Positions 1 to 64,000 of a DNA stretch of 64,000 nucleotides are shown here, one piece after another (positions within the stretch are counted from its first letter, which is position 1; the number at the start of each line of letters is the position of its first letter). The notes under the pieces are model-generated. The model worked only from the letters and a program-made list of their open reading frames with translations, made no database searches and was not told the origin of the DNA. The stretch comes from Pelagomonas calceolata. Taxonomy: Eukaryota; Sar; Pelagophyceae; Pelagomonadales; Pelagomonadaceae. Location of the stretch: positions 992,001-1,056,000 of the forward strand of contig CAKKNE010000005.1 of NCBI GenBank assembly GCA_918797485.1. The letters are read 5' to 3'. The position numbers and the translations under genes are program-made.

Positions 1-122
1 CCGTCATTGTTATCTTCCTTGATTTGAAACATCGACGGGTCGAAGCGCGATAAACCGGCGGCGTTGATCTTGTTGAAGGTCCTCACGACGAGCTTGGGTG
101 CCGCTTTCGCGGCGGCGGCCAT
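1..122 (-). CDS. Partial CDS, N-terminus of unknown protein
   Basis: An ATG at 120-122 on the minus strand opens a frame that stays open to the window edge (about 40 residues, beginning MAAAAKAAPKLVVRTFNKIN). I do not recognise the family; the visible part is basic, then neutral, with no clear signal peptide. A copy of the recurrent CTAG palindrome lies about 230 bp upstream, as for most genes here. The C-terminus lies outside the window. Confidence 0.5.
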   Translation of the reverse strand, partial: MAAAAKAAPKLVVRTFNKINAAGLSRFDPSMFQIKEDNND

Positions 123-353
123 CTTTAATTGGTTGCTGGTTTATGTGATGGTGTACGCGCGCTTGTGCGGAGCGGTTGAGTATCGCTGCTGGTTTTCTTC
201 CTGCAGCAGTGTGCTCTGTGAAGTGAGCGCTTGAGCTGAAGCCTCGGCGCGCTCGTCGACAACGAGAATATGCACACGAGACGCAGCGCTACGGTATCTG
301 CTGTGCTTTGCTGCTGATTCAAGCACGCGCCTGCCACTTTTGCAAAAGTGACT

Positions 354-377
354 GCTAGCGTCGTAAAGACACTAGCC
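354..377 (+). promoter_or_regulatory. CTAG palindrome, copy 1 (candidate promoter element)
   Basis: GCTAGCG and CACTAGC arms flank a GTAAAGA centre. It sits in the 464-base gene-free stretch between the edge gene (start at 122) and the 3' end of the TIM21 gene, thus 5' of the edge gene. Nothing else is recognised in that stretch. Confidence 0.6.
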
Positions 378-586
378 TTCATTGAACAACGCGCGGTACG
401 GCTTGTTCACGGCACGCGCCCGCCGCCGACGAATCGACAACGCGTGGCGTCTCCCCCACAAGCGGGATCCGCCCACTAGTCCTAGCACCGTAACAATATC
501 AGACGCGCGGCGTCCCCCACGCGCTCGGCCCACCTTCCCCCACCGCTCGAGGACGACGCCAACGACGCGACTACTAGAAACCTTAC

Positions 587-1342
587 TCACCACTTGTCCG
601 TCTTCTCTCCGGTGGAAGACGGCTCCGTCCCCAGCAACCCCGCAAGAGCTGAACGCTCCTTCTCGTTCCGAGGCGCTTGAGCCGCCAGCATCATCCTATT
701 ATCAATCAACGTATTCACGACACCGGTCCGCCGGTTCTGGACCATCAGATACACGAAGCCATCGTATTGGTCAGACACTTCCGCGAAAGCGAAGCCTTCG
801 CCGTACGGACCTTTAATATTGAACCGGACCCGCATCCTATTACTACCATCTTTTTCATCGACGTAAGGCGTATTTTCAATAAAGTTCCTCCTCCCCTCGC
901 GGTGGCCGCCGTGGTCGCGGCCGTAGCCCTTGAGTGGCGTCCCGTACACGCGTTCGATCGTGGAATTGGATCGGATGACTTCAAACGCTTTGTCGAAGAC
1001 GCTGTTCGGGGAGAGTTTCGTGGGCATGAGCTCCCGAAAGATGTAGTAGCCGCAGACCGACGCCAAGCCAAGTCCCGCGGCCCACGCACTCAGGTTGAGG
1101 CCAACGCCGACCTTCTGGGCCGGCGTCAACGGCACGAGATCATCAATGTCGTCCTCCGTCGCGCGCTCGACGGCGGACTTCTTCTTCTGCGGCGGCTTCT
1201 CGTCGGCGGCGAGTCTTCGGCGCTGCGCTCTGATGGCGCGCGCCGGCGGCCTGGCTACCGCGGCGCGCGCGGACTGGACGTGGATGGCCCGCGGTGCCGC
1301 GCGCGCGGCCGCGCGGCTCGTCACGGCGAGCCTCGAGAGCAT
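587..1342 (-). CDS. TIM21: Mitochondrial import inner membrane translocase subunit Tim21
   Basis: Tim21 is the inner-membrane TIM23-complex subunit that contacts the outer-membrane translocase and couples import to respiratory complexes. The 251-residue protein starts at the ATG at 1340-1342, chosen because it opens an Arg/Ala-rich mitochondrial presequence; the frame is open 89 codons further upstream but without conserved sequence. One membrane helix (VGLNLSAWAAGLGLASVCGY) precedes the intermembrane-space domain with the family block TPLKGYGRDHGGHREGRRNF and a later RVRFNIKGPYGEG strand. Length and order fit the family. Its 5' side is divergent to the ABM-domain gene. Confidence 0.85.
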   Translation of the reverse strand: MLSRLAVTSRAAARAAPRAIHVQSARAAVARPPARAIRAQRRRLAADEKPPQKKKSAVERATEDDIDDLVPLTPAQKVGVGLNLSAWAAGLGLASVCGYYIFRELMPTKLSPNSVFDKAFEVIRSNSTIERVYGTPLKGYGRDHGGHREGRRNFIENTPYVDEKDGSNRMRVRFNIKGPYGEGFAFAEVSDQYDGFVYLMVQNRRTGVVNTLIDNRMMLAAQAPRNEKERSALAGLLGTEPSSTGEKTDKW

Positions 1343-1786
1343 GTTTGCTGCTGGTCGTGCGGCTTTGCTGCGGCCGCGCACGGTCCGGCAGCGGCTCGGG
1401 GGAGCTCTTCTCGGGCAAGACAACCCGTCTAGACCAGTGGACCCACGGCTGCGACTCGACGCGACGCGCTTGGGAGCCAGCGAGCTGGAGAGGCCAGCCC
1501 CTCTGCCAGAGCTCTTGGTGGCTAAACACAGCCGTAGACGGTTATAGCTCGGATCCTGCGGCGTGTGCAGGACGGCTGCGTCGCGCGAACGCCGCGACGA
1601 CGAGTGCAATCGCTTGCGGCGCGTGCTGTCTCACTGTGAGAGAGCCAGTGCCAAACACACGCTCTGCACGGCGCGCGTCGGCACTCGTGCCGCACCAGCG
1701 CTGCTACTCGTTTGCACCGTCCAGCACTTGTCCGCCACGAGCGCTGACGCTGCCGCTGCCGACGCGCGAAGTGTTCGCGGCGAGCA
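1343..1786. other. Divergent intergenic region, TIM21 / ABM gene
   Basis: 444 bases between two start codons. No good copy of the CTAG palindrome is present. A short perfect palindrome TCTCACTGTGAGA lies at 1629-1641. Presumably it holds both promoters and 5' UTRs. Confidence 0.4.
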
Positions 1787-2699
1787 ATGTCGATGGACGA
1801 CACGTTCTCCGAGAGAGCGCCGACGGTCGGCCCGCAGATCCGCACATTAAGACTCGTGGAACACGTGAAACCGGAGCAGGAGCAGGCCTACCTGGAGTGG
1901 AGCCGCGAGTTCTCCGACGCGCACGCGAACTTCATCGCGGCGCGGGACCCGGAGAGCTGGTCGAGCGTCGTGATGATTAGGGACCGCGCGTTTGGAAGGA
2001 ATGATGTACGCTATATCAAGGTCTTCCGCTTCCCCGACGACGCCATCTTCGAGGCCTGGACGGCGTCGGACGAACGGCGCGAGATGATCCGGAAGGGGCT
2101 AGCTTTGAACTTCGCGGTGGACGAGAACGCCCTCGAGCGTATGTGCGCGGCGTCGTTTTTGGTCAACTTTACGCCATCGACGCGGTCGCGTCGATGGCGT
2201 GGAGGTCGCACTTGTACGCCATCGACGCGACGGCGTGGATGATTCGGCGCCAACGCAGGGGAGTTCCGGAGGCGGAGCGCCGAGGAGCAGTTTCCGTGTG
2301 TGTCCGGCGTCCTTGACACTTGCGAGCCGCGCGGCGATGGCGTCGTCACTCACCGCCCGAGTCCCGCGCAGGATCTTCGACATGTTCACGGAGGACCCGA
2401 GTAAGGGCTGCTCCCGCGACCGCGTCGCGTCGGCGTGTTTGATCGGGCTGCAGGTGTATTCGTTGGTGACACTTTACACGTACTTGCTCGGATTTATCCC
2501 CGGCTTTGCGTCATTACATATGCAGCTCCAGCTCCTCGTGTCGACGCCGCTTGTCGTGGCTTCTATAGACGTCGTGACGAACCAATTTGTGGTCAAGGCG
2601 GCACGGGCGGTCGGAATCCTGCCGAGACCGCCAACGAAGTGGGGTGGAGCGCCTGTTGTAGTGCCTCCGCCATCGCCTCACGCGACCGAATCAGTGTGA
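1787..2699 (+). CDS. ABM-domain protein with C-terminal membrane hairpin (three exons)
   Basis: Proposed exons are 1787-2161, 2259-2299 and 2372-2699, together 744 bases (247 residues). Exon 1 encodes a dimeric alpha/beta-barrel ABM (antibiotic biosynthesis monooxygenase-like) domain: EHVKPEQEQAYLEWSREF, then a RYIKVFRFPDDAIFEAW strand and a SDERREMIRKG helix. Exon 3 carries two hydrophobic helices (about LIGLQVYSLVTLYTYLLGF and LLVSTPLVVASIDVV). ABM plus a C-terminal membrane hairpin is the layout of the bacterial COG3224 family, whose function is unknown. Both introns carry the repeated core motif and end in GCAG; without splicing, exon 1 runs into repeat sequence and stops. Splice sites are inferred, not observed. 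Confidence 0.65.
2162..2258 (+). repeat. Intron 1 of ABM gene, introner-like
   Basis: 97 nt, GTCAAC...CGCAG, phase 0. It contains three copies of the core motif: ACGCCATCGACGCG at 2171-2184, immediately followed by its reverse complement at 2185-2200 (a near-perfect palindrome), and ACGCCATCGACGCGAC at 2216-2231. Removing it joins the ABM frame to the downstream frame. Confidence 0.6.
2300..2371 (+). repeat. Intron 2 of ABM gene, introner-like
   Basis: 72 nt, GTGTCC...GCGCAG, phase 2. It carries GGCGATGGCGT (core motif in inverse orientation) at 2333-2343 and a TCACTCACCGCCCG segment that recurs near 14570. Splicing gives ...SSFRV-IFDMF.... Confidence 0.55.
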
Positions 2700-2727
2700 A
2701 CCCCTTGTTTGATAAGTGTAAGTAACT

Positions 2728-5482
2728 TTACCCGGTCCCCCGGCGGTCGCTCCCCAGCCCGAACGGCTTCCCGCACTTCGAGCACGCCGAGCACCGGGTA
2801 TGCGATTGCGCGCCGCAGGCACTACACGTCTTCGTCGGGCCCGACTTGATCTTGCGCTCTTTGCGGAACCTGAGATGGATAAAACAATCATGAGCGCCTC
2901 CTGGACTTCCGCACTGCTTTCAACTTCGTCTTCTTCTCTTTGGGCGCGCCCTTGTTGAACGCCGCGAGCGCTTTCAGCAGGTCCCGCGCGTCGCGCGCGC
3001 ACCAGAGCTTCGTGCCGCCGCATCTTATGGTCACGTGGGCGTCGTGCTCGCGGACTTTCGGCGGCGCCGGTGGCTCCGGCTCCGGCTCGGCGGTCGCGCC
3101 GCGCGTCTTCGCCGGCGACGCCTCCGTCGGCCTCCTCCCACTTTCTGCTAGCGCCTCGGCCGGCTTACCGCTTCGGGGGGATGCCGGCGCGTCCGCGCTC
3201 ACCTCGTCCGGGGCGGCCGGCGGCGCCTCGGAGGCACCCGCGGCGCCCGCGTCCGCGACGGCGTCGGTGGCAGCAGGCACCGCGTCAGGAGTCGCCGGCG
3301 GCGCGTCGGGCGCCGTGTCCATGGGCGCCGCGGCCGGCGCCGGCGCCCCGACGAGCTCGGGGAAGAGCACCGCGCGCTGGTCCGGCAGCTCGACCGGTTG
3401 CGAGGGCTCGGCCGGCGGCGCGGCCGTCGCGTGCGGCGACGTCGCGACGGTCGTCACCTTGGCGCCCTCCTCATTCAGTTCCTTCGTGGACTCCGCGTCC
3501 GCCATGGCCTCATCAGCCGCTACAGCCCGCGCCGCCGCCGCCGCGTCGAGCGCCGCCATATTCGAAGCAGGCAAAAACGCCAACAACCCGGACGTCACAT
3601 CAGCGATGCTAATCAATTCCTCGCCCCCGTCGGCGTACGACGCCCGGTACTTCTTCGCGTCCCGATCATAGTCTTGGACCGTGCCGATGTCCAGAGCTAG
3701 ACCCGGCCGCTTGAATTTACGACCAACGAGCAACCTGCGTTCCTGCACCTCCTCCTCGTCCGCCGCCACCAGACTACCTTGGATCTTGCCCCCCTTCACG
3801 GGCACCATCTGCACCACATCAGAGGCTTCTTTTCTATCCGCGCCCAGGTGCCAGTCTCCATAGAGATCCAATACCCTTCCAGCCGTCTCTTTACAGGGCC
3901 CCGCCGCATTGCCGACATAGATAGCTAGCGCGAGATGCAACTCGGAGGCAATACACGCGTTCTGGAGCGGCCGCGACTTGTCCCTGGCGATCGACGCCTT
4001 CACGCCGAGCTTGACGTTTTCGCGGATCATCACTCCGGTATTTGTTTTCATGCTTTGAGTGCGTCGAACGTGGCTCTGCCAGGGCTGGGGTCGGAGAGCC
4101 GCCGCCTGGTTCGCCAGCTCTCTCGTTTTAGGTTTCCACTCTGCACCAGCCCCAACAGACGTCGCGGCGTCCTCCATCACTTCAAAACATAACTGGACAC
4201 ATAAAGCCGACGATAGCAACTCGGGGTCCTTCCCGTCCTTGGCCGCTTGCGCCGAGTCCCGATACACGCGCGCCACATCATCAAAGACCGCCTCGACGCG
4301 TCGATAGGCGTTCTTCATCAATGATCGCTGAATATCTTTCAGGCACGAGGCTCCCGGAGCTCGCTGGCACCGAGGCAGCAACTTCGCGAGGCGCTTCTCC
4401 TGCAGCTCCTCAGCTCTCTTTTTTTGCCTCATCGCGCGCACCCCAGGACCGCTCCTTTTAATCTGATTGCCCGCCTCGTCCTCTTCGGAAGAGTAGCCGC
4501 CGTCGTCGGACCAGCTCCGCCAGTACCTAGAACCGCTTTCTGTGGACCTAACAGCCGCTAGCGCCTCAATCAAGGCGTTGGACATGTCCTCGTCCAGTAC
4601 TTCTAGTTCTAGAGGTAAATCTACTTCATCAGGTCTAGGCTCCGGCGGCCTCTCCACATACGTCGTCTCGGGCTCTTCGTCCAACTCCCGCTTCTTGCCC
4701 CGCGTCGTCCGTTCCTGGACCTCTTCGATCTCGTAGCCGTCCGGCCGTTGCTCGTGGAGCTTCTTCGCTTGAGCTGCCTCATCGGCATTGAGCTCCCGCA
4801 GATCCCACACATTAATTCCAATAAGTCGCGGGTCCTCCTCCTTGACGACAGGAGCTTTAGGTGTAGATGGAGCGTGCTTCTTGCCCTTGCCCTTCGTGAG
4901 TTTTCGTTTTTTGGCCTTGGACTTCGAGGGAGGCGGCGGGGGATCATCAGGTAAACCGCATTCGAGGAGCTTCGCGGCCCGCCAACTAGGTAAATAGGAG
5001 GCGGACTTCTTCTCCGCCCGTCGCAACGACTCGATTCTATAAGGTGTGCGATCATCCGCCGTGCAGACGGAGGACCACTGCTCGACCCCTCGCCACAACT
5101 TGGTAGTACTAAGGACGCGATGCCTATGCTGCAGAAAAGCATCTTCCTGGGGCACACCCGACAGAGACACAAAAAAGGGGTCCACCAGGTTGCCGCCGCG
5201 CCACGTCTGCCAGCTGATGCACGTGACGCCACTAGCCTCCGGGATCTCACTACCCGCGGCTTGCGTGTCCTGCACCATGTACAAAGGTACTAATCTAACG
5301 ACGAGCTCCATCTTCAAAGGAGGCAAGGAGGGCTTAACTTCTTCGACGGGCGCCGGGGGCTCGGGCTCGGGCTCGGGCTCCTGTGTGGGAACGACGCCGT
5401 CGCGACACGGCCGCAACTCTCTCACGAGGCGCATGGGCGCTCTGGCGGCCGCGTCGACGGCGTCGAGGCGACGTGGACTCAT
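2728..5482 (-). CDS. Large Tudor-like chromatin protein with C-terminal zinc knuckle
   Basis: The main exon (about 2925-5482, up to 852 codons) is rich in Pro/Glu/Lys and has a Tudor-like stretch LDIGTVQDYDRDAKKYRASY followed by ADGGEELISI, plus an acidic YSSEEDE segment. The frame stops at 2888, but a downstream exon at 2728-2869 in another frame encodes a cysteine-rich tail (CSACGAQSHTRCSACSKCG, a CxxC-x4-HxxCxxCxxC knuckle). The acceptor is CATCTCAG; possible phase-2 donors give introns of 55 nt (2870-2924) or 37 nt. The first residues (SPRRLDAVDAAARAP) read through the introner core motif, so the true start may be upstream and this may be the 3' half of the neighbouring bromodomain gene. 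Nuclear role inferred. Confidence 0.6.
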
Positions 5483-5518
5483 GAAGACGCCATCGCCTCC
5501 ACCAGATCAAGTTCAAGG
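5430..5518 (-). repeat. Introner-like segment between the two chromatin frames
   Basis: On the minus strand this holds GCGATGGCGTC and, shortly after, CGACGCCGTCGACGCGG, both core-motif copies, and a CCCACACAG acceptor follows near 5382. This suggests an intron linking the two frames, but I found no donor in matching phase close to the end of the bromodomain frame. Confidence 0.35.
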
Positions 5519-8500
5519 TCAATGACGACGCCGCGTCCGCGCCGGCTCCGGTTCTGGCTCTTTTTTGGGCGACCGTTTCGGCGGCGCTTTGGGAGGCGGG
5601 CCTTTCCGCTTCCGGGCAAAAGCATGGGTGCCCCGCATGACCTCCCAGTGCTGCTCGGCGCCTCGAGCGCTCCTACCGGTGCCGAGTCGTTCGGCCACCT
5701 GGTCCCACGCATTGTCGCCGAGCTCCGCCACGAGTTCTTTTAATGAAGCTTCCTCGTCTTCCGCCCACCTTCCGGCAAACCGCCGCTTCTTCGCCGGCGG
5801 CAACTCCAGCAGAGGTTCTTCCGGTTCCTGCGGCTCCTCGTATCTGAGAGATTCAATCAATTCTTCGCACTTCGCGAGCATCACTCGAGCCGAATTGGAG
5901 ACGTCGGACGTATCTTCATTATACAACAGGGCGTTGTCGAAGGGCAGCTTCAGGTCGTCGGCGAACTGGCGGCTGCGCTCGTCGAAGCCGTCGTTGTCGT
6001 ACGCGCCGCCGACGACGCCCTCCCTCAGCGAGGCCAGGTCCATCGGCCTCCTAATTACTTTGAGGTAGTCGTACAAGCCTAACCCTTGGTGATCTAGGGG
6101 CTGCAGGAACCAGTGCGCGTCCTCCTGTTGCTCCAGCGTTTCGATGCACGCGAGGAACGCCTCCCGCCGTCGCTTCAACCACTCATCAGGAAATCGCGGT
6201 TCGATGGCCGCCACGACACACTCCAGCACTTCCGGCGCGCCCTGCTGCAGGAACCAGGATGGAGTTCTAGCTTCAGACCAACTAGGCCCGCACGCGAAGC
6301 CCGACCTTTCTAGCCGTAGTTGCAAAGCTTCTTCATGGCCCCGCGCGAAGTAGACCACAATGTCGCCGACCTGGGGCGCGTCCTGCACGTTTCTAGAACA
6401 CCATTTCCGGTCCAGCGTCTTCCCGGTCTGCTCGTCGACGGGCCCGCCGCCGTAGAAGGTAGAAGGCTTGGACCCGACCTGCCGCAGCTTCGACCCATCT
6501 TCACTTTGTCGAGTCGCGAGCTCCTTCTCCGCGGCGCGCGCGGCGCGCGTCAGTCGCTCCACGCGCTTGCGCATCCTTTGCACTTCTTCTTCACTTTTTC
6601 GGGCCATGCGTTTCTCGAGGCGTCTTTCTTGCCTTCGTTGCGCCTCGAGGCGCTGCTCCTCCCGAACTTGTTGCACCGCATCTCGATACTGTCTGTTCTC
6701 GTTGTACTGGCCCGCTTCATGAGTGGCGCGCGACGACCGTCGAGTCGGCGCTTGGGGCTCGCGTTTTTTCCGGGGCCCTCTTGTTTTTTTCTGCTCTTTG
6801 GGTATGCCCACATCACCTCCAACGAAACCGAGCGACTGGAGAAACCGCTGGTTCTCGGCGATGCGCTCCCTCCGGTGGCGCTCGTACTCGGACTCTACTG
6901 GTGGTACATAATCTAGGGCGGGTTCGCGTTCCTTCTTCTTGGACCCTTTGGACGAGCCGCCTTCTCTAGCTCGTGCCTTGGACTGGGCTTCGACCTCCCT
7001 CATGCTGAGATCGGGCCGCGACGGCTTCGGCGCTGACTGCAGAACTTCGTGTCGCTCCAGATCCTCCGCGTCGTCCTTGAGCTCGCCGGAGACGTACTCG
7101 ACGCGCCAGAGCGCCGTCGGTCGCCCGTTCGCGTCGAGGTAGTCGCTCTCCTTGCTGTTGAGGTAGCCCTTGACCTGGCCGACGCTGAAGGACGTCACTT
7201 GCCCGGAGCTGTCTAGAATACTTCTAGTGATCCACTGGCCCACGAAGGGGCCGCTCGTGCGCCAGTCAGCGGGCTCCTTCGGGCCCTCGGGCTCGGGTTC
7301 TTCTTCCTCGGCGAGCTGCGCGGCTCTCGCGATGGCCTCGTCGTCTTTCGTAGGAGGCGGCACCTGGCTTCGTAGCTTGGGGATGTTCTGCTCGAAGACG
7401 AGCTCGCCCCGTTCTTGTTTGGCCTTCTTCTCGCGGGCTGGGGGCGGCGCGCGATCTGTGACCGTGACCCAGCCCCGGGCGATGTCGTACTTGAGGTCGG
7501 CGCGAGTCCCACCTAACTGGATGAATTCTGCCGCGTTTGTGGCCGCCATGTACTTGCGGAAGCGCTTGGCGGACTCGCCCTGCGTGCGGAATCGACTCTC
7601 TCGCGGTCGCGTCGACGGCGTCGATGCGAAGTTCAGAAACAGACGCTGCGTCGCGGACCTTCTTCGGGTTGTCCTGGAGGACTTCTATCGGGGCCGCCCG
7701 GTCGACCAGGCTTCGCGCGTCCTCCGTGAGGGGCGGCTTCTCGCTCACGACGGGCGCCGGCGCGGCGTCGGCGTCATTGGCGGCCGGCGGCGCGTCGGCG
7801 CCGTCCTGCGCCGCCCGCGCCTTCGCTCTCGCTGCTTCGATCTCCAGCTGGAGCTCGTCGGGCTTTGCTGCTTCCGCCTCTAGGGCCGCGGCGGCGGTCG
7901 CGACGGTCGTCGTCGTGGCTTCGAGCAAGGCCGCCGCCTCGGCCTCGGACGACATCCGTGCGGCCACCGGCCGCGCCTCCGGCTCTTGCGCGGGGGCCTC
8001 CGGCTCGGGCTCGGGCTCCGGCGCGGGCGGCGCGGGCGGTGCCATCGGCTCGGCCGCGGCCTCTCGTTCCGGCGCGGGTTCCGGCTCGGGCGAGGGGTCC
8101 CGCGGGGCCGCCTCAGGCTCCTGCACCGGCGGCGGCGTCGTCTCCGGCGCGGCCGGCGCGGGCATCTCCGACTCGGGCGCCTCGCGCGGTGCGAACGGCG
8201 CCGGTGGCGCGTCCTCTTCCGGCGCGACGGTCGGCTCCGGTGCGTCGCGCTCGGGCTCTTCGACTTCCATGGGCTCGGGTGCGGGCTCCGGCGCCGGCGC
8301 GGAGACGTCCATGGCCGCAGGCACGTTCGAAACCGGCGGAGGCGGCGGCGCGGCTTCGGGCGCCGCGCCTGCTTCCGGCGCGACGGTTTCCATGGGTGCG
8401 GGCGGCGGCAGGGGAGCTTCCTGGCCGGCTCCGCTGCCGTTAGGCGCCGCCGCCGGTTCGAAACGGGACTCCGCGGCTCCTGCTGAATATGGCTCCATTG

Positions 8501-8561
8501 CGTTGCCGCTGGGCGTGTTTTGCCACCGCGAGCGAGTTATGGCAGTTCTCGCCGATGTCAC
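5519..8561 (-). CDS. Bromodomain and SANT/Myb protein, BRWD/PHIP-like
   Basis: Proposed exons are 7659-8561 and 5519-7579 (start 8561, or 8498 at MEPYSAGAAE). Exon 1 is almost entirely Ala/Pro/Glu low complexity. Exon 2 has a Tudor-like segment (GYLNSKESDYLDANGRPTAL then WRVEYVSGELKDDAEDLE), a coiled coil rich in Arg/Glu, a BRWD-type linker (VGDIVVYFARGHEEALQLRL), a bromodomain (LYDYLKVIRRPMDLASLREG ... FDNALLYNEDTSDVSNSARV, with the acetyl-lysine-binding Asn in YNED) and a SANT domain (WAEDEEASLKELVAELGDNA ... W near 5640). A nuclear acetyl-histone reader role is likely. BRWD proteins normally begin with WD repeats, absent here. The intron is supported by its similarity to other introners. 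Confidence 0.75.
7580..7658 (-). repeat. Introner-like intron of bromodomain gene
   Basis: 79 nt, GTCCGCGACGCAGCGTC...CCGCACGCAG, phase 0, with the core ACGCCGTCGACGCGAC inside. Its first 17 bases closely match intron 2 of the glutathione reductase gene. Removal joins ...DNPKK to GESAKRFRKYMAATN.... Confidence 0.65.
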
Positions 8562-8576
8562 AATTGCTTCAAACGT

Positions 8577-8588
8577 GACTAGCTAGTC
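8577..8588. promoter_or_regulatory. Palindrome GACTAGCTAGTC, possible short variant of the CTAG element
   Basis: A perfect 12 bp palindrome sits in the divergent interval between the bromodomain gene start and the lumen-protein gene (start 8790), where other intervals carry the longer CTAG palindrome. It lacks the GTAAGA centre. Confidence 0.3.
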
Positions 8589-8789
8589 GCGCAGCGATCA
8601 GCGGCGCTCGTTTGGACTCGAGCACAAGGAGCGTGTGAAAGGCGAAAATGCCCGCAATTGCGAGCGCACGCGACGCTGGCGCTACGGGTTGCCTGTGCCG
8701 TAGGGACTCGTTCTGAAGCTCAGGAGAGCGCAGTGCTGCAAGGCGGCGGCCGACGGACAGCGCTACGGCGAGTTGTGCTCACTGCTGTC

Positions 8790-9272
8790 ATGCAGCCCTG
8801 CCGCAGCGCGCGCGGCGCTAGGCGGCGGCCCAGAGGTCGCCACGGCTCCGCGCCGCATCGCTGCTCTCTGCTGGGAGCTCTGCTCGCCGGCTGCGCCAGC
8901 GCGCTCGACGCGACGCCGCGCCGCGCCGTAATCGCACGGCTGGCAGCCAGCGCAGTCGCGACCAGCGCTGCGCCGGCGCTGGCAGCGGATCCGCGCTGGC
9001 CGGACGACCCGTCCGGCCGGCCGGCGCCGCCGCGCAGCTGGACCGCTGCGGCCTCGGACGCGGTATCCGACGCAGCGCGCGACGCAGCGCGACGTCAGCG
9101 CGACTCGAAACGCGAATCCGCGCTCCGCGAACTCGCGGATCAGGAGCGGTTCCAGGACGACCGCATGCGGCGCTGCCGCGAGGAGGTCAGCGACGCGTGG
9201 CAGGACTGTTTTTTCCTGGGAACGACGCCGTCGAGCCGGGGGCAGCAGCGGCGCGGGCCGGCGACGTGGTGA
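8790..9272 (+). CDS. Probable thylakoid-lumen protein, unknown function
   Basis: 160 residues from the ATG at 8790. The N-terminus has a hydrophobic stretch ending CASALDATPRR, then a second hydrophobic stretch SAVATSAAPALAADPRW with an A-x-A cleavage-type site, the layout of a multi-part plastid/thylakoid-lumen presequence. The mature part (about 90 residues) is charged (RRQRDSKRESALRELADQE) and ends with two cysteines (MRRCREEVSDAWQDCFFLG). No family is recognised. The start was chosen because the upstream extension has no signal character. Confidence 0.55.
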   Translation: MQPCRSARGARRRPRGRHGSAPHRCSLLGALLAGCASALDATPRRAVIARLAASAVATSAAPALAADPRWPDDPSGRPAPPRSWTAAASDAVSDAARDAARRQRDSKRESALRELADQERFQDDRMRRCREEVSDAWQDCFFLGTTPSSRGQQRRGPATW

Positions 9273-9329
9273 CGGTCGTGGTGTGTATTGGTGTTCTGTA
9301 CGATAGATTTTAAGTTACAACAACTAACA

Positions 9330-10352
9330 TTATGACCGCAGATTCTGCCATAGCCTGCGACTCAGCATCGGGTAGAGCCTGTCCAGGGTAGCGTAACCCC
9401 GCCGGCGCTGACGCTCGGGATAGTGATCTGACCAAGGATCCCAATCATCCACGTCGGATGGGACCTCATACGGCGCGATGTCTTCCGGGTCGAAGAGGGC
9501 CCCGAAGCCCACGAAAAAGTGCAGGCGACCGCCTGCGGCGGCGGCCGCGAGACCGGGAGCGTCCATGTAGGCCAAATGAGCAAAATAAACGGGGTATTGT
9601 GGACAAGTGCCTTCGATGTCAATAGTAATCGCACTCGTTACGAGGTCGACGACGAGGCGGAATTGCGCCGGAGAATCGAACACTTGGCCATCGGTGTCGG
9701 TTAATTCCCAATGGTGGACTACCCTTCTCCGCGGGTTGCCCTCTCCGAGGTGATCTCCGATGTCAAAGTACCATGCCTCGTCGGCGTCGTCTGTCCTGAC
9801 GCCTAAGAGAAGCCCCTCGGCATCTGGCGCGTGTACGGTAAAGTGCGCCACCCATACTTCGGGCCCCGAGAGGAAATTTGGTCGCAAATCGGCTACGGCG
9901 GCATGATTGTCGAAGTCCCGATCGCGCTCCCCCCGCGCCAAGGGTTCTTCCGACCAGACACATTCCTCGACCCGCGATAGTGGCGGGTTTCGCGCACCGA
10001 GACCATAACGCGGGTTGTAGGCCGGCGTCCTCGACACTCGTAGCGACGGCAACCTTAGTGGAATCGGACTAGGGTAATTATCCCACAGCGACGCGCTTGT
10101 GGTGAATTTAACGGTTCGCAGGTGGGCGTACACGCGGCGCCAGCTCCCACACACGGCCCACGCTGATCGACGGTTGTGACTTTGCGCCTGCCCGCACCAG
10201 CGACTCCGGACCGCGCAGCGCCAAAGTTCTTCCTGGACGAGCGTCGGCCGGTCGCGATACGCGCCGCGGTTCAGCCGCTGCAGCGCGAGAACAGCGCGCC
10301 AGTCCGCATACTGCGCAACCTTCAGCAGTAGCTCTGGAATGTCCAAAATCAT
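9330..10352 (-). CDS. F-box-like protein, 340 residues
   Basis: The first ~45 residues (LDIPELLLKVAQYADWRAVL, LQRLNRGAYRD) fit an F-box: a Pro, then alternating hydrophobics leading to a 'LN' turn, implying a substrate adaptor of an SCF ubiquitin ligase. The rest (Trp-rich, with FHVHAPDA-like beta segments and LLLGVRTDDADEAWYFDIGD) may be a beta-sandwich or SPRY-like domain, but I cannot assign it. It is transcribed away from the CTAG palindrome at 10521-10543. Confidence 0.5.
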   Translation of the reverse strand: MILDIPELLLKVAQYADWRAVLALQRLNRGAYRDRPTLVQEELWRCAVRSRWCGQAQSHNRRSAWAVCGSWRRVYAHLRTVKFTTSASLWDNYPSPIPLRLPSLRVSRTPAYNPRYGLGARNPPLSRVEECVWSEEPLARGERDRDFDNHAAVADLRPNFLSGPEVWVAHFTVHAPDAEGLLLGVRTDDADEAWYFDIGDHLGEGNPRRRVVHHWELTDTDGQVFDSPAQFRLVVDLVTSAITIDIEGTCPQYPVYFAHLAYMDAPGLAAAAAGGRLHFFVGFGALFDPEDIAPYEVPSDVDDWDPWSDHYPERQRRRGYATLDRLYPMLSRRLWQNLRS

Positions 10353-10520
10353 GCTTTGGCCTCAGGGAGAGGCTGGTGGTTACGAGCTTGTAGCGGTGCG
10401 CAGCACTGCACAGCGCTCGCAGCGTCGTACAGAGCGACTCGTCAGCGACGTCTCAGCTATTTTGAGCAGCTGTGTGTGGCAAGCTAAGGACTGCTTTGGC
10501 AGCATTTGCACCGTGGAGTT

Positions 10521-10543
10521 GCTAGTGTCTTACGCCGCTAGCT
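10521..10543 (-). promoter_or_regulatory. CTAG palindrome, copy 2
   Basis: GCTAGTGTCTTAC, then GCCGCTAGC. It lies about 170 bp 5' of the F-box gene start and 65 bp past the end of the JmjC gene. Confidence 0.65.
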
Positions 10544-10608
10544 CGCGCACACTTCTCTGGACTTGCCGAAGCCGCGCAACAAAGCCGAAGCAATTAAAAA
10601 ATCACATC

Positions 10609-12030
10609 TTATTCATCCTCCTCGTCCTCGTCCTCGTCATCATCAAAATCCAGCACCGCCGGCCGCTCGAGCACCGCCCGCAACAGAAACCCGCGGTTCG
10701 CGGAATTGAAGAGGCAGCACTCCCGCACGAAGGCCGCCGCCGCCGCCCACCGCTGGGCACCCTTCAACGCCGGGTGCGGCACCCGTTGCACGACCGTGTC
10801 CGCGAAGGGCCCAAAGAACAACACCGCGAGGTCGGCCCGGAACCAGGAAAACGCGTTTGCCGTCGCGTTCGCGTACCTCAAAGCGATGCGAATGTCGCGG
10901 TCCGGCGGCACGGGACACTTTGCTAGTGGAGGCACTTCCTTCGCGACGCGATCGTACGAATCGGCGTAATTTGACAAAACTGATTGTGCAATATCCTCGC
11001 CGAGCCAGAACTTGGCGACAGCCGGCAAATAGACGCGAATAATCCCGATGGCTCGGACTTGCGACCACCCTCTATCGACGAACATGGCGCCGACCTGCTC
11101 CCGCACCAGGCCTTCGAAGCTCTGGAACTCGGGCGGCAGTGCCGTGAACGACGCCGCCGCCGCGACTCGCTCCGCAATGACCTTGTGGACCCAGCCGGAC
11201 GGCACATACACCGCGTCGCCCTCCTTGAGCGTGATGGCCGGGGTCTCGAATGAAGCTTCGACTCTAGCTTGCCGCGCGTGCGGGTGCGGCGCCGGCCAGA
11301 ATTTAAATTTGAAATGATCAATAGGAGGCGCCAGCGACACGCGCTTTCTTCCAGATAACAAGACGTGAAAGTTCGCGAACAGATCAAAATGCGAGGCACT
11401 GGACGTATTACGACCACCGACCCAGAGACCGGTAGGTCTAGGAGAATCCCGCACGTCCCACGTCGTCCGCGCTTCCTCGGCCCACCTTGTATTGATCATC
11501 TCGCTCTCCAAGTAGGGCGAGATCTGCCGCAAGGGCCCGCCGAAGCGCGCCGCCCGGCTCTTCTTGATGTTGTTCAGTAGCTGCCTCGGCGATGACGCTA
11601 TTTTTTTAGAGTAAGTCGACGACGCGGGCAACGTACTGTGCCGCTGTTTATCATAATAAGTGAACATGTTTCCTCGCGACAGCTCGTCGTACTCGATAGA
11701 AGGCGGCCCCTGCGCATTCTGTAACCTGTTCAGAAACTTCGCGCCGAGCCACTCGCCATCTTTTACGAAGCTTCTGACGACATAAGGACAACTAGGCGGC
11801 ACGGCGAACGTCGGCACGTGGCGAAATTCCTTGATTTTGTCCCTGGGGCAGTGCCTCGATTCACTGATGCGAGAAATGTCGACCTCGTCTTCCTTGAGGT
11901 AGGCCGCCGCGACGGCTACCAAGACGACGCCGAGCGACAGGCGCGCGCCCCAGACCTTTTTCTGGTTCTGCCGCGCCTCGGCCGCGAGCTCGGCCGCCTT
12001 TTTGTTGCGCTTCTGGCGCTTGCTGCCCAT
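10609..12030 (-). CDS. JmjC/cupin-type hydroxylase with N-terminal membrane anchor
   Basis: 473 residues. A basic N-terminus (MGSKRQKRNKKAAE) is followed by one membrane helix (about residues 29-44), then a JmjC-type double-stranded beta-helix: SHFDLFANFHVLLSGRKR provides the HxD pair (His214, Asp216) and GDAVYVPSGWVHKV the distal His (282), together the Fe(II) ligands of 2-oxoglutarate-dependent oxygenases. The C-terminus is acidic (DFDDDEDEDEEDE). The anchor suggests a secretory-pathway or organelle membrane enzyme rather than a histone demethylase; the substrate is unknown. Confidence 0.75.
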   Translation of the reverse strand: MGSKRQKRNKKAAELAAEARQNQKKVWGARLSLGVVLVAVAAAYLKEDEVDISRISESRHCPRDKIKEFRHVPTFAVPPSCPYVVRSFVKDGEWLGAKFLNRLQNAQGPPSIEYDELSRGNMFTYYDKQRHSTLPASSTYSKKIASSPRQLLNNIKKSRAARFGGPLRQISPYLESEMINTRWAEEARTTWDVRDSPRPTGLWVGGRNTSSASHFDLFANFHVLLSGRKRVSLAPPIDHFKFKFWPAPHPHARQARVEASFETPAITLKEGDAVYVPSGWVHKVIAERVAAAASFTALPPEFQSFEGLVREQVGAMFVDRGWSQVRAIGIIRVYLPAVAKFWLGEDIAQSVLSNYADSYDRVAKEVPPLAKCPVPPDRDIRIALRYANATANAFSWFRADLAVLFFGPFADTVVQRVPHPALKGAQRWAAAAAFVRECCLFNSANRGFLLRAVLERPAVLDFDDDEDEDEEDE

Positions 12031-12272
12031 CGTTTAGCGATGTGGTGGTCGTGATGATGGTGATGAGCGGTCTTCTGAGCAGCTTTTAGCTCGCGTCGAC
12101 GGCGCGCGCTCGACTGTTTCGTGTGCTGCCAAGGCTGGCCTGCGCAGCTGCGGCGGCTTTCAGGCTGGACTGCCGTGCTATCGCTGCCGGCGATTGTTTG
12201 TTGCACGAATGCGACTCCTAAGCCTCACAACGGTGATCTTAGATGCACGACGGCCGAGGTTCGGCGGAGACA

Positions 12273-12296
12273 GCTAGCGGCCAGTAAAGACACTAG
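12273..12296 (+). promoter_or_regulatory. CTAG palindrome, copy 3
   Basis: GCTAGCGGCCA then GTAAAGACACTAGG, in the 524-base divergent interval between the JmjC gene (start 12030) and the MATCAP-like gene (start 12555), roughly 240-260 bp from each start. No other feature is recognised there. Confidence 0.65.
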
Positions 12297-12554
12297 GAAC
12301 CGGCTTCGAACATATTCGTCCGCGGAGGTGTCTTCAGGAGAGCCGTCCGAAGCGTCAATGGCGTGGGCGAACGGCGGCCGGGCAGCAGACCGCGAGACTT
12401 GAGAGCGCTGCACAACACAAGGGAGAGCGTGCTGCGCAACGCGACCAAAGGCTGCCGCGCAAGAGCCGGCCATCTCCTGCAGCAGCGCGCCGGCGTCGCG
12501 CGTGGCCCGTGGCCCGAACGCTGCCCCGTAGCGCGCGGGCCCAGACGCTGCCCC

Positions 12555-14492
12555 ATGGGCAAGGGAGGGCAAGTCGCGCCGGCGGCGCCCGAGGCGGCGG
12601 CGCCGCCCGGCTTCGACCCGACCCTCGTCGGCGCCTTCGCGAACGCGTGCCCCGGCTGCGCGGATGCGGCATGCTGTGCACCCCCCACAGCGACGCCCCC
12701 GGGCAGCCCCGAGGAGGGCGGCACCCCTGCGACGCCGCCGAGCAGCGCCGAGGCGAGGACGCCCGCATCGACGCCGCCGGGCAGCCCCGCCGAGGAACAG
12801 CAAAAAAAGCCGCGGTACGACAAGAGCCTCAAGGTCACGACCGACGCCCCGGGAGGCAGAGGCGACCCCGCGGATCCCACAAACACCGAGAATGAATACA
12901 AGCGATGTCTGAATGGCCTCACGGAGGCGTGTTTGAGAGGCGACGGCGCCTCGCAGTTACTCACGCCAAACTTCACATACAGTGTACCCGTCAACAAGCT
13001 CGCCAAGCAGCTTACGAATGCCATGCACTCCATCCGAGACGATCATGTGGAGGAAGCCAAGTCCATACTGGACGCGGCCCTTGAGAGTGTCGGAGGCGCC
13101 GCGGAAGTGTTTGAGAGAAAGGTCTACGGCGAGGACGTCGACCAGGCGACCGCTGAAAAACATATTGTGGACTTTGTGACACAACACAAGCTCCAGGACA
13201 AGCTCTGGGTGCGGTTCACGCCGAACCGCGTGTCCTGTGTTGGGAGTCTGCAGCGCTCGCGACGGAACTCGCAGGACCATCCCGAGGTCCGACATACGCT
13301 ATTTGTCAGTACGGCAAACAAACTAAGGAAACACGAGCTGAGACAGTTCGTGGCCCACGAGATAGGCACGCACCTACTACGAGTGGTGAACGACGAGATC
13401 CAGCCGTGGCGCGGCTCTTCCGGGAGAAAAAAATTTAATCTGCACTCGCATTCGACGCGAGAGTTCCGGGAGACGGAGGAAGGTTTAGCTACCATCAATA
13501 CTGTGTTGCATAGTGGTGGAGGTCCGAAGTCGAGGTATTTGTTTCGGGAGGCTTTATTATATTACGCGTGCGCCAAGGCTGCTACGCTGAACTTCGTCGA
13601 GTTGTTTGCGGAGCTCGCCCCGTACATGCCCTCTCCAAAAAGGCGTTTTGGGTTGGTCACTCGTATCAAGCGCGGGCTGCTGGACCAGTCGCTACCCGGC
13701 GGCTCCGGGAAAGCCCAGGTCTACTTCGAAGGTGCCCTCACGATTCTTCGAAGGGACTTCGACACGGATGACCTACGACTGCTCTATGCGGGGCGGCTGA
13801 TGCTGTCGGAGATGGATCGCGTGCGGCGATTGGCGCACACGTCGTTTATCACGCTGCCTAGCTTCGCGGCCGACCTCGAGGCGTACCGGAAAGATTTGAG
13901 GGCCATGGCTCTGCTGAACGGGCTCGTGGCGCCGCCTCGGAAGCCTTCACTGAAGGCCGTGGCGTCCGTTGCCCTCGCGGTGGCGACTGTCTCTCCTACG
14001 CCGCCGCCGCGCCGGCCGACGCCGCCCGCCACCACCGCCGCCGCGCCTAAGCGCGCCAAGGGGGCGGCGGCGGAGGCGCTGGCCACGTCGAAGCTCTTCC
14101 ACAAGTTCCTGGCGGCGAAGAAGCGGAAGAAGCGTTCCCCGCGGAAGGCGGCGAAGCCGGCCAAGGCATCGCCGCCGACGCCTCCCGCCGCGGCGACGCC
14201 AAAGGGCAGTCGCAAGCCAAAGCCGGCGCCTGCCCCGCCCCCGCCGCGCGCGCCGAAGCTGCCCGCGGTCGCTTCGCCGAAGCCGCGGCCGGCGCCTGTG
14301 CGAGCGCCCACCGCCGCCCGGGCGACGACCACGCTGCCGACGCCGTCGACGCCTCCCGCGGCACCACCAAAGCCGGCGGCGCCCCGCATCACGACCGACC
14401 ACTGGTCGAAGGCGCAGCGGTTGCACGCCAAGCACCAGGCGCGGCAGGTCGCTGTGTTGGCGACGACTGTCGTAGAGCTCACGCTCCCTTAA
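12555..14492 (+). CDS. MATCAP-like tubulin tyrosine carboxypeptidase (DUF1704 family)
   Basis: 645 residues from the ATG at 12555 (MGKGGQV; the frame is open further upstream without conservation). The zinc site HEIGTH (HExxxH; His268, Glu269, His273) and the diagnostic EEGLA block (308-312) identify the DUF1704/KIAA0895 family, which includes the microtubule-associated tyrosine carboxypeptidases that remove the C-terminal tyrosine of alpha-tubulin; bacterial members are uncharacterised. Flanks HSHSTREFRETEEG and LLRVVNDEIQPWRG also fit. The N-terminus is Pro-rich, and the ~170-residue C-terminus is Lys/Pro/Ala-rich (KKRKKRSPRKAAKPAK), suitable for binding microtubules. The tubulin substrate is inferred from family knowledge. 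Confidence 0.7.
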   Translation: MGKGGQVAPAAPEAAAPPGFDPTLVGAFANACPGCADAACCAPPTATPPGSPEEGGTPATPPSSAEARTPASTPPGSPAEEQQKKPRYDKSLKVTTDAPGGRGDPADPTNTENEYKRCLNGLTEACLRGDGASQLLTPNFTYSVPVNKLAKQLTNAMHSIRDDHVEEAKSILDAALESVGGAAEVFERKVYGEDVDQATAEKHIVDFVTQHKLQDKLWVRFTPNRVSCVGSLQRSRRNSQDHPEVRHTLFVSTANKLRKHELRQFVAHEIGTHLLRVVNDEIQPWRGSSGRKKFNLHSHSTREFRETEEGLATINTVLHSGGGPKSRYLFREALLYYACAKAATLNFVELFAELAPYMPSPKRRFGLVTRIKRGLLDQSLPGGSGKAQVYFEGALTILRRDFDTDDLRLLYAGRLMLSEMDRVRRLAHTSFITLPSFAADLEAYRKDLRAMALLNGLVAPPRKPSLKAVASVALAVATVSPTPPPRRPTPPATTAAAPKRAKGAAAEALATSKLFHKFLAAKKRKKRSPRKAAKPAKASPPTPPAAATPKGSRKPKPAPAPPPPRAPKLPAVASPKPRPAPVRAPTAARATTTLPTPSTPPAAPPKPAAPRITTDHWSKAQRLHAKHQARQVAVLATTVVELTLP

Positions 14493-14512
14493 CCGGACGT
14501 GCGCGCGCCGCG

Positions 14513-14592
14513 GCGATGGCGTGTTGGATACACCGCTCATACGCCATCGACGCGACGCATCACTCACCGCCCGGGCCCGCGCGCAGCGGCGA
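14513..14592 (+). repeat. Introner-like repeat downstream of MATCAP-like gene
   Basis: GGCGATGGCGT at 14514 and ACGCCATCGACGCGAC near 14552 form an inverted pair, followed by TCACTCACCGCCCGGGCC...GCGCAG, matching the end of intron 2 of the ABM gene. It lies between two convergent stop codons, so it may be a 3'-UTR intron, a relic, or evidence that the MATCAP C-terminus is spliced differently. Confidence 0.45.
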
Positions 14593-14636
14593 TGGCCGTC
14601 GTGGCACTACCCTGTAACTATGATGTGTATGTTAAC

Positions 14637-16061
14637 TTACTTCTCGGCGTCGAGCTCGTCCATGACCTGGCCCGCGAGACCCTCCGGTCGTTCCCCCATC
14701 TCGTACAACTCCTCCCCCTCATCATAAGGCGGAGGAGGATCGGACGCATCCCCACCATCCAGCTGCATGCACGCCAGCAGCGCCCCGAGCGCGGCCTTGT
14801 CGTCCCAAGACAACTCGCCGACGTTCTCGTAGCCCGTCGCCTCATAAACATCAGGAGGAATATCTGTCGTTTCACTATCACAAACGACGCGGACCTCGCC
14901 CGTAGCTTTACCTTCTTCGCGCAATTCATAGGCGACAGACTCCTCATCACCGACCGCAAACAACTCGCACCCTTCCTTGCCGTCGGGGAAGCCGACGATC
15001 TTCTCGGTAACATGCATATCATCATCAAAGTCGGCACCCGGCCTTCTTCTTCTTGTAGCTCCAGGCGGCGCCGTCCACATGGCGAAGGCGTGGGACCGGC
15101 GGTAGGGCTGGGCGAAGGAGTTCCGGAAGGGGTCGACGTAGCCCGACGGCTTCCACTTGTCGTATTGCGGGAGCGAGCCGAGCATCGACGACGGCGTCTT
15201 CGCGCGTCGCGCCATCTGTCTCGTACGTACGTCTCTAGGTGCTGTTTTTTGCGAGAGGTGCACAAAGTCGTTCTGCAGGCGCTTTGGGAGTTGTCTAGAC
15301 TGCAAATACGCGGACCGGTCCCGCCGGAAGTCGTAGGACGACGCCGTCGTCGGTCGCAAGGCCGGATGCAGCATGGCTAGGACTTTCATGGGATTGGGTA
15401 AGGCTTCATCTAATCCACCAATATTGGACATCATGTTCAGTTCCACGCTCTCGCCCGGCAGGAAGCCGTCCGTCCGGAAGCCGCTCCAGTGCCCAGGTTG
15501 TTTTGTGGACGTCGTCGGTCGCTTGCCCGGTCGGAGCGGTTCCAGCGGTGCTTGCTCGGTGGCGCCCCGCAGTAGAGCTCGTCGCGACGAGATGGACCTA
15601 TTTTTTTGGTTCCGGTCGGACGCCGTCGAAGGTCGTGGCGCGTTCTTCCGCGACCGTCGAGGGCGTTGTCTATACGAGCCTTTCGAGGGCAGCTTCATGC
15701 GCATCAACCGGTCCAGGTTGATTTTGGCGGCAGAGACTTTCGGATTCGCGGCGACGACGGCCCGGAACGCGCTCTCGGCGCCCTTCAGGTCACCCCGGGC
15801 CCGCCACAGGAGTAACCCCAAAGCGTTTCCGGCGTCGGGGTCGTCCGGATTTAACTGTAGAGCTTGGCGGTAGCAATCTTCCGACCCGCGCACGTCATGC
15901 GTGGCTCCTAAGCATTTACCTAAGGCGAGAAACGCCGACGCGTCGCTCGGGTCCGCCTCGATGGCCTGTCGCAGCTCCGGCTCGGCCTCCATGTAGCGGC
16001 CCTGCTCCATGAGCGCGTCGGCGGCTAGCACTAAGGCGGCGGAGTTGGCGACCTCGGCCAT
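14637..16061 (-). CDS. TPR protein with C-terminal 'GFPDGKEGCELF' domain
   Basis: 474 residues. Three TPR units occupy about residues 1-115 (ALMEQGRYMEAEPELRQAIE, ALGKCLGATHDVRGSEDCYR, ALGLLLWRARGDLKGAESAF). A basic, low-complexity middle follows, then a C-terminal ~115-residue domain beginning VTEKIVGFPDGKEGCELF and containing YELREEGKATGEVRVV and LSWDDKAALGALL. The same domain ends the divergent neighbour starting at 16725. TPRs suggest protein binding; function unknown. Confidence 0.6.
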   Translation of the reverse strand: MAEVANSAALVLAADALMEQGRYMEAEPELRQAIEADPSDASAFLALGKCLGATHDVRGSEDCYRQALQLNPDDPDAGNALGLLLWRARGDLKGAESAFRAVVAANPKVSAAKINLDRLMRMKLPSKGSYRQRPRRSRKNAPRPSTASDRNQKNRSISSRRALLRGATEQAPLEPLRPGKRPTTSTKQPGHWSGFRTDGFLPGESVELNMMSNIGGLDEALPNPMKVLAMLHPALRPTTASSYDFRRDRSAYLQSRQLPKRLQNDFVHLSQKTAPRDVRTRQMARRAKTPSSMLGSLPQYDKWKPSGYVDPFRNSFAQPYRRSHAFAMWTAPPGATRRRRPGADFDDDMHVTEKIVGFPDGKEGCELFAVGDEESVAYELREEGKATGEVRVVCDSETTDIPPDVYEATGYENVGELSWDDKAALGALLACMQLDGGDASDPPPPYDEGEELYEMGERPEGLAGQVMDELDAEK

Positions 16062-16724
16062 AATTGATGGGCGCGTCGCGTGTAGCGCGCGGCGCCTCGG
16101 GCTGGCTTACTGTTGCGGCCGGTGCGGCGGCGCGCGACCTTGCGCGGCGGCTGTTGTGGTGTTCGGGCTGCCCCGTGACACTACCTGGCTGCCTCCGCGG
16201 CGCGCGGTGGTCTCGCGTCGGTGTTTAGCGTCCTTTTGCCAGGGAGAGCCTGGCGCTGAAATGAGTTTTGGGCTCCTGCGGCGACGGACCCAGGCGTCCC
16301 AAAGGCCTCCCGGGACACCTCTTAGCCCTCCGGTCGCGTGGTATTGGGAAGGAGCGCCGCGCTAGTTCAAATGCGCTCTCAAAATGTATCTAGATGTAAC
16401 GCCCGGCGCTCTCGGACGGGGGGGAAAGCAGCCCTTATTGCTTGGGGTTCGGACGCGGCTGCCGATCTGACCCCATCACGGTGACCTCCGGTGGGGCGGC
16501 TGCTGCAGGGCGGAAAAGCGCGGCGCGCGGCGACGCCCCGGCGCCGCATTCTCCGGAAACAGCCAGGGCGCACGCGCGGCCGGGAGCGGCGCGTTTGAGC
16601 GCGACGCCCGGCCCGCGCGCGCTGCGGCACTCGCTAGTGACGCAGAAAGTCTCATCTTGACCAGCGGTCGCTCGGATATAGCCTGCAGCGCTCCGCGCGC
16701 GGCGCCGGCGACGCTCCGTCAAAG
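16062..16724. other. Divergent intergenic region between the two paralogous-domain genes
   Basis: 663 bases, G+C-rich, between start codons at 16061 (minus) and 16725 (plus). I see no full CTAG palindrome, only scattered CTAG words near 16363-16393. No convincing gene. Confidence 0.4.
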
Positions 16725-17477
16725 ATGAAGGTCAAGGGCCACCCCTACGGCCCGCCGGCGGACATGGACCCGGAGACGGCCATCTGCATGCGCAAGATCT
16801 TCGAGGCGCTCGAGGATGCTAGACTAAGGCTCGACTCCGACACCTCAAATCTCGAACATCTAAGGGCAGCAAAACAAAAGGAGCGGAACGAGCTCATGAA
16901 GTCCGGCGTGACCGTGTACGACGGGCCCTTCGAGGTCGACGAGGCCATGCTGCTCCGACCGGAGTTCGTCGTCCGACACTTACTAACGACGGCCGACATT
17001 CCCGAGCCGGAAACGATCGACACGACGACAAAGAAGAAGAAGACGACCAAGAAGAAGAAGAAAAAGAAGAAGAAGCGCAAGAAGAAGAAGGAGAAGGACC
17101 CGGACGTCCAGGAGAAGGTCATCGGCTTTCCGGACGGCAAGGAGGGCTGCGAGCTGTTCGTGGGCGAGAAGGCGTCGGCCTACGAACTTAGGGAGAAGGG
17201 CGAGGCCACGGGCGACGTGCGCGTCGTACTGGGCAAGATCACGACGGACGTGGCGACGGAGACCTACGAGAAGACGGGCTACGGGCCCGTCGACGACCTT
17301 GAATGGGACGAAAAGGCGGCGCTCGGCGCCTTACTCTGTAACCTCGCGGCGGACGAGGGCGTGAACATCCTGAACAAGCCGCCGCCGCCCTTCCCGGCGG
17401 GCGAGGCCGTGCATGACGTGCGACCAACGAGCGCGGAGGCGATCCGGATCCTGCAGGAGCTCGACGGGGAGGTATAG
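16725..17477 (+). CDS. Lys-rich linker protein with C-terminal 'GFPDGKEGCELF' domain
   Basis: 250 residues. An acidic/helical N-terminus (ICMRKIFEALEDARLRLDSD; VDEAMLLRPEFVVRHLLTT) is followed by a nearly pure lysine run at about residues 103-125 and then a ~115-residue domain (VIGFPDGKEGCELFVGEKAS, YELREKGEATGDVRVV, LEWDEKAALGALL) shared with the TPR protein encoded head-to-head. I do not recognise the domain. The lysine tract could be a nuclear/nucleolar signal or a flexible polycation. Confidence 0.6.
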   Translation: MKVKGHPYGPPADMDPETAICMRKIFEALEDARLRLDSDTSNLEHLRAAKQKERNELMKSGVTVYDGPFEVDEAMLLRPEFVVRHLLTTADIPEPETIDTTTKKKKTTKKKKKKKKKRKKKKEKDPDVQEKVIGFPDGKEGCELFVGEKASAYELREKGEATGDVRVVLGKITTDVATETYEKTGYGPVDDLEWDEKAALGALLCNLAADEGVNILNKPPPPFPAGEAVHDVRPTSAEAIRILQELDGEV

Positions 17478-17572
17478 CGGCCCCAAAACGGGAGTCGTGT
17501 TCGCGGCGGCGCGGCTCGTGCTTAAGAGAATTTAGTCGTACTATTACTCTCCCCTCGGCGCCGGCGCCGCGG

Positions 17573-20035
17573 TCACTTCTGATGCTCCTCGAGCAGCGCG
17601 ACGACGGCGGCTCGTTTCGCATGCTTTGCCAGAGCTAATGCATCCATGCCATGCCCGGGACCAGACGTCGCCGCCCGCGTGATATCGGCGCCCCGCCCTA
17701 ATAATAGCCGCGCCGCGTCGATGTGGCCTTCGTAGCAGGCGAACATAAGCGCCGTGTTACCATAGCTCTCTGTCATATCCATTTCCGCGCCCCGCTCCAA
17801 TAAAAGCCGCATCACATCAATGTGACTACCAAGCGCGGCGACCATCAACGACGTCACACCCTTCGCTGTATTCCAAGTTGACGTGCGGTCGACCTCGGCG
17901 CCGCGCTCCAGCAACAGCCGCGCGGCGTCGGCCTGGCCGACCTGACAAGCAATCCAGAGCGGCGTCTCGCCGTTCCCCATCGTCTGGTCAGTCGCGGCGC
18001 CGCCGTCCAGGAGTTGAGTCATCGCCTCGACGTTGCCGGTCCTTGCTGCAGCGTGAAGTGGGAATTTCGAATCCAAGTGTTCCTCGAGCAGCGCGACGAC
18101 GGCCGAGTGGCCCTGTTGTTTTGCGATGGCCAGCGGCGTCGCGCCTTCATTCATCGCCCGATCGACCGCCGCGCTGTTGTCCAGCAACAGCCGCGCCGCG
18201 TCGACGTGGCCGTTCTGGCAGGCAGCGAACAGCGGTGTCGCACCTTGCTTCTCCGCCCGATCGACCTTCGCGCCGTTGTCTAACAACAGCCGCGCCGCGT
18301 CGACGTGGCCGGTCAGGCAGGCCATTAACAGCGGCGTCGCACTGTCCTCGTCCGCCTTATTAACGTCCGCGCCTTTATCTAATAACAGCCGCGCCGCGTC
18401 GACGCGGCCATACGTGCTAGCGAGATAGAGCGGCGTCCGACCGTCTTTTGTCGCCCGGTCGACCTCCGCGCCGTTGTCCAGCAACAGCCGCGCCGCGTCG
18501 ATTTGGCCGCTCTCGCAAGCCATGTACAACAGCGTCCTGCCGTCCTCGTCCGCCTGGTCAACCTTCTTCGCGCCGCGCTCCAGCAACAGCTGCGCCGCGT
18601 CGATGTGGCCTTTTTCGAAGGCGGCGTACAGCGGCGTCCGGCCGTCCTTGTCCCGATCGACCTCCGCCCCTTTGTCCAGCAACAGCTGCGCCGCGTCCAC
18701 ACTCCCGTTTTCACACGCATGATACAGAATTGTTTTACCATCTTCGCTTAACAGGACCGTCGCACGGGCTAGATCCCGAAACTTCTCGGGATGTGGCACC
18801 CCATTCTCGTCGGTGTACTTGTCCGCGAGCTTGCGCTCCGCGGATCCACGCCCTTTCACGCCCGGATCCGACACGTCGCCCGGCAGCGTCTTCAGCGCAT
18901 CGACCAATATCGTCTGCGCAAGAGCTGCGTCGGCGTACAGCTTGTCGAAGTCAGTCTCGTCTTGTATCAAGTCGAGACGTCGCTCCTTATACTTTTCGAG
19001 CTCGTGGATCCCAGCAACGCCGCGGACCGCCTCGTCGTACGCGCCCTTTGACCGGCGCAGCGGGTCCTCTAGATCTGCAAACGTGTCGAGATTCTTCAAG
19101 CCCGGGAACTTCGCCTCGACCTCGTGCCGCAGCGAGTCCATCGTCACCTCGAGCTCGACGTGCTCCTTCGCGAGTTCAGTCAGGTACGCCCTCACGTCCT
19201 GCCGGTTCCGCGCCTCGTCGACGCGCAGCTCCGACGGCGTGTAGCCGGACATGGCAGACTTGATCTGCGCCTCGTCGCGGCTGGTGACCACGAGTTTGAT
19301 CCACGGCGGCAGCGTCTTGAGCTCGGTCGCGAGCAGCAATAGCACGGGCTTGAGCGCGTCGCGGGGCAGCTCGTCGAGCGCATCTATGACTAATACGAGG
19401 GCGTCGTCCGCGCCACGCGGCGCCTTGACGCTTCGCAACGGCTTCGCTACTAAAGCCTCAAAGAGCTCGTCGACCTTGTCGCTTTCGACGCCCGCGCTCT
19501 CTTTCAGCGCGTCTTCGAAGCCCTCCACCGTCGCGCACAGCATGCCCGCGAGAGAGCGCAGCAGCGCCGTTGGCGCGGACCGCGCCGGCTCGGTGTGCTT
19601 ACAGAAATGCCACGCGGCCGCATTTTGTTTATCGAGCAGTCGCGCGAGCAATTCAGCCGCCGCCACGCTCTTGCCCGTGCCGCCGCCACCCACAACCCAA
19701 AAGAGCTTGGCGCTATCAGCGTCGGTCCGCCAGCGGAGCACCGCCTCGAAGACCCATTCGCGCGTGCCGGGCAGGTGCTGCCCGCGCTTCTCGTTCACGA
19801 TGGCCGAGAAATCCAGCGCCTCCGCAACGCTGGATCGGTCGATGCCGTGGAGCTTTTCGTAAAGCTCCTCGGAGATCGCGGCCTTGGACTCCTTCCAGCA
19901 TTGTATTGCTTCATCCCTGGAGATCTTGGCTTCCGCGAACTTCTCCTCCCACGCGGGCTGCCACCTGGCGCCCGCCAGCTCCTTGGCCTCGGCAAGCGAG
20001 ACCTCCGCCGGGAGAGATGATACACCGCCGCCCAT
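17573..20035 (-). CDS. NACHT-type STAND NTPase with ankyrin repeats (NLR-like)
   Basis: 820 residues. The start MGGGVSSLP is a good N-myristoylation site (Gly2, Ser6). A ~80-residue N-terminal region precedes the NTPase: Walker A GGGGTGKS (116-123), Walker B LVLVIDALDEL (213-223), and KLVVTSRDEAQ as the sensor-1 strand. From about residue 425 to the end run roughly twelve ankyrin repeats, many nearly identical (DGRTPLY-A, DAARLLLDNGAEVDRA), so the DNA shows a ~99 bp periodicity. Sensor-ATPase-repeat is the plan of NLR proteins; a membrane-tethered ligand-sensing switch is inferred. Adjacent near-identical repeats point to recent repeat gain. Confidence 0.8.
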   Translation of the reverse strand: MGGGVSSLPAEVSLAEAKELAGARWQPAWEEKFAEAKISRDEAIQCWKESKAAISEELYEKLHGIDRSSVAEALDFSAIVNEKRGQHLPGTREWVFEAVLRWRTDADSAKLFWVVGGGGTGKSVAAAELLARLLDKQNAAAWHFCKHTEPARSAPTALLRSLAGMLCATVEGFEDALKESAGVESDKVDELFEALVAKPLRSVKAPRGADDALVLVIDALDELPRDALKPVLLLLATELKTLPPWIKLVVTSRDEAQIKSAMSGYTPSELRVDEARNRQDVRAYLTELAKEHVELEVTMDSLRHEVEAKFPGLKNLDTFADLEDPLRRSKGAYDEAVRGVAGIHELEKYKERRLDLIQDETDFDKLYADAALAQTILVDALKTLPGDVSDPGVKGRGSAERKLADKYTDENGVPHPEKFRDLARATVLLSEDGKTILYHACENGSVDAAQLLLDKGAEVDRDKDGRTPLYAAFEKGHIDAAQLLLERGAKKVDQADEDGRTLLYMACESGQIDAARLLLDNGAEVDRATKDGRTPLYLASTYGRVDAARLLLDKGADVNKADEDSATPLLMACLTGHVDAARLLLDNGAKVDRAEKQGATPLFAACQNGHVDAARLLLDNSAAVDRAMNEGATPLAIAKQQGHSAVVALLEEHLDSKFPLHAAARTGNVEAMTQLLDGGAATDQTMGNGETPLWIACQVGQADAARLLLERGAEVDRTSTWNTAKGVTSLMVAALGSHIDVMRLLLERGAEMDMTESYGNTALMFACYEGHIDAARLLLGRGADITRAATSGPGHGMDALALAKHAKRAAVVALLEEHQK

Positions 20036-20261
20036 TTTGGTGCTGCCTGTAAGGGCTGCCTCTCAATTCAGCTGGAGGCTGCCTATCCTTCACTGGATGG
20101 AGGCTCTGGGAATTGCAATGCAAGCTGTCCCCACTCAGGCGCTGGGCACGGGTCGAGACCCTCATTAAACCTTAGCATAAGCCCACTAGTCCTCGCCAAA
20201 ATAGATAAGAGGCCCGGCCCGCTGGTCGTGAGCAGGCGTCCGTGCTTAGAGATGTAGTTGA

Positions 20262-21095
20262 CTATTTATCGGGCGCCCCCTCCTCGCCTCCCAGCAACCT
20301 CTCCCCGAGCATCGCCTCCACGGCGGGGATCAGCTGCTGGCACATGGCGGCCTCGGCGACTGCGTCGCCGGCCGCCTGATCGAGGTTCGCGAGCATGTCC
20401 TTGCGCAAATCCTCCACCTTCGACACGTCAGATACCATCTCGAGGATCTTCGACTCGCGTTTCTGTAGTGACGCGAAAGCTTTCTCCGCGAAGCCTTCGT
20501 CGTCCAGCGCCGCCCGCAACGCCTTGACGCGTTGCGCGACGCCTTCGTGCAACTGTTTTCCTAGACTCGCCTCGAACTCGGCCAGCGTCTCCCGAAAAAT
20601 CTTCACATCAACATCGAGCGCCTGGGCGCACCGCTCGCAGAACGCGTCGTGCGTCTCGACGGATATCTTCTCGGCCTCGACGTAGGCGCCGCACTCCGTT
20701 GCGAGGAAGGCGACGCCGCGGGCGTAGGCATGCGCCGCGTCGCCGGGTTTGTAGTCCTCGGGCCGCTTCTTCTGGAGGTTCTGGAGCTTCACATCCATCC
20801 AGAGCACCGCGAGTTTCGACTCGTCGCGGTCCGGCTTGAGCGACTCGGCCTCGAACTCGTCGAGCGCCTCGCACTCGCCGCCCTCCTTCTTTAGTTGCGC
20901 GACTGCGGCCGCGTAGCGCTTCGAGGCCTTCGTCTCCTCGTCGTCGTCGTCGTCGTCCACTGGTTCGCCGCCGAAGAGGCCTTCGCCGTCGTCGTCGCTG
21001 CCGCCGCGCAGCGCTATGCTCCTCGCACGAGTCTCGTGCAGCGCCGACGCCGTCGTCGCGAGCGCGAGTGCAAGTAGCAGTCTTAGAGATGGCAT
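20262..21095 (-). CDS. Plastid/secretory-targeted helical protein, unknown
   Basis: 277 residues. A signal peptide (MPSLRLLLALALATTASALH) with a stramenopile-style ASAL junction is followed by a basic serine segment, an acidic run (VDDDDDDEETK) and a long mostly helical body rich in Glu/Ala/Lys (FRETLAEFEASLGKQLHEGV). Two CxxC-like cysteines (FCERC) are present. No family recognised. Its promoter side has CTAG copy 4. Confidence 0.5.
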   Translation of the reverse strand: MPSLRLLLALALATTASALHETRARSIALRGGSDDDGEGLFGGEPVDDDDDDEETKASKRYAAAVAQLKKEGGECEALDEFEAESLKPDRDESKLAVLWMDVKLQNLQKKRPEDYKPGDAAHAYARGVAFLATECGAYVEAEKISVETHDAFCERCAQALDVDVKIFRETLAEFEASLGKQLHEGVAQRVKALRAALDDEGFAEKAFASLQKRESKILEMVSDVSKVEDLRKDMLANLDQAAGDAVAEAAMCQQLIPAVEAMLGERLLGGEEGAPDK

Positions 21096-21239
21096 GATTG
21101 GTGCACACGTAGCTCGTATTACTGCACGCTGACTTCACGCCTGCAAGAGCTCGCTTCGGAATGCTGCTTTTGATGGTCTGGCTGCACCGCGGGGGACCGC
21201 TTGTGGCTGCACTTGCAAGGCAAAAGCTTTCACAACTTA

Positions 21240-21262
21240 GCTAGGGCCTGTAAGACACTAGC
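21240..21262 (+). promoter_or_regulatory. CTAG palindrome, copy 4
   Basis: GCTAGGGCCT, then GTAAGACACTAGC, 145 bp 5' of the gene starting at 21095, in the 353-base interval before the end of the next minus-strand gene. Nothing else is recognised there. Confidence 0.65.
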
Positions 21263-21448
21263 AAGGACGCAAGCAGCCGTTTGAGTATCGTTCCTTCGCT
21301 ACTGGTCCAAAGAGATCAATTGGACACGTACAAATGGGAAAAACCGCGCCGCGCAGGAATCGCTCGTAGCCTCGACATAGGGGCGGTCCGGGGATTTATC
21401 TATACACACAAACTGTTAGTCTCAACCCGACGACGCAGCCCCCGGATG

Positions 21449-22171
21449 CTAGTCGCACGGCCCGTCCAACCCTAAATCGCCGGGCAGGCCCGCCCGCCGC
21501 CAGTCCGGGTGTTTTATGGGATACTCGACGTTGTGGCAGGCGACCATCGCGTCGTACTCCGGCGTCAACGGGTCGAAGAACGTCTGGAGGCGCCTAGGGC
21601 GCGCATCTAGCGGCGAGCCCATGGACATGCGTACGGCCTCGGCGACGCGCCATGATCCCAATCGCTCGCAGACGTCGCCGAACTGCCCAGGAACGTACTG
21701 GTCCAGCACATAATCGCGCAACCGCGCGTGCCGCGCCGGATCCAGATACGCGGAATGGAAGGCCCGGTCGATGAGTGACAATGCGAACGGTGAGGGTAAA
21801 CGTCTAGGGCCACTGGGGACGAACTGGAGCTCATTGGAACACGCCGTCGATAATCGCGACGCCAACCCTTCCGAGCCGTCTAATCTTCTACGGGGGTCCG
21901 GGAAGCGCAGGAAGCAGTCGGCGATGGCGCGCCAGTCGGCGAACCACTGCGCCTTGATACTGTTCTTCACGCGCCGACTGATCGGTAGGACGTACGACGT
22001 GGGAAATAAATTTTCGGGCGTGACGTAGAGCGGGTCCGTCGGGGTGGCGTAGCTGACGGCCTCTTCTTCTTGCGCTGCTATTCGGCGGGATCGCCGCGGC
22101 TTCACTGGTGGCGCCCAGGCCGTGCAGAGCTGCAGCAGGCTAGCTGCGAGAATCAATCGTCGTTTCGCCAT
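21449..22171 (-). CDS. Plastid-targeted protein, unknown
   Basis: 240 residues from the ATG at 22169-22171. The N-terminus MAKRRLILAASLLQLCTAWA then PPVKPRRSRR is a signal peptide ending in a TAWAP junction (the ASAFAP-type motif with Trp) and a basic transit peptide, so import into a complex plastid is likely. The mature part has conserved-looking blocks (WFADWRAIADCFLRFPDP, RDYVLDQYVPGQFGDVCERL, FFDPLTPEYDAMVACHNVEY), but I cannot name the family. Confidence 0.55.
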   Translation of the reverse strand: MAKRRLILAASLLQLCTAWAPPVKPRRSRRIAAQEEEAVSYATPTDPLYVTPENLFPTSYVLPISRRVKNSIKAQWFADWRAIADCFLRFPDPRRRLDGSEGLASRLSTACSNELQFVPSGPRRLPSPFALSLIDRAFHSAYLDPARHARLRDYVLDQYVPGQFGDVCERLGSWRVAEAVRMSMGSPLDARPRRLQTFFDPLTPEYDAMVACHNVEYPIKHPDWRRAGLPGDLGLDGPCD

Positions 22172-22262
22172 TGGTGCGCGGTGGAGGCCTCGGCGCTTCA
22201 ACGATGTGGCAATTTATCTTGCTCTGTGCGTCTCGCCCGAGCGCGGGAGTGAAGCGCCCAAT

Positions 22263-22286
22263 GCTAGCGGCATGTAACACACTAGC
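22263..22286 (+). promoter_or_regulatory. CTAG palindrome, copy 5
   Basis: GCTAGCGGCAT then GTAACACACTAGC, in the 334-base divergent interval; 92 bp from the plastid-protein start and 220 bp from the start of the multidomain reductase gene. Confidence 0.65.
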
Positions 22287-22505
22287 AAGCGCGCTGTGCC
22301 ATTTTTGGACGCGTACGCAGCCTGTGGCAAGCATTCGTGCTCGTTCGTACGTCTGCATAAGCGCCTACATATCGCATCACTGCTGCGGCGCGCGTTAGCT
22401 GGGGTGAGCTGCTCGCTGCGTTTGCTGCTGCTCTGGCAAAGAGCCGTGCAAAGCCGGACGCCGGCGCATGCATTTGTAAATGCACCGCTAGCATCGCTGC
22501 GAACA

Positions 22506-25500
22506 ATGCAGAACGACGTCCGGGTCTACACGCCGCCTAGCGGAAAAGCACCAGACGCCACGCCCACGACGCTGATCAATGAAAGAGACGGCGTAATCGC
22601 TTTGGGTGCCTTAGACGCGACGTTCGCGCGCCACCCGGCCCGCGTGCAGCTGCTGCTGATCGTCGACGCAAAAATTCATGAGGGACGGTTCCGCGACGCC
22701 GTCGAAGTCGCGATCGAAGGCATAGCGCTGGGCCCCGTGCGGATGAATGGCGGCAGCGGCTGCGCGTTGAGTGTTGTCGAGAGCCAAGACGAGGCCCTCT
22801 TCTCCCAAAGACCGCCGTCGCCCCTCCTGTTCACGCGGGAGCCCTGTTCCGCGCCCCTGGCGTGGCGTCTGTCCATTGGACCGACAAAGTCTGCGATCGG
22901 CCTCAGCTTCGACCACGCTTTGTGTGATGTGGGCGGCGCCGTCTTACTACTCAAGCGGGCCTCGCGGGCCTACACTAGTGATCCGCCGCTGGCGCTGAGC
23001 CTCGACCGGAGCTGCCAAAGTAAAGTAGCTGCCTTACGCGCTGACACCCCCGTCGAACGGGTCAAGCCGCGGAAGGGCGGTTGTTTGGTCGTCGACTTCG
23101 CGTCTCATTGTGAAGCGGCGCCCGGCCGGACGCGCCACGCGGTCCTATTCGCGGACCTCGTCGCTGTTTTACGGGAGGCCGGCTGTAAAATAGACACGCT
23201 CTCCTTCGCGCGCGATTGTCGAGGGCGCCAGCTTCCGAGCGACCACTTCGGGAACGCGTCGGTGCTCGTGGAGATGCCCGCTGACTCGCCTTTGATAGAT
23301 TATGTGAATGCGCCAGGCGTCGTCAACTGCCTCGCTTCCGTCCACGTCACGTCGTGGGCGCGCGGCGCCGACGGCACCTACTTTGGTGGAAACGCGGCGA
23401 TGGCCGTGGGCCCTGCCACTCTCAAAGCCGCGGCGGCCTACTGTTCAGCGAGGGGCGGCCAGCCCAATATAACAATTGTGCCGGACGGCGACGGCCTGCA
23501 AGTGCTGCTGGTCGCGCCCACGGACCTCGCGAAGCGCGTGGCCCAGGTCCTTCGGAAGCGGTCGCAACAACGGCCCGTCGTCGTCTTCTTCCGGGGCGTT
23601 GGGGACCTGGGCGACGCGTGGGCGGCGCGGTTGCAGGGCGCCTGGGACGTCGTGCTCCCGGAGCCACCATCTCACGAAGGGTGGTTTCCCCTCTCTTTAC
23701 CCGTGACCGAGGCCGTGGCCGTGCCTGCTGAAGTTATCGACGCCGCCCGACGAGTCGTAGACACGTTTAAAGAAAGGAAGGTCGTGGTGGGCGGCTTCTC
23801 CCAGGGCGGCGCTTTAGCGTTAGCAGTGGCGTCGTCTCATTTGAAAGGTGTGGTGGCCGTGTCCGCCTGGGCTTCTTCAGAAAAGGTCGCGGCTCCCACG
23901 TACTTCTCGGTCGGCACGGCGGACCCGACCGTCTTGTTCGCGGTCGGCAAGGCGTCGGGCCTGCGCCTTCGCGGTGCGACCGTGAAACACGTGCAGCGCG
24001 CGAAGCACGGTCCCACGAACGCTGAACTCGAGGCCGTGCGTTCATTCATTGGAGACTGCCTAACACCAAAAAAAGGGGGCTGCGCGGCCTGCGGTTCATC
24101 AATAAACGACGAGGCGTGTCGCTACCGCTGCGTTCATGAAAATTGCGACGATGTAATTCAATGCGCCGAGTGCTCGACGAAGTGCGCGCGCTGCGACGGT
24201 AATTTACATGAGGACCGGGCATCACCATTAGTATTGCGACGCGAGTTATTCAGGGAGGTGTTGCGTGGAAACAACGAAGACCCCCGTTTGTTACTCGAGC
24301 GCGCCTTTGACGTCTATGCAGCAAGGCCGTTAATAGGTGAGAACAACGAGTGGTGGACCTACGCCCAGTGCGGCCGCGCCGCGAAGGCGCTGGCGTCGAA
24401 GCTGCCGGATGATGGGATTGTATGTATCCACGGCCGCAATTCAAAAGGCTGGCTGATTGCGGACTGGGCCTGCGCCCTAAAACGGGCGCCGTCCCTCGCC
24501 GTCGACGCGTCCGTATCGGTGGAGGAGGCCCACGCCCTCGCGTCTCGTTCTGAAAAATTGACGTGCGCGGTCGTCGACGATCATGAAGCTTGGTGCGCGC
24601 TCGACGGGAACCTGAGCGTGCTGCGCCTCTCTGATGACTCCTCCATCGAAGCACCCTTCACCAAACGGCCTTCGTCGGAACCGGTGACCTGCTTGCTGAC
24701 GCTTGGAAGTACTGGTTCTCCGAAGCCGCTCCGGTTCTCCTCAAATGATTGGGCCGACTGGTGTGGAAGTTCAGTCAAAAGCAAGAGGGAGCGCAACGCC
24801 CTGGAACGGCGCTCGGTGCGCGTGTCGTGTCAGGCCCTCGTCGCGCCTCTCGCACATGGTTTGAGTCGCCGCATGGCGTGGTCAGAAGTGCTGCACGGAG
24901 GCCGGTTAGGTATTGTTGATACGCGAAACGACGTCGTCTCTCAGATCAGAAAGTACGCCCCGACCCACCTAAGCGGGGCGCCGCGCTTCTATTCATTATA
25001 CAGCGGGAAATCTGGAAAATTGTTGGCGGGGCCGCGACTCCGCTTCGTGGCCGTCGGCGGTGCTGCCGTGCCGCGGTCGCTCGTCGCTTCCCTAAAGAAA
25101 CGGTTCCCGGAGGCGGCCGTGAGCGACGGCTACGGCATGTCCGAGGTGCCCGGCGGCATCGCGCGGGACGGCAAGGTTTTATCCGGCGTCACCGTGAAAA
25201 TAAGTGAAGACGGCGAGATTCTGGTGAAGACGGCGCGGGGGCGCATCCGAAACGTGGAGGAGGGTCAGTGGTTTCACACGGGCGACTTAGGACGATTTAT
25301 CGACGGGCGGTTGGAGGTGCTCGACCGCAAGGCTGATTCTGTGAAACTCGAGAACGGCGAGTGGCTCGCGCCGCAACGAGTGGAGCACGCGTTGGAGAGT
25401 TGTGATTCCGTCAAAGCTTGTGTCGTGATCGCGCGCGCGGGCTGGGCGGCGCCCGTCGCCGTCGTCGTCACGGAGGCGTCTCTCGAAGAAGTGAAGGAGG

Positions 25501-26807
25501 AGGCGCGAGGTTGTGTGTTGGCGCCCTGGGAGGTGCCCCGCTTTATTTTGAGGCGCGACCCTTTCGATGAGAAGGAATGCAGCGCGCACGGGAAGATAAG
25601 GAGGCACGTCGTCGCCGCAACCCACGGCCTCGTCGAAAACTGGGGGTCGTCGCTCGTCGAGCGCGCTTTGAAATTCCTGGCCGCGCCCTACGCGCCGGCC
25701 TTCGGCGAAGGTGAGGGCTGGTGGGCGGCCGCGGGCGGCGACTCGGTCGCCGCCGCGCGGCTGGCCGGGACCTGGACGGGCTCTTCAATATCCGCCGGCG
25801 ACGTCTTAAGATTGGCGCCGCGCGACCTCCACCGCAAGGCGCATGGTGTTTGTGAGGACCAGAAGGTTGATTGGGCCCGCGAGTGCGCGACGACACCACA
25901 CTCAGTCACAATGTTGCCGCGGCGATGCGCCGTGCTCCTGACGGGCGCCACGGGCCTGCTCGGGCCGCACTTACTGAGGGAGCTCGAAGATCGGGACCTC
26001 TGGGTGTTGTGCCGGCCGCCGGCGGCGCGACTCAGCACGACCGCGATCGTGTTGGAGGCGGACCTCGCGCGCGAAGACCTGGGCCTGTCGGACGATGATT
26101 TGAAAAGGTTGCGGGCGGCGGGCATCTCCGTGATCGTCCACAGCGCCGCGTGCGTCGATGCGCAAAAGACCTACGACGAGTTGAGAGACGTGAATGTCGA
26201 GTCCCTCGAACGGCTCGTCCATGCGTGCGCGTCGTCGCCGAGCGTGGTGCTGGTCTCGACGCTCTCGGTCGTTCCCAAACGGGCAGAAGGCTGGGACGGG
26301 GTTGGTCTCGTGCCGCCGGCCTGTGCTGAAGCTCTAGAAACGGGCTACGCGCGGTCGAAGCTGGTGGCGGAGCACCGCTTGAGTGCTTTGCGCGTCGGCG
26401 GCGCCGTCGCGCGGCTCGGGCTGCTGGACGGGCCCGGGAACTGGCTCGAGCTCACGTTGGCCGCTTGTGCGGCTATCGGCGCGGCGCCGGAGGGGTTGCC
26501 TCCTTTTGTTGGTGTGCTTGCGCCGCAGGTCGCCGCCTCGCGTTTGGTCCGATTGGTGGACGAGGCGTCGTCCGACATCCTATTTGTTGACGTCGACGCG
26601 ACGGCCTGCGGCGTCGCGCCGGTCTCTGTTTCTGATCGGGTTGCGGAGCTCGAGCGGCTCCCCTACGAGGCGTGGCGGCGGAAATGCGCCGAGGCCGGGG
26701 GCGTCGCGGGCGCGCGCGCCGTCGCGGCGCTGCCTCCTTCCGGGGGCTTTCCTTCCGGGGCGCGGCGGCGGTTGCGGGAGATTCGATCCTCCCTTGTTGT
26801 TGAGTGA
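22506..26807 (+). CDS. Multidomain acyltransferase-hydrolase-ZZ-adenylation-carrier-reductase protein (NRPS/CAR-like)
   Basis: 1,433 residues in one exon from the ATG at 22506. In order: a BAHD/condensation-like acyltransferase domain with HALCD (HxxxD, His ~137); an acyl-protein-thioesterase-like alpha/beta hydrolase with GFSQGG (Ser ~432) and a late KHGP His; a ZZ-type zinc finger (CAACG ... CRYRCVHENCDDVIQCAEC, ~525-575); an AMP-forming adenylation domain (~582-1045; LTLGSTGSPKPL, DGYGMSEVPGG, HTGDLGRF, LDRKADSVKLENGEW); a carrier domain with GGDSVAAARL (pantetheine Ser ~1080); and an NAD(P)H thioester-reductase domain (LLTGATGLLGPHLL, IVHSAACVDA, YARSKLVAEHRL). Adenylation-carrier-reductase is the logic of carboxylic acid reductases and alpha-aminoadipate reductase: activate an acid, load it, release it as an aldehyde. 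The front domains suggest extra acyl transfer and release. Substrate unknown. Confidence 0.8.
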   Translation: MQNDVRVYTPPSGKAPDATPTTLINERDGVIALGALDATFARHPARVQLLLIVDAKIHEGRFRDAVEVAIEGIALGPVRMNGGSGCALSVVESQDEALFSQRPPSPLLFTREPCSAPLAWRLSIGPTKSAIGLSFDHALCDVGGAVLLLKRASRAYTSDPPLALSLDRSCQSKVAALRADTPVERVKPRKGGCLVVDFASHCEAAPGRTRHAVLFADLVAVLREAGCKIDTLSFARDCRGRQLPSDHFGNASVLVEMPADSPLIDYVNAPGVVNCLASVHVTSWARGADGTYFGGNAAMAVGPATLKAAAAYCSARGGQPNITIVPDGDGLQVLLVAPTDLAKRVAQVLRKRSQQRPVVVFFRGVGDLGDAWAARLQGAWDVVLPEPPSHEGWFPLSLPVTEAVAVPAEVIDAARRVVDTFKERKVVVGGFSQGGALALAVASSHLKGVVAVSAWASSEKVAAPTYFSVGTADPTVLFAVGKASGLRLRGATVKHVQRAKHGPTNAELEAVRSFIGDCLTPKKGGCAACGSSINDEACRYRCVHENCDDVIQCAECSTKCARCDGNLHEDRASPLVLRRELFREVLRGNNEDPRLLLERAFDVYAARPLIGENNEWWTYAQCGRAAKALASKLPDDGIVCIHGRNSKGWLIADWACALKRAPSLAVDASVSVEEAHALASRSEKLTCAVVDDHEAWCALDGNLSVLRLSDDSSIEAPFTKRPSSEPVTCLLTLGSTGSPKPLRFSSNDWADWCGSSVKSKRERNALERRSVRVSCQALVAPLAHGLSRRMAWSEVLHGGRLGIVDTRNDVVSQIRKYAPTHLSGAPRFYSLYSGKSGKLLAGPRLRFVAVGGAAVPRSLVASLKKRFPEAAVSDGYGMSEVPGGIARDGKVLSGVTVKISEDGEILVKTARGRIRNVEEGQWFHTGDLGRFIDGRLEVLDRKADSVKLENGEWLAPQRVEHALESCDSVKACVVIARAGWAAPVAVVVTEASLEEVKEEARGCVLAPWEVPRFILRRDPFDEKECSAHGKIRRHVVAATHGLVENWGSSLVERALKFLAAPYAPAFGEGEGWWAAAGGDSVAAARLAGTWTGSSISAGDVLRLAPRDLHRKAHGVCEDQKVDWARECATTPHSVTMLPRRCAVLLTGATGLLGPHLLRELEDRDLWVLCRPPAARLSTTAIVLEADLAREDLGLSDDDLKRLRAAGISVIVHSAACVDAQKTYDELRDVNVESLERLVHACASSPSVVLVSTLSVVPKRAEGWDGVGLVPPACAEALETGYARSKLVAEHRLSALRVGGAVARLGLLDGPGNWLELTLAACAAIGAAPEGLPPFVGVLAPQVAASRLVRLVDEASSDILFVDVDATACGVAPVSVSDRVAELERLPYEAWRRKCAEAGGVAGARAVAALPPSGGFPSGARRRLREIRSSLVVE

Positions 26808-26850
26808 CTCGTTGTAATCTCCTTTGAGTGTCTAGAAAATAAGACGAATT

Positions 26851-26872
26851 GCTAGTATCTTACTGCCGCTAC
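26851..26872 (-). promoter_or_regulatory. CTAG palindrome, copy 6
   Basis: GCTAGTATCTTAC then TGCCGCTAC, between the end of the multidomain gene and the PDE12-like gene, 136 bp 5' of the latter's start. Confidence 0.6.
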
Positions 26873-27007
26873 CTAAATCACGCGCATCAGGTTTTGTGAC
26901 ACGAACGACTCGCATAACTGGCGCTGTGTGCGGCAGCGCATTTGTGCGTGCATGCGAAAGAGTCTTGCGCTGCAAAACGACGACGCGCAGCGATTTGGCA
27001 CACATTG

Positions 27008-29071
27008 ATGTGGAGGGTGTTGCTGCTGGCAACTGCAAGCGCCTTAAGGGTGCAGCCACGGCGTCGCATACATAGCCTGAGAATGGCTGCTGCTGCCGCA
27101 TCAGTGATCGTCGAGACGGATGCCACGGACAGCGTCAAAATTACCATCGGCGCCCGCACGCTGCAGCGAACGGCTGGAGAACCGCTGCAGAAAGCTTTGG
27201 GCCGTCTCGCGCCGAAGAAGCCTAAGAAAGGCAAGAAAGCAGCGCCTGCGCCGCCGGCCCCGCCGGCGCGATTGCTGGATGCCACCGACAGCGAAGTCGA
27301 CGTGGCGACGCCTCTGCTAGATGCGCTGACGCGCGGACGATGGCTCGAGCTCGAGGGCGCGCGCATTCCTGTCGCCCTTAATCCTCCGACAGTCGTGGCC
27401 GTCGAGTGCTACGGCGAACCGACGGCCGGCTCGCCGCTGATGCCCCTCGCGGAGCTGAAGCGTGCCGAAGCAGACGACGTGTGCTATTGCTACTCGCTGG
27501 ACGGCGAGGCATGCGGCACCGGGGCTGCCTTCACGCCGGATGACGAAGCAGTCGGTCGCACGCTCACGGTCGAAGCGTCGGTCGGCGACTCCTGCGTCAC
27601 GCGCGACCTCGGCAAAGTGGCGCCGCGGTGGCGGAGGCCGGAACACGACGCCCGCGTGGCGGCGATCGGCGCTCCGGCCGGGATCCGTGTTGCGACGTAC
27701 AACGTGCTCGCCGACGCCTACCGCCACACCTGGGACGCCGGCATTCACACGCACTGCGAGCCACGGTACACGGCGGCCTCCCGGCGCATCCCTATGGCCA
27801 TTGACGAGGTATTATCGTATGCGCCGTCGATCGTCGCGCTGCAGGAGGTCGACCCGCGCTGGTGGGAGCGCCTGTGGCTCCCGAGGCTCCGGGCTGAAGG
27901 ATACGACGCCGCTCTCGTTTTGAAGAGCGGTGCGGCGCAGGAGGGCGAAGCTATTGCCTGGCGGCGTGGCGCGTGGACTCCCGTCGAGAGCCGCGAGATC
28001 GCGTTGTCCATCGGCCGCGCCGACGCCGCGGAACGGGAAATTGCACCGCCGTCAGCTATTGCCGAGTTCCTGGCCGCCCACCCGTCTGCCGCGGAAGCGA
28101 TGCGACGCATCGGCACCGTCGCGCAGCTCGTCGTGCTCGAAGATAAAGATGGCCGCCGCCTGTGCGTCGCGAACACGCACTTGTTTTTCGCGGGGCGCGC
28201 GACGCACGTTCGCACGATCCAAGCCGCGTTGATAATCGAGGAGGCGTCCAAACTTTGCGACGCGACGGGGGCTAGTCTGGTCGTCGTCGGAGACTTGAAT
28301 GCGGAAAATCATGATGCGGCCTTGCGGTACTTGCTCGACGGCGGCGTCGCGGCGGACGATCCTGATTGGTATACTGGTAGCACCTTCTCCTGGGGCTACG
28401 CGTCGTCGCGCAGGGCGCGCGCGAGGGCCGTCGACGCCTTCGCCGCGGCCGACGGAGACCTGGACGCCGCGCTCGACGCCATGGACGCGGCGCAGAGCGG
28501 CGACCTCGCGGCCGAGCGGCGCACGCGCGCCGCCGCGAGCCTCCGGCTCGTGTCTCGCGAGCCGCCGAGTGGCGACGTCGAGGAGCTGGTCGCCGCGCTG
28601 GCCGCGGGCGAGACGTACAAGACGAACCCTCTCGTCGCGCTGTTTCAAATGCGCGCAGACTGCGGCCTGCGGCGCGGCGGCCTCTCGCTCGTTGATGGGG
28701 AACTCGATGCCGCAGCGACAGCTGTGGAGTCGCTCCGCGCCCGCGCCGAGAGCGCCGCGGCGGCGGGGCGGGTCGCGCAGACGGCGCTCGTCAAAGCCGC
28801 GGAGGGCGACGACGTTGTCGGCATCGGCATGCGGCTCGCGCACTCGCGCAAGCTGGCGTCGGCGTACCCGCGGACGGAGCCCTACACGAACCTCGCGGGC
28901 AACGACTTTGTTGCCACGCTGGACTGGATCCTCCACGAGGACGCGTTGCGGACGCGGGCCGTGGCGCCTATTCCGGACCTGGACGCGGTGCGCGCGGCGT
29001 ATTTCGCGCTGCCCTCGGAGTCGTTCCCGTCGGACCACGTGTGTCTTGTGGCGGATTTGGAGTGGTCTTAA
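27008..29071 (+). CDS. PDE12-like endonuclease/exonuclease/phosphatase-family nuclease
   Basis: 687 residues from the ATG at 27008, which opens a signal/transit-type N-terminus (MWRVLLLATASALRVQPRRR). After a beta-rich N-terminal domain comes an EEP nuclease core: RVATYNVLADAYRHTW, then IVALQEVDPRWWERL (catalytic Glu), NTHLFFAGRATHVRTIQ, LVVVGDLNAE (Asp/Asn) and a C-terminal SFPSDHVCLVADLEW (Asp-His). Order and the N-terminal extension fit 2',5'-phosphodiesterase 12/CCR4-type deadenylases, which trim 3' oligo(A) in mitochondria of animals. An Ala/Arg-rich insert of about 150 residues follows GDLNAE. Organelle targeting inferred. Confidence 0.75.
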   Translation: MWRVLLLATASALRVQPRRRIHSLRMAAAAASVIVETDATDSVKITIGARTLQRTAGEPLQKALGRLAPKKPKKGKKAAPAPPAPPARLLDATDSEVDVATPLLDALTRGRWLELEGARIPVALNPPTVVAVECYGEPTAGSPLMPLAELKRAEADDVCYCYSLDGEACGTGAAFTPDDEAVGRTLTVEASVGDSCVTRDLGKVAPRWRRPEHDARVAAIGAPAGIRVATYNVLADAYRHTWDAGIHTHCEPRYTAASRRIPMAIDEVLSYAPSIVALQEVDPRWWERLWLPRLRAEGYDAALVLKSGAAQEGEAIAWRRGAWTPVESREIALSIGRADAAEREIAPPSAIAEFLAAHPSAAEAMRRIGTVAQLVVLEDKDGRRLCVANTHLFFAGRATHVRTIQAALIIEEASKLCDATGASLVVVGDLNAENHDAALRYLLDGGVAADDPDWYTGSTFSWGYASSRRARARAVDAFAAADGDLDAALDAMDAAQSGDLAAERRTRAAASLRLVSREPPSGDVEELVAALAAGETYKTNPLVALFQMRADCGLRRGGLSLVDGELDAAATAVESLRARAESAAAAGRVAQTALVKAAEGDDVVGIGMRLAHSRKLASAYPRTEPYTNLAGNDFVATLDWILHEDALRTRAVAPIPDLDAVRAAYFALPSESFPSDHVCLVADLEWS

Positions 29072-29157
29072 AATGTCTGTTGTCTCTAGCTCGAAAACCC
29101 CGTTTTTATCACTGCGCAACCACGGGCGCTGCTTCAGGGCTCCCCGGAAATCGTGGA

Positions 29158-29178
29158 CTAGCGTCCTAAGACACTAGC
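29158..29178 (+). promoter_or_regulatory. CTAG palindrome, copy 7
   Basis: CTAGCGTCCTAAGACACTAGC, between the PDE12-like gene end (29071) and the NSF-N-like gene, 189 bp 5' of its start. Confidence 0.65.
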
Positions 29179-29366
29179 AAGCAAGCACGACAAAAACGCC
29201 GCGCTCGCGCGTCGCGGCGACGATCCTGAACTGGGTGTCCAGACTCTTATATCCCGGTGTCGTCCAGCCCGCCTCTGGCGCCAGAGGGTCGCCAGATATT
29301 TGAATTTACACTGAGAGCACCTCTCCCTGATTTGACCTGTCTACGGCAGCGCCGCGCGACGAGGGG

Positions 29367-30770
29367 ATGCAGGACTCTCCTCTGCGGCATGAGCCGCACG
29401 CCTGGCTCCTACAAGCGCTTGCGGAGAGCCATAGCACAAACGGCGCCGACGAAATCACGCCCGGGCGGCCCGGCCTTTCGAGGGAAGCGGTGGCGCCGCC
29501 GAAGCCGCCTGACAAGCTCGTGGTCGCGAGAAAGCCCCAACCTATGCGGAAGAATGAGCCTGAAATGCGTGTCGTGGTGCATCCCGCGGACTTCGAGGCC
29601 TACCATGCGGGTGGCGACGGCCGGCTCTACCTGCGGCTGAGCGACGGCGCCGCCGCCGCCGCGGACGAGTCAAGCGGCTGGGTTTACCAGGTCGTCGCGG
29701 ACGCTGGTATCGAGGCCGGCTCCGTCGGCATGAGTAGACGCACGCGCGAGGACACGGGATTATTCGGTATCGGCACCGCGCCCACCGTGCGGCCCTGGCA
29801 GCCGTCGCCAGATCACGCCCTCGCGACGCTGCATTTTTCCTGCGCCCCGGCGCCGGAGCATCTTCCCGCGGACGACGACAGGTGGTTCGTCGACAAGCGA
29901 ACTCTGCGCGAGTTCCTCCTCAAGAGCTTCGCGGGCGTTGTCGTGAACAAAGGCCACCGGGAGACCTTGGTTTACACTCAGCCGAATATGACGATAGTGC
30001 TCACAGTCGACAAACTCGAGGTGGCGGGCGCTCGCGGAGAGAGCGTCTGCTTCGGCCAGATCGTCGCGACCACCTCCATCGAGATCGAGAAGGCGGCCGG
30101 GGCGGGCGCCAATTTCTTGGTGATGGAACATAATCGCATCCAGAAGGTCATTTTCAAGGTGCTGTATTACGTCTTGTGGCCACTGTTCTGGCTTGAGGAC
30201 GCGCTCAAGAGGCTCGCCGCAGCAAACGCAGGAGGCGCAGAGGCCGCGCCCGCCGCCGCGGCCGGAGATGGCGACGCCGCGGCCGCCGCAGGAGGCGGCG
30301 CGGCGGCCCCGGTCCAGCCCGGTGGTTTCGTTGTTGGTATGGTGGTTGGCGTGCTTGGCGTGTTACTGATTTTTACCCTCGCTCTCGCGGCTATCGATAT
30401 GGCGCGGTACCTGTGGGCGCGGGTCGTCGGCATCGGCTTCCTATCGCCCGTCTTCGCGTTGATTCGCTCCGGTCTCGTTGCCTTCGCCGGCTCCATGCCG
30501 GTCAAAATCTTCCTATGCGTGCTCTACGCGTACGGCTCGCCGCAACTAGATCCTCGTCATCCGAAGCATGCGGAACTGGTCGCGAAGTTATCCAAAAATG
30601 ACAAGACGGCGGCGCAGAGCCATATGACCGAAAGCACCTTGATCATCGACCAGGGGTTCATCCTGGCAAATTCCTTCGTCGACATATTGTTCACGCTGGT
30701 CGCGGTGACGGTCGTCATGAAGGTCTGCAAGTACCTCACGCCGGAGCCGGCCTGGTGGATGTTCGTATAG
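29367..30770 (+). CDS. Membrane protein with NSF/Cdc48 N-domain-like region
   Basis: 467 residues; the start could also be the internal Met at MRKNEPEMRVVVHPADFEAY. The soluble half resembles the N-terminal substrate/adaptor domain of NSF-type AAA ATPases (LREFLLKSFAGVVVNKGHRE then MTIVLTVDKLEV, like the Cdc48 domain-2 fold), but no AAA module follows. Instead there are hydrophobic segments (ALKRLAA preceded by IFKVLYYVLWPLFWL; FVVGMVVGVLGVLLIFTLAL; VKIFLCVLYAYG; FVDILFTLVAVTVVM), giving three or four membrane helices. The similarity is weak, and the function is unknown. Confidence 0.5.
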   Translation: MQDSPLRHEPHAWLLQALAESHSTNGADEITPGRPGLSREAVAPPKPPDKLVVARKPQPMRKNEPEMRVVVHPADFEAYHAGGDGRLYLRLSDGAAAAADESSGWVYQVVADAGIEAGSVGMSRRTREDTGLFGIGTAPTVRPWQPSPDHALATLHFSCAPAPEHLPADDDRWFVDKRTLREFLLKSFAGVVVNKGHRETLVYTQPNMTIVLTVDKLEVAGARGESVCFGQIVATTSIEIEKAAGAGANFLVMEHNRIQKVIFKVLYYVLWPLFWLEDALKRLAAANAGGAEAAPAAAAGDGDAAAAAGGGAAAPVQPGGFVVGMVVGVLGVLLIFTLALAAIDMARYLWARVVGIGFLSPVFALIRSGLVAFAGSMPVKIFLCVLYAYGSPQLDPRHPKHAELVAKLSKNDKTAAQSHMTESTLIIDQGFILANSFVDILFTLVAVTVVMKVCKYLTPEPAWWMFV

Positions 30771-30791
30771 CTAATACTAGAAGTAAGTTAG

Positions 30792-32489
30792 TCAGTCCTC
30801 GTAGGACATCTCGTCCTCGTCCTCCCACGGTCTATTAGGATCGTACGGCCGGCCAAACCTGCCACCACCAATGGATAGGGTGGAGTTCTGGTTGCCGTAG
30901 TCCGAGGGACCCGGTTCGGTGGCGGCCACTTTCAAGGTAGTTTCGAAGTTCGGGTCGAACTTCGAGACCGTCGAGGCCATGGACCCCCATCCCAGAAACT
31001 CCGTCTTGAACCCTCCGACCTCGTAGGTGCCCGGGCCGGGGTTGTCGTTGGGCACGTTCAGCGGCGGGCGCAGCGACGAGCTTCCCAGAGGTGGTCGGGT
31101 ACCTCTACCAATGGAGCGAGACCCGGCATCTAAATCGGGCACGTCGTACTCGCCCGGTCCGGGCATGCCATTCGGCCAGACCTTACGAGCTAATGTAGAA
31201 CCGAACTTCGGCATCATGTTGCACTCTTTGAGACACGTACTGGGTAGGTTGTACGTGCCCGGGCCCGGGACACCATTGAGATTGGTGAGAATGTCGACGC
31301 GCTTCCCGGCCTGGAACTGCCCTCCTAAAGATTCATCCCCAAATCCGGGTAGGTCGTATTCGCCGGGTGCCGGTGTGCTTCTCCCGTGTCTCTCGGCGAT
31401 GTGCACGAAGCTATTCGCGTCGAACTGGCCCTCAGGCGGTAGATTGCCAAAGGAAGCAGAGGGGTCGTGGAAGAGGCGCTGGGGCGAGTAGTCCCAGGGG
31501 GCCGGTTTCCTCGAACCTTCCAGAATCGTTCGCTCCAGCGCGGTCATGGGCCTCGTCTTCGGTATGGTGAAGGTACGATCCGTAGCTTCGAGGTAGGACA
31601 TCGATCCTCTCGCATCATAATCAGAGGGTCCTGGTTTTCTGCTACCTTCCAGAATAGTTCTTTCCAGAGCCGTCATCGGCCTGCTATTCGGTATCGTCAC
31701 GGTCCTATCGGTGGCTTCCACATAATCCATGGCCTTCTGCGCTTCATAATGACCAGGCCCGGGCTCGTCGGGGTACCCTAACAACTGTATGGTATCTCGA
31801 GCACCCTGCACGAGCTTGCCACCCGGCGTCGATGGGAGTCTAGGAGAATACCAGCCCGGCCCGGGCTCGACACCATCGTCTCCATCAACGCGAGGCACCC
31901 TCGACAGATTGGGCACGGGGCCCATCCTTCCCCCAGGAGTGTAGGGCCGCTCGAACAATCCGGGATAAGCCCCAGGCCCCGGAACGTCATTATCTAAAGC
32001 CATGGACTTGCGGCCGGTCTGCGGGAAGCTCACCGGTTTATCTAGGTCGAGTCCGGGGTTGATCAGATGCGTTTCATACGCACCCGGTCCTGGTGGCACC
32101 ACAGGAGGCTTCAGCGAGACCGTAGATGACAAATTCAAACGCCCCATGACGGGAACCCGCACCCTCGCAATAGTAGAGTCCTCGCGCACGTGATAGTGGT
32201 TGGGACCTGGTTTCCGCTTCTCCTCCCGGATCAACAGATCGAGATCGGACGGCGCACTCCCCGAAAAGTACGTCCGCTTCCGCCGCTTCTTCTTGCACCC
32301 GTTCGCGATGAGCTTGGACATGACGCGCTCCTGCATGTCGCGCGTGATCGGTTTTTTTTTATCCCAGGGGAACATCACGTTTTGTTGTTTTCTCTTGGAG
32401 TAGGGGCTCGGGTTCCGCCCATCATCAAAAGCTTTCGGTAGTTGGAGAAGGGGCACCTGGCGGGGGTCGCGCATGTCCCGGACTCCCAT
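30792..32489 (-). CDS. Sperm-tail PG-rich (SHIPPO) repeat protein
   Basis: 565 residues with at least eleven PGPG-x-Y type repeats: PGPGAYETHL, PGPGAYPGLF, PGPGWYSP, PGPGHYEAQK, PGPSDYDARG, PAPGEYDLPG, PGPGTYNLPS, PGPGEYDVPD, PGPGTYEVGG and variants. These short repeats occur in axonemal microtubule-associated or luminal proteins, so a ciliary role is likely; the organism then has, or recently had, a flagellated stage. Only 21 bases separate its stop from the convergent upstream gene's stop. Confidence 0.85.
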   Translation of the reverse strand: MGVRDMRDPRQVPLLQLPKAFDDGRNPSPYSKRKQQNVMFPWDKKKPITRDMQERVMSKLIANGCKKKRRKRTYFSGSAPSDLDLLIREEKRKPGPNHYHVREDSTIARVRVPVMGRLNLSSTVSLKPPVVPPGPGAYETHLINPGLDLDKPVSFPQTGRKSMALDNDVPGPGAYPGLFERPYTPGGRMGPVPNLSRVPRVDGDDGVEPGPGWYSPRLPSTPGGKLVQGARDTIQLLGYPDEPGPGHYEAQKAMDYVEATDRTVTIPNSRPMTALERTILEGSRKPGPSDYDARGSMSYLEATDRTFTIPKTRPMTALERTILEGSRKPAPWDYSPQRLFHDPSASFGNLPPEGQFDANSFVHIAERHGRSTPAPGEYDLPGFGDESLGGQFQAGKRVDILTNLNGVPGPGTYNLPSTCLKECNMMPKFGSTLARKVWPNGMPGPGEYDVPDLDAGSRSIGRGTRPPLGSSSLRPPLNVPNDNPGPGTYEVGGFKTEFLGWGSMASTVSKFDPNFETTLKVAATEPGPSDYGNQNSTLSIGGGRFGRPYDPNRPWEDEDEMSYED

Positions 32490-32742
32490 TGTGGCTGCCC
32501 CTGGCTGTCTTTGCCCGGTCCTCGTGTGCGGTTGTGCGAGCAGCCTGCGGCGGCTGGCGTCCTCGGTCGACTGGCGCCGTGCGTCCCGGTCCGCGTGCGA
32601 CGGGGGCCAATTGATATTGATGGCGCTGAGGCTGCTCTCCCGGCCGGCGGTTTTTGCATGTGGCGACCTCCGTGCGCCACTCTTCCGAGGCGTGGAGTTG
32701 CGGCCCCGAGGAGTCGTCCGGGCCGCGATGCGATCGCCAAAA

Positions 32743-32763
32743 CTAGCGGCCGTAAGACACTAG
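32743..32763 (+). promoter_or_regulatory. CTAG palindrome, copy 8
   Basis: CTAGCGGCCGTAAGACACTAG, a near-consensus copy, in the 571-base divergent interval between the SHIPPO gene (start 32489) and methionine aminopeptidase (start 33061). The rest of the interval shows nothing recognisable apart from A+T-richer sequence near 33000. Confidence 0.7.
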
Positions 32764-33060
32764 CCAGCTGGGCTTTTGCACTTTAGACTTGGCTGGCAGC
32801 ACACGCGTGTGTAGACGCTTTCGAGGGCGTTAGCATTCGTGCGTTAAAGTTGGCAAGAGGCTGCGGCGGCTCGCTGTCGCGCTAAACCACGAGCCAGCTT
32901 TGCAGCCTACCTAGCTCTCACTGGCATTGCTCACGGTCGCGCACGCGGTCGCGCGGCGCAGCACCCGCGCGAGGGACGCGAACAACTAAAACAGCGCGAA
33001 TATATACACAGCGCGACGACGCCGCATCTATAGACAGCGCAAAAACATAGACGCGTAACC

Positions 33061-34119
33061 ATGGCGCGCCGCTGGCTCCTGCTCTACGTCACCCTCCAAA
33101 CGTGCCATGGGCTGGCCGGCTTCGGCGCGATGAAAAAAGCCTCAAAACCAAAAAAGAAGAAGAAGCGACCGCGGCCGATGTCCGAATGGAGGAAGCCGGG
33201 TAACGTCTTGCCGCGGACCGCCAGACCAGTACCTGAGTCGATCATGAGGCCCGATTATGCCAACAGCGGCACGCCGCGAGCGGTCGATCTAAGACCGTCC
33301 TGGATGATCGAGGTCAAGTCGAAGAAGGATATCGAGATGATGCGGGCAGCGGGACGATGCGCGCGGGAGGTCCTCGATGCGACTGGAAGAGCCGTCAAAC
33401 CTGGCGTCACGACTGATGAATTGGATGCCGTAGCACATGCAGCAACGATAGAACGAGGCGCATATCCCTCGCCGCTCAACTACCACGGCTTCCCGAAGTC
33501 CATATGTACTTCTGTGAACGAAGTTATATGTCACGGCATACCGGACGACATACCTCTACGAGAGGGCGACGTCGTCAACGTCGACATCACGGTCTACCTG
33601 AATGGCTACCACGGCGACTGCAGCGAGATGTTTTATGTGGGGGAGGTTGATGATCGTAGTAAAAAGTTGGTGGAGGCGACCTACGACTGCTGGCAGGCGG
33701 CGATCGAAGCGTGCAAACCGGGCGTGAACTACAAGCAACTAGGAGGGATTATTGAGGAATCGATAGCAGGTACGGGGTACAAATCCGTGCAGCAGTTCTG
33801 CGGGCACGGCATTGGCAAGCTGTTTCATACGAATCCCAATGTACTACACTACAAAAATAGCGAGCCGAACGGCGTCATGGCCGTCGGCCACACCTTCACG
33901 ATCGAGCCGATGATCTGCGAAGGTACTATTCAAAGCAATTTGTGGGCTGACGACTGGACCGCGGTCACGAAGGATGGCGGTCGGAGCGCGCAGTTCGAGC
34001 ACACGCTCCTGATTACGGAGGACGGCGTCGAGGCGCTCACGGGGAAGATTGAGTCTTCGCCTCTGCAACCGTGGGAGGAAAGTAGGGGGGGCTGGAAGGT
34101 TAAGTGGCCGTCTAGTTGA
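33061..34119 (+). CDS. Methionine aminopeptidase, type I, organelle-targeted
   Basis: 352 residues. It removes initiator Met from new proteins. The dinuclear metal ligands are all present: Asp175 (VVNVDITVYL), Asp186 (GYHGDCSEMF), His249 (CGHGIG), Glu282 (FTIEPM) and Glu313 (QFEHTLLIT); His158 (ICHGIP) is the substrate-binding His. There is no type-II insert. The N-terminus MARRWLLLYVTLQTCHGLAG followed by a Lys-rich run looks like a signal plus transit peptide, as in plastid MAP1 forms, so plastid location is likely. Confidence 0.9.
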   Translation: MARRWLLLYVTLQTCHGLAGFGAMKKASKPKKKKKRPRPMSEWRKPGNVLPRTARPVPESIMRPDYANSGTPRAVDLRPSWMIEVKSKKDIEMMRAAGRCAREVLDATGRAVKPGVTTDELDAVAHAATIERGAYPSPLNYHGFPKSICTSVNEVICHGIPDDIPLREGDVVNVDITVYLNGYHGDCSEMFYVGEVDDRSKKLVEATYDCWQAAIEACKPGVNYKQLGGIIEESIAGTGYKSVQQFCGHGIGKLFHTNPNVLHYKNSEPNGVMAVGHTFTIEPMICEGTIQSNLWADDWTAVTKDGGRSAQFEHTLLITEDGVEALTGKIESSPLQPWEESRGGWKVKWPSS

Positions 34120-34138
34120 TTGTCTTTGTTTCTTCTGG

Positions 34139-34157
34139 CGCATCGACGGCGTGCGAG
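34139..34157 (+). repeat. Introner core relic in 3' intergenic region
   Basis: GCATCGACGGCGTGCGAG, a degenerate inverse copy of the core motif, just past the aminopeptidase stop, in the 285-base convergent gap to glutathione reductase. Nothing else seen there. Confidence 0.3.
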
Positions 34158-34404
34158 GGGGGTCCTGCGTTTCCCCGCTACGGTTCTAGGAGTAGCTGGT
34201 GGCGTCCGCCCGGGCCGCGCGTCGCGATTCGTCGGCGGCGGGCCGCGACCCTGATAGCATACTTCCGTCCGCGTGGAGACGCCTCGGCGACGCCCCCCGG
34301 ACGGCTGCGGGCGCCCCGCGCGCGTGGGGTCAAGGAGCGGGTACGGGGAACCCTGCGACATAATTAGCCTGAGCCTGAGCCAAAAAATATACGTATCACT
34401 CTAC

Positions 34405-36113
34405 TTAGATCTGAGGTACGGGCTTCTCTCCTAAACCCTTCTTGTCCCCGGCGCCCTCGCCCCACGGCGCGAGCGTCACGAACTCTTCCGCGGCCGTGGG
34501 ATGCAAGGCCACACACGAGTCGAAGTCCGCCTTCGTGGCCCCCATCTTCACGGCCACCGCGAATCCTTGCAACATTTCATCAGCACCGACGCCGATGACG
34601 TGCAGTCCCACGATCAGCTCGTTCTTGCCCGCGGTCACCATCTTCATGGCCGTGCGCGGCTTGTCGGCCGGGTCGATCGGCATCGGGCCGTACCATAAAT
34701 TAACGAAAGTACTCGTCCAGACCTTGACGTTGCCTTCGCCGTACTTTTCTACCGCTTGCTTCTCGGTCAGTCCGACCGTGCCGATGGGCGGGTGCGAGAA
34801 GACTACTGTGGGCACGTCGCTGTAGTCGGCCTTGCCGTTTACATTAGCAAATAAGCGATCCGCGAGGCGTCTTCCCGCAGCGATGGCCATGGGCGTCAAT
34901 TCCACGTTGCCGCAGACGTCCCCGAGCGCGTAGACGCCTTCCGCAGACGTGTTCTGGAAGTCGTCCACCGCAATATATCTGTTCTTGTCGTCGAGCTTGA
35001 CGCCGGCCTTGTCGAGGGCCAGAGGGCCCGTTAATGGCTCTCGTCCTACGGCTAGGAGGACCTCGTCGTACTCCCCGAGCACCGTGCCGTCCGTGTGCGT
35101 GACGCGCTTCTTTCCATTAATGTCTTCCACTTTCCCGATCGTCGTCTTCGGTCTCAGGGTTAACCCTTGGCGCGCCATCTCCGACACGAGCGTGTCGCTC
35201 ATGAGGTCGTCGAAGGCCCGCAGCGGCTTTTCCCCTCGAACAGCCAACTCCGTCTCGCATCCTAGAGCATGGAGTATGCCCGCCATCTCGACGGCGATAT
35301 ACCCGGCGCCCACGACGAGCGCCGAAGACGGCATCTCTTCGAGCAGGAAGAAGCCGTCCGACGAGATGCAGTGCTCCACGCCCTCGAGATCGGCGGGCAT
35401 CGTGGGCTTGCCGCCGACCGCAATCAATATGTTGTCTGCGGTGTACTTCGTACCAGCGACTTCCACCTCGTTCGGGCCGGTAAACGACGCGAGACCTTCG
35501 AGTTTAGCTACACCGCTCCCTTCCATGTTCCTCCCATAAATACCGTTCAGTCTCGTGACGTAGTTGTCTCTCGCGGTCTTCAACTTGTTCCAATCTAACT
35601 TGACGGACTCCGTACCCGAGTACTGGTAGAGGGGAGCGTCATGCACGCACTCCATGATGTGCGCGGCGTTGTACATGACCTTCTTGGGCACGCAGCCCAC
35701 GTTGACGCAGGTGCCGCCCAGGGCTCCTTTCTCGCAGACGGCGACCTTGGCGCCTGCGGAGCGGATGGCGTGAGCTCTGTGAGTGCGCTCGCTTGGACGC
35801 TGCGTTCCGCACCATGCGTGGCCGCGCGGCGCGCCGAGGCGATGCCGCCGCTGCCGGCGCCGATCACTAAGTAGTCGAAGTGCCTGCGTCGGTCGCATCC
35901 GGTGAGTTCGCTGTCCCGGCGCCGGCGTAGTTGCGTTGCGAAACCTAGACGATCGCGCACGCCTTCTGGAGTTGAGGACGCCGCAGGGTGCGTGTCTGAC
36001 ATTGTGGGTGCAGCGGAGGCCCTGCGCAGCGTCTTGGCTCCACCACGCAGCGATGCAATCGGCCGCAGCGCGCGAGCACTCGCGAGGAGCATCAATGCCA
36101 GCCTGCGATGCAT
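34405..36113 (-). CDS. GR: Glutathione reductase, three exons, plastid-targeted
   Basis: Proposed exons are 36001-36113, 35813-35883 and 34405-35753; the spliced length of 1,533 bases gives 510 residues in frame. It reduces glutathione disulfide with NADPH. Visible: FAD-binding [20 protein letters not shown], redox CVNVGC, NADPH-site [21 protein letters not shown] site (YALGDVCGN) and the C-terminal catalytic HPTAAEE. Exon 1 encodes a signal-type peptide ([18 protein letters not shown]) and a basic transit segment. The exon 1-2 join gives [12 protein letters not shown] and the exon 2-3 join [13 protein letters not shown], exactly as the family requires. Divergent partner starts at 36316. Confidence 0.9.
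35754..35812 (-). repeat. Intron 2 of glutathione reductase, introner-like
   Basis: 59 nt, GTGCGGAACGCAGCGTC...CCGCTCCGCAG, phase 1. The first bases resemble the reverse complement of the last (TGCGGA-x-CG), a terminal inverted repeat. It contains CACGCCATCCGC. Confidence 0.75.
35884..36000 (-). repeat. Intron 1 of glutathione reductase, introner-like
   Basis: 117 nt, GTCAGACACGCACC...ACCGACGCAG, phase 2, with an ACGCCGGCGCCG segment in place of the core. Splicing removes sequence that otherwise shifts the frame. Confidence 0.65.
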
Positions 36114-36315
36114 TAGTGGTGTGTTGTCCTGCCTATTTGCTCTCTGTCGCAGGTCGTGCAACTCTATCGTGCGGGGTTGGTGGACACTTCCCAAGAGGAC
36201 GTGTAATGGGCGTGTAGACTCAGTTTCACGGTCGTACTGCTCCAAAACCCGACAAACTCAGGTCTCGTCGGCGCCCGACCCGGCGTCTTATAAATTAAGG
36301 ACAATTGGCGCGACC

Positions 36316-37649
36316 ATGGAGGTAGCGCGCTCGCCTGCGACGCCTATGGCCATCCCGCAAGCTTCTCAGGTTGCCCCGCCCGGCGCCAGGGATGCCGCAG
36401 ATGGTTTTTCGCAAGTCTCGACCCGAGACCTGAAACCGAGCGCCGCGACGCCGCCCGCAACCGCCGCCCCCCAAACAACCGTCGCCGAGCCCGCGCCGCC
36501 CACGCCCGTGGCTATGGACGCGAAACCGCCGCCCCCGCCCGCCGCGAACGGGTCGCCCGCCGCCGGGTCGCCCGCAGATTCTGAAAAAGCGCCGCCGGCC
36601 GCCGTCGCCGCGCCGCCGGACGCCGCCGCCGCCGCGACCGCGCCGCCCAAGCGCGCGCCCCTCGTCGCCGCACCTTTATTGGACCCGCCGCGGACCTACG
36701 AGAAGGACGCGAAGACGATCCGAGCGCTCATTTCGTTAGAAGACGGCCCCGGTTTATTAGTAGTGGCCCCGGCGGACGCGACGGTCGCGGACATTTGTCA
36801 AATATGCCAGCCGCGCGTCGAGAAGCGCTTCGGGAAGAACGCGTCGCTCGCGCTGAAGCTCGGCGTCTACGGCGCGCTACCTAGCACGACAAAGTCGCTC
36901 CCGGACTCGGCGCGCTTCGAGGGCATCATCCGGAGGACGCGCGCGTCGCAAGTTTCCTTGGGTGGAGGTGTCGGAGAAAAACGCACGCGCAAGGCCGCGC
37001 GCACCGCCCGCAAAAGATTTCGCGGCGCGGCGGACTCGTCTTCCGACGACGACTACAATGCTGGTGGCTGTTTACCGGTGGCGGCCGTGGCGCCGCCTTC
37101 AGACGCCGGCGAGCTGCGGGCACGGGCGCGCGTGCTCTTCGCGGAGCTCTCCATGCTGACGGACGGCGCGGCGCGGCGTCCCTCATTTTGTCGTGGAGCC
37201 GCCGCGAGACACCGTCGACGCGTGTCGTGGCGGCCTCGCGGAGACGAGACAGCCGTCGACGCGTGTTGGTTCGATCGTCGAGGAGACGCACGCCGTCGAC
37301 GCGGTACCGCGCAGGCCGCGACAAGACCTACCGGCGCGAGGTGCGCACGCTCCTCGCCGCGCGGGGCTGGCGCGTCAACGTCCACGGCAACCAGGAGTTG
37401 GGAGCGGTCCCGCCCGACGGCTGGCCCCACGTCGCGACAATCCTCGAGCGGTCGAAGAACTCGTCCAAGGCGTCGATCCGGACGATCACGGGCGCGAACG
37501 GCGTCGTGCGCTATTTGGAGCTCGTGGCGCACGGCGCGACGGACGTCGTGCCCGAGGTGGAGCCGTCCGCGGCGGAGGTGGCCTCTATTACTCCGCCGGT
37601 CTGGAAGTTCGCGGCGCAGGCGGGGAACCTGCTGGACCCGGTCTACTAG
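36316..37649 (+). CDS. Pro/Ala-rich protein of unknown function, two exons
   Basis: Proposed exons are 36316-37177 and 37315-37649 (1,197 bases, 398 residues). The N-terminal third is Pro/Ala low complexity. A folded-looking region follows (TIRALISLEDGPGLLVVAPA, DICQICQPRVEKRFGKNASL), then a basic/serine linker, and in exon 2 a C-terminal domain (YRREVRTLLAARGWRVNVHG, GWPHVATILERSKNSSKASI, GVVRYLELVAHGATDVVPEV). I do not recognise the family. Without the intron the frame becomes Arg-rich noise. Confidence 0.55.
37178..37314 (+). repeat. Introner-like intron with three core copies
   Basis: 137 nt, GTCCCTC...CCGCGCAG, phase 1. It holds CCGTCGACGCGTG twice and ACGCCGTCGACGCGG once. Removal restores the coding frame of the second exon. 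Confidence 0.65.
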
Positions 37650-37851
37650 TCCTCTCTCTCTCGTTCCTGTTGTAAGACCCGGTGGTATGAGTGCTACCAT
37701 AAGACAATCATTAGACCGGGATAGGACGTTACGCGACGCACGCGCTGATTTCCCGTGTCGGCCAAGCACAATGCCCAGGCTTCCTGTCTCCTGTCGGGGC
37801 ACGAGGCGAGGAGTGATAGCGACGCGACGACGCGACGTTTACACAACATTA

Positions 37852-39198
37852 TTACCCGCAGCAGAACACCCCCTCGGGCACCCGCGAGCACCTATCCGGA
37901 GAAGAAACGACCGGCGCGGCCCGGAGCGCCGCGGCCAACCGCCCTCCAGCGCACGTGTCCGCAGCTGCACCGTGGCAGCCCTCGCCCACCAACCCATGGT
38001 CCGACGCTACCAATGACGCAAACGCGTCCAAATCCTCCCGGTCGTCCCAGCCTAGTAAAACCCGGCCGCCGTCGACCTCGAACCCGTATTCATACCACAA
38101 AACGTCGGGCTCCGCTGAATGCAAGTCGTACATGTGCTCCGGATGGAGATTGAAGTGCCAGGCGGATTCCGGGCGACACGGGGACCACCTTCCTTCAGTC
38201 GCATAATCGGCCGCCACATCAACTCTCACAAAATTGCCGCCGGTCACACCATCGATCAACAGACCGACCTCAACATCATCAGGTAAGGGTCTCGAAGACG
38301 TCATCGTCGCGACGTGCTTTGCTAAATCTCTTGATAGGATATACGCGTTGCCTTGCGCGAATGGAGGATATCGGTCCGCGGGATATTCGGCACGTGAAAC
38401 GACCCAGGCCTTGTTCGCGCGCGTCCAGTCGTCGTCCGAAATACCTTCAGGTGCTTGGGGTATGGTATCTATACGCGGCACGTGCATCGTATTTGGATCA
38501 ACAAAGAGCCCTGCATAGACGCGCGACGGCGGTCCCGCTTTATATAACCCTGCTACGGTCGCCTCCAGCCGCAGGTAGACGTCGTCGTTCGCCCTTAGTA
38601 CATACCAGGCGCCGCACGTGTTTGCGCCCCAGTGGAAGATGGCCCGCACTTTGTGCCATGTTGCTTTGTAGCTCTCTGTCACGTTCACTATATGTATATC
38701 TCTATGGATGCTCATCTCGGCCGCCGGTATTAAGCCGTTTCCGGGAATACCGAGGAAGAATCGGTATGCCACCCCAAACTTCCCCGGTGCTCGCAGCCAC
38801 GTCTCGCGGATGGCGCTTCTATGTGCTTGATTTGTCGAAGCGCTCACGACGCCCAAAGCGACGACGGCCTCGTCGCACTTTGTGATCGGATCCAGCGTCT
38901 CGCCGCAAGGCACGTGGTCATACGAGAGAGGTACATCATTTGATGAGAGAGAGGGCGCCATCACGACCGGCTCGTTGTAAGATCGCCTCCTAACAAGATC
39001 GCGCGCGCGCATGTCGACCCAGCGCGCCCAGTGAGTATCGCACGTCGCCTCCGACCGGTCGCGGCGGCATTGCTCGGCGAAGATGCGTTGCGTGCCCGCG
39101 GCGTCCTGTTGCGCTTGAATGCGGTCGTCCTTCGTCGGCGTGGCGACGCGGGCGGCCCGCGCCGTGGCGAGCAGCAGCGCGACGACGGCGTGCTGCAT
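37852..39198 (-). CDS. Family GT31 beta-1,3-glycosyltransferase
   Basis: 448 residues from the ATG at 39196-39198 (or 13 more from 39237). A short hydrophobic N-terminus (MQHAVVALLLATARAA) suggests a signal peptide or anchor for the Golgi lumen. GT31 motifs: RSAIRETWLR, FFLGIP, WYVLRANDDVYLRLEATV with the DxD-type metal site (NDDVY), YPPFAQGNAYILSRDLAKHV, and DDVEVGLLI (the late acidic motif). It transfers a sugar, commonly galactose, to glycans; acceptor unknown. Confidence 0.8.
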   Translation of the reverse strand: MQHAVVALLLATARAARVATPTKDDRIQAQQDAAGTQRIFAEQCRRDRSEATCDTHWARWVDMRARDLVRRRSYNEPVVMAPSLSSNDVPLSYDHVPCGETLDPITKCDEAVVALGVVSASTNQAHRSAIRETWLRAPGKFGVAYRFFLGIPGNGLIPAAEMSIHRDIHIVNVTESYKATWHKVRAIFHWGANTCGAWYVLRANDDVYLRLEATVAGLYKAGPPSRVYAGLFVDPNTMHVPRIDTIPQAPEGISDDDWTRANKAWVVSRAEYPADRYPPFAQGNAYILSRDLAKHVATMTSSRPLPDDVEVGLLIDGVTGGNFVRVDVAADYATEGRWSPCRPESAWHFNLHPEHMYDLHSAEPDVLWYEYGFEVDGGRVLLGWDDREDLDAFASLVASDHGLVGEGCHGAAADTCAGGRLAAALRAAPVVSSPDRCSRVPEGVFCCG

Positions 39199-39330
39199 CG
39201 TGCCTGAGAGGCTGCCCCTAGCCGGGATCGCTTCCACGCCCCCGGCGCGACGCCGGCGCGACGCGTGGCGCTTGCTTGCGATCGCTGGCGTGCGGTTGAC
39301 GCTCCGTTCGCCTGCAGCGCTTTGTGAGAA

Positions 39331-39350
39331 GAAACTAGAGTGATTAACTA
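39331..39350. promoter_or_regulatory. CTAG-paired variant between GT31 and clathrin light chain genes
   Basis: ACTAGAGTGATTAACTAGTG: two CTAG words with GT/AC flanks, 13 bp apart. It is in the 332-base divergent interval where the full palindrome would be expected, and it lacks GTAAGA. Weak. Confidence 0.3.
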
Positions 39351-39530
39351 GTGATTATTAAATTTCCATCGGCGCATCCCAGGTCCCGTCGAAGCACCAA
39401 GGCTGCCCAGCAACTGAGGAGTAGTTGCTGCTTCACATCCAGTGCTGCTTCGCATCCGTGTGTGACGAGCAACCCCCAGCCACCACCCCACAGTTCCATA
39501 GCATCGACCTCGACGACCGGTCGCGGCGCC

Positions 39531-39935
39531 ATGGACCTCATGGACGCCCCCGTCGAGGACGGCGCCATGCCCTCGCCCGCAGACATGGGCGTCGGTCTTG
39601 ATCAGGAGAAGATGGCGGCCTTCGATGCGGCCGTGAATAAGAGGAGGGACGACGAGGCCGCTTTGGTGACGAAAAACCAGGCCGAGGCAAAAACAGCACT
39701 CGCGCAGCTCGAGACCGAGCGCCAAACGACCTTCCAGGGCCGCATGCAGGCCAATAGGGAGAAGGAACAAGTGAAAATGGAGCAGATGGCGGCGGACAAC
39801 GAGTCGCCGAACCCGTGGGAGCGCGTCGTCAGTTTGGTCGATTTGCAGGCCGACGCGGTCGCCGCGGCGGGCGACACGTCGCGCATGCGCCAGGTCTTCA
39901 TCCAGATGAAGAACTCGGCGAAGGCGAGCGCGTGA
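39531..39935 (+). CDS. CLTA/CLC: Clathrin light chain
   Basis: 134 residues from the ATG at 39531. The central helix (EKMAAFDAAVNKRRDDEAAL through KNQAEAKTALAQLETERQ) would bind the heavy chain, and the C-terminal NPWERVVSLVDLQ with SRMRQVFIQMKN is the family signature seen across protists and plants. It is shorter than animal chains, with a brief acidic N-terminus. It regulates clathrin assembly on endocytic and trans-Golgi vesicles. Confidence 0.85.
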   Translation: MDLMDAPVEDGAMPSPADMGVGLDQEKMAAFDAAVNKRRDDEAALVTKNQAEAKTALAQLETERQTTFQGRMQANREKEQVKMEQMAADNESPNPWERVVSLVDLQADAVAAAGDTSRMRQVFIQMKNSAKASA

Positions 39936-39992
39936 GGCGCTTGTGCGTTGGTCGCGACTCACGGACGGCGTGTGGGGGGCTAATCTATATGT

Positions 39993-40217
39993 CTATCTAC
40001 TTAAACATTTTTCGGAGTGGGCGACTATCTCGCGTGCTAACCCCAACGATTTCTTGTAGCGCAAAGTCTGCGGATGGTCTGCGCCAAACACCCTCCGCGA
40101 TCTCCTTTCAATATCCTCGAGTATGGTCACGGCCTCTCGCAGATCCTCTGCGGCGGAAGCGCCGCCGGGACCGTCGACAAAGACTCCAACCAGAACTTTC
40201 GTATATAGGTCGCGCAA
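39993..40217 (-). pseudogene. Kinesin-light-chain-like TPR fragment
   Basis: The frame encodes a KLC-type TPR ending: AVTILEDIERRSRRVFGADH then PQTLRYKKSLGLAREI. The frame is closed upstream by a stop near 40275 and has no ATG, so it is a last exon or gene remnant. It could be joined to the PTEN-like frame by a 34-nt intron (GTCTGG...GTTAG), which is implausibly short. The stop lies 58 bases from the convergent clathrin gene's stop. Confidence 0.4.
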
Positions 40218-40233
40218 ATCTAACGTGACATCG

Positions 40234-40710
40234 TCATCGTCTCCGATCCAGACCGGTCGACGGGAAGCCCATGGCTATTAGTCTAGGTGTGACGTCCGTC
40301 AAATCGAGGTCGAACTCGACGGAGTCGATTGAGGTTTGTGTCCGCTTCTTCTTTTTGCTCACTTTGTGGCGCATGGCGTCGAAGAAGAAGGTTCTATGCG
40401 CTCGTGGCGTGACCGCGGTCGCAGACGCGGTCGGCGTCGGCGCGGGCGTCGGCGGCACGTGGCTTTGTTCGTGGCGCGGGCTCGCGCTGCGGCCGCGGCG
40501 GGGCGACGGCGAGCCCGGCGTCTTGACTTCGCCGGAGCTGCCGTCCCTGGCGGCGTGGTAGCGGCGCCGCGGGTCGGCCGCCACGTCAATCGGCGGCGCT
40601 CGCCTCCTGTCGTCTCTGGACGATCGTTGCCGCGGCGCCTCGCGGTCGGCCCAGTAAGGCCGCCGCGGCGCGGCGTCGCTCGAGCACTGCGCTTTTATTG
40701 CCATTACCAA
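40234..40710 (-). pseudogene. Truncated PTEN/tensin-like N-terminus
   Basis: 158 codons. A basic, Pro/Ser-rich lead (PRRGRSASPRHEQ) is followed by SVEFDLDLTDVTPRLIAMGF and PSTGL, which matches the start of PTEN-type phosphatase domains (F-DLDLTYI-x-P-x-IIAMGFPA). The frame then stops; the catalytic HCxxGxxR loop and C2 domain are absent here. It is either a gene fragment left by rearrangement or a first exon whose partner lies elsewhere. Confidence 0.45.
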
Positions 40711-41110
40711 TAGGTATATTTTTCGGCTCTGTTGCTGCTCGGGAGAGCAGATTCGGCAGGCTATCGTTAGTGGTCGTCGTTATGAGTCCAGAGGGTTGCA
40801 CTTCGCGCCTCCTGTGTTCTGTCGTCGAATCGCGGAGCTTGGTCGGCTCTCCAGGCTGGGCCTTTGCCGTAAAGTCTGGTAAATGCACGACGCCAAGGTA
40901 CGCACACCTCGTCAGGGCCCTTTCCTAGAGCTCAAACGGAGCGCTCCGCCCGCGGGACGCTTCCGTGTTCAAGTCCACCTTCGAGGCGCCGGGACCGCGC
41001 GATGTCGCCTGATGCAGGCAGTGACGATCGGGAGGCGTCCGTGCCGGACGCGTACCGCCTCATGCGCGTCGGCGACGCCTCGTACCCCTACCATCTGCCT
41101 CCTGGAGAGT

Positions 41111-41135
41111 CTAGTGTCTTTAACAGGCCGCTAGC
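41111..41135 (-). promoter_or_regulatory. CTAG palindrome, copy 9
   Basis: CTAGTGTCTTTAAC then AGGCCGCTAGC, in the 603-base interval between the PTEN-like frame and the EF-hand gene, 179 bp 5' of the latter's start. No gene seen in the interval. Confidence 0.65.
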
Positions 41136-41313
41136 ATTATCCACAGCGCGGCGGGAGAGCGCGCTGGAGTTAGTTGCGAGTTCCTCGTAGAGAGTTTGTG
41201 GCTTAACGAACCAGTGAGATAGAACAGCAGCGCCATCCGCTCGGCCGAGCAGGGAGCGCACAGCACGCCGTCGGGGCAGCCCCAAGCCCCAAGCAAGAGC
41301 ACACAGAGACACC

Positions 41314-42895
41314 ATGCAGGACTACCTCGCCCACCCCTCGGACCTGAGCAAGGGCCACACTGTAATAGTAGACGGGAGAAGACTGACCATGGCGAATTTG
41401 GGGAAGGACATCGTCCACGGCGAAGTCAAATTACAAGGACCACCGCGACCCTCCATCAAAAAACAGTTCCCGCAGGAGCCGAGCCCCTTCTCGCCCGACC
41501 GATCGAGACAGAGAGAGCACACTGGAGTGAAGAGAATACCACCACCGGATGGTAAACCAGTGAAACCCTTGCCCATCCTGAGGCGAGGCGTCGCACCGGC
41601 TCAGAGAGAATCGGAGCTAGAACAACCGAGGCGAATGCGCAAATCGGGAGAAGCCATCGCCAAGTGGCAGCAGGTCGACTACGACACGCTGAATCCCTGC
41701 GGTATCCAGTACGAGAACGATTACAAGCATAAACCGGAAGGTGAAAATGTCTACGAGGAGGACATGTCAGCGAAGGCGCGGTTCCGCGAGGCGTGCTTCG
41801 GCGGCGGCCACGGCGCGTCCATGGGTTTAATTAGGCACATCTTCAAGAGGTTCGACACGGACGGCGACGGGATGCTTACTAGGGATGAACTGCGACTCGG
41901 TCTCCAGTCGAGGAATCGGGACATCACGCACTTCGACGCCTTCTGGACGGAGATCGATCGGGATGCGAACGACAAGATCGACATGCTCGAGCTGGCGCGG
42001 GCTTTAGCTGAAGACCAGGAGGACAATTTGTTCTTGAATGCGGATGAAAGCATGCCGCCCGCCGGGTCGCCGGCGCCTGTTTCTGTGAATCGGGGCAAGC
42101 GCGACGGCGGCGCCATCGCGGAGTGGTGCTTGGGCGGCGTCCTTTTGCCTTCGCGTGACCGTGTGCTCGCGTCGCCCGCCGTGACCCCGTGCTCGCGCGG
42201 GAGTCGCGTCGATGGCGTAAAGCGCGACTCGTGAGAGCCACACCATCGCAACACGCAGGCAGCGCGCCCCCTACGACATTTTAAGTCCTGGACCGAGACC
42301 AGAAAGCCCTTTCAAGGAGTTCCCGAATTCTCCAGTGAGGACGTCGTTGGATCGCCTGAAGCGCCAATTATCATTGGCGTGCCACGGCGCCGGCGCCGGT
42401 GCGTCCATGGGTCTCCTCCGATCAATATTCAAGCACTTTGATAAAGATGGCAACGGGCGCATTTCGACGGACGAGCTGAAACGGGGGTTGCGGATGCACG
42501 GTGTGGAAGTGGCCGATGACGATTTAACGGCAATTTCAAAAGAGATGGACCTGAACAAGGACGGTTTTGTTTCATTATCAGAATTTGCGCATGCCATTTG
42601 TGGTGGGTTTGAAGAGTTGACGCCTGAGGAAGCTCGCGCGCGGCGGCCGCCGATGTCTCCGCAAAAACTAAGGCAGGACTTCGACGCCATACCAACCTCA
42701 GTGATTCGAAAGGTCTTCGCGGACTTGGTTCGGTCGGGCTGTCCGAAAAAAGTGCCTTGCGCGCGGCTGGCCGAGGCTTTACGGAGGCACGCTTTACTTG
42801 ATGTGACGGAGAACGACCTGAAGGAGCTTTCTTCGGCGGATGCGCTGACCATCGAGGAGCTGTATGCGGCGGCGTACCGGGAGGCGGGGGCGTAA
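41314..42895 (+). CDS. Protein with two EF-hand pairs, at least two exons
   Basis: Exon 1 runs from 41314 to about 42125-42145, exon 2 from about 42259-42263 to 42895. The N-terminus is basic/Pro-rich. Two similar calcium-binding modules follow: GASMGLIRHIFKRFDTDGDG with loops DTDGDGMLTRDE and DRDANDKIDMLE, and after the intron GASMGLLRSIFKHFDKDGNG with loops DKDGNGRISTDE and DLNKDGFVSLSE. The near-identical GASMGL lead shows an internal duplication. Unspliced exon 1 runs into introner sequence (RVDGVKRDS). A calcium-sensor role, possibly cytoskeletal, is inferred. Confidence 0.7.
42133..42262 (+). repeat. Introner-like intron of EF-hand gene (ends uncertain)
   Basis: Contains GTCGCGTCGATGGCGT near 42206 inside a small hairpin (GAGTCGCG ... 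CGCGACTC). Acceptor candidates are CGCAG at 42258 or GGCAG at 42262; donor candidates are GTGGTG (phase 2) or GTCCTT (phase 0). I could not choose between them. Confidence 0.5.
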
Positions 42896-43143
42896 GTTTC
42901 GTTGGTTCGATTCGAGGGGCGTTCGCGGCGCGGTCGCTTTTTTTGTTTGCCTGGTTTAAGATCCTTGTGGAGAGGGGTCGTTGGCGCGTCTGGGCGGGTG
43001 TGATTGCGTCCTCGCGTCGGGCTCCTGAGCAGGTTGACGCGATGACGGCATTGGTTGATGCTCTCTCTGTCGGAAGAAGGTTTTTGAATTCTGGAGGTGG
43101 AGACGCGCGCCATCGCGTCAAATCAGTCTAACTCTCACCTCAA

Positions 43144-43485
43144 ATGACGGAAGCGCCAAACAATACGCCCGATTCGGAACTGCTTACTCCTGAAAGCCAA
43201 ATTAGACACCTCGAGCCGGCGTGCCCGCCGCGGCCCGTTAGACCTGCGCATCCACCTCGTAAAACAGCCAGCTGGGGCGCGAAGACGTTGCAGAAATCCT
43301 GGACCGGCGAGACAACGGCCAGCATGGACGCGTCGCTCAGCCGATGCGCCGCCGCATCCGCGTTCGAGCCTGTGACTCCGTCGCCGCCGGAGGGCAAACC
43401 AACACATCTCATCCCACGCGTCACGCCCGAGGAAGCCGTGCGCAAGTCCCTGCTCGACGAGGACCTCGCGTGGGCGACGGCGTGA
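43144..43485 (+). CDS. Small Pro/Ser-rich protein, unknown
   Basis: 113 residues from the ATG at 43144 (MTEAPNNTPDSELLTPESQ), with a central basic segment (RKTASWGAKTLQKSWTG) and a helical C-terminus (TPEEAVRKSLLDEDLAWATA). No family recognised. Composition resembles neighbouring coding DNA, but there is no independent evidence of expression. Confidence 0.35.
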   Translation: MTEAPNNTPDSELLTPESQIRHLEPACPPRPVRPAHPPRKTASWGAKTLQKSWTGETTASMDASLSRCAAASAFEPVTPSPPEGKPTHLIPRVTPEEAVRKSLLDEDLAWATA

Positions 43486-45284
43486 GCTCGGGACGTAGGT
43501 ACCCCATCCTCTTCCCTGATCACCCCATCTCCTTCATATGATGACGCTCGCCGGCGCGGGCGTCTGACCTCCCATCACCACAAAAATTGCTGCTGGCGCG
43601 GGCGCGCGTGCCACAGCTGAAAATCAACCTTAGGCTAATTAATGGATGTATTATATTCTTGGCAGTAGTGTATTTGCTGAGCATTGGGCGGCGGGACGTC
43701 TCCGAGAGGCCGCGTCGACGTCGTGCGGAAGACTGCCCGTCGCCCGACGCCGAGCCGCCGGCCAATTCCCAGATCCGCCTCGCTCGCTACCAGCGGTGCC
43801 CATGCTGATGTGATTGATACCGCGATCGCTTTCGATTCTAACGCGGCTGAGAGCCGGTAGCTGCTGCAAAAAGAGCAAGACCGAGCTAGCGTATTGATAC
43901 ACACTAGCAAATTCTAAGATACGCCTCAGTGGCGTCAAAAGAATGACGGAAATTCAGAATACATCCTAGTCGTTCGCCGATACCAAAGATTTCAGAGTAG
44001 CGGTCCGGGAACATACCCTCGCGCCTCCCGGAAGGCACCGCCCGTGACATTCGCGGATGAGTCTTACGAGTTTCCAAAGTAGACCAGCGATTGACGCCGC
44101 CATTTCCCGTCCGAATGGGACATTATATCAACTCCAGCCCAGTTTTCATACATAATCGACGGAACCGGAGCCGACGGCCCACGCTCGGAGGGCGGGAGAA
44201 GAATTCTACTAGACAACTCTCGCGTTTATGTTCGTTTTTATCCGTTTGTTAGTGGTAGAGTCCATCTAACCCGCATCGGCGTGCGCTGAGCTATTTTAGG
44301 TCATCCGTTAGAGCCGCGCGATTCGACGACTCCGCGCCCCTGCTTTTGCACGAAGATGGCAAAATAACCTGAACCTGCGAGTATCAGCGACGATACCATC
44401 CAGATGGACCATAACGCCGTTGTTCTATTCACAATCGACCGACTTGCCCGTTCTCCGCGGACGACGGTGCGTACGCGGGGCACTGAATTGGCCCCAGACC
44501 GGTGGTTTATAAAGTAAATTTGCGTTTCAGGCGCTTTAGTTGTGGGACGGGCTAGATAACCGGCCTGAGCGGCTACTACATTGCTCGAGACCCCACGATG
44601 CTCCGCGCGGCTCGTCCATCCCGGGACCCCAATATCTCCTCAATTTGGACTTAAGACCTGGACCTGCGACCATCAGCCCGTGTACCATCACCATGGACCA
44701 TAATGAGATCATTTGTTTCATGAACGACCGACTTGCTCGAGGTCCAGATCAAGATGTTCACGTCCCGAGCGTGGTCGGCCAAAAGTACCCTTCTCGTGGT
44801 GTAGATGTCATATACTTGTAATTGACTATCGGTGGGGTAGTATGGGGTCCAACGAGACCGCTACGGCGACTACTGGGGCCCTAGAGAAATTAACGTTTTT
44901 TACGGGAACGGGGCGCCATCGGGTCCAAATTATTTACTTTTTTCGGATGCAGATCGGCTCGCAGTCGCCCTCTGGGATAGGTCTAAGGTCGGGTGGTCCC
45001 TACGCCGCATACGCCGGTTCTTGGGGCTCCCCAGATGGCTCTGGATCCAAAACTTTGGGGACTTGGGCTCCAGCCCGAAACTGGCTGAGGACCTGTACTG
45101 ATATGTATCCTCCGATGGGAGCGCACGCGCACGCGGTGTAGGCGATTGCCCACGTCTAGTACCGACCCTAGGCGACTCCCGGGAGACCTCAGGACCACGA
45201 ATCGACAGGGGCGGCCGACCGTTTGGTCCGTCGGCTCGGCGAACACGAGATTTCGAGGGCCCCGCCCGAGCTACCCACTACTCG
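43486..45284. other. Gene-poor stretch with a diverged internal duplication
   Basis: About 1.8 kb with no convincing gene and lower G+C than its surroundings. Two segments, about 44388-44470 and 44657-44740, align (CCTGAACCTGCGA / CCTGGACCTGCGA, ATGGACCATAA in both, CGACCGACTTGC in both). On the minus strand they read as related short peptides (ALWSIWMVSSLILAGSG and SLWSMVMVHGLMVAGPG). This looks like decayed repeat or mobile-element DNA; no transposase is seen. Confidence 0.45.
43885..43908 (+). promoter_or_regulatory. CTAG palindrome, copy 10 (no evident target gene)
   Basis: GCTAGCGTATTGATACACACTAGC, with a diverged centre. It is the only copy not close to a recognisable start codon; it lies at the left of the gene-poor stretch. 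Confidence 0.5.
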
Positions 45285-45300
45285 ACGCCGTCGACGCGAC
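45285..45300 (+). repeat. Introner core copy near 3' end of RRM gene
   Basis: ACGCCGTCGACGCGAC, an intact core copy 9 bases beyond the RRM gene's stop codon, presumably in its 3' UTR. Confidence 0.4.
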
Positions 45301-45308
45301 AATTATAC

Positions 45309-45899
45309 TTACCGTAGCGCTGCCTGAATCAAGCGCCCGGCCGCGCCCTGGTCGATGCGGTTCTTGGATGCGGACGCCGGTCGACGCGGGCTTTTTTTGG
45401 ATTTCGGCGGTTTCCTAACCGCGGTTTGGTGTTTCTTTTTTCGTCGCGGGCCGCCCAGGTCGACGACCACGGGCTTGCTCGGCCTCGCGGTGCGCGCCGC
45501 CCTGGCGGCGACGTCCACCACCACGCGTGCCGCGGCCGCGGCCGGCGTCCCGCCCTTCAGCGCTACGCGGAGCGGCCGACCGTCGAGCGCGCGGCCGTCG
45601 AACTCCGCGACGGCCGCGCGCGCCTTCGACGGCGTGCGAAATGCGACTTCGTAGGTCGTCGAGGACGTGTTCGCGCCCAAGGATGAGGTGACGCGATCGA
45701 CCGCGCCGACCGACGCGAACAAGTCTCTTACTTCCACAGCCGACACGGTCGGGCCCACGCCGCGCACGGTCACGACCTTGGTCGTGGTCGATGCGCCCAG
45801 CCGGTCGAGGATGTTCCGTTTTTTGGCCACTTTTTGGGAGCGGGCCGCCTTCTGCCTTGCCGCGGCGGCCTTGGCGCGCTTCTGGCGGTCCGTGGCCAT
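45309..45899 (-). CDS. RRM RNA-binding protein, ALYREF-like in layout
   Basis: 196 residues from the ATG at 45897-45899. A basic N-terminus (KRAKAAAARQKAARSQKVAK) precedes one RRM: VVTVRGVGPTVSAVEVRDLF (RNP2 region), then TYEVAFRTPSKARAAVAEFD (RNP1 region) and RPLRVAL. The C-terminus is basic (GPRRKKKHQTAVRKPPKSKK) and ends RLIQAALR. Basic tails flanking a single RRM is the layout of ALY/REF mRNA-export adaptors, but RNP1 is atypical. Confidence 0.65.
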   Translation of the reverse strand: MATDRQKRAKAAAARQKAARSQKVAKKRNILDRLGASTTTKVVTVRGVGPTVSAVEVRDLFASVGAVDRVTSSLGANTSSTTYEVAFRTPSKARAAVAEFDGRALDGRPLRVALKGGTPAAAAARVVVDVAARAARTARPSKPVVVDLGGPRRKKKHQTAVRKPPKSKKSPRRPASASKNRIDQGAAGRLIQAALR

Positions 45900-46101
45900 C
45901 TGCACCGATGGCGTGCCGGTGGAGGCAGCCTCGAATCGAGCTTGTCTGGCGGGAGAGGCAGCGTTTGTGCCCAGTGGCCAGGCTTTTTTGTAACAGTTGA
46001 CAGCCCACTGCGCCTGGACCCGCACGACGCCGCCGCGAAACCAGGATTCTTGGCGGTGCGAAAAAGTCATGCAATTCAAAGTATACGGCTCTTCGAGCCG
46101 T

Positions 46102-46123
46102 GCTAGCGGCGTAAGACACTAGC
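46102..46123 (+). promoter_or_regulatory. CTAG palindrome, copy 11
   Basis: GCTAGCGGCGTAAGACACTAGC, the cleanest consensus copy, almost exactly midway in the 435-base divergent interval: 203 bp from the RRM start and 212 bp from the FUN14 start. Confidence 0.75.
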
Positions 46124-46334
46124 AAGCCAGCAAGCCGACTCGAGGCCGGTGCGTTCTTACAGCCCACAGTTCGTCATACGTCGGCGGAGAGTAATATCTG
46201 TTTGCTGACTCGATAACCTGCGCGCTGCGCGAGTCAAAAACGAGCCCAAGAGCCTCAACAGGCTCAGAGTTTGAAATATCCACTACTCCGAAACACAACG
46301 AACAAACGCGCACAGCGCTAATCAATTGTAGACG

Positions 46335-46943
46335 ATGGCCACGCGCTGCGCCATTCGCCGCCTCTCTCAATCGATGCGCGCCAGCGCGCCGCTGGCCGCC
46401 GCCGGCTCGCTCGCGGCGCTCGCCGCGCCGCCCGACGCACAGTGCTTGTGGTGGCGCCGCGACGCCGCCGCCAAGGAGGCCGAGCGCAAAGCTGCACTAA
46501 GTCCACTCGAGCGCCTCGCCGAGTTTGGGAAGGACGTCTCAACGAGCGACGGCCCGGGAGCCGTCGCCGACAAGATGCTAGAGGAAGTAGGTAAATTGGC
46601 CTCGGAAGCCCTCGCGACGGGCTACCCGAACCAGGTGGGCTGGGGCTTCTGCGCGGGTTATTGTACGGGCTTCGCGGCGAAGAAAGTGGGCAAGGTCGGC
46701 TTCGTCGTCGTCGGCAGTATGTACGCGCTACTCCAAACGGCGGCCTACCACGGCTACGTCACCGTGGACCACGCCAAGATCTCGCGCAAGTTCACGCAAG
46801 TGTTGGATGCGAACAAGGACGGGAGAGTGGATTCGAGGGACGCGCAGGACCTGTACGGCCAGGCCATGAAGGTCCTCGAGTTCAACGGGCCCTCGGGCGG
46901 CGGCTTCGGCGCCGGCGTGCTGCTCGGCCTGCGGTCGGGCTGA
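46335..46943 (+). CDS. FUN14-domain protein with EF-hand-like insert
   Basis: 202 residues. The N-terminus is mitochondrial in type (MATRCAIRRLSQSMRASAPL). The FUN14 core follows: VGWGFCAGYCTGFAAKKVGK, a hydrophobic GFVVVGSMYALLQTAA helix, HGYVTVDHAKI, and the closing GGGFGAGVLLGLRSG. Between the last helices sits DANKDGRVDSRD, an EF-hand-like calcium loop. FUN14 proteins (FUNDC1) are outer-membrane mitophagy receptors in animals; no clear LIR motif is visible, so the role here is open. Confidence 0.75.
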   Translation: MATRCAIRRLSQSMRASAPLAAAGSLAALAAPPDAQCLWWRRDAAAKEAERKAALSPLERLAEFGKDVSTSDGPGAVADKMLEEVGKLASEALATGYPNQVGWGFCAGYCTGFAAKKVGKVGFVVVGSMYALLQTAAYHGYVTVDHAKISRKFTQVLDANKDGRVDSRDAQDLYGQAMKVLEFNGPSGGGFGAGVLLGLRSG

Positions 46944-47024
46944 TGTGTGACTTCTGATATGATCCCCCCCCTACGGCGCGAAGGCCGGTTTGTAAAGATG
47001 CTTGTTATTCCTCGGTTGTTCGAC

Positions 47025-47040
47025 GTCGCGTCGATGGCGT
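47025..47040 (-). repeat. Introner core copy, intergenic or in a 5' intron
   Basis: GTCGCGTCGATGGCGT, an exact core copy between the FUN14 gene and the PT-rich gene; it may lie in an unresolved 5' intron of the latter. Confidence 0.4.
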
Positions 47041-47188
47041 GCAAGGGGGTCGCTTATTGAGCTAGTAGCCGCTCTAGCACGGAAACCGAGTGCGTCGCCC
47101 CGCGCCGCCGCGCGCCCGGCACAAAGAACACGCTTCATTTGCGCTCAAAATTTAACAGGCGTCTCAGAGAGCTCTCCGGAATTTCTAG

Positions 47189-47956
47189 ACAACATGGGCA
47201 CCCCTTTGCGCTGACGACCAACCCAACGGGGCCGACGGCTGCGACGACGGCGTGTGCGTCAAGGTCGGTAAACCGTGGCGATCGAATTGCCCCGACGGCG
47301 AATGTGGTGGCGTACGGCCGAACTTGGACGAGGCGCGGTGCGCGGAGGTGGCCGCGATCCCGTATTACGCGGCGCAGTGTGACGGAACCCCCGAAGAGCA
47401 GTGTTGGACTTGGTGTCCGCTGCCGACGCCGACGCCGACGACGTCCACGACATCAACAAGGGCACCGCCGTACGACGACTTCTCGTTCTCGTACGTCTAC
47501 GTCTACGACACCTTTGCGCCAAGCGGCTTGCCGACCGCGCAGCCGACCGCCGAGCCCTCGCCGAGCCCGACGTCGTCGATGCCTTCGTCAGAGCCGACGA
47601 CTGCGCCGACCTCCTCGGAGCCGACGAGCGAGCCGACGACTACGCCGACCTCCTCGGAGCCGACGAGCGAGCCCACGGCGGGCCCTACGCCTGGGCCGAC
47701 CGCCGTGCCGACGGAGGTCTCGTACTTGTACGTCTACGACACCTTTGCGCCGAGTGGCTTGCCGACCGCGCGGCCGACGAGCGAGCCGACGACGGCGCCA
47801 ACTTCCTCGGAGCCCACTGTTCAGCCGACGGCGGGCTCTACGCCTGTGCCGACGGAGTTCTCGTACTCATACGTCTACGACACCCTGGTGCCGACCGCGC
47901 TGCCGACGGACGAGCCGTCGCCGTCACCGACGCTGGCGCCGTGGGCTCCGCCGTAG
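47189..47956 (+). CDS. PT-rich, tyrosine-motif repeat protein (surface type), 5' end unresolved
   Basis: The frame is open from about 47189 (after a TTCTAG acceptor-like site) with no ATG, so a first exon, probably a signal peptide, is missing. A cysteine-rich domain comes first (CADDQPNGADGCDDGVCVK ... CPDGECGG ... CDGTPEEQCWTWC), then three units of SY-x-YVYDTFAPSGLPTA separated by PT/SEPT tracts (PTSSEPTSEPTTTPTSSEPT). Thr/Pro-rich tracts suggest an O-glycosylated wall, mucilage or extracellular protein. No catalytic motif. Confidence 0.6.
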   Translation, partial: TTWAPLCADDQPNGADGCDDGVCVKVGKPWRSNCPDGECGGVRPNLDEARCAEVAAIPYYAAQCDGTPEEQCWTWCPLPTPTPTTSTTSTRAPPYDDFSFSYVYVYDTFAPSGLPTAQPTAEPSPSPTSSMPSSEPTTAPTSSEPTSEPTTTPTSSEPTSEPTAGPTPGPTAVPTEVSYLYVYDTFAPSGLPTARPTSEPTTAPTSSEPTVQPTAGSTPVPTEFSYSYVYDTLVPTALPTDEPSPSPTLAPWAPP

Positions 47957-48046
47957 GTCGTCGCCGCGATCTGAACCGGCGCGCGCGGCGCCAAGGCCAT
48001 GCGCGCACCGCACATACCTTCCTCTTCAAGTTTATAATAGAGTCAT

Positions 48047-49018
48047 TCAATCATTACCCCCACCACCGCCATAGCTCTGGCGCACGGCGCGCACGAGCGC
48101 CCCGAGCACCGCTGGAGTGCTGGGTTTCAGCTTGCGCGTCAGCGAGTCGCCGCCCCGCTTCTCGAGCTCATCGACAATGGCCTCCAACAATTCGATGATG
48201 GCGTACACCACCAGCCGGGAGGACTTCGGCAGGTCCGGCACCGCCAGCCGCGCCGACGCGTAGAGCTCGCGCGCGCGCGCCACTTGGAGCTCTACCGTTT
48301 GTACGTACTCCGGTGTCAATCTACCAACAAGGACGTCATCCAACTGAGCGCCGGTGGCTCGCAGGTCCTCGAGGGGCAGATACACGCGATTCAGGTCCAC
48401 GGCGTCGCCGCCCACGTCCCTCAAAATGTTCGTGAGCTGGATGGCGACGCCCAAATCGACGGCCCGCGCCTTCGTTTCTGGAGACGCGTCCGCGGCGCCC
48501 AAGAGAGGTAATAACATCAAGCCAACCCCCCCGGCGACGCGCTCGCAGTACAACCGTAAATCGGGCTCGAAGCGCTCGAAGCGCACTTCCGGTTTTTGCT
48601 CGGACCGCATGCCATCCAACATGGCCAGGAACGGCTCGAGTTCCAACTTCGGGTAGGACTTGAAGGTGGCCGCGAGACCCGCATCCACGGCGTTGCGCGG
48701 CGCGCCTTGCAGAGCCGCCCGCAGGTCCGCCTCGATCTCATCTAATCTCGCTAAAGCTTGCGCGGAGTCGACGCCCGCCTCGTCCGCGACGTCGTCCGCT
48801 CTTCGGCACCATGCGTAGACGGACCGCACGCCGCGCCGCGCGTTCACGTCCCGGATCAGGCGACTCGCCAGGTGCAGCAGGGGGTCGTTCTTGCGCAACG
48901 CTTCGTCGACCTTCTTCGGGCTCGTGAAGGGGAGAGGGGCGCGGGGTGTGGTTGTTGGCGCCGCGGCGAGGGCGTTAGTGGTTGCGATGAGGCATGAAAT
49001 GACGACGTAGGTGCGCAT
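48047..49018 (-). CDS. PSY: Phytoene synthase (plastid)
   Basis: 323 residues from the ATG at 49016-49018. It condenses two geranylgeranyl-PP to phytoene, the first carotenoid step. Motifs: VYAWCRRADDVADE (first Asp-rich motif), GGVGLMLLPLL, and AIQLTNILRDVGGDAVDLNR followed by VYLP (second Asp motif). The leader MRTYVVISCLIATTNALAAA is signal-peptide-like, followed by a Thr/Pro transit region, fitting a complex plastid. Divergent to the LRR-mTERF gene across CTAG copy 12. Confidence 0.85.
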   Translation of the reverse strand: MRTYVVISCLIATTNALAAAPTTTPRAPLPFTSPKKVDEALRKNDPLLHLASRLIRDVNARRGVRSVYAWCRRADDVADEAGVDSAQALARLDEIEADLRAALQGAPRNAVDAGLAATFKSYPKLELEPFLAMLDGMRSEQKPEVRFERFEPDLRLYCERVAGGVGLMLLPLLGAADASPETKARAVDLGVAIQLTNILRDVGGDAVDLNRVYLPLEDLRATGAQLDDVLVGRLTPEYVQTVELQVARARELYASARLAVPDLPKSSRLVVYAIIELLEAIVDELEKRGGDSLTRKLKPSTPAVLGALVRAVRQSYGGGGGND

Positions 49019-49259
49019 GGCTTTGCGCTGCGCTTTTCGACTGATCCCGTGTGCCGGCTTGGGCCCGCGTGACGACGACGCGTAGCTGTTCAGCTCTGAC
49101 GCTGGCTGTGGGTTCCTTCCGTCTCCCGGGGCGTCTGCGCTTTTCACGTGTGGCCCGGAGCGTCGAGAGGTGCGACTGGATCCACTGGCTCGTCGTGAGG
49201 CAGGCGCACAGCGCTGTTGTTCAGCACTTTGAGTCAGAGTCGACGGCAAAATCGCGAAC

Positions 49260-49282
49260 CTAGCGGCCTGTAAGGCACTAGG
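49260..49282 (+). promoter_or_regulatory. CTAG palindrome, copy 12
   Basis: CTAGCGGCCT then GTAAGGCACTAGG, in the 477-base divergent interval, 242 bp from the PSY start and 214 bp from the LRR-mTERF start. No other feature recognised in it. Confidence 0.7.
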
Positions 49283-49495
49283 AAGTCAGCCAAGCCAAGC
49301 GCCTGTTTCTGGGCGTAGACGTGCTAAATATACGCTAAAATACACGTATTAGATTACTGATTGACGCCACTGACGCCCCAGAACCGCTGCGCCGCTGGGC
49401 GGCCTCTGGCTGTCAGATCTGCTGTAGCCTCCTGCCGCGCTTTGAGCATAACTAGTGCGCGTGCGCAAAAAATACGCGTTCGAACGTACTAAACA

Positions 49496-51031
49496 ATGCG
49501 CGCGACGCCGCTCCTGCGAAACCTCGCGCGCAACGCCCTGCGAAACGGCACCGCGGCGGCGACGGCCCGGGCGACACCACCACAAAGTTGGCGGCGCCTG
49601 GCCACGTCCCCGCTCGCCACCGACGCCGTAAACCTGGACCTCTCGCAAGCCAAAGCATTGACCTGCCACAACATGATGTGCGAGCACGTCGGCGAGCCCT
49701 GCGGCTGTAGGATCGCCGCGTTCCTCGAGCGGCGGAGCTTTCCGAAGCTCGAGACGCTGTCGCTCCGCGGCGCGGGACTGCGGGCGGTGCCAGACGCAGT
49801 ATTTCGCCTACCGCGGCTCCGCGAGCTCGACCTGTCGCGCAACGAGCTGCTGCGCGCGCTGCCCGACGACCTCGCGGCGCTCGAAAGCCTGGAGACGCTC
49901 GACGTGACCGAGACGGCGCTCGAGGCGCTGCCGGCGCGTTTGTTCGACTTGCCGCGCTTGCGCCGCGTCGCCGCCGACGCGGAGCTTCTCGTCGCGCCGG
50001 CGGGCTGGACTGCGGCGGACGGAGCGCTCGAGCGCGGCGGCGTCATCGTCGCGGCGGCGGCGTCTTCGCGTGCGCGGCCACCGGTCGCGGCGCCGCGGCG
50101 ACGGGCGTTTAGCACCGGTATTTCGAGGCCCAAACAAAACGCGGCGGACGTGCGCGACCTGCTGCGGACGCGGCTCTCGCTGACTGATGCGGGGCTAGAT
50201 AGGGTCAAGCGGCGTGGGTCCTTGGGAGCGAGAGCGACCGTGGAGCCGAAGCTTACATGGCTGCAGACGCGGCTCGACCTGGACGCGGCGCAACTGGGGA
50301 AGATGGTTGTGAAGTTTCCGCCGCTGTTGTATGCAAGTGTCGAGGACAACCTGATGCCGACGCTCGACTGGCTACAGACACGTCTTGACCTAGACGCGCC
50401 GCAGCTAAAGAAGGTGGTTTTGGGGCACCCGCCGCTCCTGGGAATTAGCGTTGAGGACAACATCGCTCCGAAGCTTGACTGGCTGCAGACGCGCCTTGGT
50501 CTGGATGAGATGGGGCTGAGGAAGATGGTTCTGAGGTTTCCGTCTCTGCTGGCCTACAGCGTCGAGGACAACCTGGCGCCAAAGCTCGGGTGGTTGCAGC
50601 GGCGCCTACGTCTGGACGAAGCGCAGCTGGGGAAGGTGGTTCGGGTGCGCCCGCAACTGCTGAGCTGCAGCGTCGAGGACAACCTGGAGCCGAAGCTCAA
50701 TTGGCTGCAGACGCGCCTCGACCTGGACGACGCGGGACTGAGGAAGATTGTTGTGACGTGTCAACAACTGTTGGGCTTGAGCGTCGAGGACAACATGGAG
50801 CCGAAGCTTCAGTTTCTTGCGCGGGAGATCGGCCTCTCGCGGCCCGAGCTTCGCGAACACGTGCTGAGAATTCCGGCCATCTTGGCGTACAGCCTGGAAA
50901 ATCGCTACCGCCCGCGCCTCGAGGCGTGCCGCGCAGCCGGCGTCGATCCGGCATACGCAGTCACCACGGCGCCTTACACGGACGAAACGTTCGACAGGTG
51001 CCTCGAGAGGAGGGGCCGGGCCCAAATGTAG
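49496..51031 (+). CDS. LRR-mTERF fusion protein, organelle-targeted
   Basis: 511 residues in one exon. A mitochondrial-type leader (MRATPLLRNLARNALRNG) is followed by about four leucine-rich repeats (LETLSLRGAGLRAVPDAVFR, LRELDLSRNELLRALPDDLA), a Pro/Ala linker with RRAFSTGISRPK, then six or more ~36-residue mTERF-like repeats of the form EPKLxWLQTRLDLDxAxLxKMV followed by PPLL-x-SVEDN. mTERF arrays bind organelle nucleic acid. LRR fused to mTERF is unusual. The internal RRAFSTG resembles a second presequence, so an old gene fusion is possible. Confidence 0.75.
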   Translation: MRATPLLRNLARNALRNGTAAATARATPPQSWRRLATSPLATDAVNLDLSQAKALTCHNMMCEHVGEPCGCRIAAFLERRSFPKLETLSLRGAGLRAVPDAVFRLPRLRELDLSRNELLRALPDDLAALESLETLDVTETALEALPARLFDLPRLRRVAADAELLVAPAGWTAADGALERGGVIVAAAASSRARPPVAAPRRRAFSTGISRPKQNAADVRDLLRTRLSLTDAGLDRVKRRGSLGARATVEPKLTWLQTRLDLDAAQLGKMVVKFPPLLYASVEDNLMPTLDWLQTRLDLDAPQLKKVVLGHPPLLGISVEDNIAPKLDWLQTRLGLDEMGLRKMVLRFPSLLAYSVEDNLAPKLGWLQRRLRLDEAQLGKVVRVRPQLLSCSVEDNLEPKLNWLQTRLDLDDAGLRKIVVTCQQLLGLSVEDNMEPKLQFLAREIGLSRPELREHVLRIPAILAYSLENRYRPRLEACRAAGVDPAYAVTTAPYTDETFDRCLERRGRAQM

Positions 51032-51050
51032 GTGTGTAAGTTTTGATGAA

Positions 51051-52617
51051 TTAGGTCCGCTCTAGCACCTCGCGGACGACGCGCACGACGGCCTCGACGT
51101 CCACGGCCCCGCCCCGCGCCATCGAGCACGTTCGACATAAAACTCCCTGGTAGGTTGCGCCGACTCCGACCGCCATATGTGCGAACATGGACGGGTGCCC
51201 GCAAGAGTGCTCGCGCGGCGTGATCTCGACGAGGCCCTGGCCGGGCCCGAGGAACAACGCGTGGGCAAGCGCGCCGCCGTGGAGGCCGACGACCACCCGC
51301 GCGCGCCGCCAGAGCGCGACCTGGCGGGCCCACGGCCGCGCGACGGCGGTAGAGACGACGCGGACCGTCAACGACGGCAGCGCGGCCCGCAGCGCGTCGA
51401 CGACGGCGTCGACGTTGTGCACGGTCCTCCTCGCGTTCAGCAGCCGCCGGCGCGCCGGCGCCCGGCGCGTGAGCACGAGCACGAACGGCTTCTCCGCGCG
51501 CCGTCGTCTCGCCAGGTTGGCCGCGCGCTCGATCCGGTCGTCCACAGTCCGCCGTAGCTGCGCAAACACGTCGGAGCGCACCTGCGCGCGGCAGTTCGCC
51601 GGCGCCCACGTGGCCGAGTGGAAGGGCGGCGGTGACAGCACGACGTCGCGGTAGTAGACCGCGGTATCGTAGGTCCGCGCGTCCGGGTCGTAGAGCCACG
51701 CGACGCGCCGCGCGGAGCCCCAGAGCAGGTACGTCGCGACGTCGGCCGCGGGCGCCCAGGGCGCCGCGTCGCCGCCCGCGGCGCGCATCGCGTGGCCGCC
51801 GAACCCGAAGCCGCCCGCCAGGAAGACGGTGGTTCGATTGAGCGGCGCGAAACCCCGCGACCGCCTCACTATCTCCATCGTCGCCGGCGGCAGTGCGCCG
51901 GGTTCGGGGCGCTGCCGCCGCAGTCGCCGCGCCGCGCGAGGTACAGCGGCTCGTCGCTCATCCGTCGCGCCGGCGGCGGCCCGCGCCGCAATTGCACCTT
52001 GGGCCACATCTGCTCCTTGGGCCTGCCCCAGAGCCGCCGCTGTAGTATCGCGGCCGCCTCCTTGCTGGACGGTTCGCAGTAGACGCTCCAGGCGCAGCGC
52101 TTGCTGACCTCCGCGTATTTATCCCCGAGCTTGACGCCGCGCAGCGCCCCCTCGGCGCACGTGGAGGACGACGCGTCCGGCGGGTAGGCATTGCGCAGGA
52201 CGCAGTAGTCGCCGCCCTGCGCGGGGTGACGCCTTCACGGAACTGTTCCACAGCACGCCATCGCCGCGCGCGTCCGGGACGCTGGACACGCACCCCAAAG
52301 GTGTAGCACGCGACGGCGCCGTGGGGGCCGGCGCACGACGCCTTCGGGGTCTCGGTCGCCCGGAGCAGCGACGCAAAGTCGGCGTTGACCGGCTTCCGCT
52401 CAAATTCGCAGGGGGGCAGCGGTCTCTCAATACCTTCGCATCGGTACCCTTGCCTGAGCGACGCGCGGCAGGTGGCATCGCAGGCTCGCGCCTGAGCCTC
52501 GGTCTGCGCCGCATACGGCTCGTGGTCGCCGAGCCATGTTCTCAGGTCATCGTCCGTGGAGCTCGTGAACCATGCTGCTGCGCTGCTCAGCAGGTAAATG
52601 AGGACTCGTGGCGTCAT
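51051..52617 (-). CDS. Family GT61-like glycosyltransferase, three exons
   Basis: Proposed exons are 52294-52617, 51945-52216 and 51051-51864 (1,410 bases, 469 residues). Exon 1 has a signal peptide (MTPRVLIYLLSSAAAWF) and cysteine-rich sequence; exon 2 continues with cysteines (GGDYCVLRNAYPPD, CAWSVYCEPSSKEAAAILQ); exon 3 carries the DUF563/GT61 core: RRTVHNVDAVVDALRAALP, ARQVALWRRARVVVGLHGGA, then LAHALFLGPGQGLVEITPRE. The 'VVGxHGGAL' and 'EI-P' blocks are the GT61 signature (xylosyl-, arabinosyl- or O-GlcNAc-transferases of the secretory pathway). Its stop is 19 bases from the convergent LRR-mTERF stop. Confidence 0.75.
51865..51944 (-). repeat. Intron 2 of GT61-like gene
   Basis: 80 nt, GTACCT...GATAGTGAG, phase 2, including GGCGACGATGGAG, a weak core match. 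It joins ...MSDEPL to RSRGFAPLNRTT. Chosen because it is the only nearby donor/acceptor pair in phase. Confidence 0.5.
52217..52293 (-). repeat. Intron 1 of GT61-like gene, introner-like
   Basis: 77 nt, GTGCGTGTCCAGCG...CCGCGCAG, phase 0, carrying GGCGATGGCGTG. It joins ...AVACYTFG to GGDYCVLRNAYP. Confidence 0.65.
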
Positions 52618-52817
52618 CTGCGCTGCTCAGCATCAGCAGCATCGGCAGTAGTCATACTGATGCTTAGCGGTCGCGGCGACGGCGCATGCGTTCCAGGCTG
52701 TTCCGGGGGGACCAGGACCGTCGATTGCAGGCGGGGGGCAGCCCTGAAGGCTGCCCGCTCGACGCCGCGCGCGCGAAAAATTTCCACAAAAAACGGGTTT
52801 CGCAGATTGATAAATAC

Positions 52818-53756
52818 CTAATTACTCTTCTCGAGCTCCTCGAGCACGTCTAAAGCAAGCGGCCGCGCGCCCCGGTCCCGGTCCTTCAACAACAGGTCCG
52901 TGGACACGTCCGCGCAGAGCCACGCGCCTCCCTGAATTTCCTTCTCGAGCTCGCCGGGCTGCCACCGCGTCGCCTGGGCGAAGAGCCGGAAGCGGAAGGG
53001 GTTCGCCATGCCCTTTTCCACTAATGTGGAAGCGGTGCGCCAGTCGCCGCCCGCGTAGAGGCCGTCGTCCGTGAGTCGAACAGAGCCCGGAATCGTCTCC
53101 GACGCGTAGGGGTGGACCGCCACGATGCCCGTGGTGGCGCCCTGTTCCGGCGCGCCGACGGTGCGCTCGATCGGGCTTGAAAAGGCGTCCTCGACGGTCG
53201 GGCCCCCGACCCACAAAGGCTGGAGCATAAACCCAGTGGTATAGAGCTCCTTCAGGTCGCCCATCATGTAGCCCGACCGTCTCCCCAATAACACGCCGGA
53301 AAATCCTTCGGACTTCGGTTGGGCGCCGTCCAAAATCAAGACCACAGGAACCAGTCCCGCGAGGCGGTCCTCGGGGATCCGTTGTGCCGCGTCGGCCGCG
53401 AGGCCGACTCTCTTCAGAGCGCTCTTGACAGCACCAGACGGCTTGTCGGCGAAGAACCAGTCTTTCCTCCCGATCAATACGACGCCCGTGCGCGGCTTCT
53501 CCGCGGCGCGCGCCCACTCAGGGTCTTGATCACTGTCGTCGTCCTCCGTGGGTTCCACATCCTTCGCGACGGCGTCGAGCCCGCCCTTCAGCAGCCGCGC
53601 CCGGAAGGCGGCGACGCGCGCCGCCTCGTCGGCGTCGTCGATACTGCCGTCGCGGTCGCTCTTGCTGACTGGCACTCGACAGCGCAGCGGCGCGGGACCG
53701 ATGAACGCGTGCGACGCCGCGGCTAGCAGCAGTGCCAGGAGTGGCGAGCGTTGCAT
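52818..53756 (-). CDS. YqgE/AlgH family (UPF0301) protein, plastid-targeted
   Basis: 312 residues. The leader MQRSPLLALLLAAASHAFIG ends in an ASAFAP-like junction. The conserved fold follows: GVVLIGRKDWFF, GFSGVLLGRRSGYMM, LWVGGPTVEDAF, SETIPGSVRLTDDGLYAGGD, FRLFAQATRWQPGELEKEIQ and GGAWLCAD. Bacterial YqgE/AlgH is a small protein of uncertain function, and algal and plant plastids carry homologues. The acidic linker TEDDDSDQDPEW is extra. Confidence 0.8.
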   Translation of the reverse strand: MQRSPLLALLLAAASHAFIGPAPLRCRVPVSKSDRDGSIDDADEAARVAAFRARLLKGGLDAVAKDVEPTEDDDSDQDPEWARAAEKPRTGVVLIGRKDWFFADKPSGAVKSALKRVGLAADAAQRIPEDRLAGLVPVVLILDGAQPKSEGFSGVLLGRRSGYMMGDLKELYTTGFMLQPLWVGGPTVEDAFSSPIERTVGAPEQGATTGIVAVHPYASETIPGSVRLTDDGLYAGGDWRTASTLVEKGMANPFRFRLFAQATRWQPGELEKEIQGGAWLCADVSTDLLLKDRDRGARPLALDVLEELEKSN

Positions 53757-53954
53757 GGCTGCTTAGCGACGACGCGTGCCACAGCAAGTGCGGTACAGAT
53801 TGCAGCTGTGCAGTTGTCTGCGCAGGCCGCTGTCGTTCCGGCAGCGAGTTATACGTTCTCGCCGCTATTGGCGACGCGCTCTATCTTCTCAGTTCTGTCG
53901 CTATCGATGCGAATTGCAGCCGACAGGCCAGCTCCGTCACGTGAAGCATAATTA

Positions 53955-53978
53955 GCTAGCGACCTGAAAGGCACTAGC
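53955..53978 (+). promoter_or_regulatory. CTAG palindrome, copy 13
   Basis: GCTAGCGACCTGAAAGGCACTAGC, in the 446-base divergent interval, 199 bp from the YqgE-family start and 225 bp from the Rtf2 start. Two copies of a CCCGCG-CC-AAAAACAAAGCCACAGAG-type segment (about 54090 and 54160) form a short direct repeat before the Rtf2 gene. Confidence 0.65.
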
Positions 53979-54089
53979 AAAGCCTCATCGACGACGCCCT
54001 AGGGCTCATACTGCGTCGCCACAAGGCCCGCGCGACGCCCCAGGCCTTTAAAACATCGCCGCAGCCAGGCGTTCGCCGGAGCCGAGCCC

Positions 54090-54190
54090 CCGCGACCCAC
54101 AAAAACAAAGCCACAGAGCTTGGGCCCACAGCCTGAGCATCGCAGAGGTGTGAGCCCCGCGGCCCAAAAACAAAGCCACAGAGCAAAGCC
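54090..54190 (+). repeat. Direct repeat in Rtf2 5' region
   Basis: AAAAACAAAGCCACAGAGC recurs at about 54100 and 54165 with a period near 66 bases, each copy preceded by GAGCCCC-type sequence. Probably a recent tandem duplication in the 5' UTR or promoter. Confidence 0.45.
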
Positions 54191-54202
54191 CAGCACAACA
54201 AA

Positions 54203-55075
54203 ATGGGAGGCGATGGCGGCTGCATCGCCACGCAGCGCGAGTTCATGCGCGGCACCTACGGCTCCGCCCATTCGAAGGGCGGCTGGGCGCAAGGGCAGAA
54301 CCACGGCTCGGGCACGACCGGTGGGGATGCGGAGAGCGGCGACTTTACAAACAGAAGGCGCGCCATCCGCGTGCGGTCCTGCGCCCTGTCGGGGGACGCC
54401 TTGAAAGCACCGGTGGTCAGCGACGCGTTCGGCCAGCTCTTCAACAAATTGGACGTGTTGGAGCAGCTCTCTTCCAAAAGTTTGCCGGAGGCGTTTTCGC
54501 ACATTCGCGGCTTACGGGATCTCATCGACGTGAAATCAACACCACCAAAGGGCGAGAAGGACTACGTCCACGGCGACGGCGCGCCGTTTTGTCAGTGCCC
54601 GTTGACGGGCGCTTCATTTGATGGCTCCGAGCCCTTCCTCGTGGTACGGACGACGGGCTGGTTGATAGCTCAAAAAGCAATTTCAGAACTTGGCGAACAG
54701 GCGTTGCAGGACGAGTACGGCCCCTTTACAAAGAGCGATTTGGTGACAGCAGCACCAGATCCCGACGACGTCCGGGAGGCTTCAAGAGCTCTGGCCGAGA
54801 AAAGAGCAGCTGCAAAAGCCAAGAAGAAGGCCGCGAAGCGCGCCAAGGCCGGTGTTGTGGCCGACGAGAAACCGGAAAAAAAGAAAAGGAAGGCGGCGCC
54901 GCCTGCAATAGGTGCGGCCGCCGACATCGCGCGCCAAGCGAAGGAGCGGACGCAGCAGGACCACGCCCAGAACCCCGAGTTGGGGGCCATGTTCCACTCG
55001 GACGCGACGAACTCTAAACCGGACGCCGCCACATTGTTTGCGGCGACGGCGCCGCGGCGGTACAACCTGAACTGA
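54203..55075 (+). CDS. RTF2: Replication termination factor 2 (Rtf2) family protein
   Basis: 290 residues. The start MGGDGGCIATQREFM and the RRAIRVRSCALSGDALKAPV block are diagnostic, followed by VVSDAFGQLFNKLDVLEQL (a degenerate C2HC2/RING-like fold) and a second half with PFCQCPLTGASFDGSEPFLV. The C-terminus is Lys/Ala-rich (AKKKAAKRAKAG ... KPEKKKRKAAPP) and nuclear. Rtf2 stabilises paused forks in fission yeast and affects splicing and replisome factors elsewhere. Confidence 0.85.
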   Translation: MGGDGGCIATQREFMRGTYGSAHSKGGWAQGQNHGSGTTGGDAESGDFTNRRRAIRVRSCALSGDALKAPVVSDAFGQLFNKLDVLEQLSSKSLPEAFSHIRGLRDLIDVKSTPPKGEKDYVHGDGAPFCQCPLTGASFDGSEPFLVVRTTGWLIAQKAISELGEQALQDEYGPFTKSDLVTAAPDPDDVREASRALAEKRAAAKAKKKAAKRAKAGVVADEKPEKKKRKAAPPAIGAAADIARQAKERTQQDHAQNPELGAMFHSDATNSKPDAATLFAATAPRRYNLN

Positions 55076-55114
55076 TGAGTAATTCTTGTGTGCACAAACT
55101 AGTTACATTCACAT

Positions 55115-56131
55115 TCACATTACGCGTCGCCGCTTCGGCTCCGGCTCCGCGAGGGCTGCCGGCGTCTTCCCCGCGGCGAGCGCGCGCGTATAATTGCGAT
55201 GCTCGGCCGTCTCGTACCACGCGACCGTTTCTCGGATAGCGTCGGCCAGAGGCGTCGGTCTCCAGTCCAGGGCACTCAGCGCCGCGTCGACGCAGATGGG
55301 CCCGCCCACGTCGACGGTCAAGAGGGGAGCCTTCCGCGCGGCGTCGAGGGCGTAGTCGCGGCCAGCGGCGACGAGCGCGGCCAGCTCCGCGACTGACACA
55401 GGCTGGACGCAGGCGATATGCAATACCTTGGGCGGGTTTGATGCCGTGAGCGCCGCGACGACCGCGCGCCCAACGTCAGGCGCGTACGCGATTGAGCCGA
55501 CGTGGGGTTTCCCGTCCGCGACGTGCTTCACAGCGCTGCCCACGCGCCCGCGGCCGACGGCGTCGATGAGGTCCAGGAAGCCTCCCAAATTATCTCTGGG
55601 ACCGATGACGTCCGGCAGCCGCAACGAGACGCTGTCGATCGTCGCATAGACCTCCTCGGCGTCGAGCTTGGCCGACCCATACCCATACTGGTACGAGTCG
55701 CGGCGCTTGAGTTCAGCGATGGCTTGGCGTGACGTGGCGCGCACGGCGTCGGCCTCGACGAGTGAGTCTTTCTGTACGCGTTCGCACGCCGCGAAGACCG
55801 AGTCCGTGGAAATGTACACGCAGCGCGGTGGCGTTTCCAAACTCGCAATGGCATCCACGACGGTCGACGCATCGACGACGTCGAAGCAAGTCGTGTCTAC
55901 CACACCGCTCCATTCTTCGCTCGCGATCGCTTCTGAGACAGCTTCTCGGTCCTCGAAGCGGTCCGCATGTATCGCACCCACGCGTGGGTCGCCTTCAAAA
56001 GGCGAGGGCGTCACGCCTCGGTTCAGCAGCGTGACCTCGTAGCCCTGTTTGAGCAGCTCTCTTACAATGTGCACACCGATGAATTGCGTGCCGCCGAGTA
56101 CGAGGACTCGTTTTTGAGGGTCAGCAGCCAT
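55115..56131 (-). CDS. Extended SDR / NAD(P)-dependent epimerase-type protein
   Basis: 338 residues from the ATG at 56129-56131. A Rossmann start RVLVLGGTQFIGVHIVRELL, then VTLLNRG, VVDTTCFDV, CVYISTDSVF and the catalytic-type YGYGSAKLDAEE (Tyr-x3-Lys), and a substrate half LRLPDVIGPRDNLGGFLDLI. It resembles plant CSP41/atypical epimerases and bacterial mycofactocin-like epimerases. No targeting peptide; C-terminus PKRRRVM. Substrate unknown. Confidence 0.75.
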   Translation of the reverse strand: MAADPQKRVLVLGGTQFIGVHIVRELLKQGYEVTLLNRGVTPSPFEGDPRVGAIHADRFEDREAVSEAIASEEWSGVVDTTCFDVVDASTVVDAIASLETPPRCVYISTDSVFAACERVQKDSLVEADAVRATSRQAIAELKRRDSYQYGYGSAKLDAEEVYATIDSVSLRLPDVIGPRDNLGGFLDLIDAVGRGRVGSAVKHVADGKPHVGSIAYAPDVGRAVVAALTASNPPKVLHIACVQPVSVAELAALVAAGRDYALDAARKAPLLTVDVGGPICVDAALSALDWRPTPLADAIRETVAWYETAEHRNYTRALAAGKTPAALAEPEPKRRRVM

Positions 56132-56195
56132 CAATCTTGCCTCATCTTTGCATGTGCTGCGTGCTTTGCTGCTTTGCGTGCCTGTGCCAGGGATG

Positions 56196-56219
56196 CCTAG
56201 TGTGTTACTCTCCGCTAGC
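56196..56219 (-). promoter_or_regulatory. CTAG palindrome, copy 14
   Basis: CCTAGTGTGTTACTCTCCGCTAGC, centred in a very short (151-base) divergent interval, 64 bp from each of the two start codons at 56131 and 56283. This symmetry supports a bidirectional promoter role. Confidence 0.7.
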
Positions 56220-56282
56220 AGAAATATTGGGCTTTTGCCTGCGTGAACACGCCAACAATTATAATTCGCGTTGAACAATACA

Positions 56283-56987
56283 ATGGCGCGAATTGAAAGC
56301 AATCCGACCTCAAGCCGGACCTTCCCCTCTTCATTACCACCCCAGCTCGTGATTTCGTGGTTGCCAGTGAGCGACGTCGCCTCGGCGCTTTGCGCGTCAT
56401 CTGCGTGGCACCGCGCGTCGGCGCCTGTCTTCCAAATCATTGCTCAGAGCCGCGGGCTCGGGCGAGAGCGCGCCGATGTTCCGTGGCGCGAGGTCGTGCG
56501 GTGTTCCAAGAGACGGGTCACCGTTATCGATCCAGGCAAACGTTACCCTGCCGCCACTCACTATGCCACAGCGCTTGGGGTTTTGGACCAAGGTTGGGCC
56601 CCAGGTGCATGGGGCAGTGGTGTAATTGAGGTCGGGGATGCAGGAGATTTCATCGCCGAGGTCGAATTAGAACGTGGTACCGGGTTTCGAATTATGGCGT
56701 TCCGGGCGGACAGGGATGGCCAGATTCATATCATTGGGCGCATCGGCGTTTTGATTGGGTACCCAGGCGAACTTGGCACCGTGGAGTTGACGGTGGAGGA
56801 TGCCGAGACGCTAGGCGCATCTGATCTGAAGACGGAGCTGGTCGCGAGGGGTTTGAGGACGACGGGCCGAGAGAGCCAGGACCGGACGAACTTGACTGAA
56901 TATTTGCACCGTTATCTCCCTTGCCTCGCCTACGACGCCTCGCGTGAGGACAAGGTCGCCGAAGAAATGGAAAGGGCTGGTCTATAG
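56283..56987 (+). CDS. F-box-like/SAP-like protein
   Basis: 234 residues from the ATG at 56283. N-terminal LPPQLVISWLPVSDVASALC followed by ASSAWHRAS fits an F-box; a beta-rich middle (GDFIAEVELERGTGFRIMAF) follows, and then LGASDLKTELVARGLRTTGR with DRTNLTEYL, matching a SAP-type DNA-binding helix pair. F-box plus SAP would suggest a ubiquitin ligase adaptor acting on chromatin; this is inference. Confidence 0.5.
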   Translation: MARIESNPTSSRTFPSSLPPQLVISWLPVSDVASALCASSAWHRASAPVFQIIAQSRGLGRERADVPWREVVRCSKRRVTVIDPGKRYPAATHYATALGVLDQGWAPGAWGSGVIEVGDAGDFIAEVELERGTGFRIMAFRADRDGQIHIIGRIGVLIGYPGELGTVELTVEDAETLGASDLKTELVARGLRTTGRESQDRTNLTEYLHRYLPCLAYDASREDKVAEEMERAGL

Positions 56988-57071
56988 TCCGTGACCGCTA
57001 CTACTCTCCCTTGGATTGGGCATAGATAGAACACGAACGAAATAATTACAACTAGAACTCGACCAACGAAA

Positions 57072-58436
57072 TCACACGAGCGTCCCCTCGCCACCACCAT
57101 CCTCTGAAACAGCCGTGACGGCGGGCAACGAGATACGCCGCAGGTACTCGTGCCGCGGCTCCGGCGGCCGCACGACGAGGACGACGAACGCCAACGCTGC
57201 CGTCGCGACCGTCCCGTAGAACGCGTCGGCCGCGCGCGAGTGCCGCGCGCCGTAGGCATACAGGTACCCTAACCACACCGGCGCGACCAGCCCCGAGGCC
57301 GATTCCAAAGCGCCGAGGGCACCCAACGCCGCGCCGCCGTCCTCTTTCGGCGCGGACGCCACGAGCAGCGCGCGGCTCGCGGGCATCGAGGCCGCCGTGA
57401 CAGACGCGAGACACGCAATACCATAAATGCCGGGATTCGACGCCGGGAGCAGGGCGAATCCTACGGAGATGCCGGCGGCGACGAGGCACCCGGCTCGCGC
57501 GAGCAACAGGTTGAGCCTAAACTCGTCCCCTGTCCATATTTTCCGAACGAGCGGTTCTATGACGAGAGTGCCGACGGCGGCCGCGGCGCCCAGTAGCGAG
57601 ATGTAGAGGCCAACTCCTGTGCTTGAGCGATCGCGGGCGAGGTATTGGGTAGCGATGTTCCCCACACCAATATTGTTCGTCGCCACCAGCGTCCAAGCTA
57701 AAGCTAAAAAGCGCGTCGGCGGCGCCGCGACGACTTTGAGACCTCGCAGCACGTCCGCTTTGGCCTCGCTCTTCGTCGGCGCCACCGCCGGCAGAGCAAA
57801 TAGCGTCCAAAGCAACGCGACCGCCGCAATACCAGAAGCGCCGGCGAGCGTCGCGAAGGCGCCGAAGTGCTGGGCCGCGGCGCCGCCGGCCGCCGGCGAC
57901 ACGCATATGCTCAGCGTCAGCGCGACGGCGACGCCGCGGAACCCACCGGTACGCTGCTCCGGCGCTTCCTCCTCCTCCGCCGCGCCGGCCAGCGGCGCGT
58001 ACGTTTCCTCCTCCGGCGCCTTGGCGCTTGCCGCCGCGTAGGCGAAGGACGCGGCGAGGAAGCCGAGCGTGCCGCCACACAAACCGTTCGCCGCCGCCGA
58101 GAGGAGCAGGGCGTAGAACGGCCAGCCGTAGAGCGCCCACAGCGCGGCGAGTATCAGCGACGCGACGACGCCGACGCCGCCCGCGAGTAATGGTATTTTT
58201 GGCCCCAATCGATCACAAGCCCTCCCGACGAGCGGCGCGGCCAGCAGCTGCGGCAGACTCCCCGCGAGGCCGTACTGGACGAGCCGCTGCGCCGCCTTCG
58301 CCGCGCAGTTGTCGTCGTTACTTTGACAGTGCTTCACGAGCGCCAGCGGGATGACGACGGTACCACCTCCCAGCGCGACGAACGTGATGAAATCTAAGAC
58401 GAGAAGTCGCCATGGCGCGTCCCCAAGTGCGCCCAT
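57072..58436 (-). CDS. Major facilitator superfamily transporter
   Basis: 454 residues with about twelve hydrophobic helices in two halves. The MFS loop 2-3 motif appears as LVGRACDRLGPKIPLLAG, and the halves are joined by an acidic loop (EEETYAPLAGAAEEEEAPEQ). Helices include FITFVALGGGTVVIPLALV and GIYGIACLASVTAASM. There are no substrate-specific motifs that I recognise. TCR/TetA-like drug or metabolite carriers are the nearest in layout. Confidence 0.75.
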   Translation of the reverse strand: MGALGDAPWRLLVLDFITFVALGGGTVVIPLALVKHCQSNDDNCAAKAAQRLVQYGLAGSLPQLLAAPLVGRACDRLGPKIPLLAGGVGVVASLILAALWALYGWPFYALLLSAAANGLCGGTLGFLAASFAYAAASAKAPEEETYAPLAGAAEEEEAPEQRTGGFRGVAVALTLSICVSPAAGGAAAQHFGAFATLAGASGIAAVALLWTLFALPAVAPTKSEAKADVLRGLKVVAAPPTRFLALAWTLVATNNIGVGNIATQYLARDRSSTGVGLYISLLGAAAAVGTLVIEPLVRKIWTGDEFRLNLLLARAGCLVAAGISVGFALLPASNPGIYGIACLASVTAASMPASRALLVASAPKEDGGAALGALGALESASGLVAPVWLGYLYAYGARHSRAADAFYGTVATAALAFVVLVVRPPEPRHEYLRRISLPAVTAVSEDGGGEGTLV

Positions 58437-58442
58437 TGCTGT

Positions 58443-58458
58443 GTCGCGTCGATGGCGT
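58443..58458 (-). repeat. Introner core copy in 5' region of the MFS gene
   Basis: GTCGCGTCGATGGCGT, an exact core copy 7 bases before the MFS start codon. It may be a 5'-UTR intron remnant. Confidence 0.4.
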
Positions 58459-58627
58459 GCGTTTCAAGCTGATGCTCTCCCAGCTCTGAGAGCGTCTGAA
58501 ACCGCGCTGCTCGAAGCTGGAGCTTTGTGCCCAATACCACAGCGAGTTAATAATCCACGAATAGAGGGTCAGTATCGTGCCAGTGTCCACTTCAGGACGC
58601 TGACGCGCTCCGGGCTTGCTTTTGTTT

Positions 58628-58650
58628 GCTAGTGTCTTACTGCCGCTAGC
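58628..58650 (-). promoter_or_regulatory. CTAG palindrome, copy 15
   Basis: GCTAGTGTCTTAC then TGCCGCTAGC, in the 347-base divergent interval, 192 bp from the MFS start and 134 bp from the downstream gene's start. Confidence 0.7.
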
Positions 58651-58783
58651 TCGACTTTACGCGCGTGGTCTTTTACGGCTCGCACAGAGCGCACACAAAC
58701 TTTTAAACGCATGCCAGACGACCCACGGGCACTATAGAGCACGACTGGCACGCAGCGTGCCGCTTCCCGCATCCCTGTGCAAG

Positions 58784-59767
58784 ATGCAGTGGGTGCTCAC
58801 ATTGCTGCTACTCGCCGCGACGCGCGAGACGCATGCGTCCGAGCCAGCGCTGCGCGTAGCAGCCATCTTCGTGACACTATGCACACCTGCCCAAGCTGAG
58901 CTGAGCGTCGACGCCTCAGGCGTCGTCCGCGCTACGCTCCGCAATGGGGAATCCCTGACGGCCAACAGCGCCTGCGTCGTCGGCTGCAGCGGCCTCGCGT
59001 CGAGTGGACGACTCCTCCGGAGCACGCCGCTCGTCGCGCTCGGCCGCAAGAAGCGCTGGTGGCAGCGGGGCTTGCTGCGTAAGAAGGACTCGCCCTTCGC
59101 GGCCTACTCGACGCGCGCGGACGAGGCCGTATTGATGGTGTCGAGCAGCCGCGTCGGCCACGCGGCGTGCGTCGTGGACGCCTCGAACAGCACCGTCGTC
59201 CTCGCGGAGCGGTCGGTCTTGTGCGCGACGCCGGGGACGGAGTTGGAGGCGTCCAAGAACGGGCTCGTCACTGTCAAGAGAGGTACAGTAGCTGTGCAGG
59301 GGCCAGGGCGCGTCGTGGCGCACTCGGTGCCCAAGGGCGGGCGGCTCGACGCCCGTTCACAACGCGTCGTGGCATGGACTCTTCAGTCCGAAACCACAAA
59401 TGACGCCAAGGACTGGCGGGCGTTCGTCGGGCCCGCCGTCGTCTACCTGGCCTCGGCCGCGCCGCCCGCGCCTCTTGGTCGTTTGTTGCGGATGAGAGCT
59501 TCACCGTCGAAGGGCGGCCTGAAGAGTGTTGTGAAGGGTTCTTTACGTAAAGCCGCGCTCTCGCTCGTCGCGGCGCTCCTGTTGCTGCTGGGCAGCCTCG
59601 TCGCGCGGCCGGAGAAATCCGTGAGCGACCTCCCGGGCGAGGTCCTGGCGCTCTACCGCGGCGGGCGCCGGGCGGCCGCCGCGATCACCGCGGGAACGGC
59701 AGCGGCGAGCCGTGCCGCGGGCGCGGCGCGGCGCGAGTTGCAGGGCGATCCGAGTAATGAGACCTAG
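58784..59767 (+). CDS. Signal-peptide protein, weakly AIM24/DUF124-like
   Basis: 327 residues from the ATG at 58784: MQWVLTLLLLAATRETHASE is a signal peptide. The body is beta-rich (VVRATLRNGESLTANSACVV, LVTVKRGTVAVQGPGRVVAH), and SVPKGGRLDARSQRVVAWTL resembles the 'G-x-L-x-VD-x-x-x-LVAF' strand pair of AIM24-type trimers. A membrane helix near the end (AALSLVAALLLLLGSLVA) precedes a basic Ala-rich tail. The family assignment is tentative. Confidence 0.5.
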   Translation: MQWVLTLLLLAATRETHASEPALRVAAIFVTLCTPAQAELSVDASGVVRATLRNGESLTANSACVVGCSGLASSGRLLRSTPLVALGRKKRWWQRGLLRKKDSPFAAYSTRADEAVLMVSSSRVGHAACVVDASNSTVVLAERSVLCATPGTELEASKNGLVTVKRGTVAVQGPGRVVAHSVPKGGRLDARSQRVVAWTLQSETTNDAKDWRAFVGPAVVYLASAAPPAPLGRLLRMRASPSKGGLKSVVKGSLRKAALSLVAALLLLLGSLVARPEKSVSDLPGEVLALYRGGRRAAAAITAGTAAASRAAGAARRELQGDPSNET

Positions 59768-59777
59768 TGATACAAGC

Positions 59778-61262
59778 TTAGTAATCTGCCGCCATACCAT
59801 ACGGCCCCGGCATCGGATAGTAGCCCCGCCCCTCGTCCCCCGGCGCCGGATGCGCGGCCAAAAACCGGTCCAGGTCGTCCGCGAGGCGCGCCACGCGGTC
59901 GCGGTGGCGCCGCGTCCGCGGGCCGTCGAAGATCCGCAACCCGTGCCACAGCGCCAGGCGCGCGACGAGCTCGTTCTTCTTGCCGCTGACCTTGAGCCCG
60001 GCTGCCCTACATTTCGCCGTCAGCGTGCTCACGGGGAAGAAGCGGTGGTCTCGGATGTACTGCGCCACGCGGGCCTCGGTGAAGGCGCTCTCCGTGCGTT
60101 GCCGCTTCCGTTCTTCGATCTGGCGCCGCTGCTCCGCGGCCGCGTCGAGCCTAGCCTGCGTCGCCGCGTCCGGCGCGACCTGGGGCGCCTCGTCGTCGTC
60201 GGAGGGAATCTCGATGACCTCGCCGTTGGCGATGGCCTCGTCGAAGCGTCTTTTTTTAAGCATCTCCGGCGTCATGACGTGCATTTCAACACCATCATCA
60301 TCGTCCGCCGGCGCGGGCGCGGGCGCCGCGGGCGTGACGACGAGCGTCGGCGCGGGCGCCGGCGCGCCCGGCGTCCGCGGCGGGGCCGGCGCCGGCGCCG
60401 GCGGCGGCAGGACCTCGACGTCGTCGGCGGCCGAGATGGACCGCCTGAGCGCGGCGATGTCCTTGCCGCGGCCGGGGGGCGGCGGCGCGGCCGGCGCGGG
60501 CGCGGGCGCGGGCGCCATGGCCTCGGCGAGCATCTCATCGGCGGTCCGCGGATGAGATGCTCCGTCGTGCGGGATGACCACGGCGAGCGGTTCCGGCCAG
60601 GCGATCTCGCGGCGCTGCTTGACGAATGTGATCGTGACGAGCGTTGAGGGACCGGGATTCGCTTGGCCGTAGGCCCGGGCGGGGGCGCCGCTGAGCCGGA
60701 GGCCGAAGCGCCGCACCGCGCCGCTCGTCAAACGGAGGGCGACCATGGCCTCGTCCCCCCGGATGAGGCTTTGAACGACGACGTCGACGTGCGCGACGTC
60801 GGGGAGCCAGAGGCTGACCGACACCGTGACGCCGGGCTGCGAACAGCTGATCTGGGGCACGAACGGCGCCGGCGCCGCCCGCGGAGCGACGGGCCGCGGC
60901 GCGAACGGGCGCTGGCCCCCGACGGGCGCGGGCGCGCGCGGCCCCCATGCGGTTCCCAGCCCGCGAAAGCGGCCAGATACCGGGGGCACGCCAAAGGCCG
61001 GCGACGCGGCGGCCGGCGCGGGCGCGGGCGCCGCGGCCCGCGCGCGCGCGACGGCGACGCGCGCGGCGAGCTGATCCGGGCTCAGGCGGGCGACCGCGTC
61101 GGCCGCGTCGAGGAAGGCGTCCCGGACCCCCCAGCCGTTTTCTCCTATCCCGCCGCGTGCCTCGATGAAGGCGAGGTTCTCGATGTACTGTTCCTCGAGC
61201 CGGGCGGTGAGGGCGATGTAGGTGGTCTCCGCCGCGTCTTCCCGCGGGGTCTCCTCCGCCAT
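59778..61262 (-). CDS. SAP-domain protein with Ala/Pro linkers
   Basis: 494 residues. An N-terminal helical part (LEEQYIENLAFIEARGGIGE) is followed by Ala/Pro low complexity, a central beta domain (VTVSVSLWLPDVAHVDVVVQ ... PSTLVTITFVKQRREIAWPE), another Ala/Pro linker, an acidic EIPSDDDE motif, and a C-terminal FFPVSTLTAKCRAAGLKVSG with KKNELVARLALW, a SAP-type motif that often binds DNA or RNA. Its stop lies 11 bases from the convergent upstream gene's stop. Confidence 0.55.
   Translation of the reverse strand: MAEETPREDAAETTYIALTARLEEQYIENLAFIEARGGIGENGWGVRDAFLDAADAVARLSPDQLAARVAVARARAAAPAPAPAAASPAFGVPPVSGRFRGLGTAWGPRAPAPVGGQRPFAPRPVAPRAAPAPFVPQISCSQPGVTVSVSLWLPDVAHVDVVVQSLIRGDEAMVALRLTSGAVRRFGLRLSGAPARAYGQANPGPSTLVTITFVKQRREIAWPEPLAVVIPHDGASHPRTADEMLAEAMAPAPAPAPAAPPPPGRGKDIAALRRSISAADDVEVLPPPAPAPAPPRTPGAPAPAPTLVVTPAAPAPAPADDDDGVEMHVMTPEMLKKRRFDEAIANGEVIEIPSDDDEAPQVAPDAATQARLDAAAEQRRQIEERKRQRTESAFTEARVAQYIRDHRFFPVSTLTAKCRAAGLKVSGKKNELVARLALWHGLRIFDGPRTRRHRDRVARLADDLDRFLAAHPAPGDEGRGYYPMPGPYGMAADY
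60528..60562. repeat. Perfect 12-bp inverted repeat inside the SAP gene
   Basis: GAGCATCTCATC and GATGAGATGCTC flank an 11-base spacer. It lies in coding sequence (Ala-Pro linker edge), where it could fold into a strong hairpin in DNA or mRNA. Confidence 0.7.
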
Positions 61263-61576
61263 AATGTGACCGTGACTTTGTCTACAGTGAGCAGGCTCTC
61301 ACAGGCCTGCGTTTCGCTCTCCCAGGGCCGCCGCGCTGGCTGCGCCGTCCGGGATTCGGTGAAATCTGGTCTCTAAACCAATTACGGGGCTCTTCGGGCG
61401 AGCTGGGCGCAGCAAGTTTCGCCTCGGCGTTTTTTGGGCCGCAAAACGCTAAAGCCACTAAACGGGTTTCATTCGAGGATGCGGCAGCGATACTCGTCCA
61501 GACCCTCTCTAGGAGCGATCCGTTTGGCGACTTTATTATTATAGGACAGTGCTACTTACGCTAGAACCACCGCAGT
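61263..61576. other. Intergenic region 5' of the SAP gene
   Basis: 314 bases between the SAP gene start and the Cpn10 gene's stop. I see no CTAG palindrome, repeat or gene here. Confidence 0.4.
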
Positions 61577-62011
61577 TCACTTCCGCACGACCCCCGCGAT
61601 GTCCGTGTAGCGCAGGAACGAGAACCGCCGCTCCTGGCCGTCCTCGCCGAACTCTTCGTCCTTCGGGCCGATGCCCCAGGGGTGCTTGCAGTAGACGAGG
61701 TCGCCGGGCTTGAGGCCCGCGTTTTCTACCACGAGACCGGAGTTGCCCTGGCCGCCGGCGCCGACACTGACCACTTTCGCGAGGTGCATGGGCGGGTCCT
61801 CCGGGGCTACTAAAAATAAGCCTCCAGCCGACGTCTCCGGCGGCTTGATGCGTTCCACATACACTAAGTCATACAACGCTTGTTGCCGCGTGAAGGCCTC
61901 CTCGTTCGTGACTGCTGCTTGCCTTTGAAGGGCGTTTTGTCTGGTGAGTTGGGGCGCGAAGGCCTGGATGCATGTGAAGGTGGCCCAGAGGGCGAGTGTC
62001 CTCCTTGCCAT
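61577..62011 (-). CDS. CPN10: Plastid-targeted Cpn10/GroES-type co-chaperonin
   Basis: 144 residues from the ATG at 62009-62011. The leader MARRTLALWATFTCIQAFAP is a signal peptide with an ASAFAP-like QAFAP junction. The GroES fold follows: YDLVYVERIKPPETSAGGLF (mobile loop region), LAKVVSVGAGGQG and LKPGDLVYCKHPWG. It caps Cpn60 in the plastid stroma. The mobile loop is shortened relative to GroES, and the end FSFLRYTDIAGVVRK replaces the usual D-I-L-A-V-I. Confidence 0.8.
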   Translation of the reverse strand: MARRTLALWATFTCIQAFAPQLTRQNALQRQAAVTNEEAFTRQQALYDLVYVERIKPPETSAGGLFLVAPEDPPMHLAKVVSVGAGGQGNSGLVVENAGLKPGDLVYCKHPWGIGPKDEEFGEDGQERRFSFLRYTDIAGVVRK

Positions 62012-62023
62012 TGTTTTCGCGCT

Positions 62024-62082
62024 CGTCGCCGGCGTACCAGCAGTGCGTGTTGTAGTTGCGTCGCCGGCGTACCAGCCGTGCG
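62024..62082. repeat. 35-bp tandem duplication in Cpn10 upstream region
   Basis: CGTCGCCGGCGTACCAGC starts at 62024 and again at 62059 (period 35), followed by AGTGCG and CGTGCG. It lies between the divergent Cpn10 and DapB starts. Confidence 0.7.
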
Positions 62083-62194
62083 GAGATGCTGGGCGCTCGA
62101 GCGTGGCAGCTGTGCAGAGTAAATGCGTAGATTGCCGGTGCACAGGCAATGCGTGCGCGCTGTTTACGGCCCAATTGGCGGAACTGCAATCAAT

Positions 62195-62214
62195 CTAAGT
62201 GTGTTTTACCTAGC
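62195..62214 (-). promoter_or_regulatory. Degenerate CTAG element in Cpn10/DapB interval
   Basis: CTAAGTGTGTTTTACCTAGC keeps the GTGT-x-TTAC core and the closing CTAGC, but the first arm is CTAAG. It is about 98 bp 5' of the DapB start and 184 bp from the Cpn10 start. Confidence 0.45.
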
Positions 62215-62311
62215 CCCAAAAGCATAAAGCTGAAGGCGAGCTGGTGTAGACAGCCGCTGTGCATCGCTGTTGCACCGACGCCGTCGCAAAGACTTGTTTA
62301 CAGCTTTAAGA

Positions 62312-63389
62312 ATGGCTGCCGCACGATGCGCGTTGGCCCTGGCACTGCTCGCGGCGCCTACCCAAGCCCTCGCTGCCAGACGCCGCTCCCCCGTGCGCAT
62401 GTCGATAGATGTGTGGAAATTAACTTCAGGCGCCCTACGCCATCGAAGCGATGCTGTAGCTCAATGGTTGATTTCCACACAGGTCGATAGCGCCGAGCGA
62501 CGTCGTCGTGATGATGAACGGCCTCCCCGGCAAGATGGGCTATTCGTGTGCGGAGGCGTGCGTGGCCAGAGGCATGACGTTAGCCGACGTCGCATTGACC
62601 GGTGAGCCCTTCGCGGGCACTCCCACGGATGACCGCATCCCCAAGGTCGACCTGGTAGCCGGCGGCTCCGACGAAGCAGAGAAGCGCGGCGCAGAACTCG
62701 CCAAAAAGTGCAAGGAGCAAGGCAAGGTGTTGGTCGCGGTCGACTTCACGGCGCCGCAAGCGGCTTTACCGAACGCCGAATATTACGCGAGGCACGGCAT
62801 GCATTTTGTGATGGGGACGACGGGCGGCGACTACGACGCGATTGGAAAGACCGTGACGGACGGCAAGCACGGCGCCGTGGTCGCGCCGAACATGAGCAAG
62901 CAGATCGTGGCCATGCAGGCCGTGGTGGACCAGGCCGCTCGTGATTTTCCCAATGCGTTTGCGGGCTACGACCTCACGGTGATCGAGTCCCACCAGAAGG
63001 CCAAAGTGGACACCTCTGGAACTGCAAAAGCAGTGGTCGCGTCGCTGAAGGAATTAAATGGAGGCGGCTTCCAGGTCGAAGACGTCGAAAAGGTCCGCAA
63101 CGACGAGACCTCGTTGAATGGGGCCAACGGTCGGTTAGGTAAGGTGCCTAGTGAACACCTGCCGGGCCACGCCTACCACACCTACGCGTTGACCTCGGGC
63201 GACGGCACCGTGACGTTCGAACTCAGACACAATGTTAATGGAAGATCGACGTACGCCGAGGGCGTCGCGGACGCGTGCTTGTTTCTCGCGGCGAAGGCCG
63301 ACGCGGGCTTCCCGCGGGCGCGGTTTCTGGGGCGCCGAAAACGGCTCTTCGACATGATCGATGTTTTACAGGAGGGGGCCATGTCCTAA
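62312..63389 (+). CDS. dapB: 4-hydroxy-tetrahydrodipicolinate reductase (DapB), plastid type, two exons
   Basis: Proposed exons are 62312-62400 and 62483-63389 (996 bases, 331 residues). It catalyses the NAD(P)H reduction step of the diaminopimelate/lysine pathway. Exon 1 gives the leader MAAARCALALALLAAPTQAL then AARRRSPVRM; exon 2 starts SIAPSDVVVMMNGLPGKMG, the plant-type nucleotide site. Later: VAVDFTAPQA, HFVMGTTGGDYDAIGKT, VVAPNMSKQIVAMQAVVD, VIESHQKAKVDTSGTAKAV (catalytic His and Lys, substrate Ser/Gly-Thr). The intron is a mobile introner. Confidence 0.9.
62401..62482 (+). mobile_element. Introner element with target-site duplication in DapB
   Basis: The element body (62409-62482, 74 bp) is flanked by identical 8-bp copies GTCGATAG (62401-62408 and 62483-62490). 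Its ends are inverted repeats TGTGTGGAAATTAAC and GTTGATTTCCACACA (one mismatch). The middle is a nested palindrome around CTACGCCATCG / CGATGCTGTAG, matching the core motif of other introns here. The donor GT is the first two bases of the left duplication and the acceptor AG closes the element, so splicing restores the sequence before insertion. Confidence 0.85.
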
Positions 63390-63404
63390 GTAGCTTATCG
63401 TTAT

Positions 63405-63420
63405 ACGCCATCGCCGCGAC
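63405..63420 (+). repeat. Introner core copy 3' of DapB
   Basis: ACGCCATCGCCGCGAC, one mismatch to the core, 15 bases after the DapB stop codon. Confidence 0.35.
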
Positions 63421-63515
63421 CCCTCATAACTTTTGACAGAGAAGCACTTTATTAGTCTTTAAAAAACCGGTACCATATACAGAAAGCATGGGATGCCGTA
63501 GGATGCGGCGTTGAT

Positions 63516-63731
63516 TCATTCCGTCGGCGGCGACTCCGCCAAGGACTCGAGCGTCGTCGACGACATGCTTCGTAAAGCCGCGGCCGTCGCCGGCGACTCC
63601 GAGGGGAGCGGCATGGACATCTCGCGCAGGGCCGCCGCTTGGAGTCGGGTCGTGCCCGGCGGGTAGGTCGCGAGCGCCGCGAGCTGCGACGGCGACGGCG
63701 GCTGCGACTCGCGCACGGGCGAGCTCGGCAT
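63516..63731 (-). CDS. Short Ser/Pro-rich open frame, possibly a last exon
   Basis: 71 codons (MPSSPVRESQPPSPSQLAAL ... SMSSTTLESLAESPPTE). The frame extends upstream to a TCTAG site at about 63782, which could be an acceptor, so this may be the final exon of a gene whose 5' part is not resolved. No family recognised. Confidence 0.35.
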   Translation of the reverse strand: MPSSPVRESQPPSPSQLAALATYPPGTTRLQAAALREMSMPLPSESPATAAALRSMSSTTLESLAESPPTE

Positions 63732-63920
63732 CGACGCGCAGCGCGGCGTCGGCGGCTCCGACCGGTACTCTCTTTTAATCTAGAGGTTTAGCATGGACTA
63801 GTAGTAACTGATGTTGGCGCACGGAAGATCTGCGTAATTGTCACTGGCACCACGCGCAACTAACGTCGGTCGAGAGCTTGCTTATACGCAAACTGAGGCC
63901 GCTCGCGGTCACATTTCATT

Positions 63921-63944
63921 CCTAGTGTCTTACTGGACGCTAGG
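63921..63944 (-). promoter_or_regulatory. CTAG palindrome, copy 16
   Basis: CCTAGTGTCTTACTGGACGCTAGG, about 190 bp 5' of the short minus-strand frame. The bases from here to the window edge include TTACATATCC and no recognisable gene. Confidence 0.6.
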
Positions 63945-64000
63945 AGCAGTCCGACGTGAAACTGAGTCCACACGCCCATTACATATCCTCTGGAAGTGTC

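Follow-up and report, generated by a model that had tools for sequence, protein, structure and literature searches.

The genome of the stramenopile Pelagomonas calceolata, an abundant alga of the ocean, contains a dispersed inverted repeat of 20–24 bases, A-GCTAGCGGC-n(0-4)-GTAAGACACTAGC-AA, which is placed in the intervals upstream of genes and which tends to lie in the middle of divergent gaps. It is highly probable that this repeat is a functional promoter-associated cis element, whatever its mechanism. From its sequence and placement, it may best be read as a DNA-level, orientation-independent promoter element that would be bound by a protein resembling the general regulatory factors and opening promoters, and a probability of roughly 0.6 is assigned to this reading. 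The original prediction had described a bidirectional element for a dimeric DNA-binding protein. The putative binding and activity of such a protein agree with the non-coding, 5'-end, central and strand-neutral placement of the copies and with the requirement for the dyad. The term bidirectional does not hold in a strict sense, as 18 of 31 tandem intervals also hold one copy.

Sequence data and search strategy

The scanned assembly consists of eight contigs with 32,445,274 bases, and the window, i.e., the whole 64-kb stretch of DNA from which the element was predicted, corresponds to C5:992001-1056000. The published assembly of P. calceolata RCC100 comprises six nuclear contigs (32.4 Mb), one plastid and one mitochondrial contig; it has 63% GC and 16,667 genes, and each contig contains one low-GC (52%) region of ~259 kb that was interpreted as centromere (PMC9481584). 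For the scan a gapped weight matrix, composed of a left half of 9 bases, a spacer of 0–5 bases and a right half of 13 bases, was trained on the window together with 20 randomly chosen regions of 10 kb (264 kb in total) and was used with a cut-off of at least 12 bits. Gene models were obtained by a simple, purpose-built coding-potential HMM with introns, and Pfam supports part of them. The called coding exons make up 73% of the 264-kb sample, and the HMM yields 43 divergent, 31 tandem and 44 convergent intervals. All placement rates are based on this sample and on 30 motif-centred loci of contig C1.

Architecture of the element

The half-site GCTAGYGKC is present on both sides of the element in inverted orientation, usually with 22 bp from CTAG to CTAG. 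The right half-site, read as reverse complement, carries a TTAC extension, which renders the element asymmetric. It had been proposed that the half-sites are about one helical turn apart; this has to be corrected, as the CTAG centres are separated by 16–20 bp (usually 18), corresponding to ~1.7 turns. The centre GTAAGA, which was described as conserved, is indeed found and belongs to the right half-site, but other bases take its place in a palindromic subfamily, CTAGYGTRnnnnYACRCTAG, which forms a minority and occurs at 110 places in the genome.

As judged from 82 copies, 30 of which were picked by the strict pattern, the information lies within A-GCTAGCGGC-n-GTAAGACACTAGC-AAG and drops sharply to background 2–3 bases outside. 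For the unbiased 51 copies of the matrix scan, ~12 bits in the left half and 19 bits in the right half minus 1.9 bits for the choice of spacer result in ~29 bits, while 12–13 bits suffice for finding sites with a density of one per 5.2 kb. The asymmetric TTAC extension and this excess of information suggest that a second protein or module reads the site. The difference of ~29 versus ~13 bits constitutes a testable oddity, predicting two recognizing modules or proteins. Of 25 occurrences of the half-site CTAGTGTC, 24 lie within the element, and almost no solo half-sites of this sequence were found outside full elements. The sequence near the element is somewhat AT-richer.

Copy number in the genome

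The matrix scan of the 264 kb revealed 51 copies with at least 12 bits versus none in the reversed sequence. Scores of at least 20 are reached by 49 of the 51, leaving a clear gap to the background and no continuum of weak sites. By extrapolation, the genome-wide total is estimated at ~6,000 copies, i.e., one per ~5 kb (5.2 kb). Across the genome the 12-mer GTAAGACACTAG has 2,364 matches (one in the reversed control) and the strict gapped pattern has 2,250 (none in the reversed control). If up to two mismatches are allowed, total lengths of 20, 21, 22 and 23 are matched 418, 923, 2305 and 242 times, respectively, with 0–1 matches in the controls. Chance occurrence was ruled out by these reversed controls. 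Arranged as a direct repeat, the half-sites have 10 matches in the genome versus thousands in inverted arrangement, and together with the counts for the different spacings this shows that the dyad arrangement and the preferred spacing are required. The viral contigs contain no match to the element and a viral carrier was rejected.

Copies within the window

The 16 copies originally listed for the window were all recovered within one base, and the matrix scan (at least 12 bits) returned exactly these 16. Seven of them had been assigned to divergent intervals, whereas our gene calls give nine, listed at 12273, 22263, 32743, 41111, 46102, 49260, 53955, 56196, and 58628. The copy at 12273..12297 (+) is located at the midpoint of the gap that separates a cupin/JmjC gene (-) from a MATCAP gene (+), the one at 49259..49282 (+) at the midpoint between the squalene/phytoene synthase (-) and mTERF (+) genes, and the one at 53955..53978 (+) at the midpoint of the gap before the Rtf2 gene (+). 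The middle of the gap between a SHIPPO-repeat gene (-) and a peptidase M24 gene (+) is occupied by the copy at 32742..32764 (+), and the gap between the MFS (-) and AIM24 (+) genes contains the copy at 58628..58650 (-). Further divergent gaps are 22172-22505 with the copy at 22263..22286 (+), 40705-41313 with the copy at 41110..41135 (-), and 45900-46373 with the copy at 46102..46123 (+). The copy at 56196..56219 (-), ~70 bp upstream of an epimerase gene (55115-56131, -), owes its divergent class to a short right-hand ORF, and the interval was scored as tandem in a later gene set. Pfam backs the gene calls on both sides of several divergent gaps, e.g., those of the copies at 12273, 32743, 49260, and 58628.

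Tandem intervals harbor the copies at 354..376 (+), ~230 bp upstream of a gene starting at 122 (-), at 21240..21262 (+), 155 bp upstream of the gene 20262-21095 (-), at 26851..26873 (-), ~220 bp upstream of the gene 27083-29071 (+, Exo_endo_phos), and at 29157..29178 (+), ~198 bp upstream of the gene 29367-30770 (+). The copy at 10521..10542 (-) is positioned ~170 bp upstream of the ORF 9330-10352 (-), and the copy at 63921..63944 (-), near the window edge, is found upstream of a small called ORF (63516-63731, -). A near-palindromic variant at 43885..43908 (+) is located in a long gap of 2.4 kb, for which the genes are not assignable. The stretch of 1.8 kb at 43486-45308 holds one copy of the palindromic type and no recognizable gene, and it possibly represents an unannotated transcript. 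Structured RNAs or tRNAs were not found in the window.

Position relative to genes

None of the 51 copies in the 264 kb is located in called coding exons. By interval, 25 copies are divergent, 18 tandem, four nominally convergent and four unclassified. A copy is present in 24 of the 43 divergent and 18 of the 31 tandem intervals, together in 42 of 74 versus 31.7 ± 2.3 by chance, and a single one of the 74 holds two copies, with otherwise one copy per occupied interval. The element is not universal, since ~43% of the divergent and tandem intervals are without it; in length, these do not differ from the intervals that contain a copy. A k-mer search of the element-free promoters revealed no different element of similar strength. 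At the 30 motif-centred loci of C1, 17 copies were classified as divergent, nine as tandem and none as convergent, while four were not classifiable.

In divergent gaps the copies lie centrally, with a mean distance from the midpoint of 0.11 of the gap versus 0.25 for a uniform distribution (p < 1e-5), and this centrality persists if 60 bp are excluded at each end (p = 0.0005). In tandem gaps the copies are found 198 ± 65 bp from the downstream ATG, and their strand shows no preference relative to the gene (seven same, 11 opposite). An element within 400 bp is present for 38 of 65 genes. The predicted absence from convergent gaps was borne out: the 39 clean gaps of less than 500 bp (4.6 kb) contain no copy, with only ~6 expected from the copy density in the remaining gaps because these gaps are short (median 98 bp). 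All four nominally convergent copies lie in gaps of more than 600 bp. Two of these are due to genes missed by the HMM, i.e., the ORF 9330-10352 for the copy at 10521 and the ORF 3900-4556 in L047, and the other two (43885 of the window and L046:4808) are in long gaps with genes not assignable.

Pfam matches were obtained for 24 of 29 tested genes with an element and for 12 of 20 others, and the functions are mixed. A bias in gene function was rejected, as no common Pfam theme was found among the genes with an element. A signal on the level of RNA or splicing, considered for the donor-like GTAAGA, was ruled out since the element never occurs in called exons, is equally distributed on both strands and is common to divergent genes. 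The word GGCTGCCCC/GGGGCAGCC is overrepresented in promoter intervals, e.g., at 41272 and 16166 of the window, with no clear preference for strand or distance.

Scarcity in low-GC domains

Among the places listed, none of the 21-bp form falls into the region 2,545,233-2,963,179 of C1, for which ~12 are expected from the genome density, and no 22-bp or palindromic form among the places listed falls into ~2.59-2.93 Mb of this contig. A lone 12-mer GTAAGACACTAG is located in this trough at 2,695,656. A 9-kb sample from the middle of the C1 trough (L051) has 47.7% GC and contains ORFs and no element, and in two further low-GC regions (L039, L045) one copy was found in 20 kb. The element is nearly absent from these centromeric domains despite the presence of ORFs, and the genes there therefore seem largely to do without it.

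Occurrence in related lineages

When 84,980 prokaryote genomes were scanned, matches were found in five contigs, all of them in marine metagenome-assembled genomes with bins labelled as Spirochaeta, Synechococcus or proteobacterium. Judged by alignment, at least three of the matched contigs are stray pelagophyte DNA. L053 shows 96% identity to C1:2154808-2155804, a stretch that includes a known element, L054 is collinear with C6:2236569-2246679 with mostly 83–90% identity, and L056 shows 82% identity to L043. At least some of the stray contigs are ~82–84% identical to the genome, suggesting that the bins are contaminated and that a second lineage similar to Pelagomonas exists. The contigs considered from prokaryote bins are L052, L054, L061 (MAG 'Spirochaeta sp. 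MED672'), L053, L055, and L056.

Comparing L056:2088 with L043:688, the core is identical, next to an indel of 15 bp and to bases that have diverged. The element at L054:2198 is kept in L057 apart from a single substitution and one additional base, and the one at L054:4290 is kept in L058 with one substitution in the core. For L054:5352 and L060, the element is present in both between conserved anchors and is inverted, and L059 has only a degenerate dyad in comparison to L054:461. These comparisons of orthologues are few and some of the contigs were found through carrying the motif; in them the element is retained longer than its flanks and can be inverted, and this favors selection acting on a DNA site irrespective of orientation. 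The evolution of the element becomes measurable with such orthologues, in which it is kept between diverged flanks and in one case inverted.

Possible mode of action and alternative explanations

The proposed mode of action would be similar to that of yeast Reb1 and Abf1 or of vertebrate bidirectional-promoter factors. Both half-sites would be bound by a homodimer or by a protein whose two DNA-binding modules are flexibly joined, the bound factor would clear nucleosomes between the promoters, and the cleared region would permit initiation on one or both sides. The sites of the yeast general regulatory factors Reb1, Abf1, and Rap1 are located in promoters of genes with broad functions and are linked to nucleosome-free regions, and the repertoire of these factors turns over between lineages (PMC2897762). 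In analogy, the Pelagomonas element is present in promoters irrespective of gene function (42 of 74 intervals). In contrast to the yeast sites, it is a different and much longer site (~29 bits), it belongs to a stramenopile, and its factor and nucleosome-free region are putative. Its ~29 bits, far exceeding the need of a general regulatory factor, argue against an assignment to this group. As a more far-reaching and rather doubtful possibility, one lineage-specific protein or complex might read the ~29-bit bipartite site, define more than half of the promoters of this dominant ocean alga, and both open promoters and divide divergent genes outside the centromeric domains, by a grammar unseen in other eukaryotes. 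No earlier report of the motif as promoter element was found in open-licence papers, an earlier description elsewhere being possible, and a word search of two Pelagomonas papers revealed no promoter motif or palindrome. General promoter elements are already known from yeast (PMC2897762) and vertebrates (PMC6192621), while the sequence, the lineage and the excess of information are new as far as could be checked. One highly specific element present in more than half of the promoters would offer direct access to gene control and would help promoter annotation and the design of reporters, and it suggests a single protein as the target of a search.

An architectural or insulator site, at which a long zinc-finger-type protein would separate promoters or anchor loops in a CTCF-like manner without activation, is regarded as unlikely. 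CTCF-type long zinc-finger sites have a long motif of high information and thousands of copies, as does the Pelagomonas element, and an insulator would also be in line with the very high information over ~27 bp that tolerates changes of the spacer, with one copy per interval and with a low-GC centromeric trough of C1 that has almost no copies. However, copies are found in tandem gaps too, at a rather fixed distance to the ATG, which points to a promoter function; the element differs from CTCF-type sites in being dyad-symmetric and tied to start codons, and it has no strand preference, whereas CTCF loop anchors are directional. Less likely still, the element would act at the core promoter or start site itself and position RNA polymerase II both ways instead of binding an upstream opening factor. 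This would resemble the vertebrate CGCG element TCTCGCGAGA, a short palindrome that drives divergent start sites (PMC6192621). Both elements are present in many promoters and have a dyad that suits bidirectional activity, and the narrow distance to the ATG, the dyad symmetry and the sharing by divergent genes would be compatible with such a role. The Pelagomonas sequence is, however, unrelated to TCTCGCGAGA and bipartite with a variable spacer (consensus GCTAGCGGC-n-GTAAGACACTAGC), a distance of ~200 bp would imply rather long 5' UTRs for so compact a genome, and a scatter of 65 bp is loose for an element at the start site.

That the copies represent a tiny mobile repeat or its remnant, inserted preferentially in open promoter chromatin, is very improbable and was rejected, even though it would agree with the thousands of almost identical copies, whose information exceeds the requirement, and with the clear gap between the scores of real copies and the background. 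Unlike a transposon or MITE, the copies have no common sequence beyond their ends, with ~0.04 bits per base over 125 bp on each side, and no target-site duplication was found (mean best match 2.45 versus 2.31 for shuffled partners, p = 0.14), while a genuine dispersed repeat of ~100–150 bp in the same genome is easily recognized by its shared flanks. The variable spacer, the rule of one copy per interval and the conservation in relatives fit selection. Neither matches regardless of gene starts nor target-site duplications, both of which had been named as evidence against the original prediction, were seen. The least probable explanation is that the copies mark origins of replication or hotspots of meiotic recombination whose location in promoters is incidental. 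In compact genomes both are typically located in promoters, so that the location of the element would fit, as would its near-absence from the low-GC and probably recombination-poor centromeric trough of C1, but ~6,000 sites with one per ~5 kb would be dense for origins.

A second dispersed repeat of ~100–150 bp, starting with GTTACGGTGCTAGGACTAGTGGGCGGAGCCCC, is present in the same genome with ~312 matches of its 26-mer core (up to three mismatches). Copies of this repeat are found at 411-496 (-) of the window, at L031:4897, L033:7257, L003:1342 and 2713, L005:2320, and at L054:299-455. Several of them follow a stop codon of the same strand at a distance of 30–120 bp, and once the repeat lies in a convergent gap.

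Follow-up and report, generated by a model that had tools for sequence, protein, structure and literature searches.

A Pelagomonas calceolata reading frame combining an adenylation-carrier-reductase core with a thioesterase-like hydrolase, a cysteine module and a candidate acyl-transfer region

Several described systems resemble parts of the Pelagomonas calceolata protein reported here. Carboxylic acid reductases and NRPS-like reductases, including Lys2-type aminoadipate reductase, feature an adenylation domain (A), a carrier motif (T) and a NAD_binding_4 reductase domain (R) in the same order. The Pelagomonas protein differs from these A-T-R reductases in its additional BAHD-like region, hydrolase and cysteine module, scores below the NCBIfam cut-offs, and has an R domain shorter than that of L002, a paralogue encoded in the same genome. 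BAHD acyltransferases (PF02458) share with the N-terminal region the order in which HxxxD, FGN and SW...FG blocks occur in a small BAHD profile. In contrast to these enzymes, the region is undetected by PF02458, lacks an intact copy of the BAHD motif DFGWG, and is both shortened and fused to other domains. Acyl-protein thioesterases (PF02230) have in common with the hydrolase the GFSQGG motif, candidate Asp and His residues and a significant profile match, but the hydrolase is fused and spans about 165 residues, compared with 217 model positions. The stand-alone relative found in the genome (L004) reads FLHGLGD where the fused hydrolase reads FFRGVGD.

A precedent for a reductase-acyltransferase fusion in a protist protein is provided by FARAT of Dictyostelium and Tetrahymena, in which a fatty acyl reductase is joined to an acyltransferase (PMC7375469). 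The passages on FARAT mention reductase and GPAT-related acyltransferase domains only, together with a C-terminal SKL in Dictyostelium (PMC7375469); the Pelagomonas protein lacks this SKL. Algal proteins classified as “Other(A)”, such as those of Guillardia theta, likewise combine an A domain, a carrier and a release domain, either a thioesterase or a thioester reductase; no acyltransferase or zinc module is mentioned in the passages that describe them (PMC7073580). In the pelagophyte Chrysophaeum taylorii, megasynthases are reported to be divergent and non-canonical, with little gene clustering (PMC10366177), so that in such algae domain order is what function has to be read from.

The window analysed is a stretch of 64,000 nucleotides of P. 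calceolata contig CAKKNE010000005.1, and the features of the locus are listed in Table 1. The frame contains no internal stop over 1433 codons, a run that would arise by chance with a probability of about 3e-29 (base composition taken from 24045-24300), and has a G+C content of 0.67/0.52/0.75 at the three codon positions. The single protein proposed in the initial annotation corresponds to one uninterrupted frame. That annotation knew of no described enzyme with this domain order, and the order is not described either among the papers listed in searches of open-licence literature. The A-T-R core is of a known type; its joining to a hydrolase, to a knot rich in cysteines and to what is probably an acyl-transfer domain appears to be new. 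Searches of viral contigs with the whole protein returned four pattern matches and no relative, and searches of prokaryote genomes with the A-T-R alignment returned 50 pattern matches and no relative. When prokaryote genomes were searched with L002, three distant relatives, one of which is L030, were found among 75 pattern matches.

Table 1. Features of the P. calceolata locus (positions are those of the window).
Feature	Position	Strand	Residues and evidence
Uninterrupted frame	22506..26807	+	1433 aa plus stop; ATG at 22506, stop 26805-26807
HxxxD acyltransferase-like region (motif order BAHD-like)	22506..23570	+	Residues 1-355; motif order, alignments; no Pfam acyltransferase match
HALCD, candidate catalytic His137 and Asp141	22914..22928	+	Motif H137xxxD141
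Abhydrolase_2 (acyl-protein thioesterase-like)	23553..24050	+	About residues 350-515; PF02230 E 6.9e-11
GFSQGG nucleophile motif	23793..23810	+	Residues 430-435; aligned with GGFSQGG of acyl-protein thioesterase 2
Cysteine cluster (probable zinc module, partly ZZ-like)	24081..24209	+	Residues 526-568
Adenylation domain and C-terminal lobe	24273..25625	+	About residues 590-1040; PF00501 E 4.9e-24, PF13193 E 0.0015 (below cut-off)
Carrier region	25638..25850	+	About residues 1045-1115; GGDS motif and position
Thioester reductase	25914..26804	+	Residues 1137-1433; PF07993 E 4.8e-23

Each domain was scanned against Pfam as a separate segment, with E values up to 10, although HMMER filters remove most matches above about 0.1. 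Three of the six domains claimed initially (Abhydrolase_2, AMP-binding and NAD_binding_4) exceeded the curated cut-offs. Of the first three domains along the chain, only the hydrolase was recovered in this way, whereas the proposed acyltransferase and ZZ finger were detected by no corresponding Pfam profile. The assignment of catalytic roles to motif letters throughout the protein follows the usual functions of these motifs.

The A-T-R core, already recognized in the initial annotation, is well supported. AMP-binding scored 85.3 bits (cut-off 29.9) and NAD_binding_4 82.1 bits (cut-off 20.1), while AMP-binding_C reached 19.8 bits, under its cut-off of 24.5. The A domain features the motifs GSTGSPK (residue 734), YGMSE (876), TGD (925) and GKIRR (1029), and the R domain features GATGLLG (1147) and Y1281xxxK1285 (YARSK). 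The carrier has no Pfam PP-binding match and is recognized by its position and by the serine motif GGDS (residues 1077-1080, 25734-25745), which aligns with GGTS in L002. The three domains are colinear with those of L002, which itself matches the carboxylic acid reductase model NF041592 at 3e-79, below the model cut-off. Compared with its counterpart in L002, the R domain lacks about 130 residues, a difference due in part to a hydrophobic tail in L002. Two models serving bacterial and archaeal annotation, TIGR01746 (E 9.2e-26, 90.9 bits, cut-off 213.35) and NF041592 (44.8 bits, cut-off 1300), matched the protein below their thresholds. Matches to phosphopantetheinyl transferase that exceed the cut-off occur at four genomic places.

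The acyl-thioesterase-like hydrolase is also confirmed: PF02230 scored 42.8 bits on this segment (cut-off 23), and the best phmmer match to acyl-protein thioesterases 1 and 2 had an E value of 6.3e-07. Within the candidate triad, S432 aligns with acyl-protein thioesterase 2, and D473 and H501 were assigned by motif.

The cysteine cluster is real, with 10 cysteines within the 46 residues 518-563, a stretch expected from composition with a probability of 9e-07 for a single position and 0.0013 over 1433 positions. It had been read as a ZZ finger. The spacing, C526-x2-C529-x12-C542-x4-C547-x5-C553-x2-C556, with further cysteines at 538, 560 and 563, fits in part the ZZ pattern (C-x2-C ... C-x2-C-x5-C-x2-C), but departs from it by one gap of 4 rather than 2 and by the extra cysteines. 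PF00569 (ZZ) did not match the segment, for which Pfam gave only C1_2 at E 9.4, and none of the 13 places listed when the entire genome was searched for ZZ coincides with the cluster. A RING finger was also considered and rejected, as the spacing is wrong despite an E value of 0.018 to BMI-1.

The N-terminal region contains the HALCD letters on which the claim of an HxxxD acyltransferase was based, the catalytic role of which we presume from the BAHD/condensation superfamily. No Pfam acyltransferase profile matches residues 1-355, for which only one non-significant, unrelated family was listed, and when the genome was searched with PF02458 (E ≤ 10), a single gene (C4:955521) was listed and not this region. 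In a single BLASTP comparison with that gene, the region aligned over the HxxxD block only, at E 0.002. Against the small BAHD profile it totalled 2.1 bits, with every individual block below 0, and was matched or exceeded by 10 of 2000 shuffles. Against a second profile, which retained two of three blocks, 75 of 10,000 shuffles scored higher. Scores against eight BAHD sequences, which are not mutually independent, were reached by 0 to 20 of 500 shuffles, and the best of the alignments to 5kjv leaves the two HxxxD motifs unpaired. One of seven unrelated proteins of the window (33061-34119), used as a control, gave a z of 3.4 against L006, higher than the 2.5 of the N-terminal region. A four-sequence MAFFT alignment paired HxxxD and SW...FG and left the FGN block unpaired, and the first BAHD block did not align with the first-exon piece of L006. 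A regular expression for the BAHD-like motif order matched the region and none of 10,000 shuffles; it was written after viewing the sequence and carries little weight, and L006 and 2zba, judged by eye, would fail a strict match. AlphaFold2 models of residues 1-600 alone and of residues 1-355 aligned with L006 were both poor (mean pLDDT 34.5 and 28.5, respectively). An NRPS condensation domain was rejected, as no condensation profile matched and the motif reads DHALCDVG, compared with HHxxxDG in the condensation motif. The motif order is suggestive of a BAHD-like rather than a condensation-like region, at modest statistical strength.

The reading that we favour, to which we assign a probability of about 0.45, is that 22506-26807 encodes one polypeptide in which an A-T-R reductase is combined with an editing hydrolase, a cysteine module and BAHD-like acyl transfer. 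Its carrier function, BAHD fold, zinc binding, reaction order, substrate, products and N-terminal chemistry are what we infer in the scheme that follows. The A domain would adenylate a carboxylic acid, one that is fatty or aromatic and not clearly an amino acid, and would load it onto the phosphopantetheine arm of T. Using NAD(P)H, the R domain would reduce the T-bound thioester and thereby release an aldehyde or alcohol. The hydrolase would most likely clear wrongly or idly loaded acyl groups off the carrier. For the BAHD-like domain, the most likely role is acyl transfer, with acyl-CoA or the loaded carrier as donor and the alcohol or amine product, or else a partner molecule, as acceptor; the protein would accordingly yield a reduced metabolite that is also acylated, for example an ester. 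The cysteine module probably serves as a linker or docking element that binds zinc. It is doubtful, although conceivable, that the protein is a self-contained synthase converting an acid into an acylated alcohol or amine, with activation of the acid, its reduction on the protein's own carrier, proofreading by a built-in thioesterase and esterification of the product by the BAHD-like domain all taking place in one chain.

Alternatively, the BAHD-like domain may act in a condensation-like manner, joining the carrier-bound acyl group to an amine or alcohol, with R serving for release only or playing a minor role. BAHD and condensation domains belong to one superfamily, and here HxxxD occurs in one chain with an A-T pair; the presence of the reductase motifs, the lack of a condensation profile match and the distance of the N-terminal region from T along the chain speak against this reading, which is unlikely. 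Somewhat unlikelier still is a reading in which the N-terminal third survives only as a decayed or structural relic, and the protein effectively functions as an A-T-R reductase plus an editing hydrolase. The failure of all Pfam profiles to find the region, the replacement of DFGWG by YFGGN (residues 292-296, FG alone being retained) and an FGN-to-SW stretch that lacks about 40 residues relative to the small BAHD profile are in line with decay, whereas HxxxD is retained. Synonymous codon bias in the N-terminal region (0.269) resembles that of the A (0.190) and R (0.298) regions, which shows that it is coding and says nothing about activity.

That the frame merges two genes, or reads through an intron lying in frame at the cysteine region, is very improbable, although synonymous codon bias falls slightly below 0 at residues 516-620 (-0.03 to -0.19), the minimum over 85-codon windows of the frame is at codon 511, and an in-frame ATG at residue 1136 directly precedes the reductase. 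Windows as low as -0.094 made up 40 of 902 overlapping held-out windows in nine neighbouring genes. Against this reading, the frame is open throughout and has no in-frame ATG within residues 300-789, so that separating the hydrolase from the adenylation domain would require splicing, and the density of cysteines is improbable in noncoding DNA. A repeated introner copy at the cysteine region was rejected, as 24000-24330 matched only itself in a genome search that skips very common words; the N-terminal and cysteine regions, each searched in the genome, also returned self-matches only. No acceptor that was convincing by eye was seen for 12 of the 158 in-frame GT-AG pairs, those involving eight donor hexamers of our own choosing.

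The organism is reportedly one of the most numerous eukaryotes (PMC13284251). If the N-terminal domain of the favoured single-chain enzyme is an active acyltransferase, the protein would provide a directly testable route by which a single chain converts an acid into a metabolite that is both reduced and acylated. The self-contained synthase, if true, would represent a new class among the NRPS-like megaenzymes of eukaryotes, or a BAHD enzyme that depends on a carrier.

The initial annotation had placed a single protein at this locus, and a single frame was borne out by a run of 1433 codons lacking an internal stop. The chance of an open run of this length is ~3e-29, given the base composition of positions 24045-24300. 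G+C content at the three codon positions over the frame (0.67/0.52/0.75) follows a pattern common to the four other window genes compared. The A-T-R proteins detected in the genome that contains the window (32,445,274 bases in 8 contigs) are listed in the table together with the frame and one neighbouring gene. The P. calceolata genome, assembled from ONT data and polished with Illumina data, comprises 32.4 Mb in six nuclear contigs plus plastid and mitochondrion, with 63.6% G+C and 0.45 introns per gene (PMC9481584).

Coordinates of the multidomain frame, its A-T-R relatives and a flanking gene
Feature	Coordinates	Strand	Remarks
Single frame, 1433 residues	22506-26807	+	First ATG of the longer open stretch 22278-26807 to stop; no internal stops
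L002, second A-T-R protein	184-3507 of L002; matched part C2:5202254-5203717		1107-codon frame, carboxylic acid reductase-like
L018, third A-T-R protein	715-3381 of L018; matched part C6:15716-16096	-	~16 kb from contig start
Ankyrin-repeat protein with NPHP3_N/NACHT-type NTPase domain	17573-20035	-	From Pfam; immune receptor-like layout, in an alga

Six domains had been proposed, in the order acyltransferase, serine hydrolase, ZZ finger, adenylation (A), carrier (T) and reductase (R). Pfam models were run on six separately scanned segments of the frame, at E values up to 10, with most matches above ~0.1 dropped by HMMER filters. The hydrolase, adenylation and reductase domains exceeded their curated cut-offs (Abhydrolase_2, 42.8 bits against 23; AMP-binding, 85.3 against 29.9; NAD_binding_4, 82.1 against 20.1), whereas within these limits neither acyltransferase nor ZZ families were matched and the carrier segment had no match. 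AMP-binding_C reached 19.8 bits, under its cut-off of 24.5. Among the best 25 of 65 NCBIfam families, the top match was the thioester reductase domain TIGR01746 (9.2e-26, under the model's cut-off), and sequence comparison with solved structures returned fatty acid-CoA ligases, thioester reductase-type domains and acyl-protein thioesterases.

The frame contains the adenylation motifs, the GGDS serine of the carrier, GATGLLG and YxxxK, to which we ascribe their usual functional roles. The A-T-R core aligns with L002 over residues 922-1371 (34% identity, E 5.8e-8), and also globally; the top NCBIfam match of L002 is the carboxylic acid reductase NF041592 (E 3e-79, under the model's cut-off). From the NAD(P) motif to its end, the reductase part is ~130 residues shorter than that of L002, a shortfall partly accounted for by the hydrophobic tail of the latter. 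By eye, the L002 C-terminus, a short hydrophobic stretch followed by a basic tail, resembles a tail anchor. L018 has a clear PP-binding match, and its closest NCBIfam models, with 888 of 1238 codons scanned, are MxcG and aminoadipate reductase, both under cut-off. Four places in the genome match phosphopantetheinyl transferase above cut-off; thus, a means of priming a carrier is present. An unusual carrier fusion was also observed in another locus, L005 (571-3303; C5:3327154), in which AMP-binding and PP-binding domains precede a long C-terminal part that on visual inspection resembles a membrane region and matches no Pfam model at 0.01.

Residues 1-355 contain HALCD (137-141), RGRQLPSDHFGN (239-250) and TSWARGADGTYFG (282-294). 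A small profile built from seven BAHD sequences puts these three blocks in the BAHD order, each scoring below 0 with a total of 2.1 bits; 10 of 2000 shuffles equal or exceed the score. In an extended second profile, one of the three blocks was lost, and the score was exceeded by 75 of 10,000 shuffles. In pairwise comparisons with eight BAHD sequences, several of them close kin, 0, 1, 5, 6, 8, 14, 15 and 20 of 500 shuffles reached the score. A PF02458 search revealed one BAHD gene in the genome, L006, alignment with which pairs the HxxxD, the GN block, SW...FG and the C-terminal PxGDG block. Alignment with the BAHD sequence 5kjv pairs SW...FG and leaves HxxxD unpaired, and a four-sequence MAFFT alignment leaves the FGN block unpaired. 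As controls, the first 358 residues at most of seven other window proteins were each compared with L006. One, an M24 peptidase (33061-34119), beat 200 of 200 shuffles with a z of 3.4, exceeding the 2.5 of the N-terminal region; for another, 14 of 200 shuffles reached its score. Mean AlphaFold2 pLDDT, at 34.5 for residues 1-600 alone and 28.5 for residues 1-355 with L006, was too low to inform the fold. We therefore label the region only BAHD-like, with moderate confidence, short of proven membership. L006 itself (minus strand) apparently starts, at ~2600-2790, out of frame with the 443-codon stretch holding its catalytic part, which suggests a short intron or a frame change.

Ten cysteines occur in residues 518-563, against 1.4 expected from base composition (P ~9e-07 for a single stretch of this kind; 0.0013 when all 1433 positions are considered), an improbable excess that marks it as a real coding feature. 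The module may bind zinc. Its spacing, C526-x2-C529-x12-C542-x4-C547-x5-C553-x2-C556, shares with the ZZ pattern the last part of the latter and an RYxC, but one gap differs and three extra cysteines lie within or just after it. ZZ profiles matched the module neither in the segment scan nor in the whole-genome search. A RING match to BMI-1 was weak (E 0.018).

It is improbable that two genes, or an in-frame intron at the cysteine region, have been read here as one frame. Methionines occur at residues 1, 80, 257, 299, 790, 878 and 1136; of these, residue 299 lies inside the N-terminal region and residue 1136 shortly ahead of the reductase, and both are possible alternative starts, but no stop comes before either. 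No ATG is close to the cysteine module or the A-domain start, so dividing the frame at that point would require a spliced exon further upstream. Speaking against one gene, synonymous codon bias is slightly below 0 at residues 516-620; nine neighbouring genes, divided into 902 overlapping held-out windows, reach an equally low value in 40 of them. Positions 24000-24330 matched only themselves in a genome search that skips very common words, and thus gave no sign of a repeated introner.

Neither flank of the frame suggests a gene cluster: one carries two proteins lacking Pfam matches at E 0.01 and the ankyrin-NACHT protein, while on the other are an Exo_endo_phos protein and a second protein with no match. 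Elsewhere, equal-score match pairs on contigs 1 and 5 (C1:231332 and C5:231220; C1:111744 and C5:111805) are consistent with the duplicated region that the genome paper (PMC9481584) describes at ends of its own contigs 1 and 5.

The sole hint to the substrate is that the A domain resembles CoA ligases for fatty and aromatic acids, and we infer the reaction order, substrate and product as follows. In A-T-R enzymes, A activates the substrate, T is loaded and R releases the product reductively; here, an acid would be activated by A, loaded on T and released by R. Most simply, the thioesterase-like domain beside the carrier would clear misloaded acyl groups. An alcohol or amine would be acylated by the BAHD-like domain, and R could be the source of the alcohol. 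A reductase and an acyltransferase are joined in one protist protein, FARAT (PMC7375469 and Tetrahymena work cited in it).

The initial annotation knew of no described enzyme with this order, and none is named in the titles and abstract openings of the papers listed by the literature searches. Algal proteins combining A and carrier domains with a thioesterase or thioester reductase are known (PMC7073580). The A-T-R core is therefore already known, and the N-terminal additions are what appears to be new.
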